Shown piece by piece: positions 1 through 51,436 of a DNA stretch of 51,436 nt. Origin of the DNA: Syntrophaceae bacterium (GTDB lineage: Bacteria > Desulfobacterota > BSN033 > UBA1163); contig JACAEV010000154.1 in assembly GCA_013388645.1 (NCBI GenBank), positions 1 to 51,436 on the forward strand. The letters are read 5' to 3'. The notes beneath the pieces are model-generated. The model did no database searches and was not told the origin of the DNA. It worked only from the letters and a program-made list of their open reading frames with translations. Within the stretch, counting starts at the first letter, position 1; each line of letters starts with the position of its first letter. Position numbers and translations under genes: made by a program.

Positions 1-27
1 CTTAAACTTTTTTCAGCAAAACCCCCT

Positions 28-1392
28 ATGCAAAAGCATGTTTACATCGAGACCTATGGTTGTCAAATGAATGAACACGATACCGAGCGAATCCTTCACC
101 TCTTGGAGGGAGCTCATTACCTTGAAACAAAAAATGCTAAAGAAGCCGATTTGATTCTGATTAACACCTGTAGTGTTCGGGAAAAACCGGAGCACAAAGT
201 CTACAGTGCACTGGGAAGATATAGATGGTTAAAGGAGAAGAGGGGCGCCCTGATCGGGGTGGCCGGTTGCGTTGCCCAACAGGAGGGACCTAAACTTCTG
301 GATCGAATTCCTTATCTGGATTTAGTCATTGGAACTCATGCCATCCCCAAAATCCCTCAATTATTAAAACAAATAGAAGAGAAGGGAGGAAGGGTTTGTG
401 AGACCCGTTTTGACCAAAACGGGCAATATTTAAAGGCGGTTCTTCCCAAAAAACCCTTCCGTCAGGTGAAATCTTTTGTAACAATTATGCAAGGATGCGA
501 CCATTTCTGTTCTTTTTGTATTGTCCCTTATGTAAGGGGAAGGGAGAAGAGTCGTTCAAGCAAAGAAATCTTTGAGGAGGTTCAACAGCTGGCTGAGAGG
601 GGCATCAAGGAGATCTGTCTCCTCGGCCAGAATGTCAATAGTTATCGCAAAGGATCGGGAGAGGAGATCCATTTCCCTGAGCTGCTCGAACGGATCCACC
701 CGATTGAAGGGATTGAAAGAATTCGGTTTACCACTTCTCATCCGAAAGACCTATCAGAGGAACTGATTCAGTCTTTTTCAAAGTTAGAGAAGCTCTGTGA
801 ACATATCCATCTTCCATTTCAATCGGGTTCCAATAAGGTGTTAAAAGCCATGCACCGGGGATATACAAAAGAATCTTATCTCGAAAAAATAGACCACTTA
901 AAGAAAACCTGTCCTTCTATATCCATAACGGCAGATGTCATGGTTGGGTTCCCAGGTGAGGGGGAAGAAGACTTTAGAGAAACTCTCGATCTCATGGAAA
1001 AGGTTCAATTCGATGACCTCTTTTCCTTTAAATACTCGCCGAGAAAGGGGACCCAGGCTGCCCAATTTAAAGATCAGGTTGAAGAGAAGGTCAAACAGGA
1101 AAGGCTGTCCCTCCTTCAAGAAACTCAGAAAGAAATCACTTTACGAAAAAATCGGAAATTGGAAGGTCAAGTGGAGGAGGTCTTAGTGGAAGGCCGAAGC
1201 AAACAGCACCATCAAGAGGTGATGGGAAGAACCCGATCCAATAAAATCGTTAATTTCGAAGGGGACCTCCGTTTGATTGGGAAGTTAGTCCACGTTCGAA
1301 TCATACAAGGTTATGCTCATTCCCTCCGCGGAGAGTGCTTGACGCAGGGGTCAGAGAGTCTGGGTGATGATAAAAATCCAAATTCTTCATGA
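28..1392 (+). CDS. miaB: tRNA-2-methylthio-N6-dimethylallyladenosine synthase MiaB
   Basis: This is a 454-residue radical-SAM methylthiotransferase that adds a methylthio group to i6A37 of tRNAs reading UNN codons. The N-terminal UPF0004 domain carries the cluster cysteines C12, C48 and C81. The radical SAM motif CDHFCSFC gives C157, C161 and C164. A TRAM RNA-binding domain closes the protein at about residues 375-440. Length and domain order match MiaB rather than MtaB or RimO. The reading frame stays open back to the window edge, so the start is not fenced by an upstream stop, but the N-terminus MQKHVYIETYGCQMN is the normal start of the family. No strong ribosome site is visible. The next gene converges on it after 6 bases. 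Confidence 0.95.
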   Translation: MQKHVYIETYGCQMNEHDTERILHLLEGAHYLETKNAKEADLILINTCSVREKPEHKVYSALGRYRWLKEKRGALIGVAGCVAQQEGPKLLDRIPYLDLVIGTHAIPKIPQLLKQIEEKGGRVCETRFDQNGQYLKAVLPKKPFRQVKSFVTIMQGCDHFCSFCIVPYVRGREKSRSSKEIFEEVQQLAERGIKEICLLGQNVNSYRKGSGEEIHFPELLERIHPIEGIERIRFTTSHPKDLSEELIQSFSKLEKLCEHIHLPFQSGSNKVLKAMHRGYTKESYLEKIDHLKKTCPSISITADVMVGFPGEGEEDFRETLDLMEKVQFDDLFSFKYSPRKGTQAAQFKDQVEEKVKQERLSLLQETQKEITLRKNRKLEGQVEEVLVEGRSKQHHQEVMGRTRSNKIVNFEGDLRLIGKLVHVRIIQGYAHSLRGECLTQGSESLGDDKNPNSS

Positions 1393-1398
1393 AAGGCA

Positions 1399-1920
1399 TC
1401 AAGGTTTCGGATTTTCTGTTAAATAGGCATTGACAAATTTATCGACCTGAGTTTTCACCATTTGGCGGATGTTGTCTGAACTAAAATCAATGCCCCATCC
1501 TCCTGTTGACCAGGTGACCGCAATGACCTTGGTCATCGGAGTCCGGACCAAGTTGACCTCCTGATTCAATTCAACTCTGATATAGAACAGATATCTCGTA
1601 ATTTGGGTTTTGAGTATAGAAATATTAACATCCACATAAAGAAAAGGGTGTCCACTTGCCTTAAGAAATTCTCCCCCTACTAATACCGGAATGCCTGCAG
1701 ATTTGAGCCTAAGCTCTGTATCGGTTTGAATTTGAACCTTGGTCAATCCGCTCATTTCTATCTGAGGGTCGAGGGGTTCCACAAAGAGAGAGACTCCTTG
1801 AAGACCTCGTAGGGTCAGACGAGTATTTTCATTATCTTGAGCGGAAATAAATGGAGCGGGCTTTAAAAAACATATCAGAATGGCCATCAGAAAAATCCAT
1901 CCTTTTTTATTTCTCATCAT
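1399..1920 (-). CDS. secreted protein of unknown function
   Basis: This 173-residue protein has a hydrophobic signal segment at residues 8-27 that ends in a plausible signal peptidase site (FISA-Q). The mature part is predicted to be soluble and alternates beta-type strands (LRGLQGVSLFVEPL, FLYVDVNISIL). I do not recognise a named domain. A GAGGGGG ribosome site precedes two adjacent ATG codons, and the first is taken as the start. It converges with miaB and is the last gene of a minus-strand run of small secreted or unknown proteins. An envelope location is inferred from the signal peptide only. Confidence 0.7.
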   Translation of the reverse strand: MMRNKKGWIFLMAILICFLKPAPFISAQDNENTRLTLRGLQGVSLFVEPLDPQIEMSGLTKVQIQTDTELRLKSAGIPVLVGGEFLKASGHPFLYVDVNISILKTQITRYLFYIRVELNQEVNLVRTPMTKVIAVTWSTGGWGIDFSSDNIRQMVKTQVDKFVNAYLTENPKP

Positions 1921-2039
1921 CTCACATTCCCCCTCGATTTTTTTTAAAAGTTATTAAATCATCCAATAATCCAGCCAGTGTTCGTCAAGGAGATAGGACG
2001 TGCCTTCGTAAAATTCATTTGGACCCCATCTCTTAGAAA

Positions 2040-2299
2040 TATAATTTATACTTTTTAGAGAAAATATCAATCCCGTCGTCATCCCCCAGTTTTGGGTACA
2101 AAGCAGGATCGACAGGGATGCTGGAGAAAATTTTAGAAGGGGATTAACTCCGCAGGTCTGTCAAAGGAAGACGACCCTATCGTGAGGGAATTTCAAGAAA
2201 GTTTCGAAGCTTAGGATTTAGCTGAATAGATGGGGTAATTCATAACTTTATCCACCTACGCAGAAGACCACGGGCTCTTCCCGGGGGGCTCCATTCTCT
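2040..2299. other. intergenic stretch without recognised gene
   Basis: This spacer lies between two minus-strand small-protein genes. It contains short G-rich runs around positions 2090-2145, but I could not assign a riboswitch, RNA gene or terminator. No open frame of note was seen. Confidence 0.4.
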
Positions 2300-2713
2300 T
2301 TACTGGATAATAAAGATATGCGTCCCTACCACATTGGTCATCTTTGACTTCCCGTCTTGAACATACTGAACATAGCCTTCTAAGAAATATTGACCACTTG
2401 ACCCCGGAACAAGATCGACATAAATTGTCTTGGGTGATCCATAACTGGTTTTGATGGCCTTTGTGCAGTAAGGTCCGTCCCCTGACCAGAAGAAACAGGC
2501 TCTTCTCACCTCGGGTCTACCGTCTGCCTCAAATTGAATCTTTACGGTAAATGCGATACCCAATCTGATCTCTCCCTCTCGCGGGGCTTCCATCCTTAAC
2601 AGTCTTAATTCCCCCGGAGCAAGGGGTCCGGTGGGTACGGTCGCACAAGAAAAAACCAACAAGATGACTCCACCCATCAGCACAGGCAGAAATTTTGATC
2701 GCATCTTCTTCAT
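2300..2713 (-). CDS. small predicted lipoprotein
   Basis: This 137-residue protein has an N-terminal lipoprotein signal: basic MKKMRSK, a hydrophobic stretch, then the lipobox LVFS-C with Cys23 as the predicted lipidated residue. The rest is a single small, probably beta-rich domain with two further cysteines in RRACFFWSGDGPYC. I do not recognise the family. The ribosome site GGGAGGAG sits 3 bases before the first ATG and 12 bases before a second in-frame ATG at 2704, so the true start may be the second one. Either choice leaves the signal peptide intact. It is probably anchored to a membrane of the cell envelope. Confidence 0.7.
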   Translation of the reverse strand: MKKMRSKFLPVLMGGVILLVFSCATVPTGPLAPGELRLLRMEAPREGEIRLGIAFTVKIQFEADGRPEVRRACFFWSGDGPYCTKAIKTSYGSPKTIYVDLVPGSSGQYFLEGYVQYVQDGKSKMTNVVGTHIFIIQ

Positions 2714-2783
2714 CTCCTCCCAAAGTTTTTTCCCTTTATCTTCGGTCCGCCCCTCGTTGTGGCTTTCATTATCCTAACAAAAG

Positions 2784-3113
2784 TTAAACTTTATCGCATC
2801 CAAGATATTTAAACAGACCAGCGATGTAATTTCCCCATGTGGGAATTAATTTATCAATTTCGTAGGAGAGGAGCGCGACCTCTCCTCGATGAATTTTATC
2901 ATGGACCTCCTCTAATTTTTCATATTTCAAAGGCCAAGTGATTTTTCCTGATTGATTAATCAGATAGAAACTTTTTCGCTTCTCATCGATTTCGACGATT
3001 CGTAAAAGATTGAGGCCATCCGCAGCCCAAAATTTAATCTCTTGTTTCTTCATCTCCTTTAATTTCTCCCAACTAAAGGGGCACTTCAGAAAAATTTCGA
3101 TGATTTCTGTCAC
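2784..3113 (-). CDS. hypothetical protein, 109 aa
   Basis: This is a short protein with no signal peptide or membrane segment, likely cytosolic. It starts with GTG after a purine-rich AGAGAG ribosome site. The sequence is charged, with an aromatic middle (IKFWAADGLNLLRIVEIDEKR, FYLINQSGKITWP), and looks like a small beta-sheet domain followed by a helix. I do not recognise it. Its coding look (no rare start cluster, good codon periodicity, its own ribosome site) and its place in the minus-strand run support it being real. Function is unknown. Confidence 0.55.
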   Translation of the reverse strand: MTEIIEIFLKCPFSWEKLKEMKKQEIKFWAADGLNLLRIVEIDEKRKSFYLINQSGKITWPLKYEKLEEVHDKIHRGEVALLSYEIDKLIPTWGNYIAGLFKYLGCDKV

Positions 3114-3183
3114 GGTTCTCTCTTTCTTCTTTTTAGAAATGGGCCTGAACTTTTTTTATCATGCCGGAGGAACTCCGTAAGGG

Positions 3184-4047
3184 TTAGGGGAGATGGCCCT
3201 TAATTCCGTCAATCGCCTCCTGGATCACATCTTTATAATGAAAATCTTCTTGTTCACATAAAGAGATCGCTAATTGGATTAACACCTTCACCTCATTGGG
3301 TTCAATCGAAATATCATAGATTCGCGACGCTAAATTAGCCCCTAATTCACTCATGGGGTCCAAGTCATTAAGATGAGATGAATTGAACGCATCGGCATAT
3401 TGACGAACGAAATTGAGAAAGATCCGTTCTGCCGAGGTTAATGTCAGCCAATCCGTCCTTTTATTTTTTCGGTTCCATACAAACGCCTTCAGCATGAGAC
3501 CGAGGTCCTCTGGAGAGCGAGAAGTGCTGGCCTCTATCAATTTGGGCCCCAGTTCTGGGTATTCGTTTTTAAGAAGGAGATCGATCGCTGCTTCAACGAT
3601 GCTATGGGCAAATTCGCGGTCTTTTGTAAAGTCTCCTGAAATGGGGCCAAAAGATTCTAACAACCTTTTAGCCCGGTCAATGACATACCCCTCTTCCGAT
3701 TCAGGAAAATTCCCATGGGCGTAAAAATCAGCTCCCCATACTCCATTATGAATTAACCAGCCGTCTTTAAATGCCTTTTGGGCCTGGCTCAGACGATTCG
3801 GTTTAAGGTAGATGAAGTCACGATGAGTATCCTCATATCCGGTAGGCCATTTCTCGGGCTGAAGAACGTACATAGAGATGTCCGGTGCAAAACTGCCATA
3901 ATAAAGGTCAAGGTTATAGCCCCATTCTGGAAATACATTTTCGGCAATATAGATATGCGCAGCGGGGTTGAAGGATTGAGCTAACCCCGGGAGCAGCAAG
4001 ACCAGAAATAAAGTGAGAGAGACCATTCGATTGAGAATTATTTTCAT
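3184..4047 (-). CDS. zinc-dependent phospholipase C-like secreted protein
   Basis: This 287-residue protein has a signal peptide at residues 1-25 ending at AQS. The mature protein begins FNPAAHIYIAE and carries a His/Asp pattern typical of the zinc-dependent phospholipase C/S1-P1-like helical fold (Pfam PF00882): His31, Asp56 in APD, His75, His100 in GWLIH, Asp107 and His111 in GADFYAH. These would form the trinuclear zinc site. The C-terminal third is helical and less conserved. Members of this family are often uncharacterised, so the substrate (phospholipid or other phosphodiester) is an inference. It is exported to the periplasm or beyond and heads a run of small envelope proteins on the same strand. 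Confidence 0.65.
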   Translation of the reverse strand: MKIILNRMVSLTLFLVLLLPGLAQSFNPAAHIYIAENVFPEWGYNLDLYYGSFAPDISMYVLQPEKWPTGYEDTHRDFIYLKPNRLSQAQKAFKDGWLIHNGVWGADFYAHGNFPESEEGYVIDRAKRLLESFGPISGDFTKDREFAHSIVEAAIDLLLKNEYPELGPKLIEASTSRSPEDLGLMLKAFVWNRKNKRTDWLTLTSAERIFLNFVRQYADAFNSSHLNDLDPMSELGANLASRIYDISIEPNEVKVLIQLAISLCEQEDFHYKDVIQEAIDGIKGHLP

Positions 4048-4397
4048 ATTCTTCCCCCTCTCTTGCCCCTCAAATCATTTGGGGAGACCTCCAAAATACA
4101 CGTATATTAAAAGCCGATCATGTTCCATGCCGTTGGGGGCTCATTGAAGCCTACCTTTCTCGCTTTCATCCTATCGTTAAAACATGAGTGTGTCAAATTC
4201 AATTCAGAAACCGAAATCGTCCTTCCCTGTCGGGACGATGGAGTGCCTAACCGATAATCGAGGGCTTACCAACAGAAGGATTTTCTTCATTCTGAGCGTA
4301 GTCTATAGAACGAGCATTTAAAAGTCAACAGGAATATTTGACAGCGGAGACTTCAAGGAGGAGAACTCCTCCCATGAAGTAGGACGAGAAACCTTTC
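4048..4397. other. intergenic stretch, nothing recognised
   Basis: About 350 bases lie between the phospholipase-like gene and the decayed HPt/receiver gene. I see no convincing open frame, RNA gene or repeat here. Confidence 0.4.
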
Positions 4398-4880
4398 TCA
4401 GAAATCAAAGATGATGAGTGGTGCGTAAGGATCCCCTTCAGAATCTGACTCAAATGGCCTCTTGATGGAGAGCAGTTCTGTTGTGATGTGACGTGGGAAC
4501 ACATCTTCAAGGCCAATGGTTTGACCTGGTATCAACGCTGAAGGTTCCTGGTTGGATTTCTCGAGAGCTAAGAGAATGTGGGGTACCATGATCGCTGAAA
4601 GAATAAGAATAATGATGTTTATATCTTTGAACCTTGGTCTGCTGCGGATGATCTGGCATAATTTTTCTCCGCTGATATGAAGCATAATCAAATCGATGAA
4701 GATGGCATCCGGCGTGTTGGCTAATTCCATCATACCATCTCGATGATTGATCCGGGTCTCCGTCTCCACTTTGTTGGCATAGTCGAATATTTTGTTTAAC
4801 CCAAGGGTGACTGCAGCACCTTTTAAAGAATGGGCATGACCTGCCACGATCTGGGCATTTCCTTTTAATACATTGCCCAA
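4398..4880 (-). pseudogene. degenerate HPt / receiver-domain remnant
   Basis: The frame encodes 160 residues made of broken signalling parts. Residues 13-24 read AGHAHSLKGAAV, the phosphotransfer histidine motif of HPt domains, but the upstream half of that domain is missing. At about residue 52 it switches without linker into the second half of a receiver domain (DAIFIDLIM with the phospho-acceptor Asp, then GEKLCQIIRSRP, then LILSA). The strand carrying the acidic pocket is absent and the region after LSA is shortened. The tail (RHITTELLSIKRPFE) looks like the linker that in intact proteins leads into a PAS or output domain, and it then ends. The joins suggest deletion within a larger hybrid signalling gene. 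A residual function cannot be excluded. Confidence 0.55.
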
Positions 4881-4977
4881 TCCTATTTTTTTAATGGAAA
4901 AGAATCATTTGCATTGAGGTAGAGGGATGAATTGAAAGGGGAACCGAACTACCGCATTTGCCTGAAGTTTATGTTTA

Positions 4978-5202
4978 TCAAATTTTTTTAGATGAATTAG
5001 AATCGAATGCCACGGTGGAAGACAGTTTAGCCTTTCTTTTCTCTGCCGTCTCAAAAAATAATTCTATATCTCTTTCCCGAAACCACATCCGATAGGGTGA
5101 ATCGACAGACTCTAAGATACATGTACCTTCTTTAACGGTCTTTACCTCATAGCACAGACCGGTGAATTTATGCTTGAATCTTTCTCCTTCTTCAATATTC
5201 AT
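4978..5202 (-). CDS. hypothetical small protein, 74 aa
   Basis: This is a small, charged, cytosolic-looking protein. Residues 1-50 look like a compact beta domain (GERFKHKFTGLCYEVKTVKEGTC begins it), followed by a helix and a Ser/Lys-rich tail. A GGAAGG ribosome site lies about 9 bases before the ATG. I do not recognise a family, though the short repeated beta pattern resembles small barrel domains that appear next to signalling genes. It sits directly upstream, on the same strand, of the decayed HPt/receiver remnant. Confidence 0.5.
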   Translation of the reverse strand: MNIEEGERFKHKFTGLCYEVKTVKEGTCILESVDSPYRMWFRERDIELFFETAEKRKAKLSSTVAFDSNSSKKI

Positions 5203-5892
5203 CGGGCATGGCCTTCCTTTTTAATATTCATGGGTTTCATGTCTCCTCTTCTTTCACGGTTATCATGATCTTAAGTGGGATATCCCTAGTCTATTTACTC
5301 TTCTATGGTTTGATTGGGTTGGGAGATGGTCTGAGATAAGGCAATACATCCATCACGTCCTGACTTCTGGCTATGAATTCCAGAGTATTCCATCGGCCAT
5401 ATTGTTCAATACCCAATAATAATTCTTCACCCTTAAACATATTTTAACTCTTATCCTTCTCCACGAATTCCACTTATTCTATTCCAGGATGGGTATATCT
5501 TATGGATCTTGTCCCTGAATCTCATGATGAAGCTATAAATTTTTAACAACGATTTTAAGTATCGTATTCTAAATGAAAACCAATGGACCTTAACAGGCTG
5601 TATCCCTAAAACCAATGTTTTACTTCTTGTCATCTCTAAACCTTTATCTGCCCTATTCGTTTCTAAATTGAAGATTAAGCAATTATCATACCGTTTTGTT
5701 TGAGATTAGATAACTAATTGTATTTTATATGTTATTTTAAATAAGGTTATTCTGCGTAGATACCTTTAAGTACAAAAAATTGTCTTTTGCTCTGATTTTT
5801 TGAAAGAGTTGATTCAACCAATCCCCTTTTTGGATTCATTCAGGCAGCGGTGGGAAGTGATGGGCGAATTCGTTTTGAAATCCGAACTTTAA
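5203..5892. other. intergenic stretch, AT-rich, no gene supported
   Basis: Nearly 700 bases lie between a small hypothetical gene and the DUF47 gene. A 60-codon minus-strand frame at 5451-5633 has no ribosome site and no recognisable sequence, so I do not call it. Positions 5640-5780 are strongly AT-rich. No repeat or RNA was recognised. Confidence 0.4.
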
Positions 5893-6519
5893 TTAAGTGT
5901 GTTTCATAACAATACTGGAGATGATGTTGGCGGCCTCGTCGCCCCGGTCGGCAGCGTTGCTAAGATGTCGATAAATCTCGCGCATCTTCAGCATGTACAC
6001 GGTATCGGTTCCCTTGAAGAGATCGGCCAGAGCCAGATGGTAAGCTTTTTCCATTTGGTTCTCATAAGACTTCGCCTTGACCGCATGCTCAGAGGCAATT
6101 TTCGGATAATCTCTCAAGATTTTGACCGCATCGTTTAATTCTCTGGCCGCTTTCCGAAGGATGTTAATCATATCTTTAATATGTTCGTCCCCTTTGACCT
6201 CATAAATCTCCATTTCGTCCACGGTGGTATTGGCGTAATCGACGACATCATCGATGGCACGGGAAAGGGCATAAATATCCTCTCGATCCAGAGGGGTGAC
6301 AAAGGTTTGATCCAGTTCTTCGATGAGGATCCGTCGAAGTTCATCTGCCTCCCTTTCTACGTTTCGAACCAGATTGGCGTTTTCCTTGGTTCCGTTCTCT
6401 GCAAAATTCCAGAGGGCTTCCAACCCCTCCACAGTCTTCGAGGACTGACGCGAAAGGATATCAAAAAATCGACCCTCCCCATTGGGAAACGCCTTTCTCT
6501 TTTTAAAACCGAATACCAT
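5893..6519 (-). CDS. DUF47 family (PhoU-like) protein
   Basis: This 208-residue all-helical protein of the DUF47/PhoU-like family is usually found beside Pit-type phosphate transporters and thought to regulate them. Family features seen here are the FFDILSRQSSKTVEGLEAL start, the acidic metal-binding-like helices EREADELRR and REDIYALSRAIDDVVDY, and the C-terminal RHLSNAADRGDEAAN repeat of the same motif. Length is normal. No Pit transporter is adjacent, which is unusual. It is the last gene of a minus-strand series (transketolase, HAD, DUF47), but it has its own sigma70-like promoter overlapped by the palindrome shared with the GntR cluster. Its expression therefore probably follows the ABC-importer locus. 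The ribosome site is GGAGG 6 bases before the ATG. Confidence 0.85.
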   Translation of the reverse strand: MVFGFKKRKAFPNGEGRFFDILSRQSSKTVEGLEALWNFAENGTKENANLVRNVEREADELRRILIEELDQTFVTPLDREDIYALSRAIDDVVDYANTTVDEMEIYEVKGDEHIKDMINILRKAARELNDAVKILRDYPKIASEHAVKAKSYENQMEKAYHLALADLFKGTDTVYMLKMREIYRHLSNAADRGDEAANIISSIVMKHT

Positions 6520-6544
6520 GAGAGGCCTCCAAGATTAAGCTAAC

Positions 6545-6562
6545 TACCTATGTAGACAGGTA
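6545..6562 (-). promoter_or_regulatory. operator A (GntR/HutC-type palindrome) before DUF47
   Basis: The plus strand reads TACCTATGTAGACAGGTA, with outer arms TACCT/AGGTA. Read toward DUF47 it overlaps the -10 element. It is one of four near-identical sites in the window (with 16398, 17747 and 21566) matching CCTRTNTASAYAGG. It fits the known HutC-subfamily shape GT-N-TA-N-AC, so the GntR protein at 20774 is the probable binder. Confidence 0.75.
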
Positions 6563-6587
6563 TAAAAGAAAATAATCATTTTGTCAA
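6559..6587 (-). promoter_or_regulatory. sigma70-type promoter for DUF47 gene
   Basis: The -35 is TTGACA (6587-6582), the spacer is 17 bases and the -10 is TATACC (6564-6559). The -35 hexamer contains the TGA stop codon of the preceding HAD gene. The -10 runs into operator A, so a bound repressor would block transcription. Confidence 0.7.
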
Positions 6588-7627
6588 TAGTTTTGTTTAA
6601 AAACGAAACAGAAGAGTTCCCTGGGGTCTTGGATCACAACATCGGCCCCGGCCTGGATCATTAATTCTCTAACAGTTTTTTTATTGTTTGGACCATGAAG
6701 AAAAGCAATGGCATGGAGGTTCAGATCTTTTTTCGCCCTCTGGGCGGCTATCATATCATCGACGACATCTCCGACGTAACCACAAATGGGGCGGGGAATA
6801 CCGATCTCCTGGACGGCCCTTAAAATAGAATAGGGGTGGGGCTTCGACCGCCTCGTTTTCTTTCCAGTTAAACGAAAGAGGCGGGTCTCCTCTTCTTCGC
6901 ATTCATTTAGGGTCACCATGCTTTTGAAATAGGGGAAAAGACGAAATCGCTTCAAAGCGAGTTCCGCTTCGAATCTTGGACGGCCACTCGCAATTCCCAT
7001 TTGGATTTTTTTTCGGAGAGTGGACAGAATCTTTTTGGGGACCAGCATCTTTTCTTGCCGATAAAGACCCTTCTCTTTATAGAAAAGACGAGGAAGATCA
7101 TAATGAGAAGAAAATTTTTCCCCTAAATAGATCTCTTGGAAAATACGCTTGATCAAATTATTTTTATTCAGGTCTCCTGATCGATAGACCCAACCGTCCC
7201 ATGAAGTTCCTAAAACTCGGTGGATCCCTCTCAGCCCTCCTCCTGACCTTTTGACTTTTTCTAAGAACATACGACGATCCCTTCTTCTCAACCGGATGAT
7301 CTTCTTCTGACGGAATTTGGAAGTTTTCGTTTTGAGATAGTAGAGATTCTCTTCAATAGAAGAAAATCTTTTTTGTTTTGGAAGAGGGGGAATCCCTGAA
7401 ACGGAGAGAAGGTAGAGAAGAAGCCCCGAGGTCAAATCCCAGTCATTATTAAACCCTCCTGCCGATTTGAAAAGAGAGATCTCTCCATCTGTCACCCAAT
7501 CCCCTGCCTGTCTTTGAAACCCCATGCAGGTTTTTAGATAGATTTGGATGGTCTGCTGAATGGTTTTACGATAGGACTTTGAAACGTCCACTAACACCCC
7601 ATCCATATCAAAGATGAGAACGTCCAT
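6584..7627 (-). CDS. HAD-superfamily phosphatase with enlarged cap
   Basis: This is a 347-residue haloacid-dehalogenase-fold hydrolase. Motif I is DMDGVLVD at residues 6-13 (nucleophile Asp6, acid/base Asp8), motif II is the Ser in ASGRP, motif III the Lys in SKPHP, and motif IV is GDVVDDM. The N-terminus DMDGVLVDVSKSYRKTIQQT resembles the subgroup of HAD-IA proteins linked to histidinol-phosphate-type aminotransferases. About 130 extra residues between motifs I and II, rich in Lys and Arg, enlarge the cap domain. A phosphomonoester substrate is expected, but its identity is unknown. I chose the internal ATG at 7627 because it starts directly at the conserved strand and has GGAG 10 bases upstream. 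It lies 104 bases after transketolase on the same strand and may share its message. Confidence 0.8.
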   Translation of the reverse strand: MDVLIFDMDGVLVDVSKSYRKTIQQTIQIYLKTCMGFQRQAGDWVTDGEISLFKSAGGFNNDWDLTSGLLLYLLSVSGIPPLPKQKRFSSIEENLYYLKTKTSKFRQKKIIRLRRRDRRMFLEKVKRSGGGLRGIHRVLGTSWDGWVYRSGDLNKNNLIKRIFQEIYLGEKFSSHYDLPRLFYKEKGLYRQEKMLVPKKILSTLRKKIQMGIASGRPRFEAELALKRFRLFPYFKSMVTLNECEEEETRLFRLTGKKTRRSKPHPYSILRAVQEIGIPRPICGYVGDVVDDMIAAQRAKKDLNLHAIAFLHGPNNKKTVRELMIQAGADVVIQDPRELFCFVFKQNY

Positions 7628-7730
7628 AATGATAAAGCTCCGATGGCCAACTTCCAATAACCAAACAACAGAAATTTCGGAAATTGATTATGGTCTGGTG
7701 TTTTGAATTTGGTGTTTGGTGATTTCCGCC

Positions 7731-9668
7731 TCATTTCCTTGCGATCTCATCGAGTACCACCTGGATGAGGCTTTCGGCATCTAATCCCTGCATCTTGTAA
7801 AGATCATCCGGTTTCCCAGAACTTCCGTATTGTGTGATCCCTAACTTCCGAAAACGAATGGACAACCGATGTTCTGCGATCACATTGGCAATACGGCTTC
7901 CGAGACCCGTATGAATCTGGTGATCCTCATAGGTGATGACCGTTCCCGTGTGGGCAGCCTTGAGGATGGCTTCAACATCTAAATCGCTCAGGCAAGAAAT
8001 GTTCAGGACCTGAACTTCGATTCCCTTTTCCTTCAATTTCTCCCAAGCTTGGACTGCCCGATAGACCATACCTCCTGTTGTGATGATGGCCGCATCTTTC
8101 CCCTTTCGAACCAGATCAGCATCGCCGTACCGAAACTCATAGGCATGGCCAAACATAGGGATTCCTTCTTCAGTGAGAAGAATGGGGATGGGAGAGCGAC
8201 CCATGGCGACTAAAAAATTCCCATGGGTTTTGGCAACATATCGAATGACCCGATCGGTCTGGTTGGGGTCTGCTGGAATGATGATTTTGTACCCAAAGAG
8301 GTTTCGCATTACCCCAACATAGTCGATACATTGATGCGTATTGCCATCTTCACCGACATCGAGGCCGTTATGCGTGCAGATCAATTTGAGGTTTGTTTCA
8401 TTGATATCGTTGAGGCGGTGTTGATTGTAGGTTTCATCAATCCCGAAGACGCCGAAATCGGCAAAGAGGGAGAGAAGACCGAGGGTGGAGATCGAACCCG
8501 CGATGGTGGCAGTATTATGCTCCTGAATTCCTCCTTGAAAGAAATGGTCTGGAAATTGTTTGGCGAAAGCGGTCGTCTTTGTTGAAGGGGCTAAGTCACA
8601 ATCGAAAACGGTCATAGGAAGAGAACCATCCTTTTTTAGGTTTACCTTGGCGAGATCCAGAAGAGCATTTCCAAAGGCTGAACGGTTATCCAGCTTCTGA
8701 TCTTTTTCATAATTTCTTGGATTTCCTATTTGGATGGAAGGGATTTCGATCGGATATTTTCTCCCGGAAAAGGGAAGGTTTTCTTTCTCCCGAATTTGGC
8801 GGTAGCGATCTAAATCGTCCTCCACTCCCAGCTCCTGGATGGCCTTTTTGTACTCCTCCAGATTTAAGGCCCTTCCATGAAATTCTTCTTTTCCCTCCAT
8901 GAAAGAGACGCCCTTTCCCATGGTGGTGTGGGCGAGGATCATCGTGGGGTGGTGGTTGATGCTCGCCTTTCGAAATGCAGAATAGATCTCCTGGAATTGA
9001 TGGCCATCGACTTCAATGACCTTCCATCCATCTGATTCATAATTTTTTGAAATATTCTGGGGCATGATTTCTGGCGTGACTCCGCTGATCTGTCTTAAGT
9101 TGTAGTCGATGATGACGGTAAGGTTATCCAGGCCATATTTGATCGCAAAGCGGCGGGCCTCAGAGATCTGGCCTTTCTGCTGTTCTCCACAACCCATGGT
9201 GACAAAAACATGGAATCCTCTTTTTAATATTCTTGATCCCAATGCGAATCCACAGCCTGCGGATAATCCTTGGCCCAGGTTGCCGGTATTCCATTCCACA
9301 CCCGGAATTCCTTTTTCCACATGTCCTTCGAAAGGACTTCCTGCTTTCCGAAAGGTTGCAATCGCAGCCTCAATAGGATAGAAGCCGATACGGCCAAGGG
9401 CCGAATATACGCCAGGAGAGGTATGCCCATGACTGATGACGATTCGATCTCTGTTGGGATCCGAAGCATACTGGGGATGAACATTGGCATAGGAATAAAG
9501 GACCAAATAAAAATCAATGGACGACATCGATCCCCCTGGATGTCCTGATCCAGCCAGGGTTGTCATCTTCAGGATATCGCCACGTGCCAACCTGGCCAAT
9601 TCGGCTAACTTTTTAATCGATTCTTCATCCAGTGTTTCAGCATCAAATCTTTTTTGGTTCATTGACAC
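7731..9668 (-). CDS. transketolase, divergent
   Basis: This 645-residue full-length thiamine-diphosphate transketolase would transfer two-carbon ketol units between sugar phosphates. Order: ThDP/pyrophosphate domain 1-290, pyrimidine domain about 320-500, C-terminal domain 510-645. Family signatures are GHPGGSMS, ISHGHTSPG, TGNLGQGLS, EFHG (His264), the catalytic Glu in GIQEHN and GEDGNTHQ. The metal-binding motif is abnormal: residues 159-161 read GCG where the family has GDG, although Asn190 in IIDYN is kept and the Gly after it is Leu. It is not adjacent to other pentose-phosphate genes but sits in the HAD/DUF47 series and near a transaldolase-like gene, so it may serve the local catabolic locus. 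ThDP binding with Cys160 is an open question. Confidence 0.88.
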   Translation of the reverse strand: MSMNQKRFDAETLDEESIKKLAELARLARGDILKMTTLAGSGHPGGSMSSIDFYLVLYSYANVHPQYASDPNRDRIVISHGHTSPGVYSALGRIGFYPIEAAIATFRKAGSPFEGHVEKGIPGVEWNTGNLGQGLSAGCGFALGSRILKRGFHVFVTMGCGEQQKGQISEARRFAIKYGLDNLTVIIDYNLRQISGVTPEIMPQNISKNYESDGWKVIEVDGHQFQEIYSAFRKASINHHPTMILAHTTMGKGVSFMEGKEEFHGRALNLEEYKKAIQELGVEDDLDRYRQIREKENLPFSGRKYPIEIPSIQIGNPRNYEKDQKLDNRSAFGNALLDLAKVNLKKDGSLPMTVFDCDLAPSTKTTAFAKQFPDHFFQGGIQEHNTATIAGSISTLGLLSLFADFGVFGIDETYNQHRLNDINETNLKLICTHNGLDVGEDGNTHQCIDYVGVMRNLFGYKIIIPADPNQTDRVIRYVAKTHGNFLVAMGRSPIPILLTEEGIPMFGHAYEFRYGDADLVRKGKDAAIITTGGMVYRAVQAWEKLKEKGIEVQVLNISCLSDLDVEAILKAAHTGTVITYEDHQIHTGLGSRIANVIAEHRLSIRFRKLGITQYGSSGKPDDLYKMQGLDAESLIQVVLDEIARK

Positions 9669-9696
9669 CCCCGATAGCGTTTAAAGAATCAATAAA

Positions 9697-9737
9697 ATCC
9701 CCCCAACCCCCCTTTACCAAAGGGGGAGAGGGGGGAT
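9697..9737. repeat. G/C-tract hairpin
   Basis: ATCCCCCC pairs with GGGGGGAT, and an inner CCCCCTTT pairs with AAAGGGGG, giving a long two-part stem. It may end transcription in either direction, but it lacks a clean U-run. A weaker relative (CCTTCC...AAAGGGAGG) occurs near 10075-10130. Confidence 0.55.
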
Positions 9738-9952
9738 CGCCCCTCTATTATAATAGAGATTGAATTCATTGCAAGTCTCTTTTATGATAGGAGACAACTC
9801 CTCGATTAAGGGTTCAGGTCATATACCTGTATCCACGTACCCCTTTTTGGCATAGAGGGGGGAGAGGAGATTTTTAAAAGTAATTAGCCATTAGGTAAAC
9901 TCCCGGCTCTGCTGGGGGACTCGCAGCGTTTGACCGGAACGTGCCCCGCAAG

Positions 9953-9971
9953 CCCCGCCTTGTAGGCGGGG
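9953..9971. repeat. short GC-rich hairpin, copy 1
   Basis: CCCCGCC and GGCGGGG form a perfect 7-base stem with the loop TTGTA. It resembles the second hairpin 40 bases downstream, suggesting a REP-like element. Confidence 0.5.
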
Positions 9972-10007
9972 TCAAGGGGCACAAAATAAATGAGACACCC
10001 TTGCCAT

Positions 10008-10036
10008 GAAGCCCCGTCCTGTGGGCGGGGAGCTTC
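10008..10036. repeat. short GC-rich hairpin, copy 2
   Basis: GAAGCCCCG pairs imperfectly with CGGGGAGCTTC around TCCTGTGGG. It shares the AGCCCCG...GGCGGGG core with copy 1 at 9953. Confidence 0.5.
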
Positions 10037-10192
10037 ACATTTTCGGGAATATGCATTTCTCTTGAGAAATTCCTCCCAACCTTCCTTTGCCTGTCTTTGA
10101 CAGGAAAAAGATTACCAAAGGGAGGGGAAATATTTCACCGTTTGCCAAAGGGGGATGAAAAACTCATAAATGGATGGGGCTATGATAGGACC

Positions 10193-10972
10193 ATGGGGGA
10201 ATATCGGAAGATAGCAGGCATTGAACATGAAGGGAAGCACATTCCCTGCCGCCTTATCATTTTTGATAAGGATGGAACGCTGATCGATTTTGCAGCCACT
10301 TGGGTTCCTCTGATTCGAAAAAGGGTTGCTTTTTTATTAAAGCAGTTAGGAAGAAATGGAGGATTAGAAGCCTTTTTATTGAAATCTTGGGGGATAGATC
10401 CAATGACTGGAAAAGTTGACCCAAGAGGACCTTGCCCGGTATCGCCGAGATCGGACGAAATTATTATTGGGACGATGGCTCTTTATCAGCATGGGTTTCC
10501 ATGGGATGAATCGAAGAGTCTCGTAGCGCAAGCATTTGACCTTGCCGATGCAGATGGAGATTGGCGAGAGAAGGTGGTTCCCATTAAAGACATCCAAACT
10601 TTTCTTTCCCGATTGAAATGCGATGGCGTCTATACTGCCCTTGCAACCAACGACGAGCGAAAGGATACGGAGGCTATTCTCTCTCATCTTGAAATGGAGG
10701 GGTTGTTTGATATCATCCTCTGCGCAGGAGAGGTGGAACCACCCAAACCTCATCCTGAGACCATCTTAACCATTTGCCGGAAGCTCTCCATTCCTCCTGA
10801 AGAGACAGTCATGGTGGGGGATTCGGTCACAGACATGATGATGGGGAAAAGGGCCGGTGTGGCGTTGACCATTGGAATTCTTGAAGGAGGGGTGACTCCA
10901 AAAGAAGAATTGGAGAAGGTGGCTGACTTCGTGGTCAACTCGATCCGCGATTTAAAATTTTGCGATTTTTAA
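10193..10972 (+). CDS. HAD-superfamily phosphatase, phosphoglycolate-phosphatase-like
   Basis: This is a 259-residue HAD hydrolase. Motif I is FDKDGTLIDF, motif II the Thr in ATND, motif III the Lys in KPHP and motif IV GDSVTDMMMG. The cap is the small helical type of subclass IA. It is unrelated in detail to the first HAD gene at 6584. The substrate is not evident; phosphoglycolate phosphatase is the nearest general description. I placed the start at ATG 10193 because upstream codons lie in a repeat and are not family-like. The ribosome site is weak (TAGGA only 2 bases away). It stands alone on the plus strand between transketolase (divergent) and the acylase gene 200 bases on. Confidence 0.8.
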   Translation: MGEYRKIAGIEHEGKHIPCRLIIFDKDGTLIDFAATWVPLIRKRVAFLLKQLGRNGGLEAFLLKSWGIDPMTGKVDPRGPCPVSPRSDEIIIGTMALYQHGFPWDESKSLVAQAFDLADADGDWREKVVPIKDIQTFLSRLKCDGVYTALATNDERKDTEAILSHLEMEGLFDIILCAGEVEPPKPHPETILTICRKLSIPPEETVMVGDSVTDMMMGKRAGVALTIGILEGGVTPKEELEKVADFVVNSIRDLKFCDF

Positions 10973-11173
10973 TCGAATTTACTGTGACCATCGGGGATGG
11001 TAGGAACTCCTTTCCTTGAGGTGGAGCGAAAATAGGGGAAATGTGAACATGAGCCGAATATAAGGACGAAACCGATCAAGAAGGGGGAATTCGAACCCAA
11101 GTCGACTTGAAGTCGATATATTTCAGGAACCCCTCGCTTCAGAGGTGAGGGAGGCTTCAGAGGAGGGAAAGCC

Positions 11174-13621
11174 ATGAAAAAGTTCGCACTGAGTATCTTC
11201 TGTTTGATTTGCATTTACTGTTTTTCATCAACGGATTCACTTTCAAAAACCTCTTTAGTGACGGTTTATCGGGATGACTACGGAGTCCCCCATATTTTTT
11301 CTCAGGACATCGAAGGGCTCTTTTACGGTTTTGGCTATGCCACGGCCCAGGACAGGCTTTTTCAGATAGATATGCTTCGAAGAACTTATTGGGGAAGGGT
11401 CGCGGAAGTTCATGGAGCCAAATTTCTTGAATTTGATAAATCCATGCGTCGGGACAATCTGACACGGGCTCAAGTGAAGGACCAGATTGGGGCCCTGGAT
11501 AAGGAATATCAAAGCGTCTTGCGTTCCTTTGCTGATGGTATCAATGCTTATGTTCGTGAGATTCAGAGCGACCCCTCGCAGAAAGCCCCTGCCGAATTCG
11601 GCAAATTTGGAGTTGACCCCGAAAAGTGGGAAGCAGAAGATGTCGCAGCCGTTTTTAATTCTGTCATGGGTGTCTTTATGGATTTCTCAAGGGAATTGGA
11701 AAACCGGGCACTTCTCGATTTCCTCATCAAAAAACACGGGCAAAAGAAAGGACAAGCGATCTTTAAAGATTGTGTCTGGGGAAATGATCCCAGTGGTTTT
11801 ACGACGATCCCATCCATTGCCAAAGCAACGCCGGTTACCAAGAGAAAGGCTGAACATGTTAAGCCCAACTCTGTTGCCATGGGGCTGATGAAGGAGTCAG
11901 AGACGCTTCGCCAGGCTTACCTCCAATTGGGCATCCTTCCTCCAGGTGACATCCTTGCATCCAGTTACGCTTTTGTGGTTTCAGGAAAACGCTCGGCAAC
12001 AGGAAATGCCCTTTTAATGGGTGGACCTCAATTTGGTTTCCACCTTCCATCCGACCTCTATGAAGCAGGACTTCATGGGCCAGGGATGAATGTGATCGGA
12101 TCGACCTTAGTCGGGTATCCCTGTCTGATGTTCGGCCATAATGAAAAGAGTGCCTTTTCATCGACCGCTGGAGTGGATAATATTACAGATATCTTTGAAG
12201 AGAAGCTAAATCCCAAAAATCCTCGTCAATATTGGTTTTTGGGAAAGTGGCGTGCCATGGATGCGCGAAAAGAGGTCTTCAAGGTGAAGAATGAGGAGCC
12301 TAAGGAGTTTACTTTTTATTATACGGTTCATGGGCCCATCATTCGAATGGATGAAGGGAAGGGAATTGCCTATTCTAAGCAACTTGCCTGCAAAGAAGAC
12401 TACCTTTCTGGATTCGTATCCTTCTATGAACTGATGAAGGCTCAGACGCCTGAAGATTTTAAGAAGGCCGCTTCCCTCAGTTCCCTTTCGGTCAATGTCT
12501 ACTATGCAGATACATCAGGCCACATAGGATATTTTCATCAGGGGAGATATCCAAAACGAAATGGAAAGGTAAATCTCCTTTTTCCAACACCAGGGACGGG
12601 AGAATTCGAATGGGAGGGATTCATGCCGACTGATAAAAACCCTCATGTGATGAATCCAACAACAGGAATTATTGCCAACTGGAATAACAAACCTGCAAGA
12701 GATTGGTGGAATGGAGATCTTGGTGGAATATTAGGGGGTGTAGGAGGATGGGGTATTGATCACCGTGCCTCCCTTCTGATGGAGATCGTAAAGGGGAAAG
12801 ATAAGATTTCGATCGATGATCTAAAGAAGATGATTCAGGATATTACTTTTTCTCACCTTGGAGCTCAGAGGTTCAAACCTTTCCTTATGGAGGCGGGGAA
12901 GAGATACAAGAGTTCTGATTCAAGGATTGAGAAGGCTCTTGAAATTCTGAAGGCATGGGATGATCGATGGTCCGATCAAAATAATGATGGATTTTATGAT
13001 CATCCTGGTCTCACGATCTTCAATGCCTGGTGGGATATCGTGCTTAAGAACACTTTTGAAGATGAATTGGGAGACTATTGGGTATCTCTTGAGACAAGCT
13101 ATGGTGGCCCTTATGCCTGGGAAAGAAGAAAAAGATATCCTGGGAATTCTCTTTTTCTGCGGGCACTCCTTGGGAAGAAGGCACCCAATCCCACTGGACT
13201 TGATTACTTCAATGGAAAAAGAGATGAAATTCTTGTGAAGAGCCTAAGCGAAGCTCTCGACAGGGTGGAGAAAAAATTTGGAACATCCGAAATGAACACG
13301 TGGAAGACACCGGTTACTCCGATGGGTTATGTTCCAACAACCATTCACGGAGTCACTTCCACAGGAGAGAAGGTCAAGGGGACTTTCTTCATGGAGCGAG
13401 GGACGGAGAATCATATTGTCGAATTAAAAAAGGAGGGGGCAGAAGGAATGATGGTCGTTCCCCCTGGTACAAGCGGTTTGGTCAAACCTGATGGGACAAA
13501 GAGTGCCCACTATGAGGACCAGCTCGAACTGTTTAACCGGTTCCAATATAAACCGATGTTGTTGAAAGAGGAGGCGATTAAAGCCAAACCCAAACAGGAA
13601 CTGACCTATACTTATGAATAA
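11174..13621 (+). CDS. penicillin acylase family amidohydrolase (Ntn hydrolase), secreted
   Basis: This 815-residue precursor has a signal peptide (about 1-25), an alpha-chain region, a spacer and a beta chain. Family marks are VYRDDYGVPHIF, FGYATAQDRLFQIDMLRR, GPQFGFHLPSDLYEAGLHGPG, the FGHNEKSAFSSTAG stretch and the oxyanion-site segment NWNNKPARDWW. The expected self-cleavage nucleophile is Ser264 in LASSYAFVVSGK; the residue after it is Tyr, where classical members have Asn. Enzymes of this family hydrolyse amides such as penicillin G, acyl-homoserine lactones or other N-acyl compounds in the periplasm, and the substrate cannot be told here. The ribosome site is GGAGG 9 bases before the ATG. 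No partner genes are in tight linkage, though it lies inside the larger catabolic locus. Confidence 0.88.
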   Translation: MKKFALSIFCLICIYCFSSTDSLSKTSLVTVYRDDYGVPHIFSQDIEGLFYGFGYATAQDRLFQIDMLRRTYWGRVAEVHGAKFLEFDKSMRRDNLTRAQVKDQIGALDKEYQSVLRSFADGINAYVREIQSDPSQKAPAEFGKFGVDPEKWEAEDVAAVFNSVMGVFMDFSRELENRALLDFLIKKHGQKKGQAIFKDCVWGNDPSGFTTIPSIAKATPVTKRKAEHVKPNSVAMGLMKESETLRQAYLQLGILPPGDILASSYAFVVSGKRSATGNALLMGGPQFGFHLPSDLYEAGLHGPGMNVIGSTLVGYPCLMFGHNEKSAFSSTAGVDNITDIFEEKLNPKNPRQYWFLGKWRAMDARKEVFKVKNEEPKEFTFYYTVHGPIIRMDEGKGIAYSKQLACKEDYLSGFVSFYELMKAQTPEDFKKAASLSSLSVNVYYADTSGHIGYFHQGRYPKRNGKVNLLFPTPGTGEFEWEGFMPTDKNPHVMNPTTGIIANWNNKPARDWWNGDLGGILGGVGGWGIDHRASLLMEIVKGKDKISIDDLKKMIQDITFSHLGAQRFKPFLMEAGKRYKSSDSRIEKALEILKAWDDRWSDQNNDGFYDHPGLTIFNAWWDIVLKNTFEDELGDYWVSLETSYGGPYAWERRKRYPGNSLFLRALLGKKAPNPTGLDYFNGKRDEILVKSLSEALDRVEKKFGTSEMNTWKTPVTPMGYVPTTIHGVTSTGEKVKGTFFMERGTENHIVELKKEGAEGMMVVPPGTSGLVKPDGTKSAHYEDQLELFNRFQYKPMLLKEEAIKAKPKQELTYTYE

Positions 13622-13724
13622 AACAGGGCATTTTTTCTTGCCTGGTATCCGCGAGATCGTGGATGGAGTTTGAAGGAGCGTTAGGCTTTTTCCCCGAGTT
13701 TCTATACTTGAGACTCCGAACCAA

Positions 13725-16142
13725 CTAACTTTTTACTTTCAGGTTTTCGGGGTCATAAAGCGGTTCTCTTTCAACGGTGGCTTCATACCTCTTGGCAGCG
13801 ACTTCGATTTGTAGTCGGGTCCCGGGTTCCGTATAATGGATGGGGAGATATCCATAGGCAATGGGCTTTTTGATTGTGTGCCCAAAGCCTCCACTGGTGA
13901 CCAAACCGATCACCTTGTCTCCATCAAGAATGGCTTCTTTTCCAATGGGCATCAGAGGCCCGGAATGGATGGTCAGGCAAGAGAGGCGACGGGTGATCCC
14001 TTTTTCTTTCTGAATCAGTAAAGCGTTTCGGCCAATGAAATCTCCTTTATCCAGCTTGACACAGAAATCAAGACCCGCTTCAAAAGGAGTGTATTCAGGT
14101 GAAATATCTCCACTCCAATATCGGTATCCTTTTTCCAGGCGTAAAGATTCAATACAGCGATATCCCGCGTTGATCAGCCCAAAGGGTTTCCCTACTTCCC
14201 AGATGGCATCGTAGACATGCAAGGCATATTCCACTGGTACATGCAATTCCCATCCCAGTTCACCCACATAGGTGATTCGAAGGGCAAGGGCAGGGGCGTG
14301 ACCGATTGTGATTTGTTTACAGGTCATGTAGGGAAATCCCTCATTGGAAAGATCGTCTTTGGTCAATGGTTTAAGGATTTGCCGCGACAGAGGGCCACAA
14401 AGGGTGATACAGGCTTTACTGGATGTCACATCATTGACCGATATAAGAGAGTTTTTGGGGAGATGTCTCTGGATCCAGGATAAGTCATGTTTCACAAAGG
14501 CAGTTCCTGTGACAATATAAAAGTGTTCCTCCCCAAGGCGACTGATGGTGAGATCACACTCCACTCCTCCTTTTTCATTCAGCATCTGGGTATAGGTGAT
14601 CGACTCGATGGGTTTATCCATTTGGTTAGCTGTTATTTTCTGGAGAAATGGAAGCGACCCAGGACCTTTGATCTCGATTTTTCCGAACGAGGTTTGGTCG
14701 ATGACTCCTGCCTTGGTTCTAACCGCTTCGTGTTCCTTTCCAACATGTTCAAACCAATTTGGAAGTCTCCACCCTAATTTATCTTTTGGAGCTACCCCTT
14801 TGGGGGCAAACCAGTTCGGCCTCTCCCAACCCGATTTTTCTCCAAAAACCGCCCTCATCTTTTTTAAGCGTGGGTAAAGTGGGCTTGTCCGTAAGGGCCT
14901 TGCGGAAAGCATCTCTTCATAGGGCCTACTCATCGAATAGTGGTGGGCGTAGACTTCGATGGATCTTTCGAGGGCATATTTTTGACTTCCGTGGTGGGCT
15001 CCAAATCGCCGTATGTCCAAACGCCAAAGATCTAAGCTGGGCGCCCCTTCGATGATCCATTCGGCCATCATCTTTCCAACTCCTCCTCCGGCAGCAATCC
15101 CATGGGCGCAGAAACCTGCGGCGACGAAGAAATTCTTCACTTCTGCCGCTTCCCCCATCACAAAATCTCCGTCGGAGGTAAACGCCTCAGGCCCATTGAG
15201 CAATGTGATGATTTCAGCATCACCAATAGCCGGAACCCGCTTGATGGCCAGAAGGGAGAGAGGTTCGAAATGTTCGTAGTTAGATTTAAGTAATGTCTTG
15301 GTAAAATCTCTCGGAATCCCATCCAACGCCCATGGAATGGGATTGTGTTCATACCCTCCCATGATGAGGCCCCCCACTTCCTCACGGAAATATACAAGAA
15401 GATCGGGGTCTCGCATGGTGGGCATTCCCTTTCGGACTCCCTTGATCGGTTTGGTAATGATATATTGGTGCTCCATTGGAATAATGGGGATGGAAACACC
15501 CACCATCTTTCCAATCTCTGGTGCCCAGATCCCAGCAGCATTCACCACGATTTCTGTTTTGATGTTTCTTTTTTCCGTTAGAACCTGATCGACTGCCCCG
15601 TTCTTTAAAGTAATCCCTGTCACACGGGTCTCTGTATAAATCGTCGCCCCACGATCTTTGGCTCCTTTAGCCAGGGCATACGTCACTCCACTTGGATCAA
15701 TCTGACCATCTGTCGGAAGATTGGCCGCTCCAACGATCCCTTTCTTTTCCATCACGGGAAAAAGGTCACAAGCTTCTTTAGGACTGATCAATTCCATGGG
15801 CAATCCGAAGGTTTTGGCCATGGCGGCTGATCGGCGCAATTCTTCCATCCGGTCCTTTGATGAAGCGATCCGAAGACCGCCCACTTCGCTCCAACCGGTA
15901 TGTTGGCCTGTCTCTTCATCCAGCCGAGAGTAGAGTTCGATGCTGTATTTCAGCATCTTCGTAATGTTTACCGAGGAGCGTAATTGACCCACCAGACCGG
16001 CAGCATGAAAGGTGGCACCGCTGGTGAGTTCTCCCTTATCCAAAAGGATCACGTCGTTCCATCCCATTTTGGTCAGATGGTAAGCAATGCTGCAGCCTGT
16101 AATTCCGCCTCCGATGATCACCACCCTGGCTTGATCTTTCAT
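13725..16142 (-). CDS. FAD-dependent dehydrogenase with GcvT domain (dimethylglycine/sarcosine dehydrogenase type)
   Basis: This 805-residue two-part enzyme has an N-terminal DAO-type FAD domain with the Rossmann motif IIGGGITG (residues 9-16) and the sequence SGATFHAAGL. Its His46 corresponds to the residue that binds FAD covalently in dimethylglycine and sarcosine dehydrogenases. The C-terminal half (about 430-800) is an aminomethyltransferase (GcvT) folate-binding domain, with ECDLTISRLG, YRCIESLRLEKGYRYWSGDISP and GRNALL typical of it. The expected reaction is oxidative N-demethylation of an N-methyl amine with capture of formaldehyde by tetrahydrofolate; the actual substrate is unknown. 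The ribosome site is GGAGG 9 bases before the ATG. It is divergent from the ABC substrate-binding protein gene, and its promoter carries operator D, tying it to the GntR regulon. Confidence 0.87.
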   Translation of the reverse strand: MKDQARVVIIGGGITGCSIAYHLTKMGWNDVILLDKGELTSGATFHAAGLVGQLRSSVNITKMLKYSIELYSRLDEETGQHTGWSEVGGLRIASSKDRMEELRRSAAMAKTFGLPMELISPKEACDLFPVMEKKGIVGAANLPTDGQIDPSGVTYALAKGAKDRGATIYTETRVTGITLKNGAVDQVLTEKRNIKTEIVVNAAGIWAPEIGKMVGVSIPIIPMEHQYIITKPIKGVRKGMPTMRDPDLLVYFREEVGGLIMGGYEHNPIPWALDGIPRDFTKTLLKSNYEHFEPLSLLAIKRVPAIGDAEIITLLNGPEAFTSDGDFVMGEAAEVKNFFVAAGFCAHGIAAGGGVGKMMAEWIIEGAPSLDLWRLDIRRFGAHHGSQKYALERSIEVYAHHYSMSRPYEEMLSARPLRTSPLYPRLKKMRAVFGEKSGWERPNWFAPKGVAPKDKLGWRLPNWFEHVGKEHEAVRTKAGVIDQTSFGKIEIKGPGSLPFLQKITANQMDKPIESITYTQMLNEKGGVECDLTISRLGEEHFYIVTGTAFVKHDLSWIQRHLPKNSLISVNDVTSSKACITLCGPLSRQILKPLTKDDLSNEGFPYMTCKQITIGHAPALALRITYVGELGWELHVPVEYALHVYDAIWEVGKPFGLINAGYRCIESLRLEKGYRYWSGDISPEYTPFEAGLDFCVKLDKGDFIGRNALLIQKEKGITRRLSCLTIHSGPLMPIGKEAILDGDKVIGLVTSGGFGHTIKKPIAYGYLPIHYTEPGTRLQIEVAAKRYEATVEREPLYDPENLKVKS

Positions 16143-16397
16143 GGTTCATATCCTCCATTGCCTAAAAAATAAAGGTTATCGTCTAAAGGTAATGGGTAAA
16201 GATGCCCGTATCGTTAAATTAAAATTGACGTCCGTCGTTGTCGAACCTTGTATCGATACTCGTGTAGGGAGACTGGACGTTCGAGCTTCATCTTTCAAAC
16301 TTCATGCTTCGAAACCAGCTTCGTCACCCATAACCGTTTACCCTATAACCAAACGGGCTTCGTAACCATAACCCTAAAATGATTTTATCGAGCTACC

Positions 16398-16415
16398 TTC
16401 CTGTTTACACAGGAC
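16398..16415 (-). promoter_or_regulatory. operator D (GntR/HutC-type palindrome) before FAD/GcvT dehydrogenase
   Basis: It contains TCCTGTTTACACAGGA (16399-16414), perfectly self-complementary apart from the centre. It aligns with operators A, B and C over CCTRTNTASAYAGG and lies at the -10 of the minus-strand promoter. Confidence 0.7.
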
Positions 16416-16440
16416 TAATTTAAAAAATAGTTTTTGTCAA
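16412..16440 (-). promoter_or_regulatory. promoter for FAD/GcvT dehydrogenase
   Basis: The -35 is TTGACA (16440-16435), the spacer 17 bases and the -10 TAGTCC (16417-16412). The -10 is poor and merges with operator D, the same layout as the DUF47 promoter. Confidence 0.55.
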
Positions 16441-16451
16441 CAGCAAAAAGG

Positions 16452-16480
16452 TTGACAAAAAAAATTCTTTTCGATATAAA
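16452..16480 (+). promoter_or_regulatory. strong sigma70-type promoter for substrate-binding protein
   Basis: The -35 is TTGACA (16452-16457), the spacer 17 bases and the -10 TATAAA (16475-16480). The -35 boxes of this and the minus-strand promoter are 11 bases apart. No copy of the operator overlaps this one. Confidence 0.65.
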
Positions 16481-16599
16481 AAAAAACAATACCCAATCGA
16501 TTCCAAAATCTTAAGCAAAGGAGGGGAGGTGAAGATTTAAGAGTTTCAAAGAAAAAAAGGAATAATCAAAGATATCTGAAAAAAAAGGAGGTTAAACGT

Positions 16600-17610
16600 A
16601 TGAAGGGGAAATGGATGATGTTAATGATCAGCATTATGACGATGATGTTTGTGTTAGGAACTGCAGTCGCCCAAGAGAAGGTGACCGTCTATACATCTTT
16701 AGAAACGGATGAGACCGTTAAATACCTGGAGCTGGCCAGAAAGGAGCTCCCCGGACTCCAGATCGATATCATCCGACTTTCGACAGGGGAATTGGGAGCA
16801 AGGATGTTGGCAGAAAAAGACAATCCTCAGGCAGACTGCATTTGGGGATGGGCGGTGACCAACACCGAACAGTTTATTCCAATGGGAATGTTAGAGCCTT
16901 ATAAACCCAAAGGGGTGGAGAAGTTGGATCAGAGGTTTGTCCATCCGAAATATTTTTATGCTGGGATCGATATGTACATCGCTGCCTTCTGTGTGAATAC
17001 AAAAGTCCTGAAAGAGAAAAATCTTCCCATGCCAAAGGGATGGTACGATCTGCTCAATCCCAAATTTAAAGGTCTTCTGGCCATGCCCAATCCCGCAGCC
17101 TCAGGAACCGGATTTCTGCAGGTGGCAAGCCTCCTTCAAATGTATGGAGCCAAAGAGGGAAAGGAAGACGGTTGGGAGTTTTTAAAGAGTTTGGATAGAA
17201 ATATGGGCCAATATATTAAAAGTGGGTCGAGACCGGCCAAGATGACGGCACAAGGGGAATTTGCTGTGGGATGCTCCTTCGATTTCGTCGTGGGTGAGCT
17301 GAAAAAGCAAGGAGCTCCGGTCGAATTTGTTTTCCCTGTGGAAGGGGCAGGATATGAAGTGGAGGCGAATGCTCTCCTTAAAGGTGCCAAAAACCCAAAT
17401 GCGGCAAAGAAATTTTTGGATTGGGCTATCAGTCCGAGTGCCATGAAACTTTATTCGGAATTTAAATTAGGGGTCACCCTGCCTGGAATCCCCACCCGCA
17501 CGGATATGCCAAAATTGTCAGAGATCAAACTCTATCCAATGGACTTTGCCTGGCAGGCCAAGAATCGCGATGCGATTCTGAAGAAATGGGAAAGCCTTTT
17601 CTTGAAATAA
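16600..17610 (+). CDS. ABC transporter substrate-binding protein, iron(III)/2-aminoethylphosphonate type
   Basis: This 336-residue periplasmic binding protein has a signal peptide ending at AVA-Q (about residue 25), then KVTVYTSLETDE, the usual opening of the FbpA/PhnS-like family. Internal marks are DCIWGWAVTNTEQF, FCVNTKVLKEKNLPMPKGWYDLLNPKFKG and GCSFDFVVGELKKQG. Most close relatives by this pattern are annotated as putative 2-aminoethylphosphonate (PhnS2-type) or iron binders. The lack of a clear iron-tyrosine pair argues against iron. The ribosome site AGGAGG is excellent. The gene has its own strong promoter and a terminator right after it, so it is made apart from, and probably in excess of, the ATPase and permease. 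Confidence 0.87.
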   Translation: MKGKWMMLMISIMTMMFVLGTAVAQEKVTVYTSLETDETVKYLELARKELPGLQIDIIRLSTGELGARMLAEKDNPQADCIWGWAVTNTEQFIPMGMLEPYKPKGVEKLDQRFVHPKYFYAGIDMYIAAFCVNTKVLKEKNLPMPKGWYDLLNPKFKGLLAMPNPAASGTGFLQVASLLQMYGAKEGKEDGWEFLKSLDRNMGQYIKSGSRPAKMTAQGEFAVGCSFDFVVGELKKQGAPVEFVFPVEGAGYEVEANALLKGAKNPNAAKKFLDWAISPSAMKLYSEFKLGVTLPGIPTRTDMPKLSEIKLYPMDFAWQAKNRDAILKKWESLFLK

Positions 17611-17630
17611 AGCATGGGGGAAACCTTGTT

Positions 17631-17667
17631 GGGCACTCCACTCTGAGTGGGTGGGGTGCCTTTTTTA
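17631..17667 (+). terminator. rho-independent terminator after binding-protein gene
   Basis: A GC-rich stem (GGCACTCCAC with GTGGGGTGCC, small mismatch) is followed at once by six T residues. It lies 20 bases past the stop codon and isolates the binding-protein message from the ATPase operon. Confidence 0.8.
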
Positions 17668-17720
17668 TTGACCCTGTGGAGTTGTCCCTTCGTCGCCGAA
17701 TATGGATATCTTTAATGGGG

Positions 17721-17749
17721 TTGACATTATTTTTTAATTCCATTAAAAC
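17721..17749 (+). promoter_or_regulatory. promoter for ATPase-permease-GntR operon
   Basis: The -35 is TTGACA (17721-17726), the spacer 17 bases and the -10 TAAAAC (17744-17749), overlapped by operator B. About 180 bases of leader with a degenerate repeat follow before the ATPase start. Confidence 0.6.
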
Positions 17750-17764
17750 CTATTTAGACAGGTA
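17747..17764 (+). promoter_or_regulatory. operator B (GntR/HutC-type palindrome) before ABC ATPase operon
   Basis: It reads AACCTATTTAGACAGGTA and differs from operator A in two positions. It sits on the -10 of the operon that encodes the GntR protein itself, which implies autoregulation. Confidence 0.72.
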
Positions 17765-17926
17765 GATAGTTTGTTATCAGGTTAAGGCCATGAGGCCAGT
17801 TTGGGATAAGGTCAGAGGGTTATGTTTAAATGACTTTACAGATCAATAACATTACCCCTTCTCGAAACTGGCCCCTTTACCCTTACCGTTCGACCTTAGA
17901 CTTCAATACAAGGACGTAAAAAAATC

Positions 17927-19018
17927 ATGGGAAGAAATCTCAGGTTGGAAAACCTTACTAAGAAATTTGGGACGCTCACCGCCGTGGATCATGTGGATCT
18001 CGAAATCGAGGAGGGGGAGTTCATCTGTTTTCTGGGTCCGAGCGGTTGCGGCAAGACCACGGTCCTCAGGATGATCACCGGGTTTGAGACGGTGACGGAG
18101 GGGAAGGTCATTTTTGATGGGAGGGTGATCAATAACCTTATTCCGCAAAAGAGGGAGTTTGGGATCGTCTTCCAGTCCTATGCTCTTTTTCCCAATATGA
18201 CGGTGGAAGAGAATATCGCCTTTGGCCTCAAAGTGAGGAAGATGCCTAAGAAGGAGGTCGCTGAGAGGGTCGATCAAATGCTTGACTTGATAGGGTTGCG
18301 CGACTGGAGAAAACTTTACCCGGCTCAACTCAGCGGAGGGCAACAACAGAGGGTAGCGCTGGTAAGGGCCCTTGCTCCCAACCCTCAAGTTCTCCTCTTG
18401 GATGAGCCCCTGAGTGCTTTGGATGCAAAAATTCGTGTTCGCCTCAGGGCAGAAGTCAAGCGACTTCAGCAGGAACTTAAGAAGACGATGATTTACGTCA
18501 CCCACGACCAAGAAGAGGCGCTCTCGATCGCAGACCGTGTGGTCGTCATGGAGGCTGGACAGTTTCGGCAGGTGGGAAAGCCCATTGAGATTTATCAATG
18601 TCCCAATTCCAGCTTTGTCGCAGATTTTGTTGGGACATCGAATTTTTTTAAAGGGAGTCGATACGAAGATCGGGTCAAAACCGGCAAGAGGGAATTTAAA
18701 ATCTCTCAATCAGGTCCGCCGACGGAGGGGGAGGTATTTTTAGCCATTCGACCAGAAAAAATAGAGGTGTTTAAAGAGGGAACGCTGCCCAGCGCCTTGG
18801 AACCTTCGAACGTGATTTCTGGTAAAATTGATGTCGTCACCTTTTTAGGGGCCGCGGTTCGTCTGACCATCAACATCGATGGAGAGGAGTTGATTTCCGA
18901 TATCATTGAGAAAGAGTTCGCGCAGCGACAGCTCAAACAAGGGGAAAAAGTCCTTCTTTATTTTCCTCCGGAAGCCTTTATTGTTTATCCCATGACTCAA
19001 AGAGAGGGGATCTCATGA
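17927..19018 (+). CDS. ABC transporter ATP-binding protein (PhnT2/PotA-like)
   Basis: This is a 363-residue importer ATPase. Walker A GPSGCGKTT is at 37-45, the Q-loop in VFQSYALFP at 81-89, the signature LSGGQQQR at 135-142, Walker B VLLLDEP at 155-161 and the switch His in YVTHDQEE. A TOBE domain follows from about 285 to the end. It belongs to the group serving iron, polyamine and putative 2-aminoethylphosphonate importers. Its stop overlaps the permease start by 4 bases (ATGA). The ribosome site is weak, with AAGGA about 13 bases upstream. It forms the first gene of the operator-B operon. Confidence 0.92.
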   Translation: MGRNLRLENLTKKFGTLTAVDHVDLEIEEGEFICFLGPSGCGKTTVLRMITGFETVTEGKVIFDGRVINNLIPQKREFGIVFQSYALFPNMTVEENIAFGLKVRKMPKKEVAERVDQMLDLIGLRDWRKLYPAQLSGGQQQRVALVRALAPNPQVLLLDEPLSALDAKIRVRLRAEVKRLQQELKKTMIYVTHDQEEALSIADRVVVMEAGQFRQVGKPIEIYQCPNSSFVADFVGTSNFFKGSRYEDRVKTGKREFKISQSGPPTEGEVFLAIRPEKIEVFKEGTLPSALEPSNVISGKIDVVTFLGAAVRLTINIDGEELISDIIEKEFAQRQLKQGEKVLLYFPPEAFIVYPMTQREGIS

Positions 19019-20763
19019 GTCGAACCGAAACGACGCAGGGTCTTACCATCTCAGCCCCCATCAGCAGTGACCGGTGGCTGACGGGAGTCACAATGGGATT
19101 TCTGTTGGCCGTCCTCATCTTTTTTATGCTCTACCCGGTTTACGACATTTGCAAACTGAGTTTCTTTCGTGGGGAAAAACTCACCCTTGAAAATTATATA
19201 TCCTATTTCACCAATCCAAGAATGTTTCGATCCTTGACCAATAGCCTGATCGTCTCTGGGGCGACCACAGTCATCACCACGATCCTCGCTTTCTTCTTCG
19301 CTTATGGATTGACCCGAACGACCATTCCGGGAAAGGGGATTTTCTATACCATTTCGACCCTCCCTCTGATCGCCCCTTCCATCATTCAAGGGTTGGCGTT
19401 AATTCTTTTATTCGGGAAGAATGGATTGTTCACCCGTTATTTGCTTCATACCGATTGGAACATCTATGGAGCAACAGGGATCATTGTCGCAGAATGCCTT
19501 TACTGTTTTCCCAATGCCCTCTTTATTCTGTACACCACCCTCTCTGCCGTGGATACGCGATTGGATGAAGCCGCGCAGAGCCTGGGAGCTTCTGCTCTGA
19601 AAACCTTTTATAAAGTCACCCTCCCTTCGGCCAAATATGGGATTGCGAGTGCCGCGGCCCTGGTGTTTAACTTGACGATTACCGATTTTGGTGTCCCTGT
19701 GGTGATCGGAGGAAACTATAATGTGTTGGCGACTGAAATTTATCAACAAGTCATTGGAATGCAGCGGTTCAACCTGGGAGCCACAATCAGCGTGATCCTG
19801 CTCATTCCTTCCGTCGCCGCTTTTCTTTTAAACTATTACCTCACCAAAAAAAGTTATGCCCTCATCAGCGGTCAGGCTCGTCCATTTCTCCAACCCTCTC
19901 GGCCCTTTAAAAAATGGGCCTTCACCATTTATTGCTGGATCCCTTGCACCTTTATCCTCATTGTGTTTGCAACGGTTTTCCTGGGTTCCTTTGTTAAGGT
20001 CTGGCCTTATGATTTTTCTCTCACCTTGAAACATTATAATTTCCCTTCGTTGGGGGGAGTGGCACCCTTATGGACCAAATTCTGGGCCTCTTTCCTGAAA
20101 GGAGAGTGGCAAGCCATCATCGCTTATAAGTATGCCCCCATCTGGAATAGTCTTTGGATCTCTATTTTTGTCGCCGTTGGAGGCGCATGCCTGACGCTCT
20201 TGGCCGGATACATTGTTGAAAAAAAGAAGCCCAAAGGGGAACAGGTTCTCTATACCTTGAGCGTGTTGCCAGCGGCCATCCCTGGGATCGTGATGGGTTT
20301 GGGGTATATCCTGGCTTTTAACAAACCTTACTTTTTTATATACGGGACGTTCTGGATCGTCATCATCAATATCATCATCTGCAATTTTACACTGGGTGTC
20401 CTTTCCAGTATTGCCAATCTGAAACAGATCGATAAGTCCATTGAGGAGGCAGCGGTCAGTCTGGGAGCTAACCCCATTACCACTTTTGCCCGTGTGGTCT
20501 TCCCGCTCACCAAAACCGCCTTTTTCTCCAACATGACTTTCTTCTTCATGCGGGCGATGACCACCATCAGTGCTGTGATCTTTCTTGTTTCAGCGAAAGT
20601 GAAGCTGGCAGCCATTGAGATCGTTTTCCTCGATATCGATGGCCGAACCGCCAGCGCTAATGCCATGTGTACTATTATCATTCTCATCGTGGTTGGAATG
20701 CTGGTCGCCATGCGGTTGATCACTGGCAGAACCGCGCTGAAAGGAATGAGTGCCACGACCTAA
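19015..20763 (+). CDS. two-domain ABC permease, putative 2-aminoethylphosphonate type
   Basis: This 582-residue inner-membrane protein contains two fused binding-protein-dependent permease domains. The first spans about 30-280 with its EAA loop at DEAAQSLGASALKTFYKVTLP. The second spans about 305-570 with EEAAVSLGANPITTFARVVFP. About twelve membrane segments are expected. One protein thus supplies both halves of the channel, as in FbpB and PhnU2-type permeases. It overlaps the ATPase gene by 4 bases and is followed 10 bases later by the GntR gene. The combination binding protein, ATPase, fused permease and GntR regulator is the usual make-up of the putative 2-aminoethylphosphonate importers, but no PhnW or PhnX enzyme is nearby. 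Confidence 0.9.
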   Translation: MSRTETTQGLTISAPISSDRWLTGVTMGFLLAVLIFFMLYPVYDICKLSFFRGEKLTLENYISYFTNPRMFRSLTNSLIVSGATTVITTILAFFFAYGLTRTTIPGKGIFYTISTLPLIAPSIIQGLALILLFGKNGLFTRYLLHTDWNIYGATGIIVAECLYCFPNALFILYTTLSAVDTRLDEAAQSLGASALKTFYKVTLPSAKYGIASAAALVFNLTITDFGVPVVIGGNYNVLATEIYQQVIGMQRFNLGATISVILLIPSVAAFLLNYYLTKKSYALISGQARPFLQPSRPFKKWAFTIYCWIPCTFILIVFATVFLGSFVKVWPYDFSLTLKHYNFPSLGGVAPLWTKFWASFLKGEWQAIIAYKYAPIWNSLWISIFVAVGGACLTLLAGYIVEKKKPKGEQVLYTLSVLPAAIPGIVMGLGYILAFNKPYFFIYGTFWIVIINIIICNFTLGVLSSIANLKQIDKSIEEAAVSLGANPITTFARVVFPLTKTAFFSNMTFFFMRAMTTISAVIFLVSAKVKLAAIEIVFLDIDGRTASANAMCTIIILIVVGMLVAMRLITGRTALKGMSATT

Positions 20764-20773
20764 GGGAGGACCT

Positions 20774-21535
20774 GTGCCTGAAGCGTTCCGTTTGGAAAAG
20801 GGCGTTCCCAAATATATTCAGATCAGCAACTGGCTGATCGAGATGATCCAGAAGGGAAGGTATGCGGTCAATGATAAGTTACCCTCTGAATCCAAGCTCT
20901 CCGAGCTTTTTCAGGTCAACCGCAACACGGTTCGACAGGCCATTTCAGATCTGGTCGCCAAGGGGTTGGTCCAGAAAAAAAATGGTGTCGGTTCTTTTGT
21001 GTTGAGCCAGGCGATCACTCCCGTCAAGTATACCCTCCAGCATATTTCAAGTTTTACGGATGATATGCTCCGGATGGGGATCGTCCCTCAGACCCGTCTG
21101 ATCCATAAGTCCATCATCGAAGCCCCTCCGGAGGTTGCAGAAAAACTGATGTTGGGGAAAGAGAAGAAGGTGATCCTGACCGAACGCCTTCGGCTGGGAA
21201 ACCGAATTCCATTAGTGATTGAACGGAGCTATCTCCCCTATCGAGAATACAAGGACATTTTAAAGATGCGCTTAACCGGGTCCCTTTACCATCTCCTGAC
21301 CAAAAAGTTCCACGTCATTCTCCATCGTTCCATTCAAACCTTTCGGGCCGTGACTCTTTCCGGAAAGGATGCCAAATTATTGGGTCTCCCTCCGCGGTCC
21401 TCCGGAATTTTTTTAGAGAGCATCATCTACGATTCGAAAAACATCCCTGTGGAGGTGCTTCATGCTTTCCACCGGGGGGACAAATACATTTTTGAAGTGG
21501 AGTCGGGGAGATATCGGTACAATGTGGAGGCTTAA
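20774..21535 (+). CDS. GntR-family (HutC/UTRA) transcriptional regulator
   Basis: This 253-residue regulator has an N-terminal winged helix with PKYIQISNWLIEMIQKGRY, LPSESKLSELFQVNRNTVRQAISDLVAKGLV, and a C-terminal UTRA effector-binding domain (about 95-245) carrying ILTERLRLGNRIPLVIERSYLP. HutC-subfamily proteins release DNA when a transported metabolite or its breakdown product binds. I chose the GTG at 20774 because GGGAGGA lies 4 bases upstream and it follows the permease stop. An in-frame ATG at 20750 lies within the permease gene and has no ribosome site. It is last in the operon under operator B, so it probably controls itself, and the four shared palindromes are its likely targets. 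Confidence 0.9.
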   Translation: MPEAFRLEKGVPKYIQISNWLIEMIQKGRYAVNDKLPSESKLSELFQVNRNTVRQAISDLVAKGLVQKKNGVGSFVLSQAITPVKYTLQHISSFTDDMLRMGIVPQTRLIHKSIIEAPPEVAEKLMLGKEKKVILTERLRLGNRIPLVIERSYLPYREYKDILKMRLTGSLYHLLTKKFHVILHRSIQTFRAVTLSGKDAKLLGLPPRSSGIFLESIIYDSKNIPVEVLHAFHRGDKYIFEVESGRYRYNVEA

Positions 21536-21542
21536 AAAAGAC

Positions 21543-21571
21543 TTGACAAAAATTTTTTTTCTTGTTACCTG
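21543..21571 (+). promoter_or_regulatory. promoter for aminotransferase-aldolase-Ald operon
   Basis: The -35 is TTGACA (21543-21548), followed by an A/T-rich spacer of 17. The -10 position is occupied by TACCTG, the beginning of operator C. The -10 match is weak; the placement rests on the same -35/operator spacing seen at the other three sites. Confidence 0.5.
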
Positions 21572-21583
21572 TATAGATAGGTA
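21566..21583 (+). promoter_or_regulatory. operator C (GntR/HutC-type palindrome) before aminotransferase operon
   Basis: It reads TACCTGTATAGATAGGTA. The outer arms TACCT/AGGTA are perfectly complementary and so is CTGTAT/ATAGATAG with one change. It follows the GntR stop codon by 30 bases. Confidence 0.75.
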
Positions 21584-21815
21584 GTTAGGTAATAATGATG
21601 AAATCCGAAGCACGAAACCCGAAACAAAGATGTCGAACCCTAAACTCTAATCAAACTCAAATGTCCAAAGGACTCAACTCAAAACCGATCGTCGAGAAGT
21701 CAAAATTACCTTTTGAGTTTTATATTTTGGATTTGCTTAGGATTTAGTGTTTAGAGTTTAAACAATCTCCGGTTCCGATATTCGGATTTCGAATTTAATA
21801 GATAGGGAGGCCCTT

Positions 21816-22928
21816 ATGGCAGAACTGAAGCGTTTTTTGGTCCCGTGGTTTGATCAGATTAAACCTTATGATACCGATGATTTATTGATGGCTTGGTCCA
21901 GACCCGAGTTGAAAAGGATGATGGTGAACGAAAACCCCATCCCTCCTTCTGAGAAGGTGCTCCAAGCCGTTATCGAAGCAGCCAAACTGGGGAATCGATA
22001 CCCCGATAGTGGCCCACGGATTCGTGCTAAAATCGCAAAACGCTATGATCTGGGACCGGAGAATGTTTTTATCAGCCATGGTTCTTCGGAGATCATTGAT
22101 ATGATCATGCGGCTCTTTGTTTCGCCTGGCGATGAGGTTTTACTTCCCAATCCAACCTTTTCCCTCTATGGCATCCGGACCCGGGCGGTGGGAGGGCAGG
22201 TGGTGGCCGTGGACATGACCTCTGATCTCCAATACGATATTCCGGCCATGCTTCGTGCGGTGACCCCCCGGACCAAGGTCATTATCATTTGTACCCCGAA
22301 TAATCCGACTGGGGATTTCATCCCTGACGATGATCTCATGAAGATCGTCGAACTCGGCATTCCCACTCTGATCGATGAAGCTTATTTAGAATATCACCCC
22401 GAGCACGAATCTAAGGCTCCTCTGATTCGAAAATATAACCATCTGATCGTAGCCCATACGTTTTCGAAAGCCTATGGGATGGCAGGCATCCGATTTGGAT
22501 ATGCCCTGGCAGATGAGACATTGATCGGCTACTTTCGGAAGATCCAGATCCCGTGGAACACCAGTCTCCTCTCCATGGCGGCTGCTGAGGCAGCCCTTGA
22601 CGAGGAAGAGGAATTGAAACGGAAAGCGGCTTACAATAATGCGGGCGTGGATTATGTGTTTAAAGAGCTCTCGAAAATTCCAGGGGTTACCCCTTATTAC
22701 TCCCATGGAAACTATGTTCTCATCGACGCCACAGATACCGGGGCAACAGGGAAAGAGATTGTGGATTATGTTTTTGAGAATGCAGGGGTCATTCTCAAAC
22801 ATTTTGCTCCTCTTCGCGGCCGGAACGGGTTCTTCCGGATCAGCCTGGGCACCCACGAAGAAAACTCCATCTGTGTCCATGCCATTAAGAAGTTTTTGGA
22901 GAATAGAAAAAAGGAGAAGAGGACATGA
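21816..22928 (+). CDS. PLP aminotransferase, histidinol-phosphate aminotransferase-like
   Basis: This 370-residue fold-type I aminotransferase of the HisC/CobD branch has ISHGSSEIIDMIM for the cofactor phosphate, NNPTGD (Asn163 region), the Asp of TLIDEAYLEY, the Schiff-base Lys218 in HTFSKAYG, and FRISLGTHEEN near the end for substrate carboxylate or phosphate binding. No other histidine-biosynthesis gene is nearby, and the gene sits in a transporter regulon, so a catabolic transamination is more likely than histidinol-phosphate formation. Linkage to alanine dehydrogenase suggests pyruvate or alanine as the amino partner. The ribosome site GGGAGG is 5 bases upstream. It overlaps the next gene by 4 bases (ATGA). 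Confidence 0.85.
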   Translation: MAELKRFLVPWFDQIKPYDTDDLLMAWSRPELKRMMVNENPIPPSEKVLQAVIEAAKLGNRYPDSGPRIRAKIAKRYDLGPENVFISHGSSEIIDMIMRLFVSPGDEVLLPNPTFSLYGIRTRAVGGQVVAVDMTSDLQYDIPAMLRAVTPRTKVIIICTPNNPTGDFIPDDDLMKIVELGIPTLIDEAYLEYHPEHESKAPLIRKYNHLIVAHTFSKAYGMAGIRFGYALADETLIGYFRKIQIPWNTSLLSMAAAEAALDEEEELKRKAAYNNAGVDYVFKELSKIPGVTPYYSHGNYVLIDATDTGATGKEIVDYVFENAGVILKHFAPLRGRNGFFRISLGTHEENSICVHAIKKFLENRKKEKRT

Positions 22929-24118
22929 AAAAGAGTCCATTAGAACGGCTGATGGAGACCCACCCTGGATTGGAGATCTGGTGGGACTCCTCGCCTTTGA
23001 TTTATTCTTCTTGGGCGGAAGGGATGCTTAAAAAAAGTCCCTCCCACCGACTCGAAGAACTTCGGGAACAATTGAAAAGACTTTTTGATCCGGAGCATCC
23101 TGAAAGGACTCTCTTTCGGGGAGTCACGACCAATCCCCCCCTTTCCCTGGGAGTGATCAAAACACGTGAATCCCTGGTCACGGAAATGGTCGACCGTCTG
23201 ATCGAACAACATCCCTGTGTGGATAAAGAGACGCTCTTCTGGTTGACTTATAAAGAGATCGTTAAAAGAGGGGCCGAGATGTATTTAGAAGTCTTCAAGC
23301 AGTCCCAGTATCGATATGGATATCTCTCGGGTCAAGTGGATCCAAGGGTTTTGACGGACCGGGACAAAATGATTTCGCAGGCCTTGGAACTGTCTCGTCT
23401 CAGTCCCAATGTGATGATTAAAGTCCCAGGGTCCAAAGAAGGGTATGACGTCATCAAATTCCTGACCTCTAAAGGAATCTCCACCAACAATACGCTTACC
23501 TTTGTTCTTCCCCAATTGATGGCCTGTGCAAAAGCCGTTCAGGAAGGAGTGGAGATTGCCAAAAAGGATGGGGTGGATTTGACCCGGTGGAGGTCGGTCA
23601 TCACTCACATGACCGCTCGTTATGGAGATCTGGGAGGTCTTCGGAAGGAAGGACAATCTCAGGGCATCGAGCTTTCTGAAGCGGAAGTCCGTTGGGCGGA
23701 GTTGGCCATCTTCAAGAAGGCATATCGTCTTGTCAAAGAAAGAAACTATCCCAGTAAGATGCTGATCTGTTCGATGCGAATCAGCCCGGTGATGGATGGG
23801 AAGAGCCATTGTTGGCATTTGGAAAAGCTTGCCGGGGGAGATATTGTCTTCACTTGCCCTCCTTCTTTTATCGAAGGGACTTTTGAGTTTCTTGATGGGA
23901 CAGAATTTAGACCCCAGATTGAAGAGGAGGTTCCCCAAGCCGTATTGGATAAATTAATGAGAATTCCCTATTTTGAAAAGGCTTATGAGGAGGATGGAAT
24001 GAAACCAGAAGAATTCAACACCCATCCTGCTCTCGTGGCCACTGCTGTTGAATTTTCTATAGCGACAGAAGGAATGGTGGATTTTGTTGCAAAACGGCTT
24101 GCGACCAAGTGTGGCTAA
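22925..24118 (+). CDS. transaldolase-family protein, FSA-like catalytic change
   Basis: This 397-residue divergent class I aldolase has GVTTNPPL at 66-73 (TalB TTNPSL), a Schiff-base Lys166 in MIKVPGS, Asn188 and Thr190 in STNNTLTF (TalB NLTLLF), an Arg in the HMTARY segment (TalB Arg181) and an Arg in CSMRIS (TalB Arg228), so phosphate binding looks kept. The catalytic Glu of transaldolase (STEVDAR in TalB) is Gln138 here, SGQVDPR; fructose-6-phosphate aldolase also has Gln at that place. It is about 80 residues longer than TalB, mainly at the N-terminus and in the 205-245 region. It is translationally coupled to the aminotransferase and followed by alanine dehydrogenase. The substrate is unknown; aldol cleavage rather than transfer is inferred. 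Confidence 0.8.
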   Translation: MKKSPLERLMETHPGLEIWWDSSPLIYSSWAEGMLKKSPSHRLEELREQLKRLFDPEHPERTLFRGVTTNPPLSLGVIKTRESLVTEMVDRLIEQHPCVDKETLFWLTYKEIVKRGAEMYLEVFKQSQYRYGYLSGQVDPRVLTDRDKMISQALELSRLSPNVMIKVPGSKEGYDVIKFLTSKGISTNNTLTFVLPQLMACAKAVQEGVEIAKKDGVDLTRWRSVITHMTARYGDLGGLRKEGQSQGIELSEAEVRWAELAIFKKAYRLVKERNYPSKMLICSMRISPVMDGKSHCWHLEKLAGGDIVFTCPPSFIEGTFEFLDGTEFRPQIEEEVPQAVLDKLMRIPYFEKAYEEDGMKPEEFNTHPALVATAVEFSIATEGMVDFVAKRLATKCG

Positions 24119-24134
24119 CTCGGGATAAGAGACG

Positions 24135-25253
24135 ATGATCATTGGAGTTCCGAAAGAGATTAAGAATGGGGAAAGAAGGGTGGGCATGACCCCCCAGGGT
24201 GTTGATGCCTTGGTCTCTCATCACCATCGGGTGTTAGTTGAGAGAGGGGCGGGAGTGGGAGCCGGTTTCTCTGACCATGAATATGGGAAAGCAGGGGCAA
24301 TCCTCGTCGATAAATCAAAGGATATTTGGGGGGAGGCTGATTTGGTGGTGAAAGTGAAGGAGCCCTTAGAACCAGAATTCCCTCTGATGAAGTCCGGCCA
24401 AGTCCTCTTTACTTACCTCCATTTGGCTGCTGATCGGGAGCTCACTTTGAAATTGATGGAACGCCGCATCGTTGGGATTGGATACGAAACGGTGCAGGCC
24501 AAAGATGGGTCTCTTCCCCTCCTACGTCCAATGTCTGAGATTGCGGGGAGGGCCTCCGTCCTCGCCGGTGGAATGTGTTTGGAAGCAAGACACGGAGGGA
24601 GAGGGGTCCTTCTCTGCGGAGCCTCAGGCGTTCCTCCAGCAAAGGTGGTCATTCTTGGCGCTGGTGTGGTCGGAACGAATGCCTGTAAGGTCGCCCTGGG
24701 AATTGGCGCTCGCGTCAGCATTCTCGATATCCATCCGGAACGACTGAGTTATCTCCATGATATTACTCAGGGGCATATTGCTACCTTCATTTCAAATCGG
24801 ATGACGATTGGAGAAGAGATCGCTGGGGCTGATCTTGTAATTGGGGGGGTCCTCATCCCAGGCGCCCAAGCTCCTAAATTAGTGACTCGCCAGATGCTGA
24901 AGAAAATGAGGCCCGGATCTGCGATTGTGGACGTCTCCGTGGATCAAGGGGGATGTTTTGAAACGACAAAACCAACCACTCATGAGAACCCTACCTATAT
25001 GGAGGAGGGGATCGTCCATTATTGTGTGTCCAATATCCCTGGAGCCTTTCCCAGGACCTCTACGTTTGCCCTTACCAATGCGACCTTTCCTTACGTTCTT
25101 CAGATTTCAGACAAAGGTTACGAAAAGGCGTTGATAGAGAATGATGCATTAAGAAAAGGCCTTAATCTGATTGACGGGAAGATTGTCTGTCAAGCTGTCG
25201 CTGAAAGCTTTGGGTTGGGATTTATTGAGAATCCCTTTTCCCCCCTTCCTTGA
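24135..25253 (+). CDS. ald: alanine dehydrogenase
   Basis: This 372-residue NAD-dependent enzyme interconverts alanine and pyruvate plus ammonia. Conserved parts are GVPKEIKNGERRVGMTP (substrate Arg15), the Lys in VKVKEPL, the His in YLHLAAD, the Rossmann motif VILGAGVVGTNA and the catalytic Asp in VDVSVDQGGC. Length is normal. It is the third gene of the operator-C operon, 16 bases after the transaldolase-like gene. Its probable job there is to recycle the alanine made by the aminotransferase into pyruvate while releasing ammonia. The ribosome site is weak (GAGACG). Confidence 0.93.
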   Translation: MIIGVPKEIKNGERRVGMTPQGVDALVSHHHRVLVERGAGVGAGFSDHEYGKAGAILVDKSKDIWGEADLVVKVKEPLEPEFPLMKSGQVLFTYLHLAADRELTLKLMERRIVGIGYETVQAKDGSLPLLRPMSEIAGRASVLAGGMCLEARHGGRGVLLCGASGVPPAKVVILGAGVVGTNACKVALGIGARVSILDIHPERLSYLHDITQGHIATFISNRMTIGEEIAGADLVIGGVLIPGAQAPKLVTRQMLKKMRPGSAIVDVSVDQGGCFETTKPTTHENPTYMEEGIVHYCVSNIPGAFPRTSTFALTNATFPYVLQISDKGYEKALIENDALRKGLNLIDGKIVCQAVAESFGLGFIENPFSPLP

Positions 25254-25274
25254 AAATTACTTCCTGATATGGTA

Positions 25275-25299
25275 AACCCCCTTATCATGAGAAGGGGTT
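25275..25299 (+). other. possible stem-loop after ald
   Basis: AACCCCCTT pairs with AAGGGGTT, with one bulged C, across a short loop. It lies 20 bases past the alanine dehydrogenase stop. There is no U-run, so a terminator function is uncertain. Confidence 0.35.
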
Positions 25300-25405
25300 A
25301 ATCCTTGCTCCTTAAAGAGAGATAACCTCTTTTTCTGATCATCCTCCCTGAATGGAGAAACTCTTTCGGTGGGGGCTCCCCTCCTCGCCTATTTCAAGGA
25401 TTGGA

Positions 25406-26098
25406 ATGGAGAAAGCATCCAAAAGAAGAAGAGTGACCATTGCCATTGATGGTCCTTCCGGAGCTGGGAAGAGCACTGTAGCCAAATCCTTAGCCAAACG
25501 GTTAGGTTATCTCTATATTGACACAGGAGCGATGTACCGATCGGTGGCACTCAAGGCTAAAGAAAAGGGTATCCTTTCTGAAGATAAATTGGCCATTGGA
25601 CAATTAGCCTCCTCCCTTCCTATCACTTTCATCACCGATGGGGAACACACCCGTGTCCTTTGCGATGGGGAAGATGTTTCAGAAGCGATCCGAACCCCAG
25701 AAATCAGTCGCCTCGCCTCTGCGATTTCAAAACAAAAGGAATTAAGAGAGATACTGGTTCAAAGGCAAAGAGAAATGGGGAAAGAAGGCGGGATCATTCT
25801 CGAAGGAAGAGATATTGGAACCACCGTTTTTCCAGATGCAGAGGTCAAATTCTATCTGGATGCTGGAGGGGAGGAAAGGGTTAAAAGAAGATATCGCGAG
25901 ATGAGGCAAAAAGGGTTCGAAGTCGATCTCGAAACCACTCGAAAAGAATTGATGGAAAGAGATGACCACGATATGCATCGGGACCATTCCCCCCTAAAAA
26001 GAGCAGAAGATGCCATTTTTATCGACTCCACCCATCGGTCTGTGAAAGAGGTGGTGGAGGAGATGGTCCGTATGGTGAGGGCAAAGGTCAAGAAGTGA
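25406..26098 (+). CDS. cmk: cytidylate kinase
   Basis: This is a 230-residue NMP kinase that phosphorylates CMP and dCMP. It has P-loop AIDGPSGAGKSTVAK, the CMP-binding stretch YIDTGAMYR, the GRDIGT motif and the DDHDMHRDHSPL segment of cmk. I chose the ATG at 25406 because AAGGA lies 5 bases upstream and the protein then has the family length; an earlier in-frame ATG at 25352 would add 18 unrelated residues. It overlaps ispH, and the order cmk-ispH-rpsA recurs in many bacteria. Confidence 0.93.
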   Translation: MEKASKRRRVTIAIDGPSGAGKSTVAKSLAKRLGYLYIDTGAMYRSVALKAKEKGILSEDKLAIGQLASSLPITFITDGEHTRVLCDGEDVSEAIRTPEISRLASAISKQKELREILVQRQREMGKEGGIILEGRDIGTTVFPDAEVKFYLDAGGEERVKRRYREMRQKGFEVDLETTRKELMERDDHDMHRDHSPLKRAEDAIFIDSTHRSVKEVVEEMVRMVRAKVKK

Positions 26099-26946
26099 AA
26101 CTGATCATCGCTAAATCGGCAGGATTTTGTTTTGGTGTCAAGAGGGCCATGGAGATCGCCAAGGAGGCATCTCAGAAGTTTCCCAAAGACCTCTACACCC
26201 TGGGCCCCTTAATCCACAACCCTCAGGCTGTAGAATTTCTTGAGAAGTTAGGAGTGGTGGTCAAAGACCGGATTGAACATATCCCCAGAGGGACGGTGAT
26301 CTTCCGATCCCATGGGGTCTCTTTAAGAGATCTGTTGAAAGCGAGGGAGAAAAAATTACGAATTATTGATGCCACCTGTCCCATTGTCAAAAGAGCTCAA
26401 TTCTATGCAACTTATCTTTATCGACACGGATATGACTTGCTCATCGTCGGAGATTCAAAACATCCGGAGGTTGAAGCCATCCGAAGTTATATTAAAAAAA
26501 GAGTGGATGTGGTGGAGGAGGTGGAGGCTGCGCAACAATTAGGCCCTTGGGAAAAATTAGGGGTCATCGCCCAAACCACTCAGACCTTCAGTCGATTCAA
26601 AGGGATTGTTTCAGTCTGTTTGGAAAGGGCAAAGGAGCTGAGGGTATTTAATACGATTTGCCACGCCACCACCCTTCGTCAAATGGAAGCCGTTGAGATT
26701 GCTAAAAAGGTGGATTGTATGATCGTGATCGGGGGGTATAATAGTGGAAATACACAGAGATTGGCTGCCATCTGCAGGGAGATCCAGCCCCAAACCTATC
26801 ATATCGAGACAGCCAAGGAACTTCGGCCAAGAGGGTTGGTAGGGAGAGAAAAAATCGGCCTGACCGCTGGCGCCTCGACTCCTTCCTGGATCATTCATGA
26901 CGTGGCAATGAAGATTCAACAACTTAAAAAACGACGGATTAAATGA
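26095..26946 (+). CDS. ispH: 4-hydroxy-3-methylbut-2-enyl diphosphate reductase
   Basis: This 283-residue iron-sulfur enzyme is the last step of the MEP isoprenoid pathway, making IPP and DMAPP. Cluster cysteines are Cys12 (AGFCFGVKRA), Cys95 (DATCPIV) and Cys189 (NTICHATTLRQ). His41 (LIHNP) and the HGV motif are also present. The start is GTG at 26095, sharing bases with the cmk stop TGA (GTGA overlap), which indicates translational coupling. Confidence 0.95.
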   Translation: MKLIIAKSAGFCFGVKRAMEIAKEASQKFPKDLYTLGPLIHNPQAVEFLEKLGVVVKDRIEHIPRGTVIFRSHGVSLRDLLKAREKKLRIIDATCPIVKRAQFYATYLYRHGYDLLIVGDSKHPEVEAIRSYIKKRVDVVEEVEAAQQLGPWEKLGVIAQTTQTFSRFKGIVSVCLERAKELRVFNTICHATTLRQMEAVEIAKKVDCMIVIGGYNSGNTQRLAAICREIQPQTYHIETAKELRPRGLVGREKIGLTAGASTPSWIIHDVAMKIQQLKKRRIK

Positions 26947-27007
26947 TTTGTATTTTTTATATGGGTGTGGTATATATCACTGGATTATTGGAAGAAGGGG
27001 GTTTTGA

Positions 27008-28807
27008 ATGGTGAAAGAAGAGATGATTTCTGCAGGGGAAGAGACGAAACAGGTTTCTCCTCAGGGAGAAGAAGAAAGGAAAGAAGGAAAAGAGCTTCCG
27101 CGCAGAGATGAGCCAGAAGATTTTCAAACACTCTATGAAGAAAGCTTAAAGACCTTAGAGGAAGGTCAGATCCTCAGGGGAACCGTGGTGGACATCACTC
27201 CGGAGCACGTTATGGTGGATGTGGGATATAAGTCCGAAGGGCAAATTCCCGTCCAAGAGTTTCTAAAAAGAGATAAAAAGGTCGATGTGAAAATTGGGGA
27301 TCGTATCGATGTGCTCTTGGAAAGGAAGGAGAGTGAAGAGGGGGTGTTGACCCTCTCAAAAGAAAAGGCGGACAAGATCAAGATATGGAAGGAGATCAGT
27401 CGATCTTGCCGGGAAGGGGAGGTTATTGAGGGAGAGATTGTGGGTAAAGTGAAAGGAGGACTCTCCGTCGATATTGGTCGGATTCAAGCCTTTTTGCCTG
27501 GTTCGCAGATCGATTTAAAGCCGATTCGAAATCTGGATGCGTTCGTGGGCCAACGATTGAAATTTAAGGTGATCAAGTTCAACCGAAAGCGGAATAATAT
27601 TGTCCTCTCGCGGCGGGTTCTGCTTGATGAGGAGCGGAAGCAGTTAAGAGAAGAGACCTTAAGAATTCTAAAGGAGGGGGATCTGGTAGAAGGGACTGTA
27701 AAAAATCTCACGGACTATGGCGCCTTTGTGGATTTGGGTGGCATGGACGGGCTGCTTCACATCACCGATATCTCCTGGGGAAGAATTGGCCATCCCTCTG
27801 AAAAACTATCGGTGGGAGATCGAATCAAGGTTAAGGTTCTTCACTTTGACAGGGAGAAGGAAAAGATCTCGCTGGGATTAAAACAGATCCTTCCCGATCC
27901 ATGGGAATCCGTTCCATGGCGATACCCCGTGGGGTCACGATTCAAAGGGAAAGTGGTCAATATAACGGATTATGGAGTTTTTGTTGAGTTGGAGGATGGT
28001 GTCGAGGGGCTTGTCCATGTTTCCGAATTGACTTGGAACAAAAAAATGAAGCACCCGTCTAAAGTGGTCCATATTGGTGACACCGTCGAAGTGATGGTGC
28101 TTGATTGTGACCCTGCCAAACGTCGGATCTCTTTGGGAATGAAACAGATTGAGCCCAATCCTTGGGCACTCATCGAAGAAAAATATCCTGTGGGGACCAA
28201 AGTCGTGGGCAGGGTGAAGACGGTGACCGACTTTGGCATCTTCATTGGATTTGATGAAGGGGTCGATGGACTCGTCCATGTCTCCGAGATGTCGTGGACC
28301 AAAAAGATTAAACATCCGAGCGAACTTTATAGAAAAGGGCAGGAGGTGGAGGCGGTCGTTTTAAATATTGATCGAAAAAATGAGCGCTTTTCATTAGGGA
28401 TCAAGCAATTAACTCCTGACCCTTGGAAGGATGTCACCCGACGATATCGGAAAGGGGAGGTGGTCTCAGGGAAGATCACCAATGTGACTGATTTTGGTGC
28501 CTTTGTGGAACTGGAAGAGGGAATTGAAGGATTGGTTCATGTATCTGAGATCAGTCGAGAGAAGATCGAAAAACCCTCGGATGCCCTGAAGGTTGGAGAA
28601 ATCGTTTCTGCCATGGTCCTCCATATTGACCCTCATGATCGAAGGATTGGCCTCAGCATCAAGGGGTTGAAGGAGAAGACTGAAAAGGCAGAGATCGAGA
28701 AATACATTTCCAATCAAGGCCCCTCGACTCCCAGTCTGGGAGAGTTGATTCAGGAAGAAATGGAAAAGCGAGGGGGAGGATTGCCATCAAAGAAAGAGGG
28801 AGCCTGA
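27008..28807 (+). CDS. rpsA: 30S ribosomal protein S1
   Basis: This 599-residue protein has six S1 RNA-binding repeats at roughly 50-120, 138-205, 222-290, 307-377, 394-464 and 481-550. Repeats three to six show the strong GxVxxxTDxGxFVxLxxGxxGLxHxSE pattern, while the first two are diverged as in E. coli S1. It brings mRNA to the 30S subunit. An acidic, Glu-rich leader of about 40 residues precedes the first repeat. The ribosome site AAGGGGG lies 6 bases before the ATG. It follows ispH by 61 bases on the same strand. Confidence 0.95.
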   Translation: MVKEEMISAGEETKQVSPQGEEERKEGKELPRRDEPEDFQTLYEESLKTLEEGQILRGTVVDITPEHVMVDVGYKSEGQIPVQEFLKRDKKVDVKIGDRIDVLLERKESEEGVLTLSKEKADKIKIWKEISRSCREGEVIEGEIVGKVKGGLSVDIGRIQAFLPGSQIDLKPIRNLDAFVGQRLKFKVIKFNRKRNNIVLSRRVLLDEERKQLREETLRILKEGDLVEGTVKNLTDYGAFVDLGGMDGLLHITDISWGRIGHPSEKLSVGDRIKVKVLHFDREKEKISLGLKQILPDPWESVPWRYPVGSRFKGKVVNITDYGVFVELEDGVEGLVHVSELTWNKKMKHPSKVVHIGDTVEVMVLDCDPAKRRISLGMKQIEPNPWALIEEKYPVGTKVVGRVKTVTDFGIFIGFDEGVDGLVHVSEMSWTKKIKHPSELYRKGQEVEAVVLNIDRKNERFSLGIKQLTPDPWKDVTRRYRKGEVVSGKITNVTDFGAFVELEEGIEGLVHVSEISREKIEKPSDALKVGEIVSAMVLHIDPHDRRIGLSIKGLKEKTEKAEIEKYISNQGPSTPSLGELIQEEMEKRGGGLPSKKEGA

Positions 28808-29023
28808 CAACAATTAATGGCAATGATCAATAAGCAACGATCATTAACTAATACCCCATGATGGAGCGTCACCCGCGAACAATGAAAATAACTGTTTAAT
28901 GACTTAAAACTCATTGCCCTAACCCAACTACGAAACCAACATCCTTACCCGGACCTTAGCCCAGAGACTTTATTTTCTACCTAATAGTCAGTAAGTGATT
29001 TCATTGACCATTGAAGCCTTGTC
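28808..29023. repeat. degenerate repeat spacer between rpsA and DtxR gene
   Basis: This convergent spacer has stuttering words such as AATGATCAATAAGCAACGATC at the left and CATTGACCATTG at the right. They are roughly complementary, the same style as the spacer at 49263-49412. Confidence 0.4.
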
Positions 29024-29734
29024 CTAAACCTTTTTCACATAAATATTTCTTACAATCTCTTTATCCAAGGCCAGCATCGTTTCACCAATCTGTAAAACAA
29101 AAGAAGGGCTTTTCTGGTGCATCCGGAGGACGCTTCCCGGGACGATTCCAAGAGTACTCAGCCGATCAAGCCGCTGGTGGGATTTGGGTGCAATGAAGAC
29201 GATTCGACCTTCTTCACTCAGTCCCAATTCATCGAGTGGAATGACCAGAGGTTTGATCTCTTTTTTAAATTTGGTACAGCATTCCCCCCTCGGAATAGGT
29301 TTCCCATGGATGCAAGTGGGAGGATGCCCGAGAAACGTGCAGACGCTATCCGTCACGGTGGGGCTCAGAATGTGCTCAAGTTTACAAGCCTCTTCTTCGA
29401 CTTCCTCTTCGGACATCTCAAAAATTTCGTGGAGGAGTCTTTCGGTCAACCGGTGACGACGAATAATCTCCCTGGCCTTTTCCTCCCCCCGTTCTTTGAG
29501 AATCACCCGATTCCCTTCCATTTCAAAAAGGTCGTCGCGGATCATCCAGCGAAGAATGGATTTTGCTTCGATATCGGAGGTCGTCTCAAGAAGGCGATCC
29601 AGATCAAAAACCCCTTTTTCTCTCAATGTCCAGATGAGCTCAAGTAGCTCCTCCACTCGATCCTCTTCCACTTCTTTTTGTGGTCCCCATCTCCTCCGAT
29701 GGGGTCCTTTGATCAGATCCGATCCCCTGTTCAT
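29024..29734 (-). CDS. DtxR-family metal-dependent regulator with FeoA domain
   Basis: This 236-residue protein has an N-terminal winged helix (about 20-85, VEELLELIWTLREKG...), a metal-binding dimerisation domain with RHRLTERLLHEIF, EEEACKLEHILSP and CIHGKPIP, and a C-terminal FeoA/SH3-like domain at about 150-236 (PKSHQRLDRLSTLGIVPGSVLRM). It probably senses Fe2+ or Mn2+. I chose the ATG at 29734 because it overlaps the stop of the zinc-ribbon gene (ATGA) with AAGGA 6 bases upstream; an ATG at 29755 is less well placed. As last gene of the fur-feoB operon, it offers the only FeoA-like domain in that operon. Confidence 0.88.
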   Translation of the reverse strand: MNRGSDLIKGPHRRRWGPQKEVEEDRVEELLELIWTLREKGVFDLDRLLETTSDIEAKSILRWMIRDDLFEMEGNRVILKERGEEKAREIIRRHRLTERLLHEIFEMSEEEVEEEACKLEHILSPTVTDSVCTFLGHPPTCIHGKPIPRGECCTKFKKEIKPLVIPLDELGLSEEGRIVFIAPKSHQRLDRLSTLGIVPGSVLRMHQKSPSFVLQIGETMLALDKEIVRNIYVKKV

Positions 29735-29928
29735 GACCGATCCTTTCTCCTCCAAAGGGATTTTAAAAAATCGACCGTGCTGGATTGATCCTTATAGGAA
29801 TATCCACAATGGGGGCAACAGATGAGATGACAGTTTTTTGAAAGAAGGCACCCCGAATGGCATTTCATCTCTTCCGCAGAGAATTTTTTACCACAAAGAG
29901 GGCACTGGAGCGAGTGAGATCGTTGCAT
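29731..29928 (-). CDS. small zinc-ribbon protein of the feo operon
   Basis: This 65-residue protein has cysteine pairs CPLC (9-12), C23, C27, C33 and CCPHC (37-41), giving one or two zinc or iron sites, followed by a basic tail. The ATG at 29928 is preferred: it starts 1 base after the feoB stop and has GGAG 6 bases upstream. Small cysteine-rich proteins of this type often accompany feoB in anaerobes, and a role in iron handling or assembly of FeoB is inferred only from position. Confidence 0.75.
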   Translation of the reverse strand: MQRSHSLQCPLCGKKFSAEEMKCHSGCLLSKNCHLICCPHCGYSYKDQSSTVDFLKSLWRRKDRS

Positions 29929-29929
29929 A

Positions 29930-31903
29930 TCAAGCTCCAAAAAAAGTTAATACCAAGTTTACCACCCCCCCCACTCCGAAAGCAAGGGGGACAATTACGG
30001 CTGAAATCAAGAAGGCTTTTTTTAACCCCCTCTCTTTGGCCATCATAAAAAATTGAGCAATGCAAGGGACGAAAAGCGTAATGGTCACCAAACTGACCAG
30101 AATTTGATGGGGATTGAGTTGCCCCACCTTGGATAACATGAAAAGGCCGGCCGCTCCGTAGTCCCTTCGAAGGAAACCGATGAGAAAAGCTTCTGTGACT
30201 TTGGCAGGGAGGCCAAGGAGATGAACGATCAATGGGGTTGCCGCCCATTCCAAAAAGGTGAGTATTTTTGTTTTGTGAAGAATGAAAAGGATGAATGTTC
30301 CCAGAATGAAAAGCGGGACAGCCTCTTTTAAATACCATTCGATTCGAGCTAACGTTTTGACCACCACATTAGAAATCAAAGGAACCCTCAATGGTGGAAT
30401 CTCTAAGATGAAATCCGACTCTTCGCCCGGGATCACCCGCGATGCCAAATAACCCACCACCACCAGGAGTCCAGCAATAATAAAAATCCACAGGAGGAGA
30501 TAGAAGAGAGGGAGGCTTGCAAACATCCCAAGGATGACTCCCAATTGGGCAGAGCATGGAATTCCAAGGGCCAACAGCAGGGTTACAATGGTTCGATCCT
30601 TTTCTGTCTCCAGGATCCGAGTGGTCATGGTGGCCATGGTATCGCACCCCAGCCCTAATACCATGGGCAATACGGCCTTTCCATTGAGGCCCATTTTCTT
30701 GAAGATATGATTGGTCATCACGGCCAGCCTAGGCAAATATCCAGAATCCTCCATCAGTCCGAAAATTAAGAAGAAACATCCGACGATGGGCAGAACGATC
30801 GCCAAGGCATAGGTGAGAGCCATGGTGATGATCCCATAGGGACCGATCAGAAATTCTTGTAGCAGAGGGATGGGGAGGATATGCTGAATCAGGGTGATGA
30901 GAGGGGGAAGGAGCCATTTTCCGAAAAGGGTTTCCTCTAAAAATTTGACACTGGTCTGTGCGCCGAACACTCCGACCACTTCATAAGTGATCCAGAGGAC
31001 GATCAAAAGAATGGGAAATCCCCAGAAGGGGTGAAGGGAGAGCTTTCCGAGAAAGGAGGAGATCGATCTGGGCGCCTCTCCGCGTCCTCTCATCACTTTT
31101 GATAAACATTCGTCCACCTTTTTCAGCCTCGCCTGATTGATCAAGTAGCCGATTGAGTCTGAAAAATATACCTGGGTTTCCTGCCGAATCTTCTCAATTT
31201 GGGAGATCACATCTTCGGGAAGATGGTCATTGAGCCATTGAGTCAGGCTTTCGTCGCCGGAAAGCAGCATCAAGGCCAATGAACGCTTCGACAGAGTAGC
31301 TTCGGGAAGGAGAGGGGTGATTCGTAAGATCCCTTCTTCAATGGCTTCAGGGTAGTGGATCGGGATCGAAGAAGAAGGCCGAGCTTTAAGATTTTCTTTA
31401 ATCTTCTCCAACCCCTTTCGTCTCGTCGCCACTGTTTTCAGAATAGGAACGCCTAACATTTTGGATAATTCCTGAATGTTAATTTCAATTCCTCTGCTTT
31501 TTGCCTCATCCCACATATTCAAAAGGACCGTAAACGGAAGCCCCATTTCCAAGAGCTGTAAAGAGATGAGGAGCCCCCGGCGAATGTTTTTGGTATCGAT
31601 GACCTGGACGAGATGGCTTTTAGAGGGTTGAAGGAGGATGTCCCGAGTGACCCGTTCGTCTTCTGACATCGGAATCAGGGAGTTCACGCCAGGAGTATCC
31701 ATGACTTGGAACCTCTTTCCATGGGCAGAAAGGGTGCCGCTGGAAACTTCCACCGTCGTTCCTGGATAGTTCGAGACGATCGCATATTTTCCGGTGAGGT
31801 AATTGAAGATGACCGATTTCCCCACGTTCGGATTTCCGATGAGAATCACTTTTTCTCTGGGAGAACGAATCTGTTTTGTCTCCGTTGATTGGTTGGATCC
31901 CAT
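29930..31903 (-). CDS. feoB: ferrous iron transporter FeoB
   Basis: This 657-residue inner-membrane Fe2+ transporter has a cytosolic GTPase at the N-terminus. G1 is GNPNVGKS (23-30), G2 lies in NYPGTTVE, G3 is DTPG (69-72) and G4 is NMWD (129-132). A helical linker follows (to about 270), then two Gate domains with about eight membrane segments, including GLGCDTMAT and PCSAQLGV. It is shorter than E. coli FeoB (773). It starts 9 bases after the fur stop with GGGTGA upstream, so it is co-transcribed with fur. Confidence 0.94.
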   Translation of the reverse strand: MGSNQSTETKQIRSPREKVILIGNPNVGKSVIFNYLTGKYAIVSNYPGTTVEVSSGTLSAHGKRFQVMDTPGVNSLIPMSEDERVTRDILLQPSKSHLVQVIDTKNIRRGLLISLQLLEMGLPFTVLLNMWDEAKSRGIEINIQELSKMLGVPILKTVATRRKGLEKIKENLKARPSSSIPIHYPEAIEEGILRITPLLPEATLSKRSLALMLLSGDESLTQWLNDHLPEDVISQIEKIRQETQVYFSDSIGYLINQARLKKVDECLSKVMRGRGEAPRSISSFLGKLSLHPFWGFPILLIVLWITYEVVGVFGAQTSVKFLEETLFGKWLLPPLITLIQHILPIPLLQEFLIGPYGIITMALTYALAIVLPIVGCFFLIFGLMEDSGYLPRLAVMTNHIFKKMGLNGKAVLPMVLGLGCDTMATMTTRILETEKDRTIVTLLLALGIPCSAQLGVILGMFASLPLFYLLLWIFIIAGLLVVVGYLASRVIPGEESDFILEIPPLRVPLISNVVVKTLARIEWYLKEAVPLFILGTFILFILHKTKILTFLEWAATPLIVHLLGLPAKVTEAFLIGFLRRDYGAAGLFMLSKVGQLNPHQILVSLVTITLFVPCIAQFFMMAKERGLKKAFLISAVIVPLAFGVGGVVNLVLTFFGA

Positions 31904-31912
31904 GCTTCACCC

Positions 31913-32359
31913 TTATCGATGAGCGATTCTTTTCTTTCGGCGGCACGTTTCACATTGTCCGTAGAGTTCCATGCGGTGGTGGAAGATCTTGAAGCGATGG
32001 CGTTGGGCGATCCCCCTTTGAAGGGCCTCAATCGTCTGATCTTCAAATTCGATAATCTTTCCACAGTCGAGGCAAATTAAATGATCATGATGCGTTCCCT
32101 CTGAGGTGGGTTCATATCTGGTCTCCCCGTCTGCAAATTTTCGCTGGGTGGCCAAGCCAAGGCGGGTGAGGAGCCTTAAGGTGCGATAAACTGTGGTGTA
32201 ACCGATCTTAGGATCCGCTTTGACCACTTGACTAAAAATCTGGGAAAGGCTCTTATGGCCGGACAAATTCAGAAAGGTATTGAGAATCTCTTCCCGCTGT
32301 CGGGTTGACTTCAGGCCCTCTTTATAAATTCGTGCCTTGAACTGATTAAGTTTCACCAC
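31913..32359 (-). CDS. Fur-family ferric uptake regulator
   Basis: This 148-residue Fur-type repressor has a winged helix at 1-85 (TRQREEILNTFL, GYTTVYRTLRLLTRLGLA), the metal-binding segment HHDHLICLDCGKIIEFED and structural zinc pairs CLDC and CETC. The start is GTG; a second in-frame GTG at 32356 fits the GAGGTGG ribosome site slightly better. It is the first gene of the feo operon, and its promoter is overlapped by a Fur-box-like palindrome, so it most likely represses itself and feoB when iron is plentiful. Zur or PerR function cannot be fully excluded from sequence. Confidence 0.9.
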   Translation of the reverse strand: MVKLNQFKARIYKEGLKSTRQREEILNTFLNLSGHKSLSQIFSQVVKADPKIGYTTVYRTLRLLTRLGLATQRKFADGETRYEPTSEGTHHDHLICLDCGKIIEFEDQTIEALQRGIAQRHRFKIFHHRMELYGQCETCRRKKRIAHR

Positions 32360-32372
32360 TCCACCTCATTTT

Positions 32373-32393
32373 TGAAATTGAATTTCAATTTCA
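32373..32393 (-). promoter_or_regulatory. Fur box-like palindrome
   Basis: Two perfect 10-base arms, TGAAATTGAA and TTCAATTTCA, flank a single T. The size and 10-1-10 form fit Fur-family boxes. It begins 14 bases before the fur start and overlaps the -10. Confidence 0.78.
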
Positions 32394-32421
32394 TTTTAAA
32401 GGATATCTCTGTGTTTGTCAA
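32393..32421 (-). promoter_or_regulatory. sigma70-type promoter of fur-feoB operon
   Basis: The -35 is TTGACA (32421-32416), the spacer 17 bases and the -10 TAAAAT (32398-32393). The last -10 base is the first base of the Fur box. Confidence 0.75.
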
Positions 32422-32580
32422 CCTCTAAAGGGGCTGAACATCGCTCACCCGCTCAATCTATCCATGACCTCTCCTTCTTGATATCACGACCTATTTCAAT
32501 GAAAGGGACGACGGTCAGGTTTGCCCTAAATTGACGCAGTCTTTCCTCTCTGTTAGTATTTTAGGGTAGGGGGTTAAGCT

Positions 32581-33588
32581 GTGGATTTTGAGGGGAACCG
32601 CCATTTATCTGGATATGATAAGATCATCACCCACCATGACTTCGACGGTATTGTAAGCGCCGCCCTTTGCTCCAGGTTTTTCAAAATTCAAAAGGTCATG
32701 TTTGCAGGACCCCTTACCATCTCACGCTCCCAGATAACGATTACCGAAAAAGATATTGTCTGTGATTTACCTTATCCTCTTCAATGCGGGCTTTGGTTCG
32801 ATCATCATGAAGGAAATCTTCAAGAGTTGACTCTCCGCAAAATTGATCCCTTATCGATCCCTGGCCGATTTGATTTAAAACCAAGTTGTTCCCGGGTGGT
32901 TTATGAATATATATCAGAAGAGGTTGGACTCCCGCACTTTCTTTCAGAAGCGGTTGATGAAGCGGATATCATTGACAGTTTTTCTTATACTTCGATTGAA
33001 GAGTGGAGGAAGGAGACCCCGGGAAAGCTGATCGATTTAACATTGAAGGTTCCTTTCCCATCGGCGGGGGAGCAATCCAGCTACATGAGAAATTTAGTTC
33101 AACAACTTCGAGATCGTACCATGGAAGAGGTATCCCGTCTCGACTTTGTTCAAAAACGCTTAAACCGATATCGGGAAGAAGAAGGGCGAATGCTTCGAAT
33201 CATTCGGGAGGCCTCCTATTTCATTCAACAGGACGAAAAGAGGGAGGTGGTGGTCATCGACCTTACCCCTTATCAGAGGAGACCTCATCTCATTAAGAAC
33301 TTGGCCTTTTTGATTTACCCTGAAGCCTTAGGAGTCTTGGAGGTTTATAACCTGATGGATCACCAAAAGGTGAAGAGTAATCATCTCGGTTTCTCCATGT
33401 CGCTCTCCATCAATGGGAATTCATCACCCCAGGACAAAAATATTGGGGAGATCATGCGAACCCTCAATATTGGCGATGGCCATCCTGGAGCAGCCGCAGG
33501 GACTCTTCTTTGCAAATCAAAACAGGAAATGCTGAAGAAGAAAAAAGAGTTGTTGGAACAGATCTACAAGCACTGGTCTAATCAATAA
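32581..33588 (+). CDS. DHH-family phosphoesterase-like protein
   Basis: This 335-residue protein of the DHH superfamily (RecJ/exopolyphosphatase-type metal-dependent phosphoesterases) has THHDFDGIVSA at 17-27 giving metal ligands His19, Asp20 and Asp22, an Asp in CDLPYP, and FDHHEGN with Asp74-His75-His76. A C-terminal GHPGAAAG motif (GDGHPGAAAG) matches the DHHA1 substrate-binding domain. Length and motifs fit the small DHH proteins annotated as exopolyphosphatase-related. Cyclic dinucleotide, nanoRNA or polyphosphate substrates are all possible. The start is GTG with GGGGG 7 bases upstream. It stands alone between the fur promoter and the convergent NrfD gene. Confidence 0.78.
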   Translation: MDFEGNRHLSGYDKIITHHDFDGIVSAALCSRFFKIQKVMFAGPLTISRSQITITEKDIVCDLPYPLQCGLWFDHHEGNLQELTLRKIDPLSIPGRFDLKPSCSRVVYEYISEEVGLPHFLSEAVDEADIIDSFSYTSIEEWRKETPGKLIDLTLKVPFPSAGEQSSYMRNLVQQLRDRTMEEVSRLDFVQKRLNRYREEEGRMLRIIREASYFIQQDEKREVVVIDLTPYQRRPHLIKNLAFLIYPEALGVLEVYNLMDHQKVKSNHLGFSMSLSINGNSSPQDKNIGEIMRTLNIGDGHPGAAAGTLLCKSKQEMLKKKKELLEQIYKHWSNQ

Positions 33589-33594
33589 GGTTTA

Positions 33595-34851
33595 TTAAAA
33601 TTTCGTCTCTTTTTCATATTTTGTATGGGTGAATTCTCCCGTTACAATTGGGATGGCTACTTTCATCAATAGGGTGAAGATCAGCAGACCGGTCGCCCAG
33701 ATCCCGAGAGAAACCATGAGTTCTAATAGATTGGGGATATATTCGTAAATCTCGCCAAGAGGATCCGGAACAAATCCGGGTATCACAAAACCAGGTCCTT
33801 TTTCAATCCAGACCCCGATGATAATGAGCAGGCACCCAAAATTGAGGGTGACTAAACGTTTGCGGGTTTGGGGGATCAGGAAGATGAAGAAAGCGATGAC
33901 ATTCATTGTCATCGCGGCCCAGATCCAGGGGACCAGTTGATTATGACCGTGGAGACCTTCGAAGAGGTATCGAAAGGATGCCACATGGACCGTTTGAGAA
34001 TAATATTCTTTGAATAACTCCGCCGAGAGCAGGAAGAGGTTGAGAAACATGGCATAAGCGATGAGCTCAGAGATCTTGAAGAGGGCTTGATCCTCGATCT
34101 CGATCGGGTGCAAGGAAACCTTTCGGATGATCTGGAAGATAATGATGATAATAGCAGGGCCTGAACAGAAGGCACTGGCCAAAAACCTCGGGGCGAGGAT
34201 CGATGCGTTCCAGAAGGGACGGGCAGGGAGGCCATTATATAGGAAGGCGGTGACGGTGTGAATGGCCACCGCCATGGGGATGGAGAGCAAGATAAAAGGG
34301 AGGATGAATTTCCAATTAGGTTCTTTTCGATAGTAGAATTTAACCAAAAGATAGACCGGGATGAGAAGATTCAAGAATAGATAACCATTGAGGGCCAGGA
34401 CATCCCAGGCCAGGAGCGACTGAGGGAAATTCATTGACCCGATAAAGGGAAGCATATGCCAAAACCGATCAAGCCTTCCGAGATCGACCATGACGAACAG
34501 AATGGCCATTACGATAGCCGATGCGGCAAAGAGTTCTCCCAGGACGACAATCTCTTTGATCGGTTTAAAATGATAGACATAAGAGGGGATGACCAGGAGA
34601 ACCGCTGCGGCAGCCGCCCCGACCAGGTAGGTGAAATTGGCGATGTAGAGACCCCATGAAACCAGATCGTTCATGTTGGTGGCAATTAATCCCACTTCAT
34701 GTTGCTTCAGGTAGAAGAAAAATCCCGCCCCAATAAAGGCAAGAAGGCCAAGACACCAAGCATAGTAGTATCGGGTTCCCGTAACCACCAGGATCAGAGT
34801 TCTTTTATAAAAATGCCAGGTTTCTTTCAGGATATCTCGCCAAGCTTCCAT
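33595..34851 (-). CDS. NrfD-family polysulfide/quinone oxidoreductase membrane subunit
   Basis: This 418-residue integral membrane protein of the NrfD/PsrC/DsrP/ActC type has about ten membrane helices, with no heme or cluster ligands visible. It would bind menaquinol or menaquinone and couple to the FeS protein encoded just upstream. The open frame extends to 35073, but the extra codons overlap the FeS gene and are not membrane-like; the ATG at 34851, 8 bases after the FeS stop, is the start. It is the last gene of a three-gene unit: cytochrome c, FeS protein, NrfD. Confidence 0.88.
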   Translation of the reverse strand: MEAWRDILKETWHFYKRTLILVVTGTRYYYAWCLGLLAFIGAGFFFYLKQHEVGLIATNMNDLVSWGLYIANFTYLVGAAAAAVLLVIPSYVYHFKPIKEIVVLGELFAASAIVMAILFVMVDLGRLDRFWHMLPFIGSMNFPQSLLAWDVLALNGYLFLNLLIPVYLLVKFYYRKEPNWKFILPFILLSIPMAVAIHTVTAFLYNGLPARPFWNASILAPRFLASAFCSGPAIIIIIFQIIRKVSLHPIEIEDQALFKISELIAYAMFLNLFLLSAELFKEYYSQTVHVASFRYLFEGLHGHNQLVPWIWAAMTMNVIAFFIFLIPQTRKRLVTLNFGCLLIIIGVWIEKGPGFVIPGFVPDPLGEIYEYIPNLLELMVSLGIWATGLLIFTLLMKVAIPIVTGEFTHTKYEKETKF

Positions 34852-34859
34852 GTCGCATT

Positions 34860-35765
34860 CTACGATTCGAAAAAATAGAAGAACTTCGGCTCGGTCCCTA
34901 AATCCTCTTTGAGGCGGAAGACTCTCTTTCGCTCGATGATATAACGAATTTCGCTTTTGGGATCGAGAAGATTTCCGAACTTCCTCGTTCCGGTCGGGCA
35001 GGCCTCGACACAGGCGGGGTACCGACCTGACCTCACCCGTTGGATACAAAAGGTGCATTTTTCCACGGCGCATTTCATCCGGGGTCGGTTTCCCAAATAG
35101 TGGACAATTGGATTGATTTCCTCTTTGGGGATTTTCGGCTCTGCCCAGTTAAAAACTCTTCCTTTATAAGGGCAGGCGGCAATGCAGTACCGGCAACCGA
35201 TGCACCAATTGTAATCTACTACGACAATACCATCCGGTTCTTGCCAGGTGGCATGAACCGGACATACCTTTACACAGGGAGGGTTCTGACATTGTTGGCA
35301 CTGGACAGGGAGATAGATGAAGCCCTTTTCCGGAACTAAGTCGGGATCATAATAATGCTCCGAATTTTCGAGGTTGATGAGATTTCCCCGCCTCAGCCTG
35401 AGTACTCGAATCCAGTGGAGTTGAGGATCATGGCGTGAATTATTATTTTCCTTTGCACAGGCATAAACACATCTTCTGCAGCCGATACATCTTGACAGTT
35501 CCAGACCATAACCCCAGAGCATATCCGGAACGGCTTCTTTTGTACTGATCTGAAACTGTTTCCCATATTTTTGAAAATATCGCTGCTCCAGTTTTTCAAT
35601 GACCCGTCTCTTCTCTTCCTCGGTCATTTCATGAAAATGTTTTTGAAGAAAATCCTCAACTTCCTCCTTGGCACAGGAGGAAAGGATAGGAAGAGATAGC
35701 CCGGTTAGGGTGGTGAGCGAGGCGTTTCGGATGAACTCTCTACGGGTGTATTTTTTAGTCTCCAT
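34860..35765 (-). CDS. periplasmic 4Fe-4S electron-transfer subunit with Tat signal
   Basis: This 301-residue ferredoxin-type protein has an N-terminal Tat signal with RREFIRNAS followed by a hydrophobic stretch. A cysteine in LPILSSC could make it a lipoprotein. Four cysteine clusters are visible: CIGCRRCVYAC, CQQCQNPPCVKVC, CIGCRYCIAAC and CAVEKCTFC with CVEAC, giving four [4Fe-4S] clusters as in PsrB, NrfC and DsrO. It passes electrons between the cytochrome and the NrfD subunit on the outer face of the inner membrane. Its start overlaps the cytochrome gene end by 11 bases. Confidence 0.9.
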   Translation of the reverse strand: METKKYTRREFIRNASLTTLTGLSLPILSSCAKEEVEDFLQKHFHEMTEEEKRRVIEKLEQRYFQKYGKQFQISTKEAVPDMLWGYGLELSRCIGCRRCVYACAKENNNSRHDPQLHWIRVLRLRRGNLINLENSEHYYDPDLVPEKGFIYLPVQCQQCQNPPCVKVCPVHATWQEPDGIVVVDYNWCIGCRYCIAACPYKGRVFNWAEPKIPKEEINPIVHYLGNRPRMKCAVEKCTFCIQRVRSGRYPACVEACPTGTRKFGNLLDPKSEIRYIIERKRVFRLKEDLGTEPKFFYFFES

Positions 35766-36270
35766 GTTTTCTACTTATCGGGCGGCGGGGTGGAGGTTCT
35801 GGGTGGATCGGTTTAAATTTGGGCTCATGGGGATCATGGCAGTGAGCACAGAGATGATAGGTTCTTTTGCCAGAGCCCATAAAGTATCCAGTCCTTTTAC
35901 CATGAATGCCTGCCCTCCAATCTCTGTATTGAGGGCCATGGCATTCCCCGCAGAGCCGGTAGCTCTCCGTGAAGTTGATGAGTTCTCCATTGTACAAACG
36001 TAATCGATCTCGGTTTTTAACTTCGTGGCAGTCGAGGCACCATCGCATTGTCTCAGCATGATGGAGTTTAATCTGTGAATGTTCTTCTTTTAACTCTCGT
36101 TTTTTACGATTGATCTCCATAGAGGCATGACAGTGGCTACAGGGAAATATTCCCTCAGTCATGGGGAGAGGAGCCACAGGAAACTCTTCTCCCGCCCCAT
36201 TTGCAGAAGATATATAGCAGAATCCAAATAAAAGGATTCCTAATGTAATAACCGTCGTTTTTTTCTTCAT
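35755..36270 (-). CDS. tetraheme cytochrome c
   Basis: This 171-residue periplasmic protein has a signal peptide to about residue 25 (ANG-A). Four c-type heme sites are seen: CSHCH (44-48), CLDCH (78-82), CGECH (107-111) and CAHCH (141-145). Additional histidines (for example HSQIKLHH) can serve as distal ligands. The Pro-rich, basic tail is unusual. As first gene of the unit with the FeS and NrfD proteins it probably exchanges electrons between the quinone pool and periplasmic partners. Confidence 0.9.
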   Translation of the reverse strand: MKKKTTVITLGILLFGFCYISSANGAGEEFPVAPLPMTEGIFPCSHCHASMEINRKKRELKEEHSQIKLHHAETMRWCLDCHEVKNRDRLRLYNGELINFTESYRLCGECHGPQYRDWRAGIHGKRTGYFMGSGKRTYHLCAHCHDPHEPKFKPIHPEPPPRRPISRKHGD

Positions 36271-36409
36271 GTTTGAATCTGGGGAAGGTAGGATAACGAT
36301 TTAATTTGATTCATTAACATCTTAAATAATAAAAATCAAATAGGATTGAATTCTTCATCCGTCTTCACCTCCCCTTGCAATAGGCTTGACGGTATGATAA
36401 TTTTTCACC

Positions 36410-37132
36410 ATGGAAATAGATATTCGACTGATTCCCTATCCACCCCCATCAAATTCCCTAATTCATAGAACGGTTGTGGTCATTGATGTCCTGAGAGCAA
36501 CTTCGGTAATCGTCTATGCGATATCGCAGGGAGCCGTGGAGATATTACCTGTGATTACCGTAGAGGAGGCGCTGGATAGGGCCAAGGAGGTTCCTCGGGG
36601 TTCTGCCATTTTGGGAGGAGAGAGGGAGAGCAAGAAAATTCAGGGGTTTGATTTAGGGAATTCGCCAAAAGAGTATGTCGCAGAAACATTAAGAGGGAAG
36701 AAGGTCATTCTGACCACGACCAATGGAACAAAGGCGTTTCATTTCGTTTCCGCAGGAAAGGAAATATTTGTGGGTAGTTTTTTAAACCTTGGAGCCGTAG
36801 CAAAAAAATGTCTTGAGTTTGATCATGACCTCCTCATTTTTCCTTCAGGGGATGAAGGAAATTTTTCCCTCGAGGACACGGTCTGTGGCGGGATGTTGAT
36901 CGAACGGATCATGAAAAGGGAAGGTAAACCCATTGCCTTGACAGATGCCTCCCAATGTGCCCATATCCTTTATCAAAGATTTGAAGGGAATCTGATCGAG
37001 GCTTTTAATCGTTCATATCACGGTAAGGAATTAATTCGTAGGGGTTTCAGAGAGGATCTGGATGACTGTGCTCGGATTGACATTACCGATATCGTCCCTG
37101 TATTTCGAGATGGAGTGATCAAGGCCAACTGA
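36410..37132 (+). CDS. comB: 2-phosphosulfolactate phosphatase ComB-like
   Basis: This 240-residue protein matches the ComB family: VVVIDVLRATSVIVYAISQGA at the start, GGERESKKIQGFDLGNSP in the middle, TTTNGTKAF, and the FSLEDTVCGGMLIE segment. ComB hydrolyses 2-phosphosulfolactate, a step toward coenzyme M or sulfolactate. No comA, comC or other coenzyme M gene is in the window, so the physiological substrate may be different. It is transcribed away from the cytochrome operon, and the FMN-binding protein follows 109 bases later. Confidence 0.88.
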   Translation: MEIDIRLIPYPPPSNSLIHRTVVVIDVLRATSVIVYAISQGAVEILPVITVEEALDRAKEVPRGSAILGGERESKKIQGFDLGNSPKEYVAETLRGKKVILTTTNGTKAFHFVSAGKEIFVGSFLNLGAVAKKCLEFDHDLLIFPSGDEGNFSLEDTVCGGMLIERIMKREGKPIALTDASQCAHILYQRFEGNLIEAFNRSYHGKELIRRGFREDLDDCARIDITDIVPVFRDGVIKAN

Positions 37133-37241
37133 AATCAGAATTCGAAGGGTGGAATAAAGAGTATAAAAACGTAGCACCAAAGGGTAGAGCAGAGGAAATT
37201 TAATGCCATGCCCTATGCCCTTTGTTTTGTGAGAGGTAAAA

Positions 37242-37712
37242 ATGAGACGTCCGGAGAGGGAATTGAAAGATCAAGATACAATCGATGCGATTTTAAGTCA
37301 GGCTTCAGTGGGAAGGATGGCGACCGTCAATCGGGGAGGCATTCCCGTCATCAAACCTGTCAATTTTATTTATTGGGATAGAAAAATCTACATCCATTCT
37401 TCAATGAAAGGTGAAAAAATAGAGGATATCCACAGAGGAAGTCCTGTCTGTTTTGAAATAGACGAACCCATTGCCTATCTGGGGACTCGTCAATCTGCCT
37501 GCCAGGTGAGTTATTATTATCGAAGTATCATTATCAAGGGGGAAGCCACTTTTGTGAGGGAAAAAGATAAAAAAATAGAAATACTCGAGAGGATGATGAA
37601 GAAATATCAACCAGAGGAGGACTACGGAGAAATCCCTTTAGAGATCCTCGAAAAGACTGCTGTGATTGAGATCCGGATTAATGAAATTACGGCGAAAGAG
37701 AATCTGGGATAA
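37242..37712 (+). CDS. pyridoxamine 5'-phosphate oxidase-family FMN-binding protein
   Basis: This 156-residue split-barrel protein has GRMATVNRGGIPVIKPVNFIYWDRKIYIHS and KGEKIEDI, then VSYYYRSIIIKGEATFV, the pattern of NimA-like flavin-binding proteins. The usual residues of true PdxH are missing, so vitamin B6 synthesis is unlikely. Related proteins bind FMN or F420/heme and reduce nitro compounds or act in stress. The stop codon is immediately followed by the ATG of the DUF362 gene, so the two are coupled. Confidence 0.8.
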   Translation: MRRPERELKDQDTIDAILSQASVGRMATVNRGGIPVIKPVNFIYWDRKIYIHSSMKGEKIEDIHRGSPVCFEIDEPIAYLGTRQSACQVSYYYRSIIIKGEATFVREKDKKIEILERMMKKYQPEEDYGEIPLEILEKTAVIEIRINEITAKENLG

Positions 37713-38855
37713 ATGAAATCTTCTGTCTCCATAGTCAGGTGTCAAACCTATGACGAAGGCAAAGTTTTAGATGCACTTCGTCGGTCTATTGATCTGCTTG
37801 GAGGAATCCATTCGTTTATAAAAAGAGGAGACCGTGTTCTTCTTAAGCCTAATCTGCTTTACGGGAGGAGTCCGGAAAAGGCTGTGACCACCCATCCTTC
37901 CATCGTGAGAGGGATGGTTCAAATGGTTCAGGAGGCTGGAGGGATCCCTTCGATTGGGGACAGTCCATCCATCGGAAGTCTGATAAAAACGGCAGAAAAA
38001 GCTGGAATCAAAGCAGTCGCTGATAAGATGGGATGCCCACTTGTGGAGTTTGACAAACCTGTTCTTCCCCCAAAAAGGGGAGGGAAAATATTTAAACAGC
38101 TGGAGATTGACCAGACCGTCTTAGATGCGGATGTGGTCATCAACCTTCCAAAATTCAAAACCCACGGGCTGACACTTCTAACCTTAGGAGTAAAGAATCT
38201 CTTCGGGTGTATTCCTGGATCTCGAAAGATGTTATGGCATCTCAAGGCCGGAGAAGATCGGAAGGTTTTTGCCCAAATATTGATGGATATCTATGAGATT
38301 ATTCAGCCCTCGCTTACGATTTTAGATGGGATTACAGGTATGGAAGGGAATGGACCCAATAGTGGCCGACCGATCCCACTGGGTTTAATTTTGGCAAGTG
38401 GAGATGCTCTCAGTCTGGATCAAATCGTATGTGACCTTTTAGGAATTTCAAGGAAATCCTTGATAACAAATCGAGTGGCATTTGAACGTGGAACGATAAA
38501 AGACGAAATCGATGTGCTGGGAGAAAAGGTCAGAGGTGCGAAGATCTCTGATTTTCAATTTCCGACTCTTTCTCAGCCGGATTGGAACATTCCAAGATTT
38601 TTAAGAAAAGCGCTGAGGAACGCTTTGGCCTCCAAGCCTGTCATTGAGGAGGAGAGATGTAATGCCTGCAATCGATGTGAAGAGAGCTGTCCACCCAAGG
38701 CGTTGAACAGGAAAGAAAAGGGATTGGTTTTTGATTATGGAAAATGCATCCGGTGCTTCTGTTGTTTGGAGGCCTGTCCTGAAGGAGCCATTTCGATCAA
38801 ATCGGGTTGGGCCCTTAAGTTATTAGATAGAAGGCATCAGAGAGTAGGTAACTGA
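37713..38855 (+). CDS. DUF362 protein with C-terminal 2x[4Fe-4S] ferredoxin domain
   Basis: This 380-residue protein has an N-terminal DUF362 domain (about 1-290) with LLKPNLLYGRSPEKAVTTHP, NLPKFKTHGLTLLTLGVKNLFG and LDGITGMEGNGP. Its C-terminus is a bacterial ferredoxin with CNACNRCEESC and CIRCFCCLEAC. DUF362 proteins are common in anaerobes; a redox function is probable but the reaction is unknown. A second, differently arranged DUF362-ferredoxin lies at 45528 in this window. The ATG abuts the previous stop (TAAATG). Confidence 0.85.
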   Translation: MKSSVSIVRCQTYDEGKVLDALRRSIDLLGGIHSFIKRGDRVLLKPNLLYGRSPEKAVTTHPSIVRGMVQMVQEAGGIPSIGDSPSIGSLIKTAEKAGIKAVADKMGCPLVEFDKPVLPPKRGGKIFKQLEIDQTVLDADVVINLPKFKTHGLTLLTLGVKNLFGCIPGSRKMLWHLKAGEDRKVFAQILMDIYEIIQPSLTILDGITGMEGNGPNSGRPIPLGLILASGDALSLDQIVCDLLGISRKSLITNRVAFERGTIKDEIDVLGEKVRGAKISDFQFPTLSQPDWNIPRFLRKALRNALASKPVIEEERCNACNRCEESCPPKALNRKEKGLVFDYGKCIRCFCCLEACPEGAISIKSGWALKLLDRRHQRVGN

Positions 38856-38957
38856 TTAATGACAGTAATCAGTAACCAGTAATCAGTGATTACTGAATAA
38901 TGACTGGTAACTGATGATTGGTTATTTTTAGCCACTGTTCACTTGGGGTTCAGGTGA
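38856..38957. repeat. short degenerate inverted-repeat spacer
   Basis: CAGTAACCAGT at 38871-38881 is matched by ACTGGTAACTG at 38904-38914 (10 of 11 complementary), with an inner AATCAGTGATTACT. It is built of repeated CAGTAAT/ACTGATT words like the other spacers. Confidence 0.5.
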
Positions 38958-38960
38958 GTG

Positions 38961-39698
38961 ATGCGAACTATAAAACTCATCATCGAATATGATGGAGCCA
39001 ATTATCAGGGATGGCAGGTTCAACCCAAAGGACCCACCCTTCAAGGATTACTCGAAGAGAAATTGAGACTTCTCACCGGAGAGCCCATCCATTTATTCGG
39101 CTCTGGGAGAACGGATGCAGGAGTTCATGCATTGGGTCAAGTCGCCCACTTCAAAACTCAGAGCCCCATGGAGGTCCATTCGATGAAAAGGGCGCTCAAT
39201 AGTCTCCTTCCTCGTGATATCGTGATTCAAAGTTTAAAAGAAGTAGAAGATAGTTTCCACGCCCGAAAGCATGCCAAAAGCAAAGTCTATGAATATCGGA
39301 TTCTCAATCGAGATCTTCGCTCCGCTTTTTTTCGAAATTATGTGTGGCATATTCCTCAAAAATTAAATTTGATTGAGATGACGAAGGCAACCAAAGGTTT
39401 GATAGGAGAACACGATTTTTCAGCTTTTCGTTCAGTGGGGACTCCCACCCGCACGGCCATTCGAAAGGTGATCCGGGCGGAGTGGAAGAAAGGGCGGGAT
39501 GGCGTTCTTCGTTTTGAAATCGAAGCGACCGGTTTTTTAAAACAGATGGTGAGAGCCATTGTCGGCACACTAATCGAGGTGGGGAAGGGCAAGATCAATG
39601 CCGAGGACTTCAAGAAGATCCTCGAATCGAAAGACAGAAAAAAAGCAGGTCCAACTGCTCCCGCTCACGGACTCTTTTTGAAAGAAGTAAAATATTAA
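38961..39698 (+). CDS. truA: tRNA pseudouridine synthase A
   Basis: This 245-residue TruA modifies U38-U40 of tRNA anticodon arms. It has IEYDGANYQGWQ, the catalytic Asp in GSGRTDAGVHALGQVAHF, KVYEYRI, and the EATGFLKQMVRAIVGTL segment of the family. A GTG three bases before the ATG is an alternative start; AGGTGA lies just upstream. Length is normal. It stands alone after the DUF362 gene. Confidence 0.95.
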   Translation: MRTIKLIIEYDGANYQGWQVQPKGPTLQGLLEEKLRLLTGEPIHLFGSGRTDAGVHALGQVAHFKTQSPMEVHSMKRALNSLLPRDIVIQSLKEVEDSFHARKHAKSKVYEYRILNRDLRSAFFRNYVWHIPQKLNLIEMTKATKGLIGEHDFSAFRSVGTPTRTAIRKVIRAEWKKGRDGVLRFEIEATGFLKQMVRAIVGTLIEVGKGKINAEDFKKILESKDRKKAGPTAPAHGLFLKEVKY

Positions 39699-39840
39699 AC
39701 TGCCAAACTCCTTCTCACCGTTTTTTCCCCATTTTGTCAGCGAATCCATTAACATCGGTCCGATTTTTTGCAATGTCATCCGGAGCAAACCGGTGATGTC
39801 AATATATTAGGCCTGGAGAGGATTGGTAGAAGTGAAGAGG

Positions 39841-39887
39841 AGATAGGGGAGGCGTCTAACACCTACAAAGAGTAAAGGTGAGCCTCC
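39841..39887. repeat. dispersed repeat, copy 1 (GCGTCTAACACCTAC)
   Basis: It contains AGATAGGGGAGGCGTCTAAC followed by ACCTACAAAGAGT. Related copies are at 40411 and 43774, all within 4 kb around the histidine kinase. Confidence 0.5.
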
Positions 39888-39953
39888 GTCAAGATTTGTT
39901 TATTTCCATTTGAAAGTGAGAAAAGGAAATGCAATTTGGGCAATAGGCAAAAG

Positions 39954-39995
39954 AAGAGGACGGGCTGCTTTCATTATAAAGTTGCCTGTCCCCTT
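39954..39995. repeat. REP-like hairpin
   Basis: AAGAGGACGGGCTGCTTT pairs with AAAGTTGCCTGTCCCCTT in 14 of 18 positions around a 6-base loop. The GGGGACAGGC-type foot resembles hairpins recognised by REP-associated tyrosine transposases, a remnant of which lies at 43542. Confidence 0.45.
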
Positions 39996-40202
39996 TTCTT
40001 GGCAATTCAATATCATAAGCCGCATCAAATACCCTTTCTTCGATGGTATTATCTACCCTTCATGTTACTTACGATTTCTTGATAGGAAACATACCCGAAT
40101 GTTTTCTTAGCGTCATCCGTATTCAACCATTGATGTCAAGTTGTCAGGTTCGTAGACGTTCTTATTTTATGTGAAACCAGATAAAAATCAACAAAAGAGG
40201 GT

Positions 40203-40323
40203 CTCGTAAAAAGTCTCCCCACCCGTCACTCCTGCGAAAGCAGGAGTCCAGAAGTATTTGAATTCACTGGATTCCTGTTTTCACGGGAATGACAATAATG
40301 GGCTGAATCGGACTTTTTACGAG
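40203..40323. mobile_element. MITE-like element
   Basis: This 121-base, non-coding element has perfect 13-base terminal inverted repeats, CTCGTAAAAAGTC and GACTTTTTACGAG. Inside, GTCACTCCTGCGAAAGCAGG and TTTTCACGGGAATGAC form further complementary arms. The inner GTCATTCC/GGAATGAC-type words are familiar from small palindromic elements in many bacterial genomes. I see no clear target-site duplication. Confidence 0.7.
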
Positions 40324-40410
40324 TTCATCATAAAAGAAATAAGAAGAATCCTTGAAATCATGCATTGGTTGATAGATTTACATAATGAAGACTTCGTGAA
40401 GGGAAAGAAG

Positions 40411-40460
40411 AAATAGGGGGACGCATATAACACCTACAAAGAGTGAGGATCGGTCTACAT
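40411..40460. repeat. dispersed repeat, copy 2
   Basis: AAATAGGGGGACGCATATAA is followed by CACCTACAAAGAGTGAGGAT, matching copy 1 in about 27 of 35 positions. Confidence 0.5.
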
Positions 40461-40549
40461 CAAAGGTTGATGATTTACATTAGAAATCTATCATCCTGGG
40501 GAAGGATTTCCAGATGCATGTTTCAGGGGGCCTCAAAAAAGGGGGGTGA

Positions 40550-42166
40550 TTAAAAGGTTAGACAAAAGGTGCTTCCTCCAGAGGATAGACAATCTTCAGG
40601 TTTTCCACAATACTTACATAAAGATATTTTTCCAGGACAGAGATCTTCTTCTTTTGGCAGATGGTTACATCGTTGGCTTCCGACTGAAATATCGAATCCG
40701 AAGCGTTTGCCATAAACCTTCATCTTGAGGAGGTCGAGGCCTTTTCCCCCCGCCCCGAAATCATAGGGCTTCTTGGAAGTATATAGCTCGCTGTCCAGCG
40801 TATGGAAAAGGCCGTCAAAAAGATGTCGCTGACTCTCCTTTGTGATTCCTACCCCAAAATCCTGGACCTTGAGTTGAATCCACTGATTATTCCTTTCTAA
40901 AACAACCCTGATCAATCCCTCATCAGGCGTATTCTCAACGGAATTCCTTATAAGTCCTATCAAAATATCTTCAAGGATCGCAGAGTCCATATTCAAACTG
41001 AGATCATCCGTTCCATTGAGCTCAATGTTAAGATCCCGATGGGCAGAATTCTGCTTGACCTTATTAAGAATTTGTTCTGTAAACGGATAGAGAGGAATAG
41101 TTTCCTTATAGAGCGTTGTTTTTGTATCATTTGTGTTAATTCTCTCAGGTGACGATGTCACTTCTAATTCGTGGTAGGATCGAATGATCTGGTCTGTTTC
41201 TTGCTGAATGTCTGAAATACGGGTTAGGTTTCTTTCCATAATATCAAAGGCCTCTTCCCTTACGATGGGTGATGTCTGAGTTTGGGCCTTCCGTTTTAAT
41301 AGGCGAATACTGCCATGGATTACTGAGAGTGGGGTCCTGAGTTCGTGGGAAAGGTGGTCAAGGGCTTTAGTCTTGGCTCTGCTCAATCTCTCATGCTCAT
41401 TTCGGGATTGTTCAAGTGCATCGATTTTGGCCTTCTGAAGCTCGGACATTTCCCGTTCTAAAGAACGAATATGTAGGGCTATTGCGATAGTTAGAAAGGC
41501 AGAAAGCCACAAGGAGGCAATCCATAACTGATGATCCTTCGATAAGGTGACAATCCCTGCTACTCGCAGAGAGTCATGGACTGCTCCTAAAAGCCAAATA
41601 AATAGACCGATTGCAAAAGGAAGTAAGTAGGATAATCCTTGTTTCTTAGAACACCACATTCTTAATCCAATTAACAAGATATAAGCAAGACAAGTCACAA
41701 AGCAAAACGATGAAATCAAGGGTTTGAGAAGCAATGACTGGGGGCGTAATATGTTCGGGGCAATCGGGTCCGGTTCGAGTGGGAGGCCGAACAACAAAGG
41801 CCCCTTACCGAATAGTGCTAAAAACCCAAGAATCAGGCTTAATCCAGTTACAGCCCAAGTTAAACGTGTTGGCCTTTGTCTAAAAAAGTATAAATAGAAC
41901 CAAAACCAAATGGCTGGCAAAAGTGCTATCGATGCATAAAGCACCCTGTTCCCCAAAAGAATAGATTGGGGGGATTCCTGAAGCCCATAAATAACCCATC
42001 CTAAAAAGGCCAACGCTATAAAAATATAGAAAACTGTTAGGACGAAGAGAGGCTTATAGTGCTGATAGAGGGTGAAAATAACCAAGCAAAGAATGGCAAG
42101 CATCCCATTAGCAATTAGACCACAAAGAGGACCAATGCTAAAGTGTGGAATCGAATCTGGAAACAT
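40550..42166 (-). CDS. membrane-bound orphan sensor histidine kinase with Cys-rich insert
   Basis: This 538-residue kinase has a multi-helix N-terminal sensor region (about seven membrane segments, 12-232), a coiled linker (235-265) and a dimerisation/phosphoacceptor domain with His274 in LDHLSHELRTPLS. The ATPase domain has an N-box with Asn408 (IRNSVENTP), G1 DFGVG (436-440) and G2 GAGGKGLDL (471-479). Between the last helix and the final strand GGSTFCLTF lies an unusual insert with Cys500, 510, 517, 520 and 526, and Cys535 in the strand itself. No response regulator is adjacent. The N-terminus resembles 7TM-7TMR-type sensor modules. It lies between copies of a dispersed repeat, suggesting an accessory region. 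Confidence 0.88.
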   Translation of the reverse strand: MFPDSIPHFSIGPLCGLIANGMLAILCLVIFTLYQHYKPLFVLTVFYIFIALAFLGWVIYGLQESPQSILLGNRVLYASIALLPAIWFWFYLYFFRQRPTRLTWAVTGLSLILGFLALFGKGPLLFGLPLEPDPIAPNILRPQSLLLKPLISSFCFVTCLAYILLIGLRMWCSKKQGLSYLLPFAIGLFIWLLGAVHDSLRVAGIVTLSKDHQLWIASLWLSAFLTIAIALHIRSLEREMSELQKAKIDALEQSRNEHERLSRAKTKALDHLSHELRTPLSVIHGSIRLLKRKAQTQTSPIVREEAFDIMERNLTRISDIQQETDQIIRSYHELEVTSSPERINTNDTKTTLYKETIPLYPFTEQILNKVKQNSAHRDLNIELNGTDDLSLNMDSAILEDILIGLIRNSVENTPDEGLIRVVLERNNQWIQLKVQDFGVGITKESQRHLFDGLFHTLDSELYTSKKPYDFGAGGKGLDLLKMKVYGKRFGFDISVGSQRCNHLPKEEDLCPGKISLCKYCGKPEDCLSSGGSTFCLTF

Positions 42167-42410
42167 GGTTTGTGCTTACTCAATCTTGTCAAGAATACGT
42201 TTGTCTTCTGTTGATTGCTGATTGAAATCTACATATTTTTTAAATATCGGTCAAGTGAAAGTTTCAGGAAGTTATCCTTATTTACCAAAATCCAAACGAT
42301 CCAAAAGTTTAATTTGAGGCTTCCACCAACTGTTCAGTTCCATATTGGGTAAGAGGTTGAAGATTACTGAGTGAAATAGTAGATAATACAAAGTTACTCG
42401 GCCAGCCCTG

Positions 42411-43211
42411 TTAGCGACGAATTCGGTCGAGCGGGATGTAAGAAGCGTTTATCGCAAAATTGATCACATCGGCTTTGCCCTCAATCACCTCTACCCCAAC
42501 ATCTTCGACTTGTTTGGTAATTAGAGTGCCGTTCACATGGTAGCCGATTTCAATTTGCTCAAGTGTGCAGATACCTTTCGAGGACATGTTCTTCTTCATA
42601 ATCTCAAGGAATCCCCTAATAGGGATGCTAATTCCCTTTGCGCCAAGAAACTCCTCGGGTGCAGATCTGATCTCGGACACTTCAGGAGGTAATTCAGCCT
42701 TAAACAGGAACTCATATGTCTCCTGCCCCCGGATCATACGTGTCGAACCGGGGGTGCTAACGTAATTCAATTTGTTCCCAGACTTAGTCTCGACAATGCA
42801 TGTTTCGGTAGTGTTGGCAATTGTTCCATTAAAACTCCTGGGAGTTTTCTCAGATACGCGGAAATTGAGTTGCACGGTAACAGCAGAAGACTGAACGACA
42901 CGTATGGTCTTCCGTAAGTCTTCGATTCCGGTTTCAATTCGAGATAGAATTCCTGTCTGATGAGCTTGAGAGTCCAAGATCTCTTCGTGTTGATGAGCTT
43001 GGGAGTCTAAGATCTCTTCGTGCTTGACCTTCCTGTCTATTTTGGCCTCGTGCTGCATTGTTTTGGTTGGGCCGAAGTACATTTGAATTGCGAATAGCGC
43101 TACGGCCAAGACGATTGCAATAACCCCAACCTTGATAGTGAAGCGAAGCGTAGGGCCAGCCTTCCTATAGCCAGCGAAGAAACCCTTTCTTTTGTCCCCA
43201 CTCAATTGCAC
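42411..43211 (-). CDS. membrane-anchored protein of unknown function
   Basis: This 266-residue protein has one membrane helix at about 26-46 and an N-in basic leader (DKRKGFFAGYRKAG). A short coiled segment contains the tandem repeat HEEILDSQAHQ twice (33 bases repeated in DNA). The C-terminal, presumably extracytoplasmic domain is mixed alpha/beta (TVQLNFRVSEKTPRSFNGTI, EEFLGAKGISIPIRGFLEI). I do not recognise the family. The start is GTG with AAGGA 8 bases upstream. Codon style and isolation fit an accessory gene. Confidence 0.6.
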   Translation of the reverse strand: MQLSGDKRKGFFAGYRKAGPTLRFTIKVGVIAIVLAVALFAIQMYFGPTKTMQHEAKIDRKVKHEEILDSQAHQHEEILDSQAHQTGILSRIETGIEDLRKTIRVVQSSAVTVQLNFRVSEKTPRSFNGTIANTTETCIVETKSGNKLNYVSTPGSTRMIRGQETYEFLFKAELPPEVSEIRSAPEEFLGAKGISIPIRGFLEIMKKNMSSKGICTLEQIEIGYHVNGTLITKQVEDVGVEVIEGKADVINFAINASYIPLDRIRR

Positions 43212-43466
43212 CTATCTTATCCTTCGGACTGCTAATTTACAGTTGAAATATACATCATTCCATAAAATTAGGGAAGGGTGAATTACATGAAGGATTCCTC
43301 GGAAATAGGGATGAGGGAAGAGTGAAGGTCAGCATACATTAACGCTTGGTGATTTAGGTTAGGAACTGAGTATTTTGATATGGCTTGTCCTAATTCGGCT
43401 TAGGCACAAATACCATTCTTGTCCAAATTAGGTTTTAAAAAAAATAGGCCCTGAGTTACTTCAAAA

Positions 43467-43494
43467 AACATACAGGGGTCAACATACAGGGGTC
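43467..43494. repeat. 14-base tandem duplication
   Basis: AACATACAGGGGTC occurs twice in direct succession, then GGCC. It lies just upstream of the transposase remnant and may derive from its REP-type flank. Confidence 0.6.
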
Positions 43495-43541
43495 AGGCCG
43501 CAACATGAGACAAAGTGGTGAATAGCAGGGAGGGGATAGGA

Positions 43542-43637
43542 GTGTCGAGGTCGCTGAGGATTGAGTATCCGGGAGCATTTTATCATGTGGCATCCCGTGG
43601 AGACGAAAGAAAGACGGTTGTGGCCTACCTTGTATGA
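43542..43637 (+). pseudogene. truncated REP-associated tyrosine transposase (RAYT)
   Basis: The 31-codon frame starting with GTG encodes the typical N-terminus of Y1/IS200-like REP-associated transposases, with IEYPGAFYHVASRGDERK matching the usual RIEYPGAxYHVxxRGNxR. It then runs into a stop after VVAYLV. The HxH catalytic motif and Tyr are gone, so this is a dead fragment. Confidence 0.75.
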
Positions 43638-43773
43638 TTTAATTAGGGAATTTGCCCATTTTTGCAGTTGTAAACTTTTCTTACAGTTTCCCTTAATTTT
43701 TTATTGATTTTGGTTTGAAATCTTTTATCGTGCAGGGTAATTACGAAAACTTGATTTCAGGAAGGAGTCCCCA

Positions 43774-43803
43774 AGAAATGGAGATGCGTCTAACACCTAC
43801 TAT
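43774..43803. repeat. dispersed repeat, copy 3
   Basis: AAATGGAGATGCGTCTAACA followed by CCTACT shares GCGTCTAACACCTAC exactly with copy 1 at 39841. Confidence 0.5.
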
Positions 43804-43945
43804 TAAACGCTTTAACATTAGAGGAAGGCTAAGGATTACGATTCGAAATGTCATATAACATTCGGGATTGGGGAAGTTCCGATTAAATAGGGATTTCTCA
43901 CGTGGAAACCCCAATCTTGTGTTATCTGCCTGTTGCGGGCAGGAA

Positions 43946-44176
43946 TCATTTCAAAAGTTCTTTCAATTTTTCAATCGTCAAATCAGCATCCCTGAGAATG
44001 CTTGCTAAGACTTTCGGGTGGAGAATCTTTCCTGAATGATAAGGGACGGTTGCCCTCCTGCCCTCTTTATTTTTGTATATCTTGTGGCTTCCACTCTGTC
44101 GTGAAAAGGAAAAATCGGCCCTTTCCAACACTCTAATTATGTCAGCAGCGGTGAGTCTCGGTAGTTTTTCGCTCAT
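43946..44176 (-). CDS. hicA: HicA-type toxin
   Basis: This 76-residue mRNA interferase has a dsRNA-binding-like fold. It has LTAADIIRVLERADFSFSRQSGSHKIYKN with the catalytic His in GSHKIY, and VPYHSGKILHPKVLASILRDADL. Its ATG overlaps the antitoxin stop (ATGA). Together with hicB it forms a type II toxin-antitoxin module in the order antitoxin first. Confidence 0.92.
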   Translation of the reverse strand: MSEKLPRLTAADIIRVLERADFSFSRQSGSHKIYKNKEGRRATVPYHSGKILHPKVLASILRDADLTIEKLKELLK

Positions 44177-44397
44177 ACTGCCACTTCCATCATGGTGAGA
44201 CTTACTGACTCTGCTTGAGGAATTTCTTCGCCGTTTTCAATTCGGTCCTCTATGTGAAGACGGATAGCGTCTCTGATATTCTCCAAAACTTCCTCATAAG
44301 TTTCACCCTGTGTGTAGCACCCTTGAAGTTCTGGACAGAGAGCAAAATAGCCATCCATATCTTTTTCAATAATCGCTGAAAATTTATAAACACTCAT
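44173..44397 (-). CDS. hicB: HicB-type antitoxin
   Basis: This 74-residue antitoxin has a partial RNase H-like HicB fold: YKFSAIIEKDMDGYFALCPELQGCYTQGETYEEVLENIRDAIRLHIED. It lacks the C-terminal DNA-binding extension seen in longer HicB, so it may repress poorly on its own. The ribosome site GAGGAGG is strong. It is transcribed before and coupled to hicA. Confidence 0.92.
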   Translation of the reverse strand: MSVYKFSAIIEKDMDGYFALCPELQGCYTQGETYEEVLENIRDAIRLHIEDRIENGEEIPQAESVSLTMMEVAV

Positions 44398-44858
44398 CTT
44401 TGAACCTCCTCTTTGAACAAATTATAACATTGTAACGGATGAAAGGCTGTAAAGTCTCAACCTCAAACAGTCTGTTACCTACCGTTGCAGAAATAATATT
44501 CTTTTTAATTACTTACTCAATTTGCCTCGTGTCAAGGGTTAACCCTGTCCTCCATGCATTATACCAGCTTAAATCTAAATATTTAAGTCCCCAATTGTTT
44601 CAATTGAAAATTTATTTGGAGATGAGTCGAATATACGAAAAAGAGGGGGAGCAGGTCAAGAGAAAAGAGTATCGATGATTACCAACTCAAATCATGTATG
44701 CTTTGTCGGAATAGCGACTTGCAGATTACAGGAAGGAATTCTTGGAAAATCGGTTGTGGATTCTATCTACCTACTTGCAATCGAGGCGAAGTTTTAGGTT
44801 TAGAAAATTTCTACCAGAAAAAGAGTATCACGCCAATTGTGATCTGCACCCGAAAACC
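44398..44858. other. intergenic stretch, no gene supported
   Basis: This region lies between hicB and the transglutaminase-like gene. Frames on the plus strand (for example 44439-44678) have no ribosome site and no recognisable protein. No repeat was recognised. Confidence 0.4.
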
Positions 44859-45485
44859 CTACTTCAGCGTTTCAATTCGACGTTGCTTTTGGTACGACTC
44901 CAATTCTCGAAAAACTACAATCTTTCGACCTCTGTATTGCTCATACTCGCTAATAAACTCCTGCGCGTCATTGTATGGACCAGCAATGTATCCCGGGCGT
45001 TTGGAGTCAGCGAAGAAGTAAGTTTTACCGTTGCGCTTGAAACTCACCAGCCAATGTAATCGCAGTTTATTACCCCTGATTTCCACAGGATCGAACTCGA
45101 TCATTAGATACTTCGGATCGCTACCCGGATCGATTTGTCTGAGCGTCTCAACAACAAAGCGTGACAGATCGACGCACACACCGGTTTTGACGTCGAAGAA
45201 TTTGGATGGGTCGTAAATTGAAATCTTTTCATTCTTGGTTCTTTGAGTCTCAGAAAGTCGCAAGGCTCGCGCCATGTCGTATGAGAAATTTGCGGCGATC
45301 CATCCATTGATGTCTTCCGGGGTTTTCCAGACTTTTAGGGCTTGCTCATACGAGCCTGTAGCTTTGAATACCATTGTTGAATTGAGGGGATATTCCGGCT
45401 CATCTAAGGAAGGTTCTACACTATCAAGAACGTTGACATAGCCTGTCAGAAAGAAGAACACTGTTAATACGAACACAGAATGCAT
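44859..45485 (-). CDS. transglutaminase-like secreted protein
   Basis: This 208-residue protein has a signal peptide (about 1-20). It carries a transglutaminase-like core with Cys in KTGVCVDLSRFVVETLRQ, His in LRLHWLVSF and Asp in YFFADSKRPGYIAGPY, which would form the Cys-His-Asp triad. Such domains act as proteases, peptide or amide hydrolases, or structural domains; cross-linking is not implied. The ribosome site GAGGGGG is good. It lies in the accessory region next to hicAB. Confidence 0.75.
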   Translation of the reverse strand: MHSVFVLTVFFFLTGYVNVLDSVEPSLDEPEYPLNSTMVFKATGSYEQALKVWKTPEDINGWIAANFSYDMARALRLSETQRTKNEKISIYDPSKFFDVKTGVCVDLSRFVVETLRQIDPGSDPKYLMIEFDPVEIRGNKLRLHWLVSFKRNGKTYFFADSKRPGYIAGPYNDAQEFISEYEQYRGRKIVVFRELESYQKQRRIETLK

Positions 45486-45527
45486 GCTGTTCCCCCTCTA
45501 CTCTAACCCTTTTTATTTTCCTGATAG

Positions 45528-46661
45528 CTAAATTTTTATTAATTCATATTCTCTGGTTCCCAGCCCGATCTCTTCGGCATAGGCAAGCTGAATGTTCCAG
45601 TCCACTTCCGGATAAATCGCTCGAAATTTATCCCCTCCAGGGTCCCAAGCTTTAGGGAGTTTGGAAGACCGATTTCCAGTTTCTCCATTGACCAAATCCA
45701 CAGAGGCCTGATCAATGGCGACAGGGTCCTCTGAGGAAAGAATGCCAATATCATTAACAATCGGTGTATCGGAATATCCATAGCAGTCACAGGCTGGAGA
45801 GATATTCGTGAGGAAGTTGAGGTAAAGGACTTTGCCCTTTTTCTTGTGGACGGCTCCATAGGCATGCTCCACCATCTTCTTCTGAAAAATGGGGATGCTC
45901 TCATTCCATTGAATTTGAATGGCCGATGACGGACAGGCGAGGATACATTCTCCGCAACCAATACAATTCTTAGAATCGATAAAGGCGACAGAAGGTTTAT
46001 CCCCTGTCCCTGATTCTCGGGAGACCATCGAAATGGCTGATTGAGGACACCAACTCAGACAAATTTCACATCCCTTGCAAGCTTTCTTCTTGACCTGAGG
46101 TGAGATGTTTGAATGTTGACTCAACTTTCCTTCTCGACTGGAACACCCCATCCCCAAGTTTTTTAGGGCTCCTCCGAATCCAGAAAGTTCATGACCCTTA
46201 AAATGGGTGACACAGATGAGAGCATCTGTCATGCAGATGTCATGAGCGATGGAGACGGTTTTGAAAATAGGTTTGTCAATCCGAACTTTGATGGCACAAT
46301 TGCCTCTCAAGCCGTCTGCGATCAGAATGGGTGCATTGACGACCGACTCTGTAAACCCATTATCAAAAGCCGTCGCTAAATGGGAGATGGCTTCACTGCG
46401 GGTGCCAATGTAAAGGGTGTTCGTATCAGTTAAGAAAGGTTTCCCCTTATATTGTTTGACTCGATCAACGACCCTTCTTAAGAAGATGGGTCGTACATAG
46501 GCGGTATTCCCTCTTTCCCCAAAATGGAGTTTGATCGCCACCAGGTCCCTTTCTTTGATCTTTCCCTTCAAATCAACCCGGTCCATAAGGATGTCCAATT
46601 TATCCAGAAGGGTCTTGCCGGATTCAACTTTTAGGTCTGAAAAAAAGACGAAACTCTTCAT
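45528..46661 (-). CDS. DUF362 protein with internal 2x[4Fe-4S] ferredoxin
   Basis: This 377-residue protein has a DUF362 N-terminal part (AIKLHFGERGNTAYVRP, CVTHFKGHELSGFGGALKNLGMG). A ferredoxin unit is inserted at about 190-255 with CKGCEICLSWC and CIGCGECILAC, followed by the DUF362 C-terminal part (SPACDCYGYSDTPIVNDIGILSSEDPVAIDQASVDLVN). The ferredoxin is internal here, unlike the terminal one in the DUF362 gene at 37713. The ribosome site AAGGGAGG is strong. The reaction is unknown; a redox role in anaerobic metabolism is inferred. Confidence 0.87.
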   Translation of the reverse strand: MKSFVFFSDLKVESGKTLLDKLDILMDRVDLKGKIKERDLVAIKLHFGERGNTAYVRPIFLRRVVDRVKQYKGKPFLTDTNTLYIGTRSEAISHLATAFDNGFTESVVNAPILIADGLRGNCAIKVRIDKPIFKTVSIAHDICMTDALICVTHFKGHELSGFGGALKNLGMGCSSREGKLSQHSNISPQVKKKACKGCEICLSWCPQSAISMVSRESGTGDKPSVAFIDSKNCIGCGECILACPSSAIQIQWNESIPIFQKKMVEHAYGAVHKKKGKVLYLNFLTNISPACDCYGYSDTPIVNDIGILSSEDPVAIDQASVDLVNGETGNRSSKLPKAWDPGGDKFRAIYPEVDWNIQLAYAEEIGLGTREYELIKI

Positions 46662-47165
46662 CAGTAAGCCTCCCTTTTAGGCATTCTAAAGGGAATCCCC
46701 ACATGTGTCAATGGATGAGAGAAGAAGCCAAACGATAGTCAAACCTCGTAAAATAAAAATGGTGAATAAGTTCAGGCGATGGATAGGAAGCCAGTCTGAG
46801 CAAAGGGAAGGACTCTTATTTTCTGAGCTCTCCCAAAACGGTAAGCCCTCAGTTATGAGTTTGGCATTCCATCGTCCCGACAGAAATGCTTTCGAAAATC
46901 TTAGAATGTGTGTTGGAATATTAGCTTTAACGGTACGATTGGATTCACTGATTGGATGGGGTTGTAAGACAGGTTAGATAAACCGATCCAGTGAAAGAGC
47001 GGAGCTGAGGTTCCCGCTCTATAATTTTCTCCAGCCTCCCTGACGTACTTGCTTTATACCCGAAACTGAGGGGTGACCCAAAATGCTATCAAAGGATTGA
47101 CTTTTTATTGGTAAAAAAGGTAATTTTATATTGTTCTTTTGGATGATAAAAGGAAAGGAGAAAAG
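46662..47165. other. intergenic stretch before EF-G paralogue
   Basis: About 500 bases without a convincing gene; a 90-codon plus-strand frame at 46705 has no ribosome site or recognisable sequence. The right end carries the promoter listed at 47097. Confidence 0.4.
47097..47126 (+). promoter_or_regulatory. possible promoter of EF-G paralogue
   Basis: TTGACT at 47097-47102, a spacer of 18 and TAATTT at 47121-47126. The match is moderate. Confidence 0.4.
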
Positions 47166-49262
47166 ATGAAACGAGTTGAGCCCACACACATTCGCAATAT
47201 AGGAACCTTTGGCCATGGCGGTGAGGGAAAAACTTCTTTGGTGGAGGCGATTCTTTTCGACACAGGAGAGAATACCCGCTTGGGCCGCGTCGATGATGGT
47301 TCCTCTATCATGGATTTTGAACCAGAGGAAATTAATCGGAAGATCAGCATCAGTGCCTCCCTTTCCCATTTTGAATGGGATAAGCATCAATTTCATATCA
47401 TTGACACACCTGGATATGCCAATTTCATTGCTGAGGCCAAGGCCTCTATGAGGGTCTTGGACGGAGCCATTATGGTGATCGGCGGTAATTCAGAGGTAAA
47501 GGTCCAAACCGAAACGGTATGGGGGTATGCCAATGAATTTCGAGTCCCCCGAATCCTCTTTGTTAGCAAAATGGATACAGAACGGGCTAATTTTCTCAAA
47601 GTGGTTGATGAGGCAAAAAAGATTTTCCCTTCGCAACCTCCCCTCCCCATTCAATTACCTATTGGAGGGGAGGGAAATTTTAGGGGCATAGTGGATTTAA
47701 TCCAAAGGAAGGCCTATCTCTATCGAGAAGATGGAAGTGGCCAATTCGAGATAAAAGAGATTCCGGCTGATATGAAAGAAGAGGTAGAGCGATTTCGTGA
47801 GAAGTTGGTGGAGACGGTTGTAGAGATGGACGATCAATTAATGGAAAAATATCTGGAATCTGGAGAGGTATCCACCGAGGAGGTCATCCAGTGCCTTCGA
47901 AAGGGAACGATGGAAATGAAATTGGTTCCTGCTGTTTGTGGATCCTCCCTCCGGAATATTGGGGTTCAACCTCTGTTGGACCTTGTGATCTTCTGTTTCC
48001 CTTCACCCTTGGAGAGAGGACCTGTTCATGGAAAGAATCCTAAGACTGGAGAACCCGAAATTCGGGAGCCTAAAGAGGATGCACCCTTGTCTGCCTTTGT
48101 ATTTAAGACAATCGCTGACCCCTTTGCAGGCAAACTGAACCTCTTCCGAGTCTATTCAGGGTCTGTCAATGCAGATTCCACACTCTATAATTCTAAAAAA
48201 GAGGTAAGGGAAAGAATCGGTCAGATTTTCTTGTTGGAAGGGAAGAAGCAGAAACCGGTCGGCTTCGCCAGCGTGGGGGATATCGTGGCGGTTGCAAAAT
48301 TGAAGGAGACCACCACCGGCGATACTTTCTCCGATGAGAGAAAGCCTATTATTTTCGAAGAGACAAAACTTCCCCTTCCTGTCATCTCCTATGCCCTCAC
48401 CCCAAAGAGCAAAGGAGACGAGGAAAAGATTACCTCTTCTCTTGCCCGCATGCATGAAGAAGACCCAACGATGATGTTGGGCAGGGATGAACAAACAGGG
48501 GAGATCCTTCTCTCCGGCATAGGACAGACGCATGTAGAGGTCATCGTTGAAAAATTGAAAAGGAAATTTGGAGTGGAGGTGAACCTCAGTGTTCCAAAAG
48601 TTCCTTATAAAGAGACCATCCGCGGGGCGAAAACAGGCGTCATCTATCGCCATAAGAAGCAGACAGGCGGCCGAGGGCAGTTTGCTGAGGTCCATTTCGA
48701 TGTTTCTGCCCTTCCACGAGGTTCGGGTTTTGAATTTGAAAATGCTCTGGTCGGGATGAATGTACCAAGGAATTTCGTCCCGGCTGTGGAGAAGGGAATT
48801 GCGGAGGCTATGCAGAGTGGTGTCCTTGCCGGCTATCCTGTCGTGGATGTAAAAGTTCGGTTTTATGATGGAAAATCTCATGAAGTCGATTCTTCAGAAA
48901 TGGCTTTTAAGATCGCCGCAATTATGGCTTTTAAGAAAGGGGTTCAAGAGGCCAACCCCGTCCTCCTTGAGCCGGTCATGAAGGTCACGGTCACCGCTCC
49001 TGATGAGTGCATGGGCGATGTCATTGGGGATCTCAACAGTCGTCGGGGGAGAGTCTTGAGAGTCGATGCGAAGGGTAATTATCAGATGATCGAAGCCAAT
49101 GTCCCGATGTCAGAAATGCTGAAGTATGCTCCGGATCTTAACTCCAAAACAGGAGGGCGTGGAACCTTTACCATGGAATTTTCTCATTACGAAGAGGTTC
49201 CTGCCCAGTTGGCTGAGAAGGTGATCGCCCAAGCCAAAAAAGATAAAGAGAAAGAGAGTTAA
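47166..49262 (+). CDS. elongation factor G-like GTPase (EF-G paralogue)
   Basis: This 698-residue protein has the EF-G layout: a GTPase with P-loop GHGGEGKTS (16-24), domain II at about 300-390, then domains III-V with GIGQTHVEVIVEKLKRKFGVEV and RGAKTGVIYRHKKQTGGRGQFAEV. Switch II reads DTPGYANF; canonical EF-G has DTPGHVDF, so the GTPase-activating His is Tyr. The base motif is SKMD where EF-G has NKMD. These changes mark the EF-G-like paralogue group (FusA2 type), not the translocase itself. The ATG at 47166 is chosen for its AAAGGAGA ribosome site; an in-frame ATG at 47139 lacks one. The gene stands alone, not in a str operon. Confidence 0.88.
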   Translation: MKRVEPTHIRNIGTFGHGGEGKTSLVEAILFDTGENTRLGRVDDGSSIMDFEPEEINRKISISASLSHFEWDKHQFHIIDTPGYANFIAEAKASMRVLDGAIMVIGGNSEVKVQTETVWGYANEFRVPRILFVSKMDTERANFLKVVDEAKKIFPSQPPLPIQLPIGGEGNFRGIVDLIQRKAYLYREDGSGQFEIKEIPADMKEEVERFREKLVETVVEMDDQLMEKYLESGEVSTEEVIQCLRKGTMEMKLVPAVCGSSLRNIGVQPLLDLVIFCFPSPLERGPVHGKNPKTGEPEIREPKEDAPLSAFVFKTIADPFAGKLNLFRVYSGSVNADSTLYNSKKEVRERIGQIFLLEGKKQKPVGFASVGDIVAVAKLKETTTGDTFSDERKPIIFEETKLPLPVISYALTPKSKGDEEKITSSLARMHEEDPTMMLGRDEQTGEILLSGIGQTHVEVIVEKLKRKFGVEVNLSVPKVPYKETIRGAKTGVIYRHKKQTGGRGQFAEVHFDVSALPRGSGFEFENALVGMNVPRNFVPAVEKGIAEAMQSGVLAGYPVVDVKVRFYDGKSHEVDSSEMAFKIAAIMAFKKGVQEANPVLLEPVMKVTVTAPDECMGDVIGDLNSRRGRVLRVDAKGNYQMIEANVPMSEMLKYAPDLNSKTGGRGTFTMEFSHYEEVPAQLAEKVIAQAKKDKEKES

Positions 49263-49412
49263 GGATCAATGACGAATTAGCAATGATCAATTAGCAATGA
49301 GCAATAGTAATCAACAGAAATCGAGGAACAAAAATTAAAACTAATCATTGAATGGTAGGTATTATTGATTGATTATTAACCATTGGGTATTGATCATTGA
49401 CCATTGAGTATT
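49263..49412. repeat. imperfect inverted-repeat spacer
   Basis: The left part (AATTAGCAATGATCAATTAG, GCAATAGTAATCAAC) is approximately complementary to the right part (ATTGATTGATTATTAACC, GATCATTGACCATTGAG), with a centre near 49325. It is the same class of stuttering spacer as at 21598 and 38856. Confidence 0.55.
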
Positions 49413-49415
49413 AAT

Positions 49416-49862
49416 ATGAGGGCTGTGATCCAGAGGGTTAAATCGGCTGAAGTCCATGTGGATGGACGTCTGATGGGAAAAATTGGAACGGGCCTCTTGG
49501 TGCTCCTCGGTATCGGAAAAGGGGATGGAGAGAAGGACCTGACTTTTTTAACTTCCAAGATCCCTGAACTGAGGATCTTCGAAGACAGCACTGGAAAGTT
49601 TAATCTTTCCTTGAAAGAAATCCGTGGAGAGATGTTGATCGTATCGCAGTTTACCCTTTATGGTGATTGCAAAAAAGGCCGCAGGCCTTCCTTCAGTGAA
49701 GCCGAAGATCCCTCCATCGCTAAGGGTCTTTACCAACGATTCGTCCAAACATTGAGGGAGCAGGGAATTCCTGTCCAGACCGGGGAATTTCAGGCCAAGA
49801 TGGAAGTTCATCTCATCAACCATGGGCCGGTCACCCTTATTTTGGATAGTAGACAAGGATAG
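49416..49862 (+). CDS. dtd: D-aminoacyl-tRNA deacylase
   Basis: This 148-residue Dtd removes D-amino acids from tRNA. It has MRAVIQRVKSAEVHVDG at the start, the active-site motif SQFTLYGD, and the second motif GPVTLILDS near the end. I chose ATG 49416 by family alignment; the preceding in-frame TTG at 49404 lies in the repeat spacer. There is no clear ribosome site. The Memo-AMMECR1 gene follows 7 bases later. Confidence 0.93.
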   Translation: MRAVIQRVKSAEVHVDGRLMGKIGTGLLVLLGIGKGDGEKDLTFLTSKIPELRIFEDSTGKFNLSLKEIRGEMLIVSQFTLYGDCKKGRRPSFSEAEDPSIAKGLYQRFVQTLREQGIPVQTGEFQAKMEVHLINHGPVTLILDSRQG

Positions 49863-49869
49863 GTCAGGG

Positions 49870-51381
49870 ATGATGACAAGGGATGTTTACCTCATTTTCT
49901 TAATGATTTTATTTCTCCTGATGGAGTCAATGGGAAGTGCCCAAACTTTTAGATGGGGAAAGGAGATGGGGATGAAAGAGATCAGAGAACCAGTGGTGGC
50001 AGGGGCATTTTATCCGGAACAACCGGAAATTCTTTCACGAGATGTCAAAAGATATTTAGATCAAGCTAAAAGGGAAAGAATTGAAGGAGAGTTGGTTGCT
50101 CTCATCTCACCCCATGCAGGATATATGTATTCGGGCCAAGTGGCCGCCCATGCTTATAAATTAATTGAAGGAAAAGTCTTTGATTCTGTTGTGGTGGTCG
50201 CTCCAAGCCATCGGGCTCTTTTCAAAGGAGCGTCTCTTTATGATCGAGGGGGTTACCGGACTCCTCTGGGGGTGGTCCCCGTTGATACAGAGCTCTCTCA
50301 AAAAATGATGGAGCGGAGAAAAGAAATTCAATTTCTTCCAGAAGCCCATTCCCAGGAGCATTCGTTAGAAGTTCAAATTCCCTTCCTGCAGGTGGTTCTA
50401 AAATCATTTAAACTGGTCCCCATGGTGATGGAACCTTATTGGAGTTGGGAAACCTGCCAACGTCTCGCTTCAGCCATTGCCGAGACGGTGAGAGGCAGAA
50501 ACGTCTTATTGGTCGCCAGCTCTGATCTTTCTCATTTTCATTCTTATGACGAAGCAGTGAAACTCGATAGGATAGTGTTAAACCATATCGAGCGTTTTGA
50601 CCCGGAGGGGCTGAACCGGGATCTGAAAGGTCATCGTTGCGAGGCATGTGGAGGGGGTCCGATCATTTCGATCATGCTGGCCGCAAAAGCTTTGGGAGCC
50701 AATCAGGGTAAAGTTCTGAAATATCTTAATTCTGGAGATGTGACTGGAGACCGGAGTCGCGTCGTCGGGTATGCAGCTGGTGCTTTTTATAAGACGGCTG
50801 GGGGGAAAGAAAAGATGAAAGAAGAGAAAAAAGTAGGAGTGGACTTAGGCTTGAATGAGGAAGAGAAGAGGACGCTCCACCGGATTGCCAAGACCGTGAT
50901 CGAGAGTAAGGCAAAAGGGAAAGCGGTTCCGGAGTTCAAGATTGAATCGCCTCTTCTAAAGGAGAATCGAGGAGCCTTTGTGACCATCCACAAGAAAGGA
51001 CAACTGAGGGGATGCGTTGGATATATTGAAGGGCATGGACCTCTTCATAAGACGATTGAAGAGATGGCGGAAGCGGCAGCATTTCGCGATCCTCGTTTCC
51101 CCCCTGTCGGAGAAAAGGAACTTCCTGAGCTTGAACTCGAGATTTCCGTATTGACCCCTCTTCAGAGAATTAAAGATGTGAATGACATTCAGGTCGGGAA
51201 ACACGGGATCTACATCAAAAAGGGATGGTCTTCAGGTCTTCTCCTACCACAGGTGGCGACTGAATATGGTTGGGATCGTCTCACTTTTTTGGAACATACT
51301 TGCCAAAAGGCAGGTCTTCCCCCTCATGCTTGGAAGGATAAGGATGCGGAGATCTATATTTTTTCGGCAGATATTTTTTAA
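49870..51381 (+). CDS. Memo-AMMECR1 fusion (AmmeMemoRadiSam system proteins B and A)
   Basis: This 503-residue protein has a Memo domain at about 38-300 (PVVAGAFYPEQPE, the metal-site-like SPHAGYMYSG with His82, SSDLSHF, CEACGGGPI). An AMMECR1 domain follows at about 325-503 (LRGCVGYIEG, FRDPRFPPV, ELELEISVLTPL). The two are separate genes in many genomes, with a radical SAM partner that is not in this window. The N-terminus from ATG 49870 (AGGTCAGGG upstream) is a convincing signal peptide ending MGSAQ. A second start at ATG 49972 has a better ribosome site (AAAGGAG, 6 bases) and would give a cytosolic 469-residue form. The function of the family is unknown. Confidence 0.88.
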   Translation: MMTRDVYLIFLMILFLLMESMGSAQTFRWGKEMGMKEIREPVVAGAFYPEQPEILSRDVKRYLDQAKRERIEGELVALISPHAGYMYSGQVAAHAYKLIEGKVFDSVVVVAPSHRALFKGASLYDRGGYRTPLGVVPVDTELSQKMMERRKEIQFLPEAHSQEHSLEVQIPFLQVVLKSFKLVPMVMEPYWSWETCQRLASAIAETVRGRNVLLVASSDLSHFHSYDEAVKLDRIVLNHIERFDPEGLNRDLKGHRCEACGGGPIISIMLAAKALGANQGKVLKYLNSGDVTGDRSRVVGYAAGAFYKTAGGKEKMKEEKKVGVDLGLNEEEKRTLHRIAKTVIESKAKGKAVPEFKIESPLLKENRGAFVTIHKKGQLRGCVGYIEGHGPLHKTIEEMAEAAAFRDPRFPPVGEKELPELELEISVLTPLQRIKDVNDIQVGKHGIYIKKGWSSGLLLPQVATEYGWDRLTFLEHTCQKAGLPPHAWKDKDAEIYIFSADIF

Positions 51382-51436
51382 AAGGGTGCTTACCCAATAC
51401 TACAGCGACACTGATGGAAATCACCTCGTATCACCA

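Follow-up and report, generated by a model that had tools for sequence, protein, structure and literature searches.

The window analysed here, a stretch of 51,436 nt from an uncultured Syntrophaceae bacterium, carries four shared palindromes in promoter regions and raises the question of which protein reads them and what the genes behind them are for. We consider it highly probable, at roughly 0.88 for the model as a whole, that the GntR/HutC-type protein encoded at 20750–21535 uses these four sites as its operators and represses the genes behind them, which appear to serve uptake and breakdown of an amine with a phosphate or phosphonate group. Pattern search of the window with CCTRTNTASAYAGG gave four exact matches, and these are the sites which the first-pass annotation had described; the 14-base match was exact, while the starts had been placed 2 bases too low. 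Each site continues into a conserved extension on its downstream side only, which renders the operator asymmetric, a feature missed previously:

6547–6560, minus strand: predicted operator 1 (CCTGTCTACATAGG), promoter of the DUF47 gene, exact TTGACA at 6582–6587 (minus)
6537–6546, minus strand: downstream extension of operator 1 (TAGTTAGCTT)
16400–16413, minus strand: predicted operator 2 (CCTGTGTAAACAGG), promoter of the FAD/GcvT gene, TTGACA at about 16435–16440 (minus)
16390–16399, minus strand: downstream extension of operator 2 (AAGGTAGCTC)
17749–17762, plus strand: predicted operator 3 (CCTATTTAGACAGG), between the phnS2-like and phnT2-like genes, TTGACA at 17721–17726
17763–17772, plus strand: downstream extension of operator 3 (TAGATAGTTT)
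21568–21581, plus strand: predicted operator 4 (CCTGTATAGATAGG), between the GntR and aminotransferase genes, TTGACA at 21543–21548
21582–21591, plus strand: downstream extension of operator 4 (TAGTTAGGTA), right half-site repeated 8 bp on

Domain searches and the gene map bore out the genes named earlier as lying downstream, namely DUF47, the FAD/GcvT dehydrogenase (whose promoter is divergent from the phnS2-like gene), ATPase–permease–GntR and aminotransferase–aldolase–alanine dehydrogenase. The core of the sites fits the consensus GTMTAKAC reported for the HutC subfamily (PMC4494728), in line with the GT-N-TA-N-AC palindromes which the first-pass annotation had invoked. It had overlooked, however, that AT replaces GT/AC in one half-site at three of the four sites. 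Strict GT-N4-AC is found only at 16400 and is otherwise the consensus over relatives; among the eight half-sites of the window, all have T at −5 and five have G at −4.

The expectation that four such copies are unlikely to have arisen by chance could be confirmed when the search was extended to the entire assembly (3,950,824 bases, 95% complete). There, a somewhat wider pattern, CCTRTNTANAYAGG, occurs exactly at four places, all of them in the window and within 15 kb of the GntR gene, compared to none for the reversed pattern and to first-order Markov expectations of 0.4 per genome and 0.0015 per 15 kb, so that no scatter of exact copies exists elsewhere in the genome. With up to two mismatches, shuffled sequence gave 3.8 matches on average and the window itself 12, counted strand-wise; one of 100 shuffles reached 12. 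Genome-wide, the same relaxation, applied to find further regulon members, was uninformative (292 places against 540 in the control), and consequently only the exact pattern carries information at that scale. Two outside candidates from the extended 21-base pattern with three mismatches (C136:34654 and C235:4531 of assembly G000) are weak, since the control gave 6 and 8.

An exact TTGACA lies upstream of every site on the transcribed strand, at a gap to the palindrome of 21, 21, 22 and 19 nt. The earlier description of TTGACA, a 17-base spacer and a −10 box holds for the −35 element and for the overlap of the palindrome with all −10 hexamers, but the hexamers read by eye at a strict 17-nt spacer are TATACC, TAGTCC, TAAAAC and TACCTG, of which only the first resembles TATAAT, and with gaps of 19 to 22 nt the phrase "exactly the same promoter geometry" was slightly too strong. 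Owing to these poor −10 boxes, a consensus promoter scan of 16300–22000 recovered none of the three operator promoters located there. A protein bound over the −10/start region would block the polymerase, and it is this arrangement, downstream of an exact −35 element in all four promoters, which argues against the protein being an activator or dual regulator. We regard the latter as improbable, even though some GntR proteins act both ways and NagR of B. thuringiensis is called a dual regulator in one paper title.

The candidate repressor is encoded within the predicted regulon:

20750–21535, plus strand: GntR/UTRA (HutC-type) regulator, 261 aa, PF00392 at 9e-19 (67.3 bits, cut-off 27) and PF07702 at 4e-31 (108.2 bits, cut-off 23.8)

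Both domains, a conserved recognition arginine and the GT-N4-AC-type operator consensus over relatives place it in the GntR/HutC group, and its nearest solved structures are NagR/YvoA and DasR. By alignment, Arg58 corresponds to the recognition residue Arg48 of NagR, and arginine stands there in every orthologue of at least 48% identity whose match covers the position. In NagR, Arg48 is reported to contact G−4 and Arg38 to contact G−5 (PMC4333415); the residue equivalent to Arg38 is Ser48 here. With NagR/YvoA, DasR and PhnF, the HutC subfamily described in PMC4494728, the system thus shares its domain make-up, the central GT-N-TA-N-AC, the recognition arginine, an operator over the promoter and a regulator gene within its own regulon, while T at −5 together with Ser at the contacting position, the outer bases CCT/AGG and the conserved downstream extension with its extra half-site set it apart. 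It passes neither of two NCBIfam equivalogs, PhnF (119.4, cut-off 156.8) and PhnR (109.2, cut-off 296.75).

As had been claimed, the window holds no other UTRA match, yet the genome encodes three UTRA proteins, and the sites could belong to one of the two others (C229 and C171), the local GntR protein acting on something else. The C171 protein has Pro at the position of the recognition arginine. The C229 protein keeps this arginine and, as the local protein, lacks one equivalent to Arg38 of NagR; however, its gene is preceded by a TTGACA promoter of its own, whose outer motif differs (TTGTCTATACAA, a single site), and TTGTNTANACAA is absent from the window by pattern search. Moreover, for six site-bearing relatives (G005, G008, G011, G013, G014 and G015) no second GntR match is listed at E below 1e-11. 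Control by another regulator is on the whole very improbable. Residue 48 fails as a discriminator among the three UTRA proteins, none of which has Arg there.

We propose a model in which a dimer of the local GntR protein would bind the GT-N-TA-N-AC-type palindrome over the −10/start region of the four TTGACA promoters and would prevent transcription until binding of an effector to the UTRA domain sets it free. Through operator 3 the GntR gene would be under its own control, making the circuit self-regulating.

If the sites belong to this regulator, both should be found together in related genomes, and this is what we observed. A GntR orthologue of 77–100% identity is present in 13 of 17 family genomes. 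Exact sites are carried by 12 of these 13, and in the thirteenth (G006) two of the corresponding promoters have versions that deviate by one and two bases. Operator 4 precedes the aminotransferase–aldolase genes in 13/13 GntR-bearing genomes, with the copy of G006 one base off the pattern, so that the comparison with relatives proposed by the first-pass annotation revealed no loss of the site where the regulator is kept. Operator 1 was found in 11/13, at the corresponding place after a HAD gene, the other two (G014 and G016) falling outside the regions compared; in G011 and G015 the sequence stretch stops short of DUF47. Operator 2 is present in nine of the 12 genomes with the FAD/GcvT gene, counted without G014, whose promoter lies beyond the contig; it was not found in G016 at a matrix threshold of 10 nor in G006 at a threshold of 8. 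Operator 3 occurs in 6/10 genomes whose loci span the gap, a count that omits G008, G010 and G014 because their loci end inside it, and diverged versions are seen in G001, G009, G011, G015 and G016.

The matrix was trained on 27 of the 31 exact sites of the relatives' loci L082–L103, the window being excluded. Four were not used: L086 and L087, which have neither a TTGACA in place nor a regulon gene; L091, also without a regulon gene and with five of the six TTGACA bases; and L098:31, which duplicates L097:34 from another contig end. At a threshold of 8 it returned exactly the four known sites in the window. At 10 or above it gave 62 strand-wise matches in the window and 23 relatives' loci (353,803 bases) and none in the reversed sequences; by our comparison with the gene maps, all but one of these (L087) lie at regulon promoters.

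The four family genomes without GntR lack such sites except for one stray match in G007. For G002, G003 and G004, which have no site, a full-length FAD/GcvT gene or a close aldolase relative is missing as well; having lost the whole gene set, they are a poor test of whether sites vanish when genes are kept and the regulator is lost. G007 retains an aldolase relative of 58% identity with no matrix match of 10 or above in the surrounding 9 kb, and its stray exact site has no TTGACA and does not adjoin the orthologues. Single exact sites away from regulon genes also occur on C6 of G005 and C40 of G009. Such single matches carry little meaning, since 22 of 82 genomes outside the family have at least one.

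Among more distant GntR relatives (48–67% identity), several show a drifted GT-N-TA-N-AC site before orthologous genes. For orthologues at 67% and 54% identity it is TGTATAGACAG, with TTGACA, before their operons; at 48–52% identity the core becomes TGTATATACA, before importer, GntR–aminotransferase, alanine dehydrogenase or aldolase genes, and a TTGAC within 36 nt is lacking at three of these six sites. The count takes in only core matches that lie neither within a gene nor at its end; none of L018–L022 scores 8 or above with the trained matrix, and the examined part of G325, G022 and G021 holds no site. The motif drifts along with the regulator. This bears on a further explanation, in which the motif would be a promoter element or the relic of a recent promoter duplication instead of a protein-binding site, as the likeness of the four promoters and the 19–22 nt between TTGACA and each copy might suggest. 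Since spacers vary between promoters and genomes while palindrome and extension stay, since the genome holds no other exact copy, and since the motif changes with the regulator and fits the HutC consensus, we find this hardly credible.

Turning to the extension, a YAG half-site is repeated 8 bp downstream in 32 of 39 copies, a list which includes non-exact sites found by the matrix and leaves out L097:34, L086, L087 and L091. Of the seven copies without it, four belong to operator 2, for which a shift of 4 gives a better fit than one of 8. The 12-base stretch put to test was picked only after the sequences had been seen. The functional operator would accordingly be longer than the palindrome, and the YAG-type third half-site may recruit or steady a second dimer. 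In the operator of NanR the repeats follow an 8-bp period. NanR of E. coli, a member of the FadR subfamily, is described as binding its (GGTATA)3 operator as three cooperating dimers (PMC8012715), and its half-sites form direct repeats as in the operator predicted here; it differs in subfamily and in having direct repeats without a palindrome, in contrast to the palindrome plus one extra half-site of the present system, for which cooperativity is only a guess. This operator is a clear example of the way in which a palindrome may be extended among GntR proteins, and it may be that the gene set and the small extra repeat are new while the kind of switch is familiar.

The genes of the predicted regulon point to the substrate class:

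5893–6519, minus strand: DUF47/PhoU_div protein (domain match), target of operator 1
13725–16142, minus strand: FAD/GcvT N-demethylating dehydrogenase (dimethylglycine dehydrogenase type), target of operator 2
16600–17610, plus strand: substrate-binding protein, phnS2-like, AfuA/P5PA phosphate-pocket residues kept
17631–17661, plus strand: terminator-like hairpin after the phnS2-like gene (pattern match only)
17927–19018, plus strand: ABC ATPase, phnT2-like, target of operator 3
19015–20763, plus strand: ABC permease, phnU2-like
21816–22928, plus strand: HisC-family aminotransferase paralogue, target of operator 4
22925–24118, plus strand: transaldolase-family (TAL_FSA) protein
24135–25253, plus strand: alanine dehydrogenase (TIGR00518 passed, 489.3 bits, cut-off 391.85)

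The terminator-like hairpin that follows the phnS2-like gene would make a separate promoter necessary for phnT2; such hairpins number three in the stretch against a shuffle mean of 7.3. The FAD/GcvT protein has the domain order DAO, FAO_M, GCV_T and GCV_T_C of dimethylglycine/sarcosine dehydrogenases and matches dimethylglycine dehydrogenase over its full length (5l46, 1pj5; E 1e-172), which makes N-demethylating chemistry likely. PbfC and PbfD, N-methyl-AEP oxidases (AEP, 2-aminoethylphosphonate), are reported to release methylamine and phosphonoacetaldehyde (PMC10590968); unlike in these, the GcvT half suggests transfer of the methyl group to tetrahydrofolate. In our alignment, the phnS2-like protein keeps the phosphate pocket (Thr62-Gly63, Ser-Gly-Thr) and Glu229 of AfuABC/P5PA (PMC4546632, PMC8427247), while Phe and Val take the place of His205 and Asp206, which in AfuA are the sugar-ring residues. 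It is therefore unlikely to bind hexose phosphates in the manner of AfuA, and hexose-phosphate import was set back as a candidate function. The aminotransferase passes TIGR01141 (hisC; 285.7, cut-off 276.55), yet a role as the only HisC is countered by a separate, stronger hisC match in 17/17 family genomes.

Taken together, the regulon looks like one for assimilation of an N-methylated aminoalkyl phosph(on)ate. The importer would take up an amine carrying a phosphate or phosphonate group, from which the FAD/GcvT enzyme would remove N-methyl groups; the amine would then be transaminated to pyruvate, with alanine dehydrogenase recycling the alanine and the product passing to the aldolase, while DUF47, accompanied in relatives by a PiT phosphate transporter, would handle phosphate. 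Use of plain AEP, which concerns the substrate only and is compatible with the regulatory model, appears doubtful, though a possibility to reckon with. In its favour, phnS2, phnT2 and phnU2 are the best NCBIfam models of the three importer genes (TIGR03261, TIGR03265, TIGR03262), and AepSTU of P. putida, with a binding protein of the same family (pfam13343), is described as a functional AEP transporter (PMC8316502). All three importer proteins nevertheless miss the curated cut-offs (333.4/392.75, 441.2/457.7 and 505.1/593.25 for PhnS2, PhnT2 and PhnU2), and the aldolase would be left unexplained. For phosphonoacetaldehyde hydrolase (TIGR01422) the cut-off is not reached in any of 17 family genomes (best 114.8, cut-off 220), which sets the plain AEP pathway back, although 0/14 control genomes passed either, so that this search had no positive control.

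A more specific reading, as a whole rather unlikely, is a hitherto undescribed anaerobic route for N-methylated aminoethyl phosphates of the phosphocholine/phosphoethanolamine series. Here, an import or kinase step would be followed by removal of the N-methyl groups, either by FAD/GcvT or by an MtmB homologue lacking pyrrolysine, together with its corrinoid protein; the HisC paralogue would transaminate phosphoethanolamine to glycolaldehyde phosphate, which a class I transaldolase-type or class II fructose-bisphosphate-type aldolase would capture to give pentose phosphates, all under a HutC-type repressor acting on the palindrome and the 8-bp-spaced third half-site. Within the open-access literature covered by our search terms, no paper connected these genes with a regulon of this kind or with a phosphoethanolamine aminotransferase route.

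A regulator, an operator and a defined gene set can thus be put forward for genes that database models describe no further than as generic enzymes and a "putative aminoethylphosphonate" importer, in a lineage represented among the surveyed records almost entirely by metagenome assemblies. Several families have the regulon, with exchanges between enzymes that probably share a function (two aldolase types, two demethylase types), which makes the substrate testable with purified proteins.

The four-site consensus CCTRTNTASAYAGG, on which the first-pass annotation based a regulon of the local GntR/UTRA protein, was found exactly in the window, with each copy beginning 2 bases further right than had been assigned. 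The genes named after each site agree with the gene map and with domain matches:

6547-6560 (-): operator 1, with the DUF47 gene downstream
16400-16413 (-): operator 2, with the FAD/GcvT dehydrogenase gene downstream
17631-17661: terminator-like hairpin upstream of operator 3
17749-17762 (+): operator 3, followed by the ATPase, permease and GntR genes
21568-21581 (+): operator 4, followed by genes for a HisC-family aminotransferase, a transaldolase-family protein and alanine dehydrogenase

Across the window's own assembly, which has 3,950,824 bases in 250 contigs, a slightly wider pattern, CCTRTNTANAYAGG, occurs exactly at the four operator places with zero further matches, and its reversed control is found 0 times. 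The chance expectation, from first-order Markov statistics of the window, is 0.4 occurrences in a genome and 0.0015 in 15 kb; mismatch-tolerant matching was uninformative. An exact TTGACA precedes every palindrome on the transcribed strand, as had been proposed, ending 21, 21, 22 or 19 nt before it, so that the palindrome covers the -10/start region. By inspection, three of the four promoters have weak -10 hexamers when a 17-nt spacer is strictly kept. Long untranslated leaders of about 235-260 nt extend from operator 2 (16142-16400) and operator 4 (21581-21816) to their genes. A penicillin-amidase-family protein (11174-13621), whose homologue is absent from the relatives' mapped loci, is encoded between the HAD and FAD/GcvT genes.

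Exact sites were surveyed in 99 genomes including the window's own, 17 of which belong to its family. Thirteen family genomes carry the GntR at 77-100% identity and 12 of them contain exact sites, while the thirteenth, G006, shows the variants CCTGTATAGATAGC at the operator-4 place and GCTGTCTAAACAGT at the operator-1 place. The four family genomes without this GntR are G002, G003 and G004, from which exact sites are absent, and G007, whose single site lacks a TTGACA. One or more exact matches also turn up in 22 of the 82 genomes outside the family, which makes a lone match background. In the relatives' loci, gene maps place the sites before the same genes as in the window: operator 4 is present in 13/13 GntR-bearing genomes, operator 1 in 11/13 (the region of the remaining two lies outside the sequence covered), operator 2 in nine of the 12 genomes having the FAD/GcvT gene (G006 and G016 are without it; in G014 the contig does not reach the promoter) and operator 3 in six of ten loci spanning the gap, four of these six reading CCTTTATAGACAGG. 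A matrix trained on relatives only scored the window sites at 46.3, 45.5, 23.2 and 20.7, with the window otherwise empty above 8, and 353,803 bases of reversed sequence yielded no hit at or above 10. Among 395 genomes sampled from the phylum, 14 encode the GntR itself at E 1e-50 or better, so the group is narrow. The sites were read correctly, and the local GntR is very probably their regulator.

Conservation continues downstream of the palindrome, whose first base is counted as 0. In 27 relatives' sites picked regardless of this extension, positions 14-16 are T (27), A (25) and G (23), and positions 18-21 are T (21), A (25), G (23) and C/G (27). Within the window, all four promoters agree in six of the first 12 downstream columns, a number equalled by 0 of 20,000 random draws; the milder count of seven columns with at least three promoters alike is reached by 0.4-0.6%. 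Same-strand self-matching of YAGGTA over four promoter classes reaches its highest mean identity, 0.68, when shifted by 8, followed by 0.59 at a shift of 4, with 0.29 or less at the remaining shifts from 3 to 15. Of 39 copies, 32 have YAG at 18-20 and 26 have it at 14-16; elsewhere in 13-27 it is almost absent. Operator 2 fits a shift of 4 better than 8 (0.74 vs 0.46), so the extension could be an element with a 4-bp period rather than a third half-site. The 8-bp repeat is plain at the relatives' phnT2 sites (CAGGTAATCAGGT) and is kept by divergent orthologues (GATAGCTAATCAGC, GACAGGTAGTCAGC), and NanR, FarR and NagQ have published direct-repeat operators. We infer a palindrome with one extra half-site, at which a second dimer would bind.

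Beyond the family, sequence comparison shows the operator motif changing along with the regulator. Orthologues at 67% (G017) and 54% (G018) identity are accompanied by TGTATAGACAG after TTGACA, before a GntR-aminotransferase or aminotransferase-GntR operon. Loci with orthologues at 48-52% (L018-L022, Desulfobacteraceae and related bins) contain TGTATATACA at six intergenic places, preceding genes led by phnT2, phnS2, GntR, alanine dehydrogenase or aldolase; three of the six have a TTGAC no more than 36 nt away, and the family-trained matrix gives these sites no score. Two core sites were found in locus L165, one of them accompanied by TTGAC, and none was seen in the stretch covered of L166 or in L106 and L108, which both end at contig ends. 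According to PMC4333415, NagR Arg38 contacts G-5 and Arg48 contacts G-4, and PMC4494728 reports that Arg at the first position in HutC proteins prefers G/C. The window GntR has Ser48 and Arg58 at the equivalent positions. Of the half-sites in its operators, 8/8 carry T at -5 and 5/8 carry G at -4, which is consistent, short of proof. A local HutC-type regulon is a known kind; this regulator, gene set and extended operator were not found in the open-access literature under the terms searched. On contig C229 of the window's assembly (L169:329-4944), a second UTRA gene stands behind a separate TTGACA promoter that carries TTGTCTATACAA; downstream of it come genes for a corrinoid protein and for a further MtmB homologue, whose frame contains no stop.

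The relatives' clusters add further genes:

L018:10997-11869, L021:15867-16739 and L022:5675-6547: class II fructose-bisphosphate-type aldolase, Desulfobacteraceae-type clusters
L105:4899-6386 (-): homologue of the monomethylamine methyltransferase MtmB in G017, open 496-aa frame

The importer and the phnS2-like binding protein (16600-17610) best match 'putative aminoethylphosphonate' models at scores below the model cut-offs. Plain use of 2-aminoethylphosphonate is nevertheless rather improbable as the role of the regulon; canonical phosphonoacetaldehyde hydrolase exceeded its cut-off in 0/17 family genomes and likewise in 0/14 control genomes, which leaves this count without a positive control. 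Several features taken together suggest N-methylated aminoethyl phosphates or phosphonates as substrate, the phosphate version being unlikely. Aligned with AfuA and P5PA, the binding protein is seen to have retained their phosphate-pocket residues but lacks the ring-binding His205/Asp206 of AfuA. In G006 and six genus g2 genomes, operator 1 has a PiT-type phosphate transporter gene downstream (PF01384 for L092, shared N-terminal sequence for the remaining genomes). Solved structures related to the FAD/GcvT dehydrogenase over its full length are those of dimethylglycine dehydrogenases and oxidases. The substrate of HisC is a 2-aminoalkyl phosphate, and every family genome has another HisC besides the regulon aminotransferase. 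The transaldolase-family protein, replaced by the class II aldolase in L018-L022, keeps a Lys, presumably catalytic, in an IKVP strand that lines up with the transaldolase IKIP strand. A choline/ethanolamine-kinase-family gene is found in L022 (PF01633), with homologues at 27-29% identity in L109. The G017 MtmB homologue adjoins a corrinoid protein within the GntR-aminotransferase-aldolase cluster, where the stretch covered showed no FAD/GcvT gene; by alignment it has Ile where MtmB has pyrrolysine, and homologues are present in L106 and L108 (G022, G021). Activity on choline and tetramethylammonium has recently been demonstrated for an MtmB homologue that lacks pyrrolysine (PMC13044021). In one Desulfobacteraceae version, two alanine-dehydrogenase homologues lie in tandem (L018:8352-9446 and 9680-10792), as also in L020.

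Follow-up and report, generated by a model that had tools for sequence, protein, structure and literature searches.

A predicted GntR regulon around a third active-site variant of the transaldolase/fructose-6-phosphate aldolase superfamily in a Syntrophaceae bacterium

What might a transaldolase-like enzyme do when glutamine occupies the place of its catalytic glutamate and its gene is joined to that of an aminotransferase? The question was raised by a gene at 22925-24118 (plus strand) of a 51,436-nucleotide stretch of DNA from a Syntrophaceae bacterium, the whole of which is called the window here. The open reading frame encodes a TAL-like protein of 397 residues from an ATG start, and the single Pfam family it matched was TAL_FSA (PF00923; E=2.2e-28, 99.9 bits against a cut-off of 27), a membership borne out by the Schiff-base Lys166, which was invariant in 22 sequences. 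In a curated profile search the protein stayed under every transaldolase and fructose-6-phosphate aldolase (FSA) cut-off, scoring 67.3 bits against 233.75 for the actinobacterial-type transaldolases (TIGR00876), and 44.9 bits against 245.95 for FSA (TIGR00875), the members of which have about 220 residues rather than 397. The closest solved structure was 3r5e, an actinobacterial-type transaldolase (E=9.6e-15 with the protein as query, 4e-34 with the family profile), and an AlphaFold model from a shallow four-sequence alignment had a pLDDT of 43 and a pTM of 0.29. The protein had been described as longer than both groups, which is true of TalB (317 residues) and FsaA (220), but actinobacterial-type transaldolases already reach 360-380.

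Its active site was mapped by an hhalign comparison of the family profile with E. coli TalB (98.3% probability, E=1.3e-14) and by a MAFFT alignment that included 20 ordinary Tal/TalC/FSA reference sequences, and the two agreed on the TAL-like/TalB pairs D21/D17, N70/N35, Q137/E96, K166/K132, N188/N154, T190/T156, T227/S176, M229/F178, R232/R181 and R285/R228. The initial annotation was borne out in its Schiff-base lysine, which is invariant in the relatives, in its phosphate-binding arginines (Arg232 and Arg285), and in its Gln at the TalB Glu96 position, except that this residue is number 137 and not 138 (S135-G136-Q137-V138-D139-P140-R141). With TalB and the TIGR00876 transaldolases the protein shares the fold family, the lysine, and the equivalents of Asp17, Asn35, Thr156, Arg181 and Arg228. 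It departs from them at three sites, with Gln137 for Glu96, Thr227 for Ser176 and Met229 for Phe178, and this set was invariant in 20 of 20 sequences of its own clade, QI, and in both sequences of clade QII, which are 27-28% identical to it. Glu was found at the E96 position in 19 of the 20 references, which had Phe (18) or Leu (one) at the 178 position; the sole exception was E. coli FsaA, with Gln, Ala and Tyr. Homologues with the standard Glu were absent among the 22 relatives, and the invariance of Gln137 down to 27% identity and across independent genomes means that it is neither a sequencing error nor chance.

The likeness to FSA ended with that residue. Gln137 is equivalent to FSA Gln59, but the catalytic Tyr131 of FSA corresponds to Met229, and its Ala129 to Thr227, in every relative, and the absence of Tyr131 led us to reject FSA membership. 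In a phylogeny with the Tal and FSA subfamilies, as the initial annotation had proposed, FsaA fell with TalC/MipB proteins and the TAL-like protein in the separate clade QI (support 100/100), to which QII is sister, while the deep branches were long and their order unsure. As judged from these alignments, Gln137-Thr227-Met229 (Q-T-M) is a third active-site type in the superfamily, that of neither TalB nor FSA. Nor did the Gln by itself bear out the view that cleavage is favoured over transfer: the published single change that converts TalB into an aldolase is F178Y (PMC3962226).

Part of the Q-T-M set had a precedent. Faecalicatena growing on sulfoquinovose makes two proteins that Borusak et al. 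regard as candidate transaldolases. One of them, their second (F2), has D23, Q111, K140, N162 and T201; they note the differences E61Q, S133T and W138R and suggest that it may resemble fructose-6-phosphate aldolase (PMC11659671). F2 (Faecalicatena sp. DSM22707, IMG 2956859251) has the D-K-Q triad and the Thr at the Ser176 site of the window protein, and its published positions, on which this comparison rests, match those of the QII member L077 (D24, Q112, K141, N163, T202) shifted by one residue, and also the spacing of the window protein from the Gln onwards. F2 belongs to a sulfosugar cluster beside a split transketolase, whereas the window protein is of the longer sister clade QI and has other partners. 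The Gln/Thr combination has, on these positions, been seen before, in a protein whose function, like that of the window protein, is a predicted one. Identity with the sulfofructose transaldolases (SftT/BmSF-TAL) was rejected: they belong to the same superfamily, and the sugar on which they act carries an anionic head group, but they retain Glu61 and Ser133 (PMC11659671), are of the short decameric type and have no aminotransferase partner.

Of the 23 genomes of the window's class, 20 had a QI gene, as did five more among 395 sampled in the phylum, with a homologue (49% identity) on Shinella plasmids; this sampling covered the phylum and plasmids of other phyla, and the genomes were mostly draft. 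A scan of genome contigs with the single protein recovered close relatives only, a family-profile scan of viral contigs found no relatives, and a literature search on 'transaldolase family protein' found nothing relevant. The TAL-like gene is an extra in the window's own genome, which also encodes three proteins with Glu, one a Tal-Pgi fusion and two of TalC type, and three of the four genomes from the same genus lack the gene. No PF00923 protein other than the QI homologue is present in G325 (96% complete) or G391 (100% complete). That the chemistry is not tied to amines is seen from the relatives at L044, L072, L073, L038 and in Shinella, which have no aminotransferase with them and are set among sugar, TRAP-transporter, transketolase or TPP-dehydrogenase genes. 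At L044:1082-12115, L073:1-10898 and L036:7123-10632, QI genes lie beside UPF0261 proteins, TRAP/ABC transporters, dehydrogenases and a psicose-epimerase-like protein in sugar-like clusters, and that of L044 additionally has corrinoid and methyltransferase proteins. On the Shinella plasmids (L078:10951-17037, L079) the homologue is flanked by genes for E1 and E2 of an acetoin/pyruvate-dehydrogenase-like complex and has gph and a triose-phosphate isomerase gene downstream of it, and on Clavibacter plasmid pCI3 (L080:9836-10960) a QII gene adjoins the inositol-type genes iolB and iolD, isomerases and a MocA-type oxidoreductase.

The genes around the TAL-like gene offered a second line of evidence, and are as follows.

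5893-6519, minus strand: DUF47/PhoU_div protein (PF01865), with a predicted operator 28 bp upstream and a PiT-DUF47 gene order in relatives
6584-7657, minus strand: HAD hydrolase, TIGR01548-like; a conserved neighbour and putative pathway member only
7731-9668, minus strand: transketolase (NF004556, 988 bits); likewise a conserved neighbour and putative pathway member only
10097-10972, plus strand: HAD phosphatase-like protein, with a homologue inside the operon in family f2
13725-16142, minus strand: dimethylglycine-dehydrogenase-like (DMGDH-like) FAD oxidase fused to a GcvT folate domain (PF01266, PF16350, PF01571, PF08669)
16600-17610, plus strand: periplasmic binding protein, PhnS2/AepX-like (TIGR03261, 333 bits, below the cut-off of 393; 4r72, E=1.1e-41)
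17927-19018, plus strand: ABC ATPase, PhnT2-like (TIGR03265, 441 bits, below the cut-off of 458)
19015-20763, plus strand: ABC permease, PhnU2-like (TIGR03262, 505 bits, below the cut-off of 593)
20750-21535, plus strand: GntR/UTRA regulator, PhnF/PhnR-like (PF00392, PF07702; PhnF 119 and PhnR 109 bits, both below cut-offs)
21816-22928, plus strand: HisC-type PLP aminotransferase (histidinol-phosphate aminotransferase profile TIGR01141, 285.7 bits, over the cut-off of 276.55; nearest PDB entries HisC)
22925-22928, plus strand: ATGA, the 4-nt overlap of aminotransferase stop and TAL start
22925-24118, plus strand: TAL/FSA-superfamily enzyme of clade QI (PF00923, alignments, tree)
24135-25253, plus strand: alanine dehydrogenase (Ald; TIGR00518, 489 bits, over cut-off)

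The coupling of the TAL-like gene to an aminotransferase, an unusual partner in the initial annotation, was substantiated by the ATGA overlap and by conservation of the partnership among relatives. Loci of the f1 family read, in order, DMGDH/GcvT (divergent, if there is one), binding protein, ATPase, permease, GntR, aminotransferase, TAL and alanine dehydrogenase, and the 4-nt overlap is kept in all f1 loci that hold both genes except L035, where a longer overlap comes from the start call of a simple ORF finder. Rearranged versions in families f2 and f3 and in the distant genomes G124 and G325 retain GntR, aminotransferase, TAL and, for the most part, Ald. Beyond the window's class, TAL and aminotransferase occur together in two genomes (five and three carriers among about 372; p about 4e-4), and aminotransferase and binding protein in three (p about 5e-7); both p values are rough and take no account of kinship. 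A sugar-phosphate outcome would fit the transketolase-like genes within the operons of G124 and G325 and the true transketolase that comes after TAL in L072. In G323 a gene for a class II ketose-bisphosphate aldolase, which runs off the contig, stands in the place of TAL, 12 bp after the aminotransferase; this replacement fits aldol chemistry in either direction, and the gene, as that genome's only PF01116 match, may be for a housekeeping enzyme. Elsewhere in the window's own genome, contig C1 (L145:3239-4396, minus strand) encodes a second HisC-type aminotransferase (55% identity) with no TAL or importer beside it, and at L143:1093-5005, in G044, importer genes stand with neither aminotransferase nor TAL and diverge from those for DUF47 and a phosphate permease. 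Between the HAD phosphatase-like and DMGDH-like genes, an 815-residue open reading frame (11174-13621) may be penicillin acylase-like, by eye.

That these genes might be switched together was suggested by an alignment of upstream regions, which revealed a strictly conserved stretch following a TTGACA box. Four copies of its 14-bp palindrome, CCTRTNTASAYAGG, and no more, are present in the genome of 3.95 Mb, and all of them are within the window, where 0.15 would be expected.

6547-6560, unstranded: predicted operator CCTATGTAGACAGG, before the DUF47 gene
16400-16413, unstranded: predicted operator CCTGTTTACACAGG, between the DMGDH-like and binding-protein genes, about 21 nt past a TTGACA reading towards DMGDH
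17749-17762, unstranded: predicted operator CCTATTTAGACAGG, before the ABC ATPase gene
21568-21581, unstranded: predicted operator CCTGTATAGATAGG, before aminotransferase-TAL-Ald, past a TTGACA

In eight relatives (G005, G008, G009, G010, G011, G012, G013 and G015) the operator is found again at the gene for a PiT phosphate permease, which in most cases DUF47 follows, and in a ninth (G001) it stands before DUF47 alone; the order in relatives is TKT-HAD-(PiT)-DUF47, and the window's DUF47 gene has no PiT gene directly alongside. The operator was absent from three same-genus genomes without the operon, and G006 has the operon with no exact match. Two other matches, at G009:C40 and G007:C96, have unrelated neighbours and were set aside as looking like background, since reversed control patterns give 0-2 matches per genome. 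The GntR protein would be the one to bind the four operators. Fold family, residue set, synteny and shared operators are all read directly from the DNA, and the sharing of the regulon with a phosphate transporter is an argument for phosphorus that arrives with the substrate and leaves as phosphate; export of Pi has been reported for an AepXVW bearer growing on aminoethylphosphonate (PMC8316502).

Which substrate this might be was approached through the importer and the companion enzymes. The PDB entries nearest to the binding protein are AfuA (hexose phosphates; 4r72) and P5PA (pyridoxal phosphate); its S-G-T phosphate-binding motif is invariant among the binding proteins and kept also in AEP-type loci, and the sugar-binding His205/Asp206 of AfuA are replaced. 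The AepXVW/PhnWX system (PMC8316502) has a related importer, a pyruvate aminotransferase and freed phosphate, and a binding-protein relative (about 41% identity) is present at a control locus whose PhnW and PhnX are genuine. The window differs from that system in having a HisC-type enzyme in place of PhnW and no PhnX, and in the added aldolase-type enzyme and alanine dehydrogenase. PhnX over cut-off was found in none of 16 regulon-type genomes, and classical PhnWX degradation was rejected for that reason; the aminoethylphosphonate control, G194, does have one. The DMGDH-like gene shares one of the operators, and the f2 operon contains an MtmB homologue without pyrrolysine (PF05369), full length with no in-frame stop at L040:7898-9385 (minus strand), L039:1497-2936 (minus) and L041:3789-5246 (plus), with Ile at the pyrrolysine position in L040 marking a non-pyrrolysine MtmB relative in a bacterial operon. 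Together, these two genes suggest N-methyl groups on the substrate, and AEP genes are known to have neighbours that encode FAD enzymes for N-methyl-AEP (PMC10590968). In one genome only, G019, a choline/ethanolamine-kinase homologue (3dxq, E=3.6e-44) directly follows TAL, and a betaine-type binding protein comes next. HisC-type enzymes act on an N-C-C-O-P unit, in which amine and phosphate are two carbons apart. Taken together, the phosphate-motif binding protein, the N-methyl clues, the G019 kinase and the HisC geometry make phosphoethanolamine, or a methylated form of it, the favoured candidate substrate, from which glycolaldehyde phosphate would arise; a literature search for a phosphoethanolamine transaminase route found nothing relevant.

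The TAL-like enzyme itself is best explained as a Lys166 Schiff-base aldolase or transaldolase, and we put at even odds a reading in which the GntR regulon would degrade an N-methylated amino-organophosphorus compound and the TAL-like enzyme would make or break a C-C bond of the phosphorylated carbonyl left by transamination. The AepXVW-like transporter would import an amine that carries phosphorus and probably can also carry N-methyl groups; the DMGDH/GcvT-like protein would N-demethylate it, passing the methyl to folate; and the HisC-type enzyme would transaminate it with pyruvate, which alanine dehydrogenase would regenerate. The TAL-like enzyme would then act on the C-C bond, with the phosphate of the carbonyl compound held by Arg232 and Arg285, and DUF47, with the PiT permease in relatives, would handle the surplus phosphate. 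In the favoured case, (N-methyl)phosphoethanolamine would yield glycolaldehyde phosphate, to which the TAL-like enzyme would add a dihydroxyacetone unit to give a pentulose 5-phosphate. Glycolaldehyde phosphate would imply the joining direction, by aldolase or transaldolase, and an amino-polyol phosphate would imply cleavage; substrate, direction, operator binding and all catalysis are what we infer from sequence.

The amino-polyol case, which we consider unlikely, would have the aminotransferase turn R-CHOH-CHOH-CH(NH2)-CH2-OP into a ketose phosphate that the TAL-like enzyme cleaves to two short carbonyls. The class II aldolase of G323, the sugar contexts of other clade members and the transketolase-like genes of G124 and G325 are all consistent with it, but the DMGDH-like gene of the regulon points to an N-methyl amine, N-methylated amino-polyol phosphates are not commonly known, and the usual TAL phosphate site does not suit a phosphate adjoining the ketone. 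Quite unlikely, in our view, is the initial proposal of an FSA-type aldolase that cleaves fructose 6-phosphate-like sugars into dihydroxyacetone and an aldehyde phosphate: the Gln59 equivalent and the role suggested for F2, which shares Gln and Thr (PMC11659671), speak for it, and the loss of Tyr131 and Ala129 in every member, the placement of FsaA with the TalC/MipB group and the low TIGR00875 score against it. That the enzyme is simply a pentose phosphate pathway transaldolase in which Gln is tolerated seems distinctly improbable; the QI homologue is indeed the sole PF00923 protein of G325 and G391, and transketolase genes are nearby in several genomes, but the window's genome already has its three Glu-bearing proteins, most of its same-genus relatives do without the gene, and the operon is a unit of transport and transamination. 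Very improbable is a TIM-barrel phosphonatase, of which we know no precedent in the superfamily, in which Lys166 would form a Schiff base with a phosphonate-bearing aldehyde (phosphonoacetaldehyde) after transamination of an (N-methyl) aminophosphonate and the C-P bond would break with a PhnX-like outcome, an idea in which, just as improbably, Gln137 and Met229 would stand in for the acid-base residues needed in aldol chemistry. The AepX-like importer, the phosphate genes and the absence of PhnX over cut-off from the 16 regulon-type genomes, in a search that among C-P-cleaving enzymes covered PhnX alone, would suit it, but not the sugar settings of TAL relatives or the aldol chemistry suggested by G323.

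The favoured reading, of an imported phosphorus-bearing amine whose carbonyl product is used by the TAL-like enzyme, has a relevance beyond this locus. The Q-T-M type sits in one of the best-studied aldolase superfamilies, in which single residues switch transfer to aldol chemistry, and what appears newly delineated is a predicted regulon around this third active-site variant of a known superfamily. Defined by its operators, the regulon, with its importer, demethylase, transaminase and phosphate genes, points to substrates worth testing, and the apparent shared switching of the enzyme with amine import, methyl and amino removal and phosphate genes suggests a degradation route that is not yet described. 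If the favoured reading is true, it would be an undescribed degradation of phospholipid head-group amines, or of related phosphonates, in little-known deltaproteobacterial lineages.
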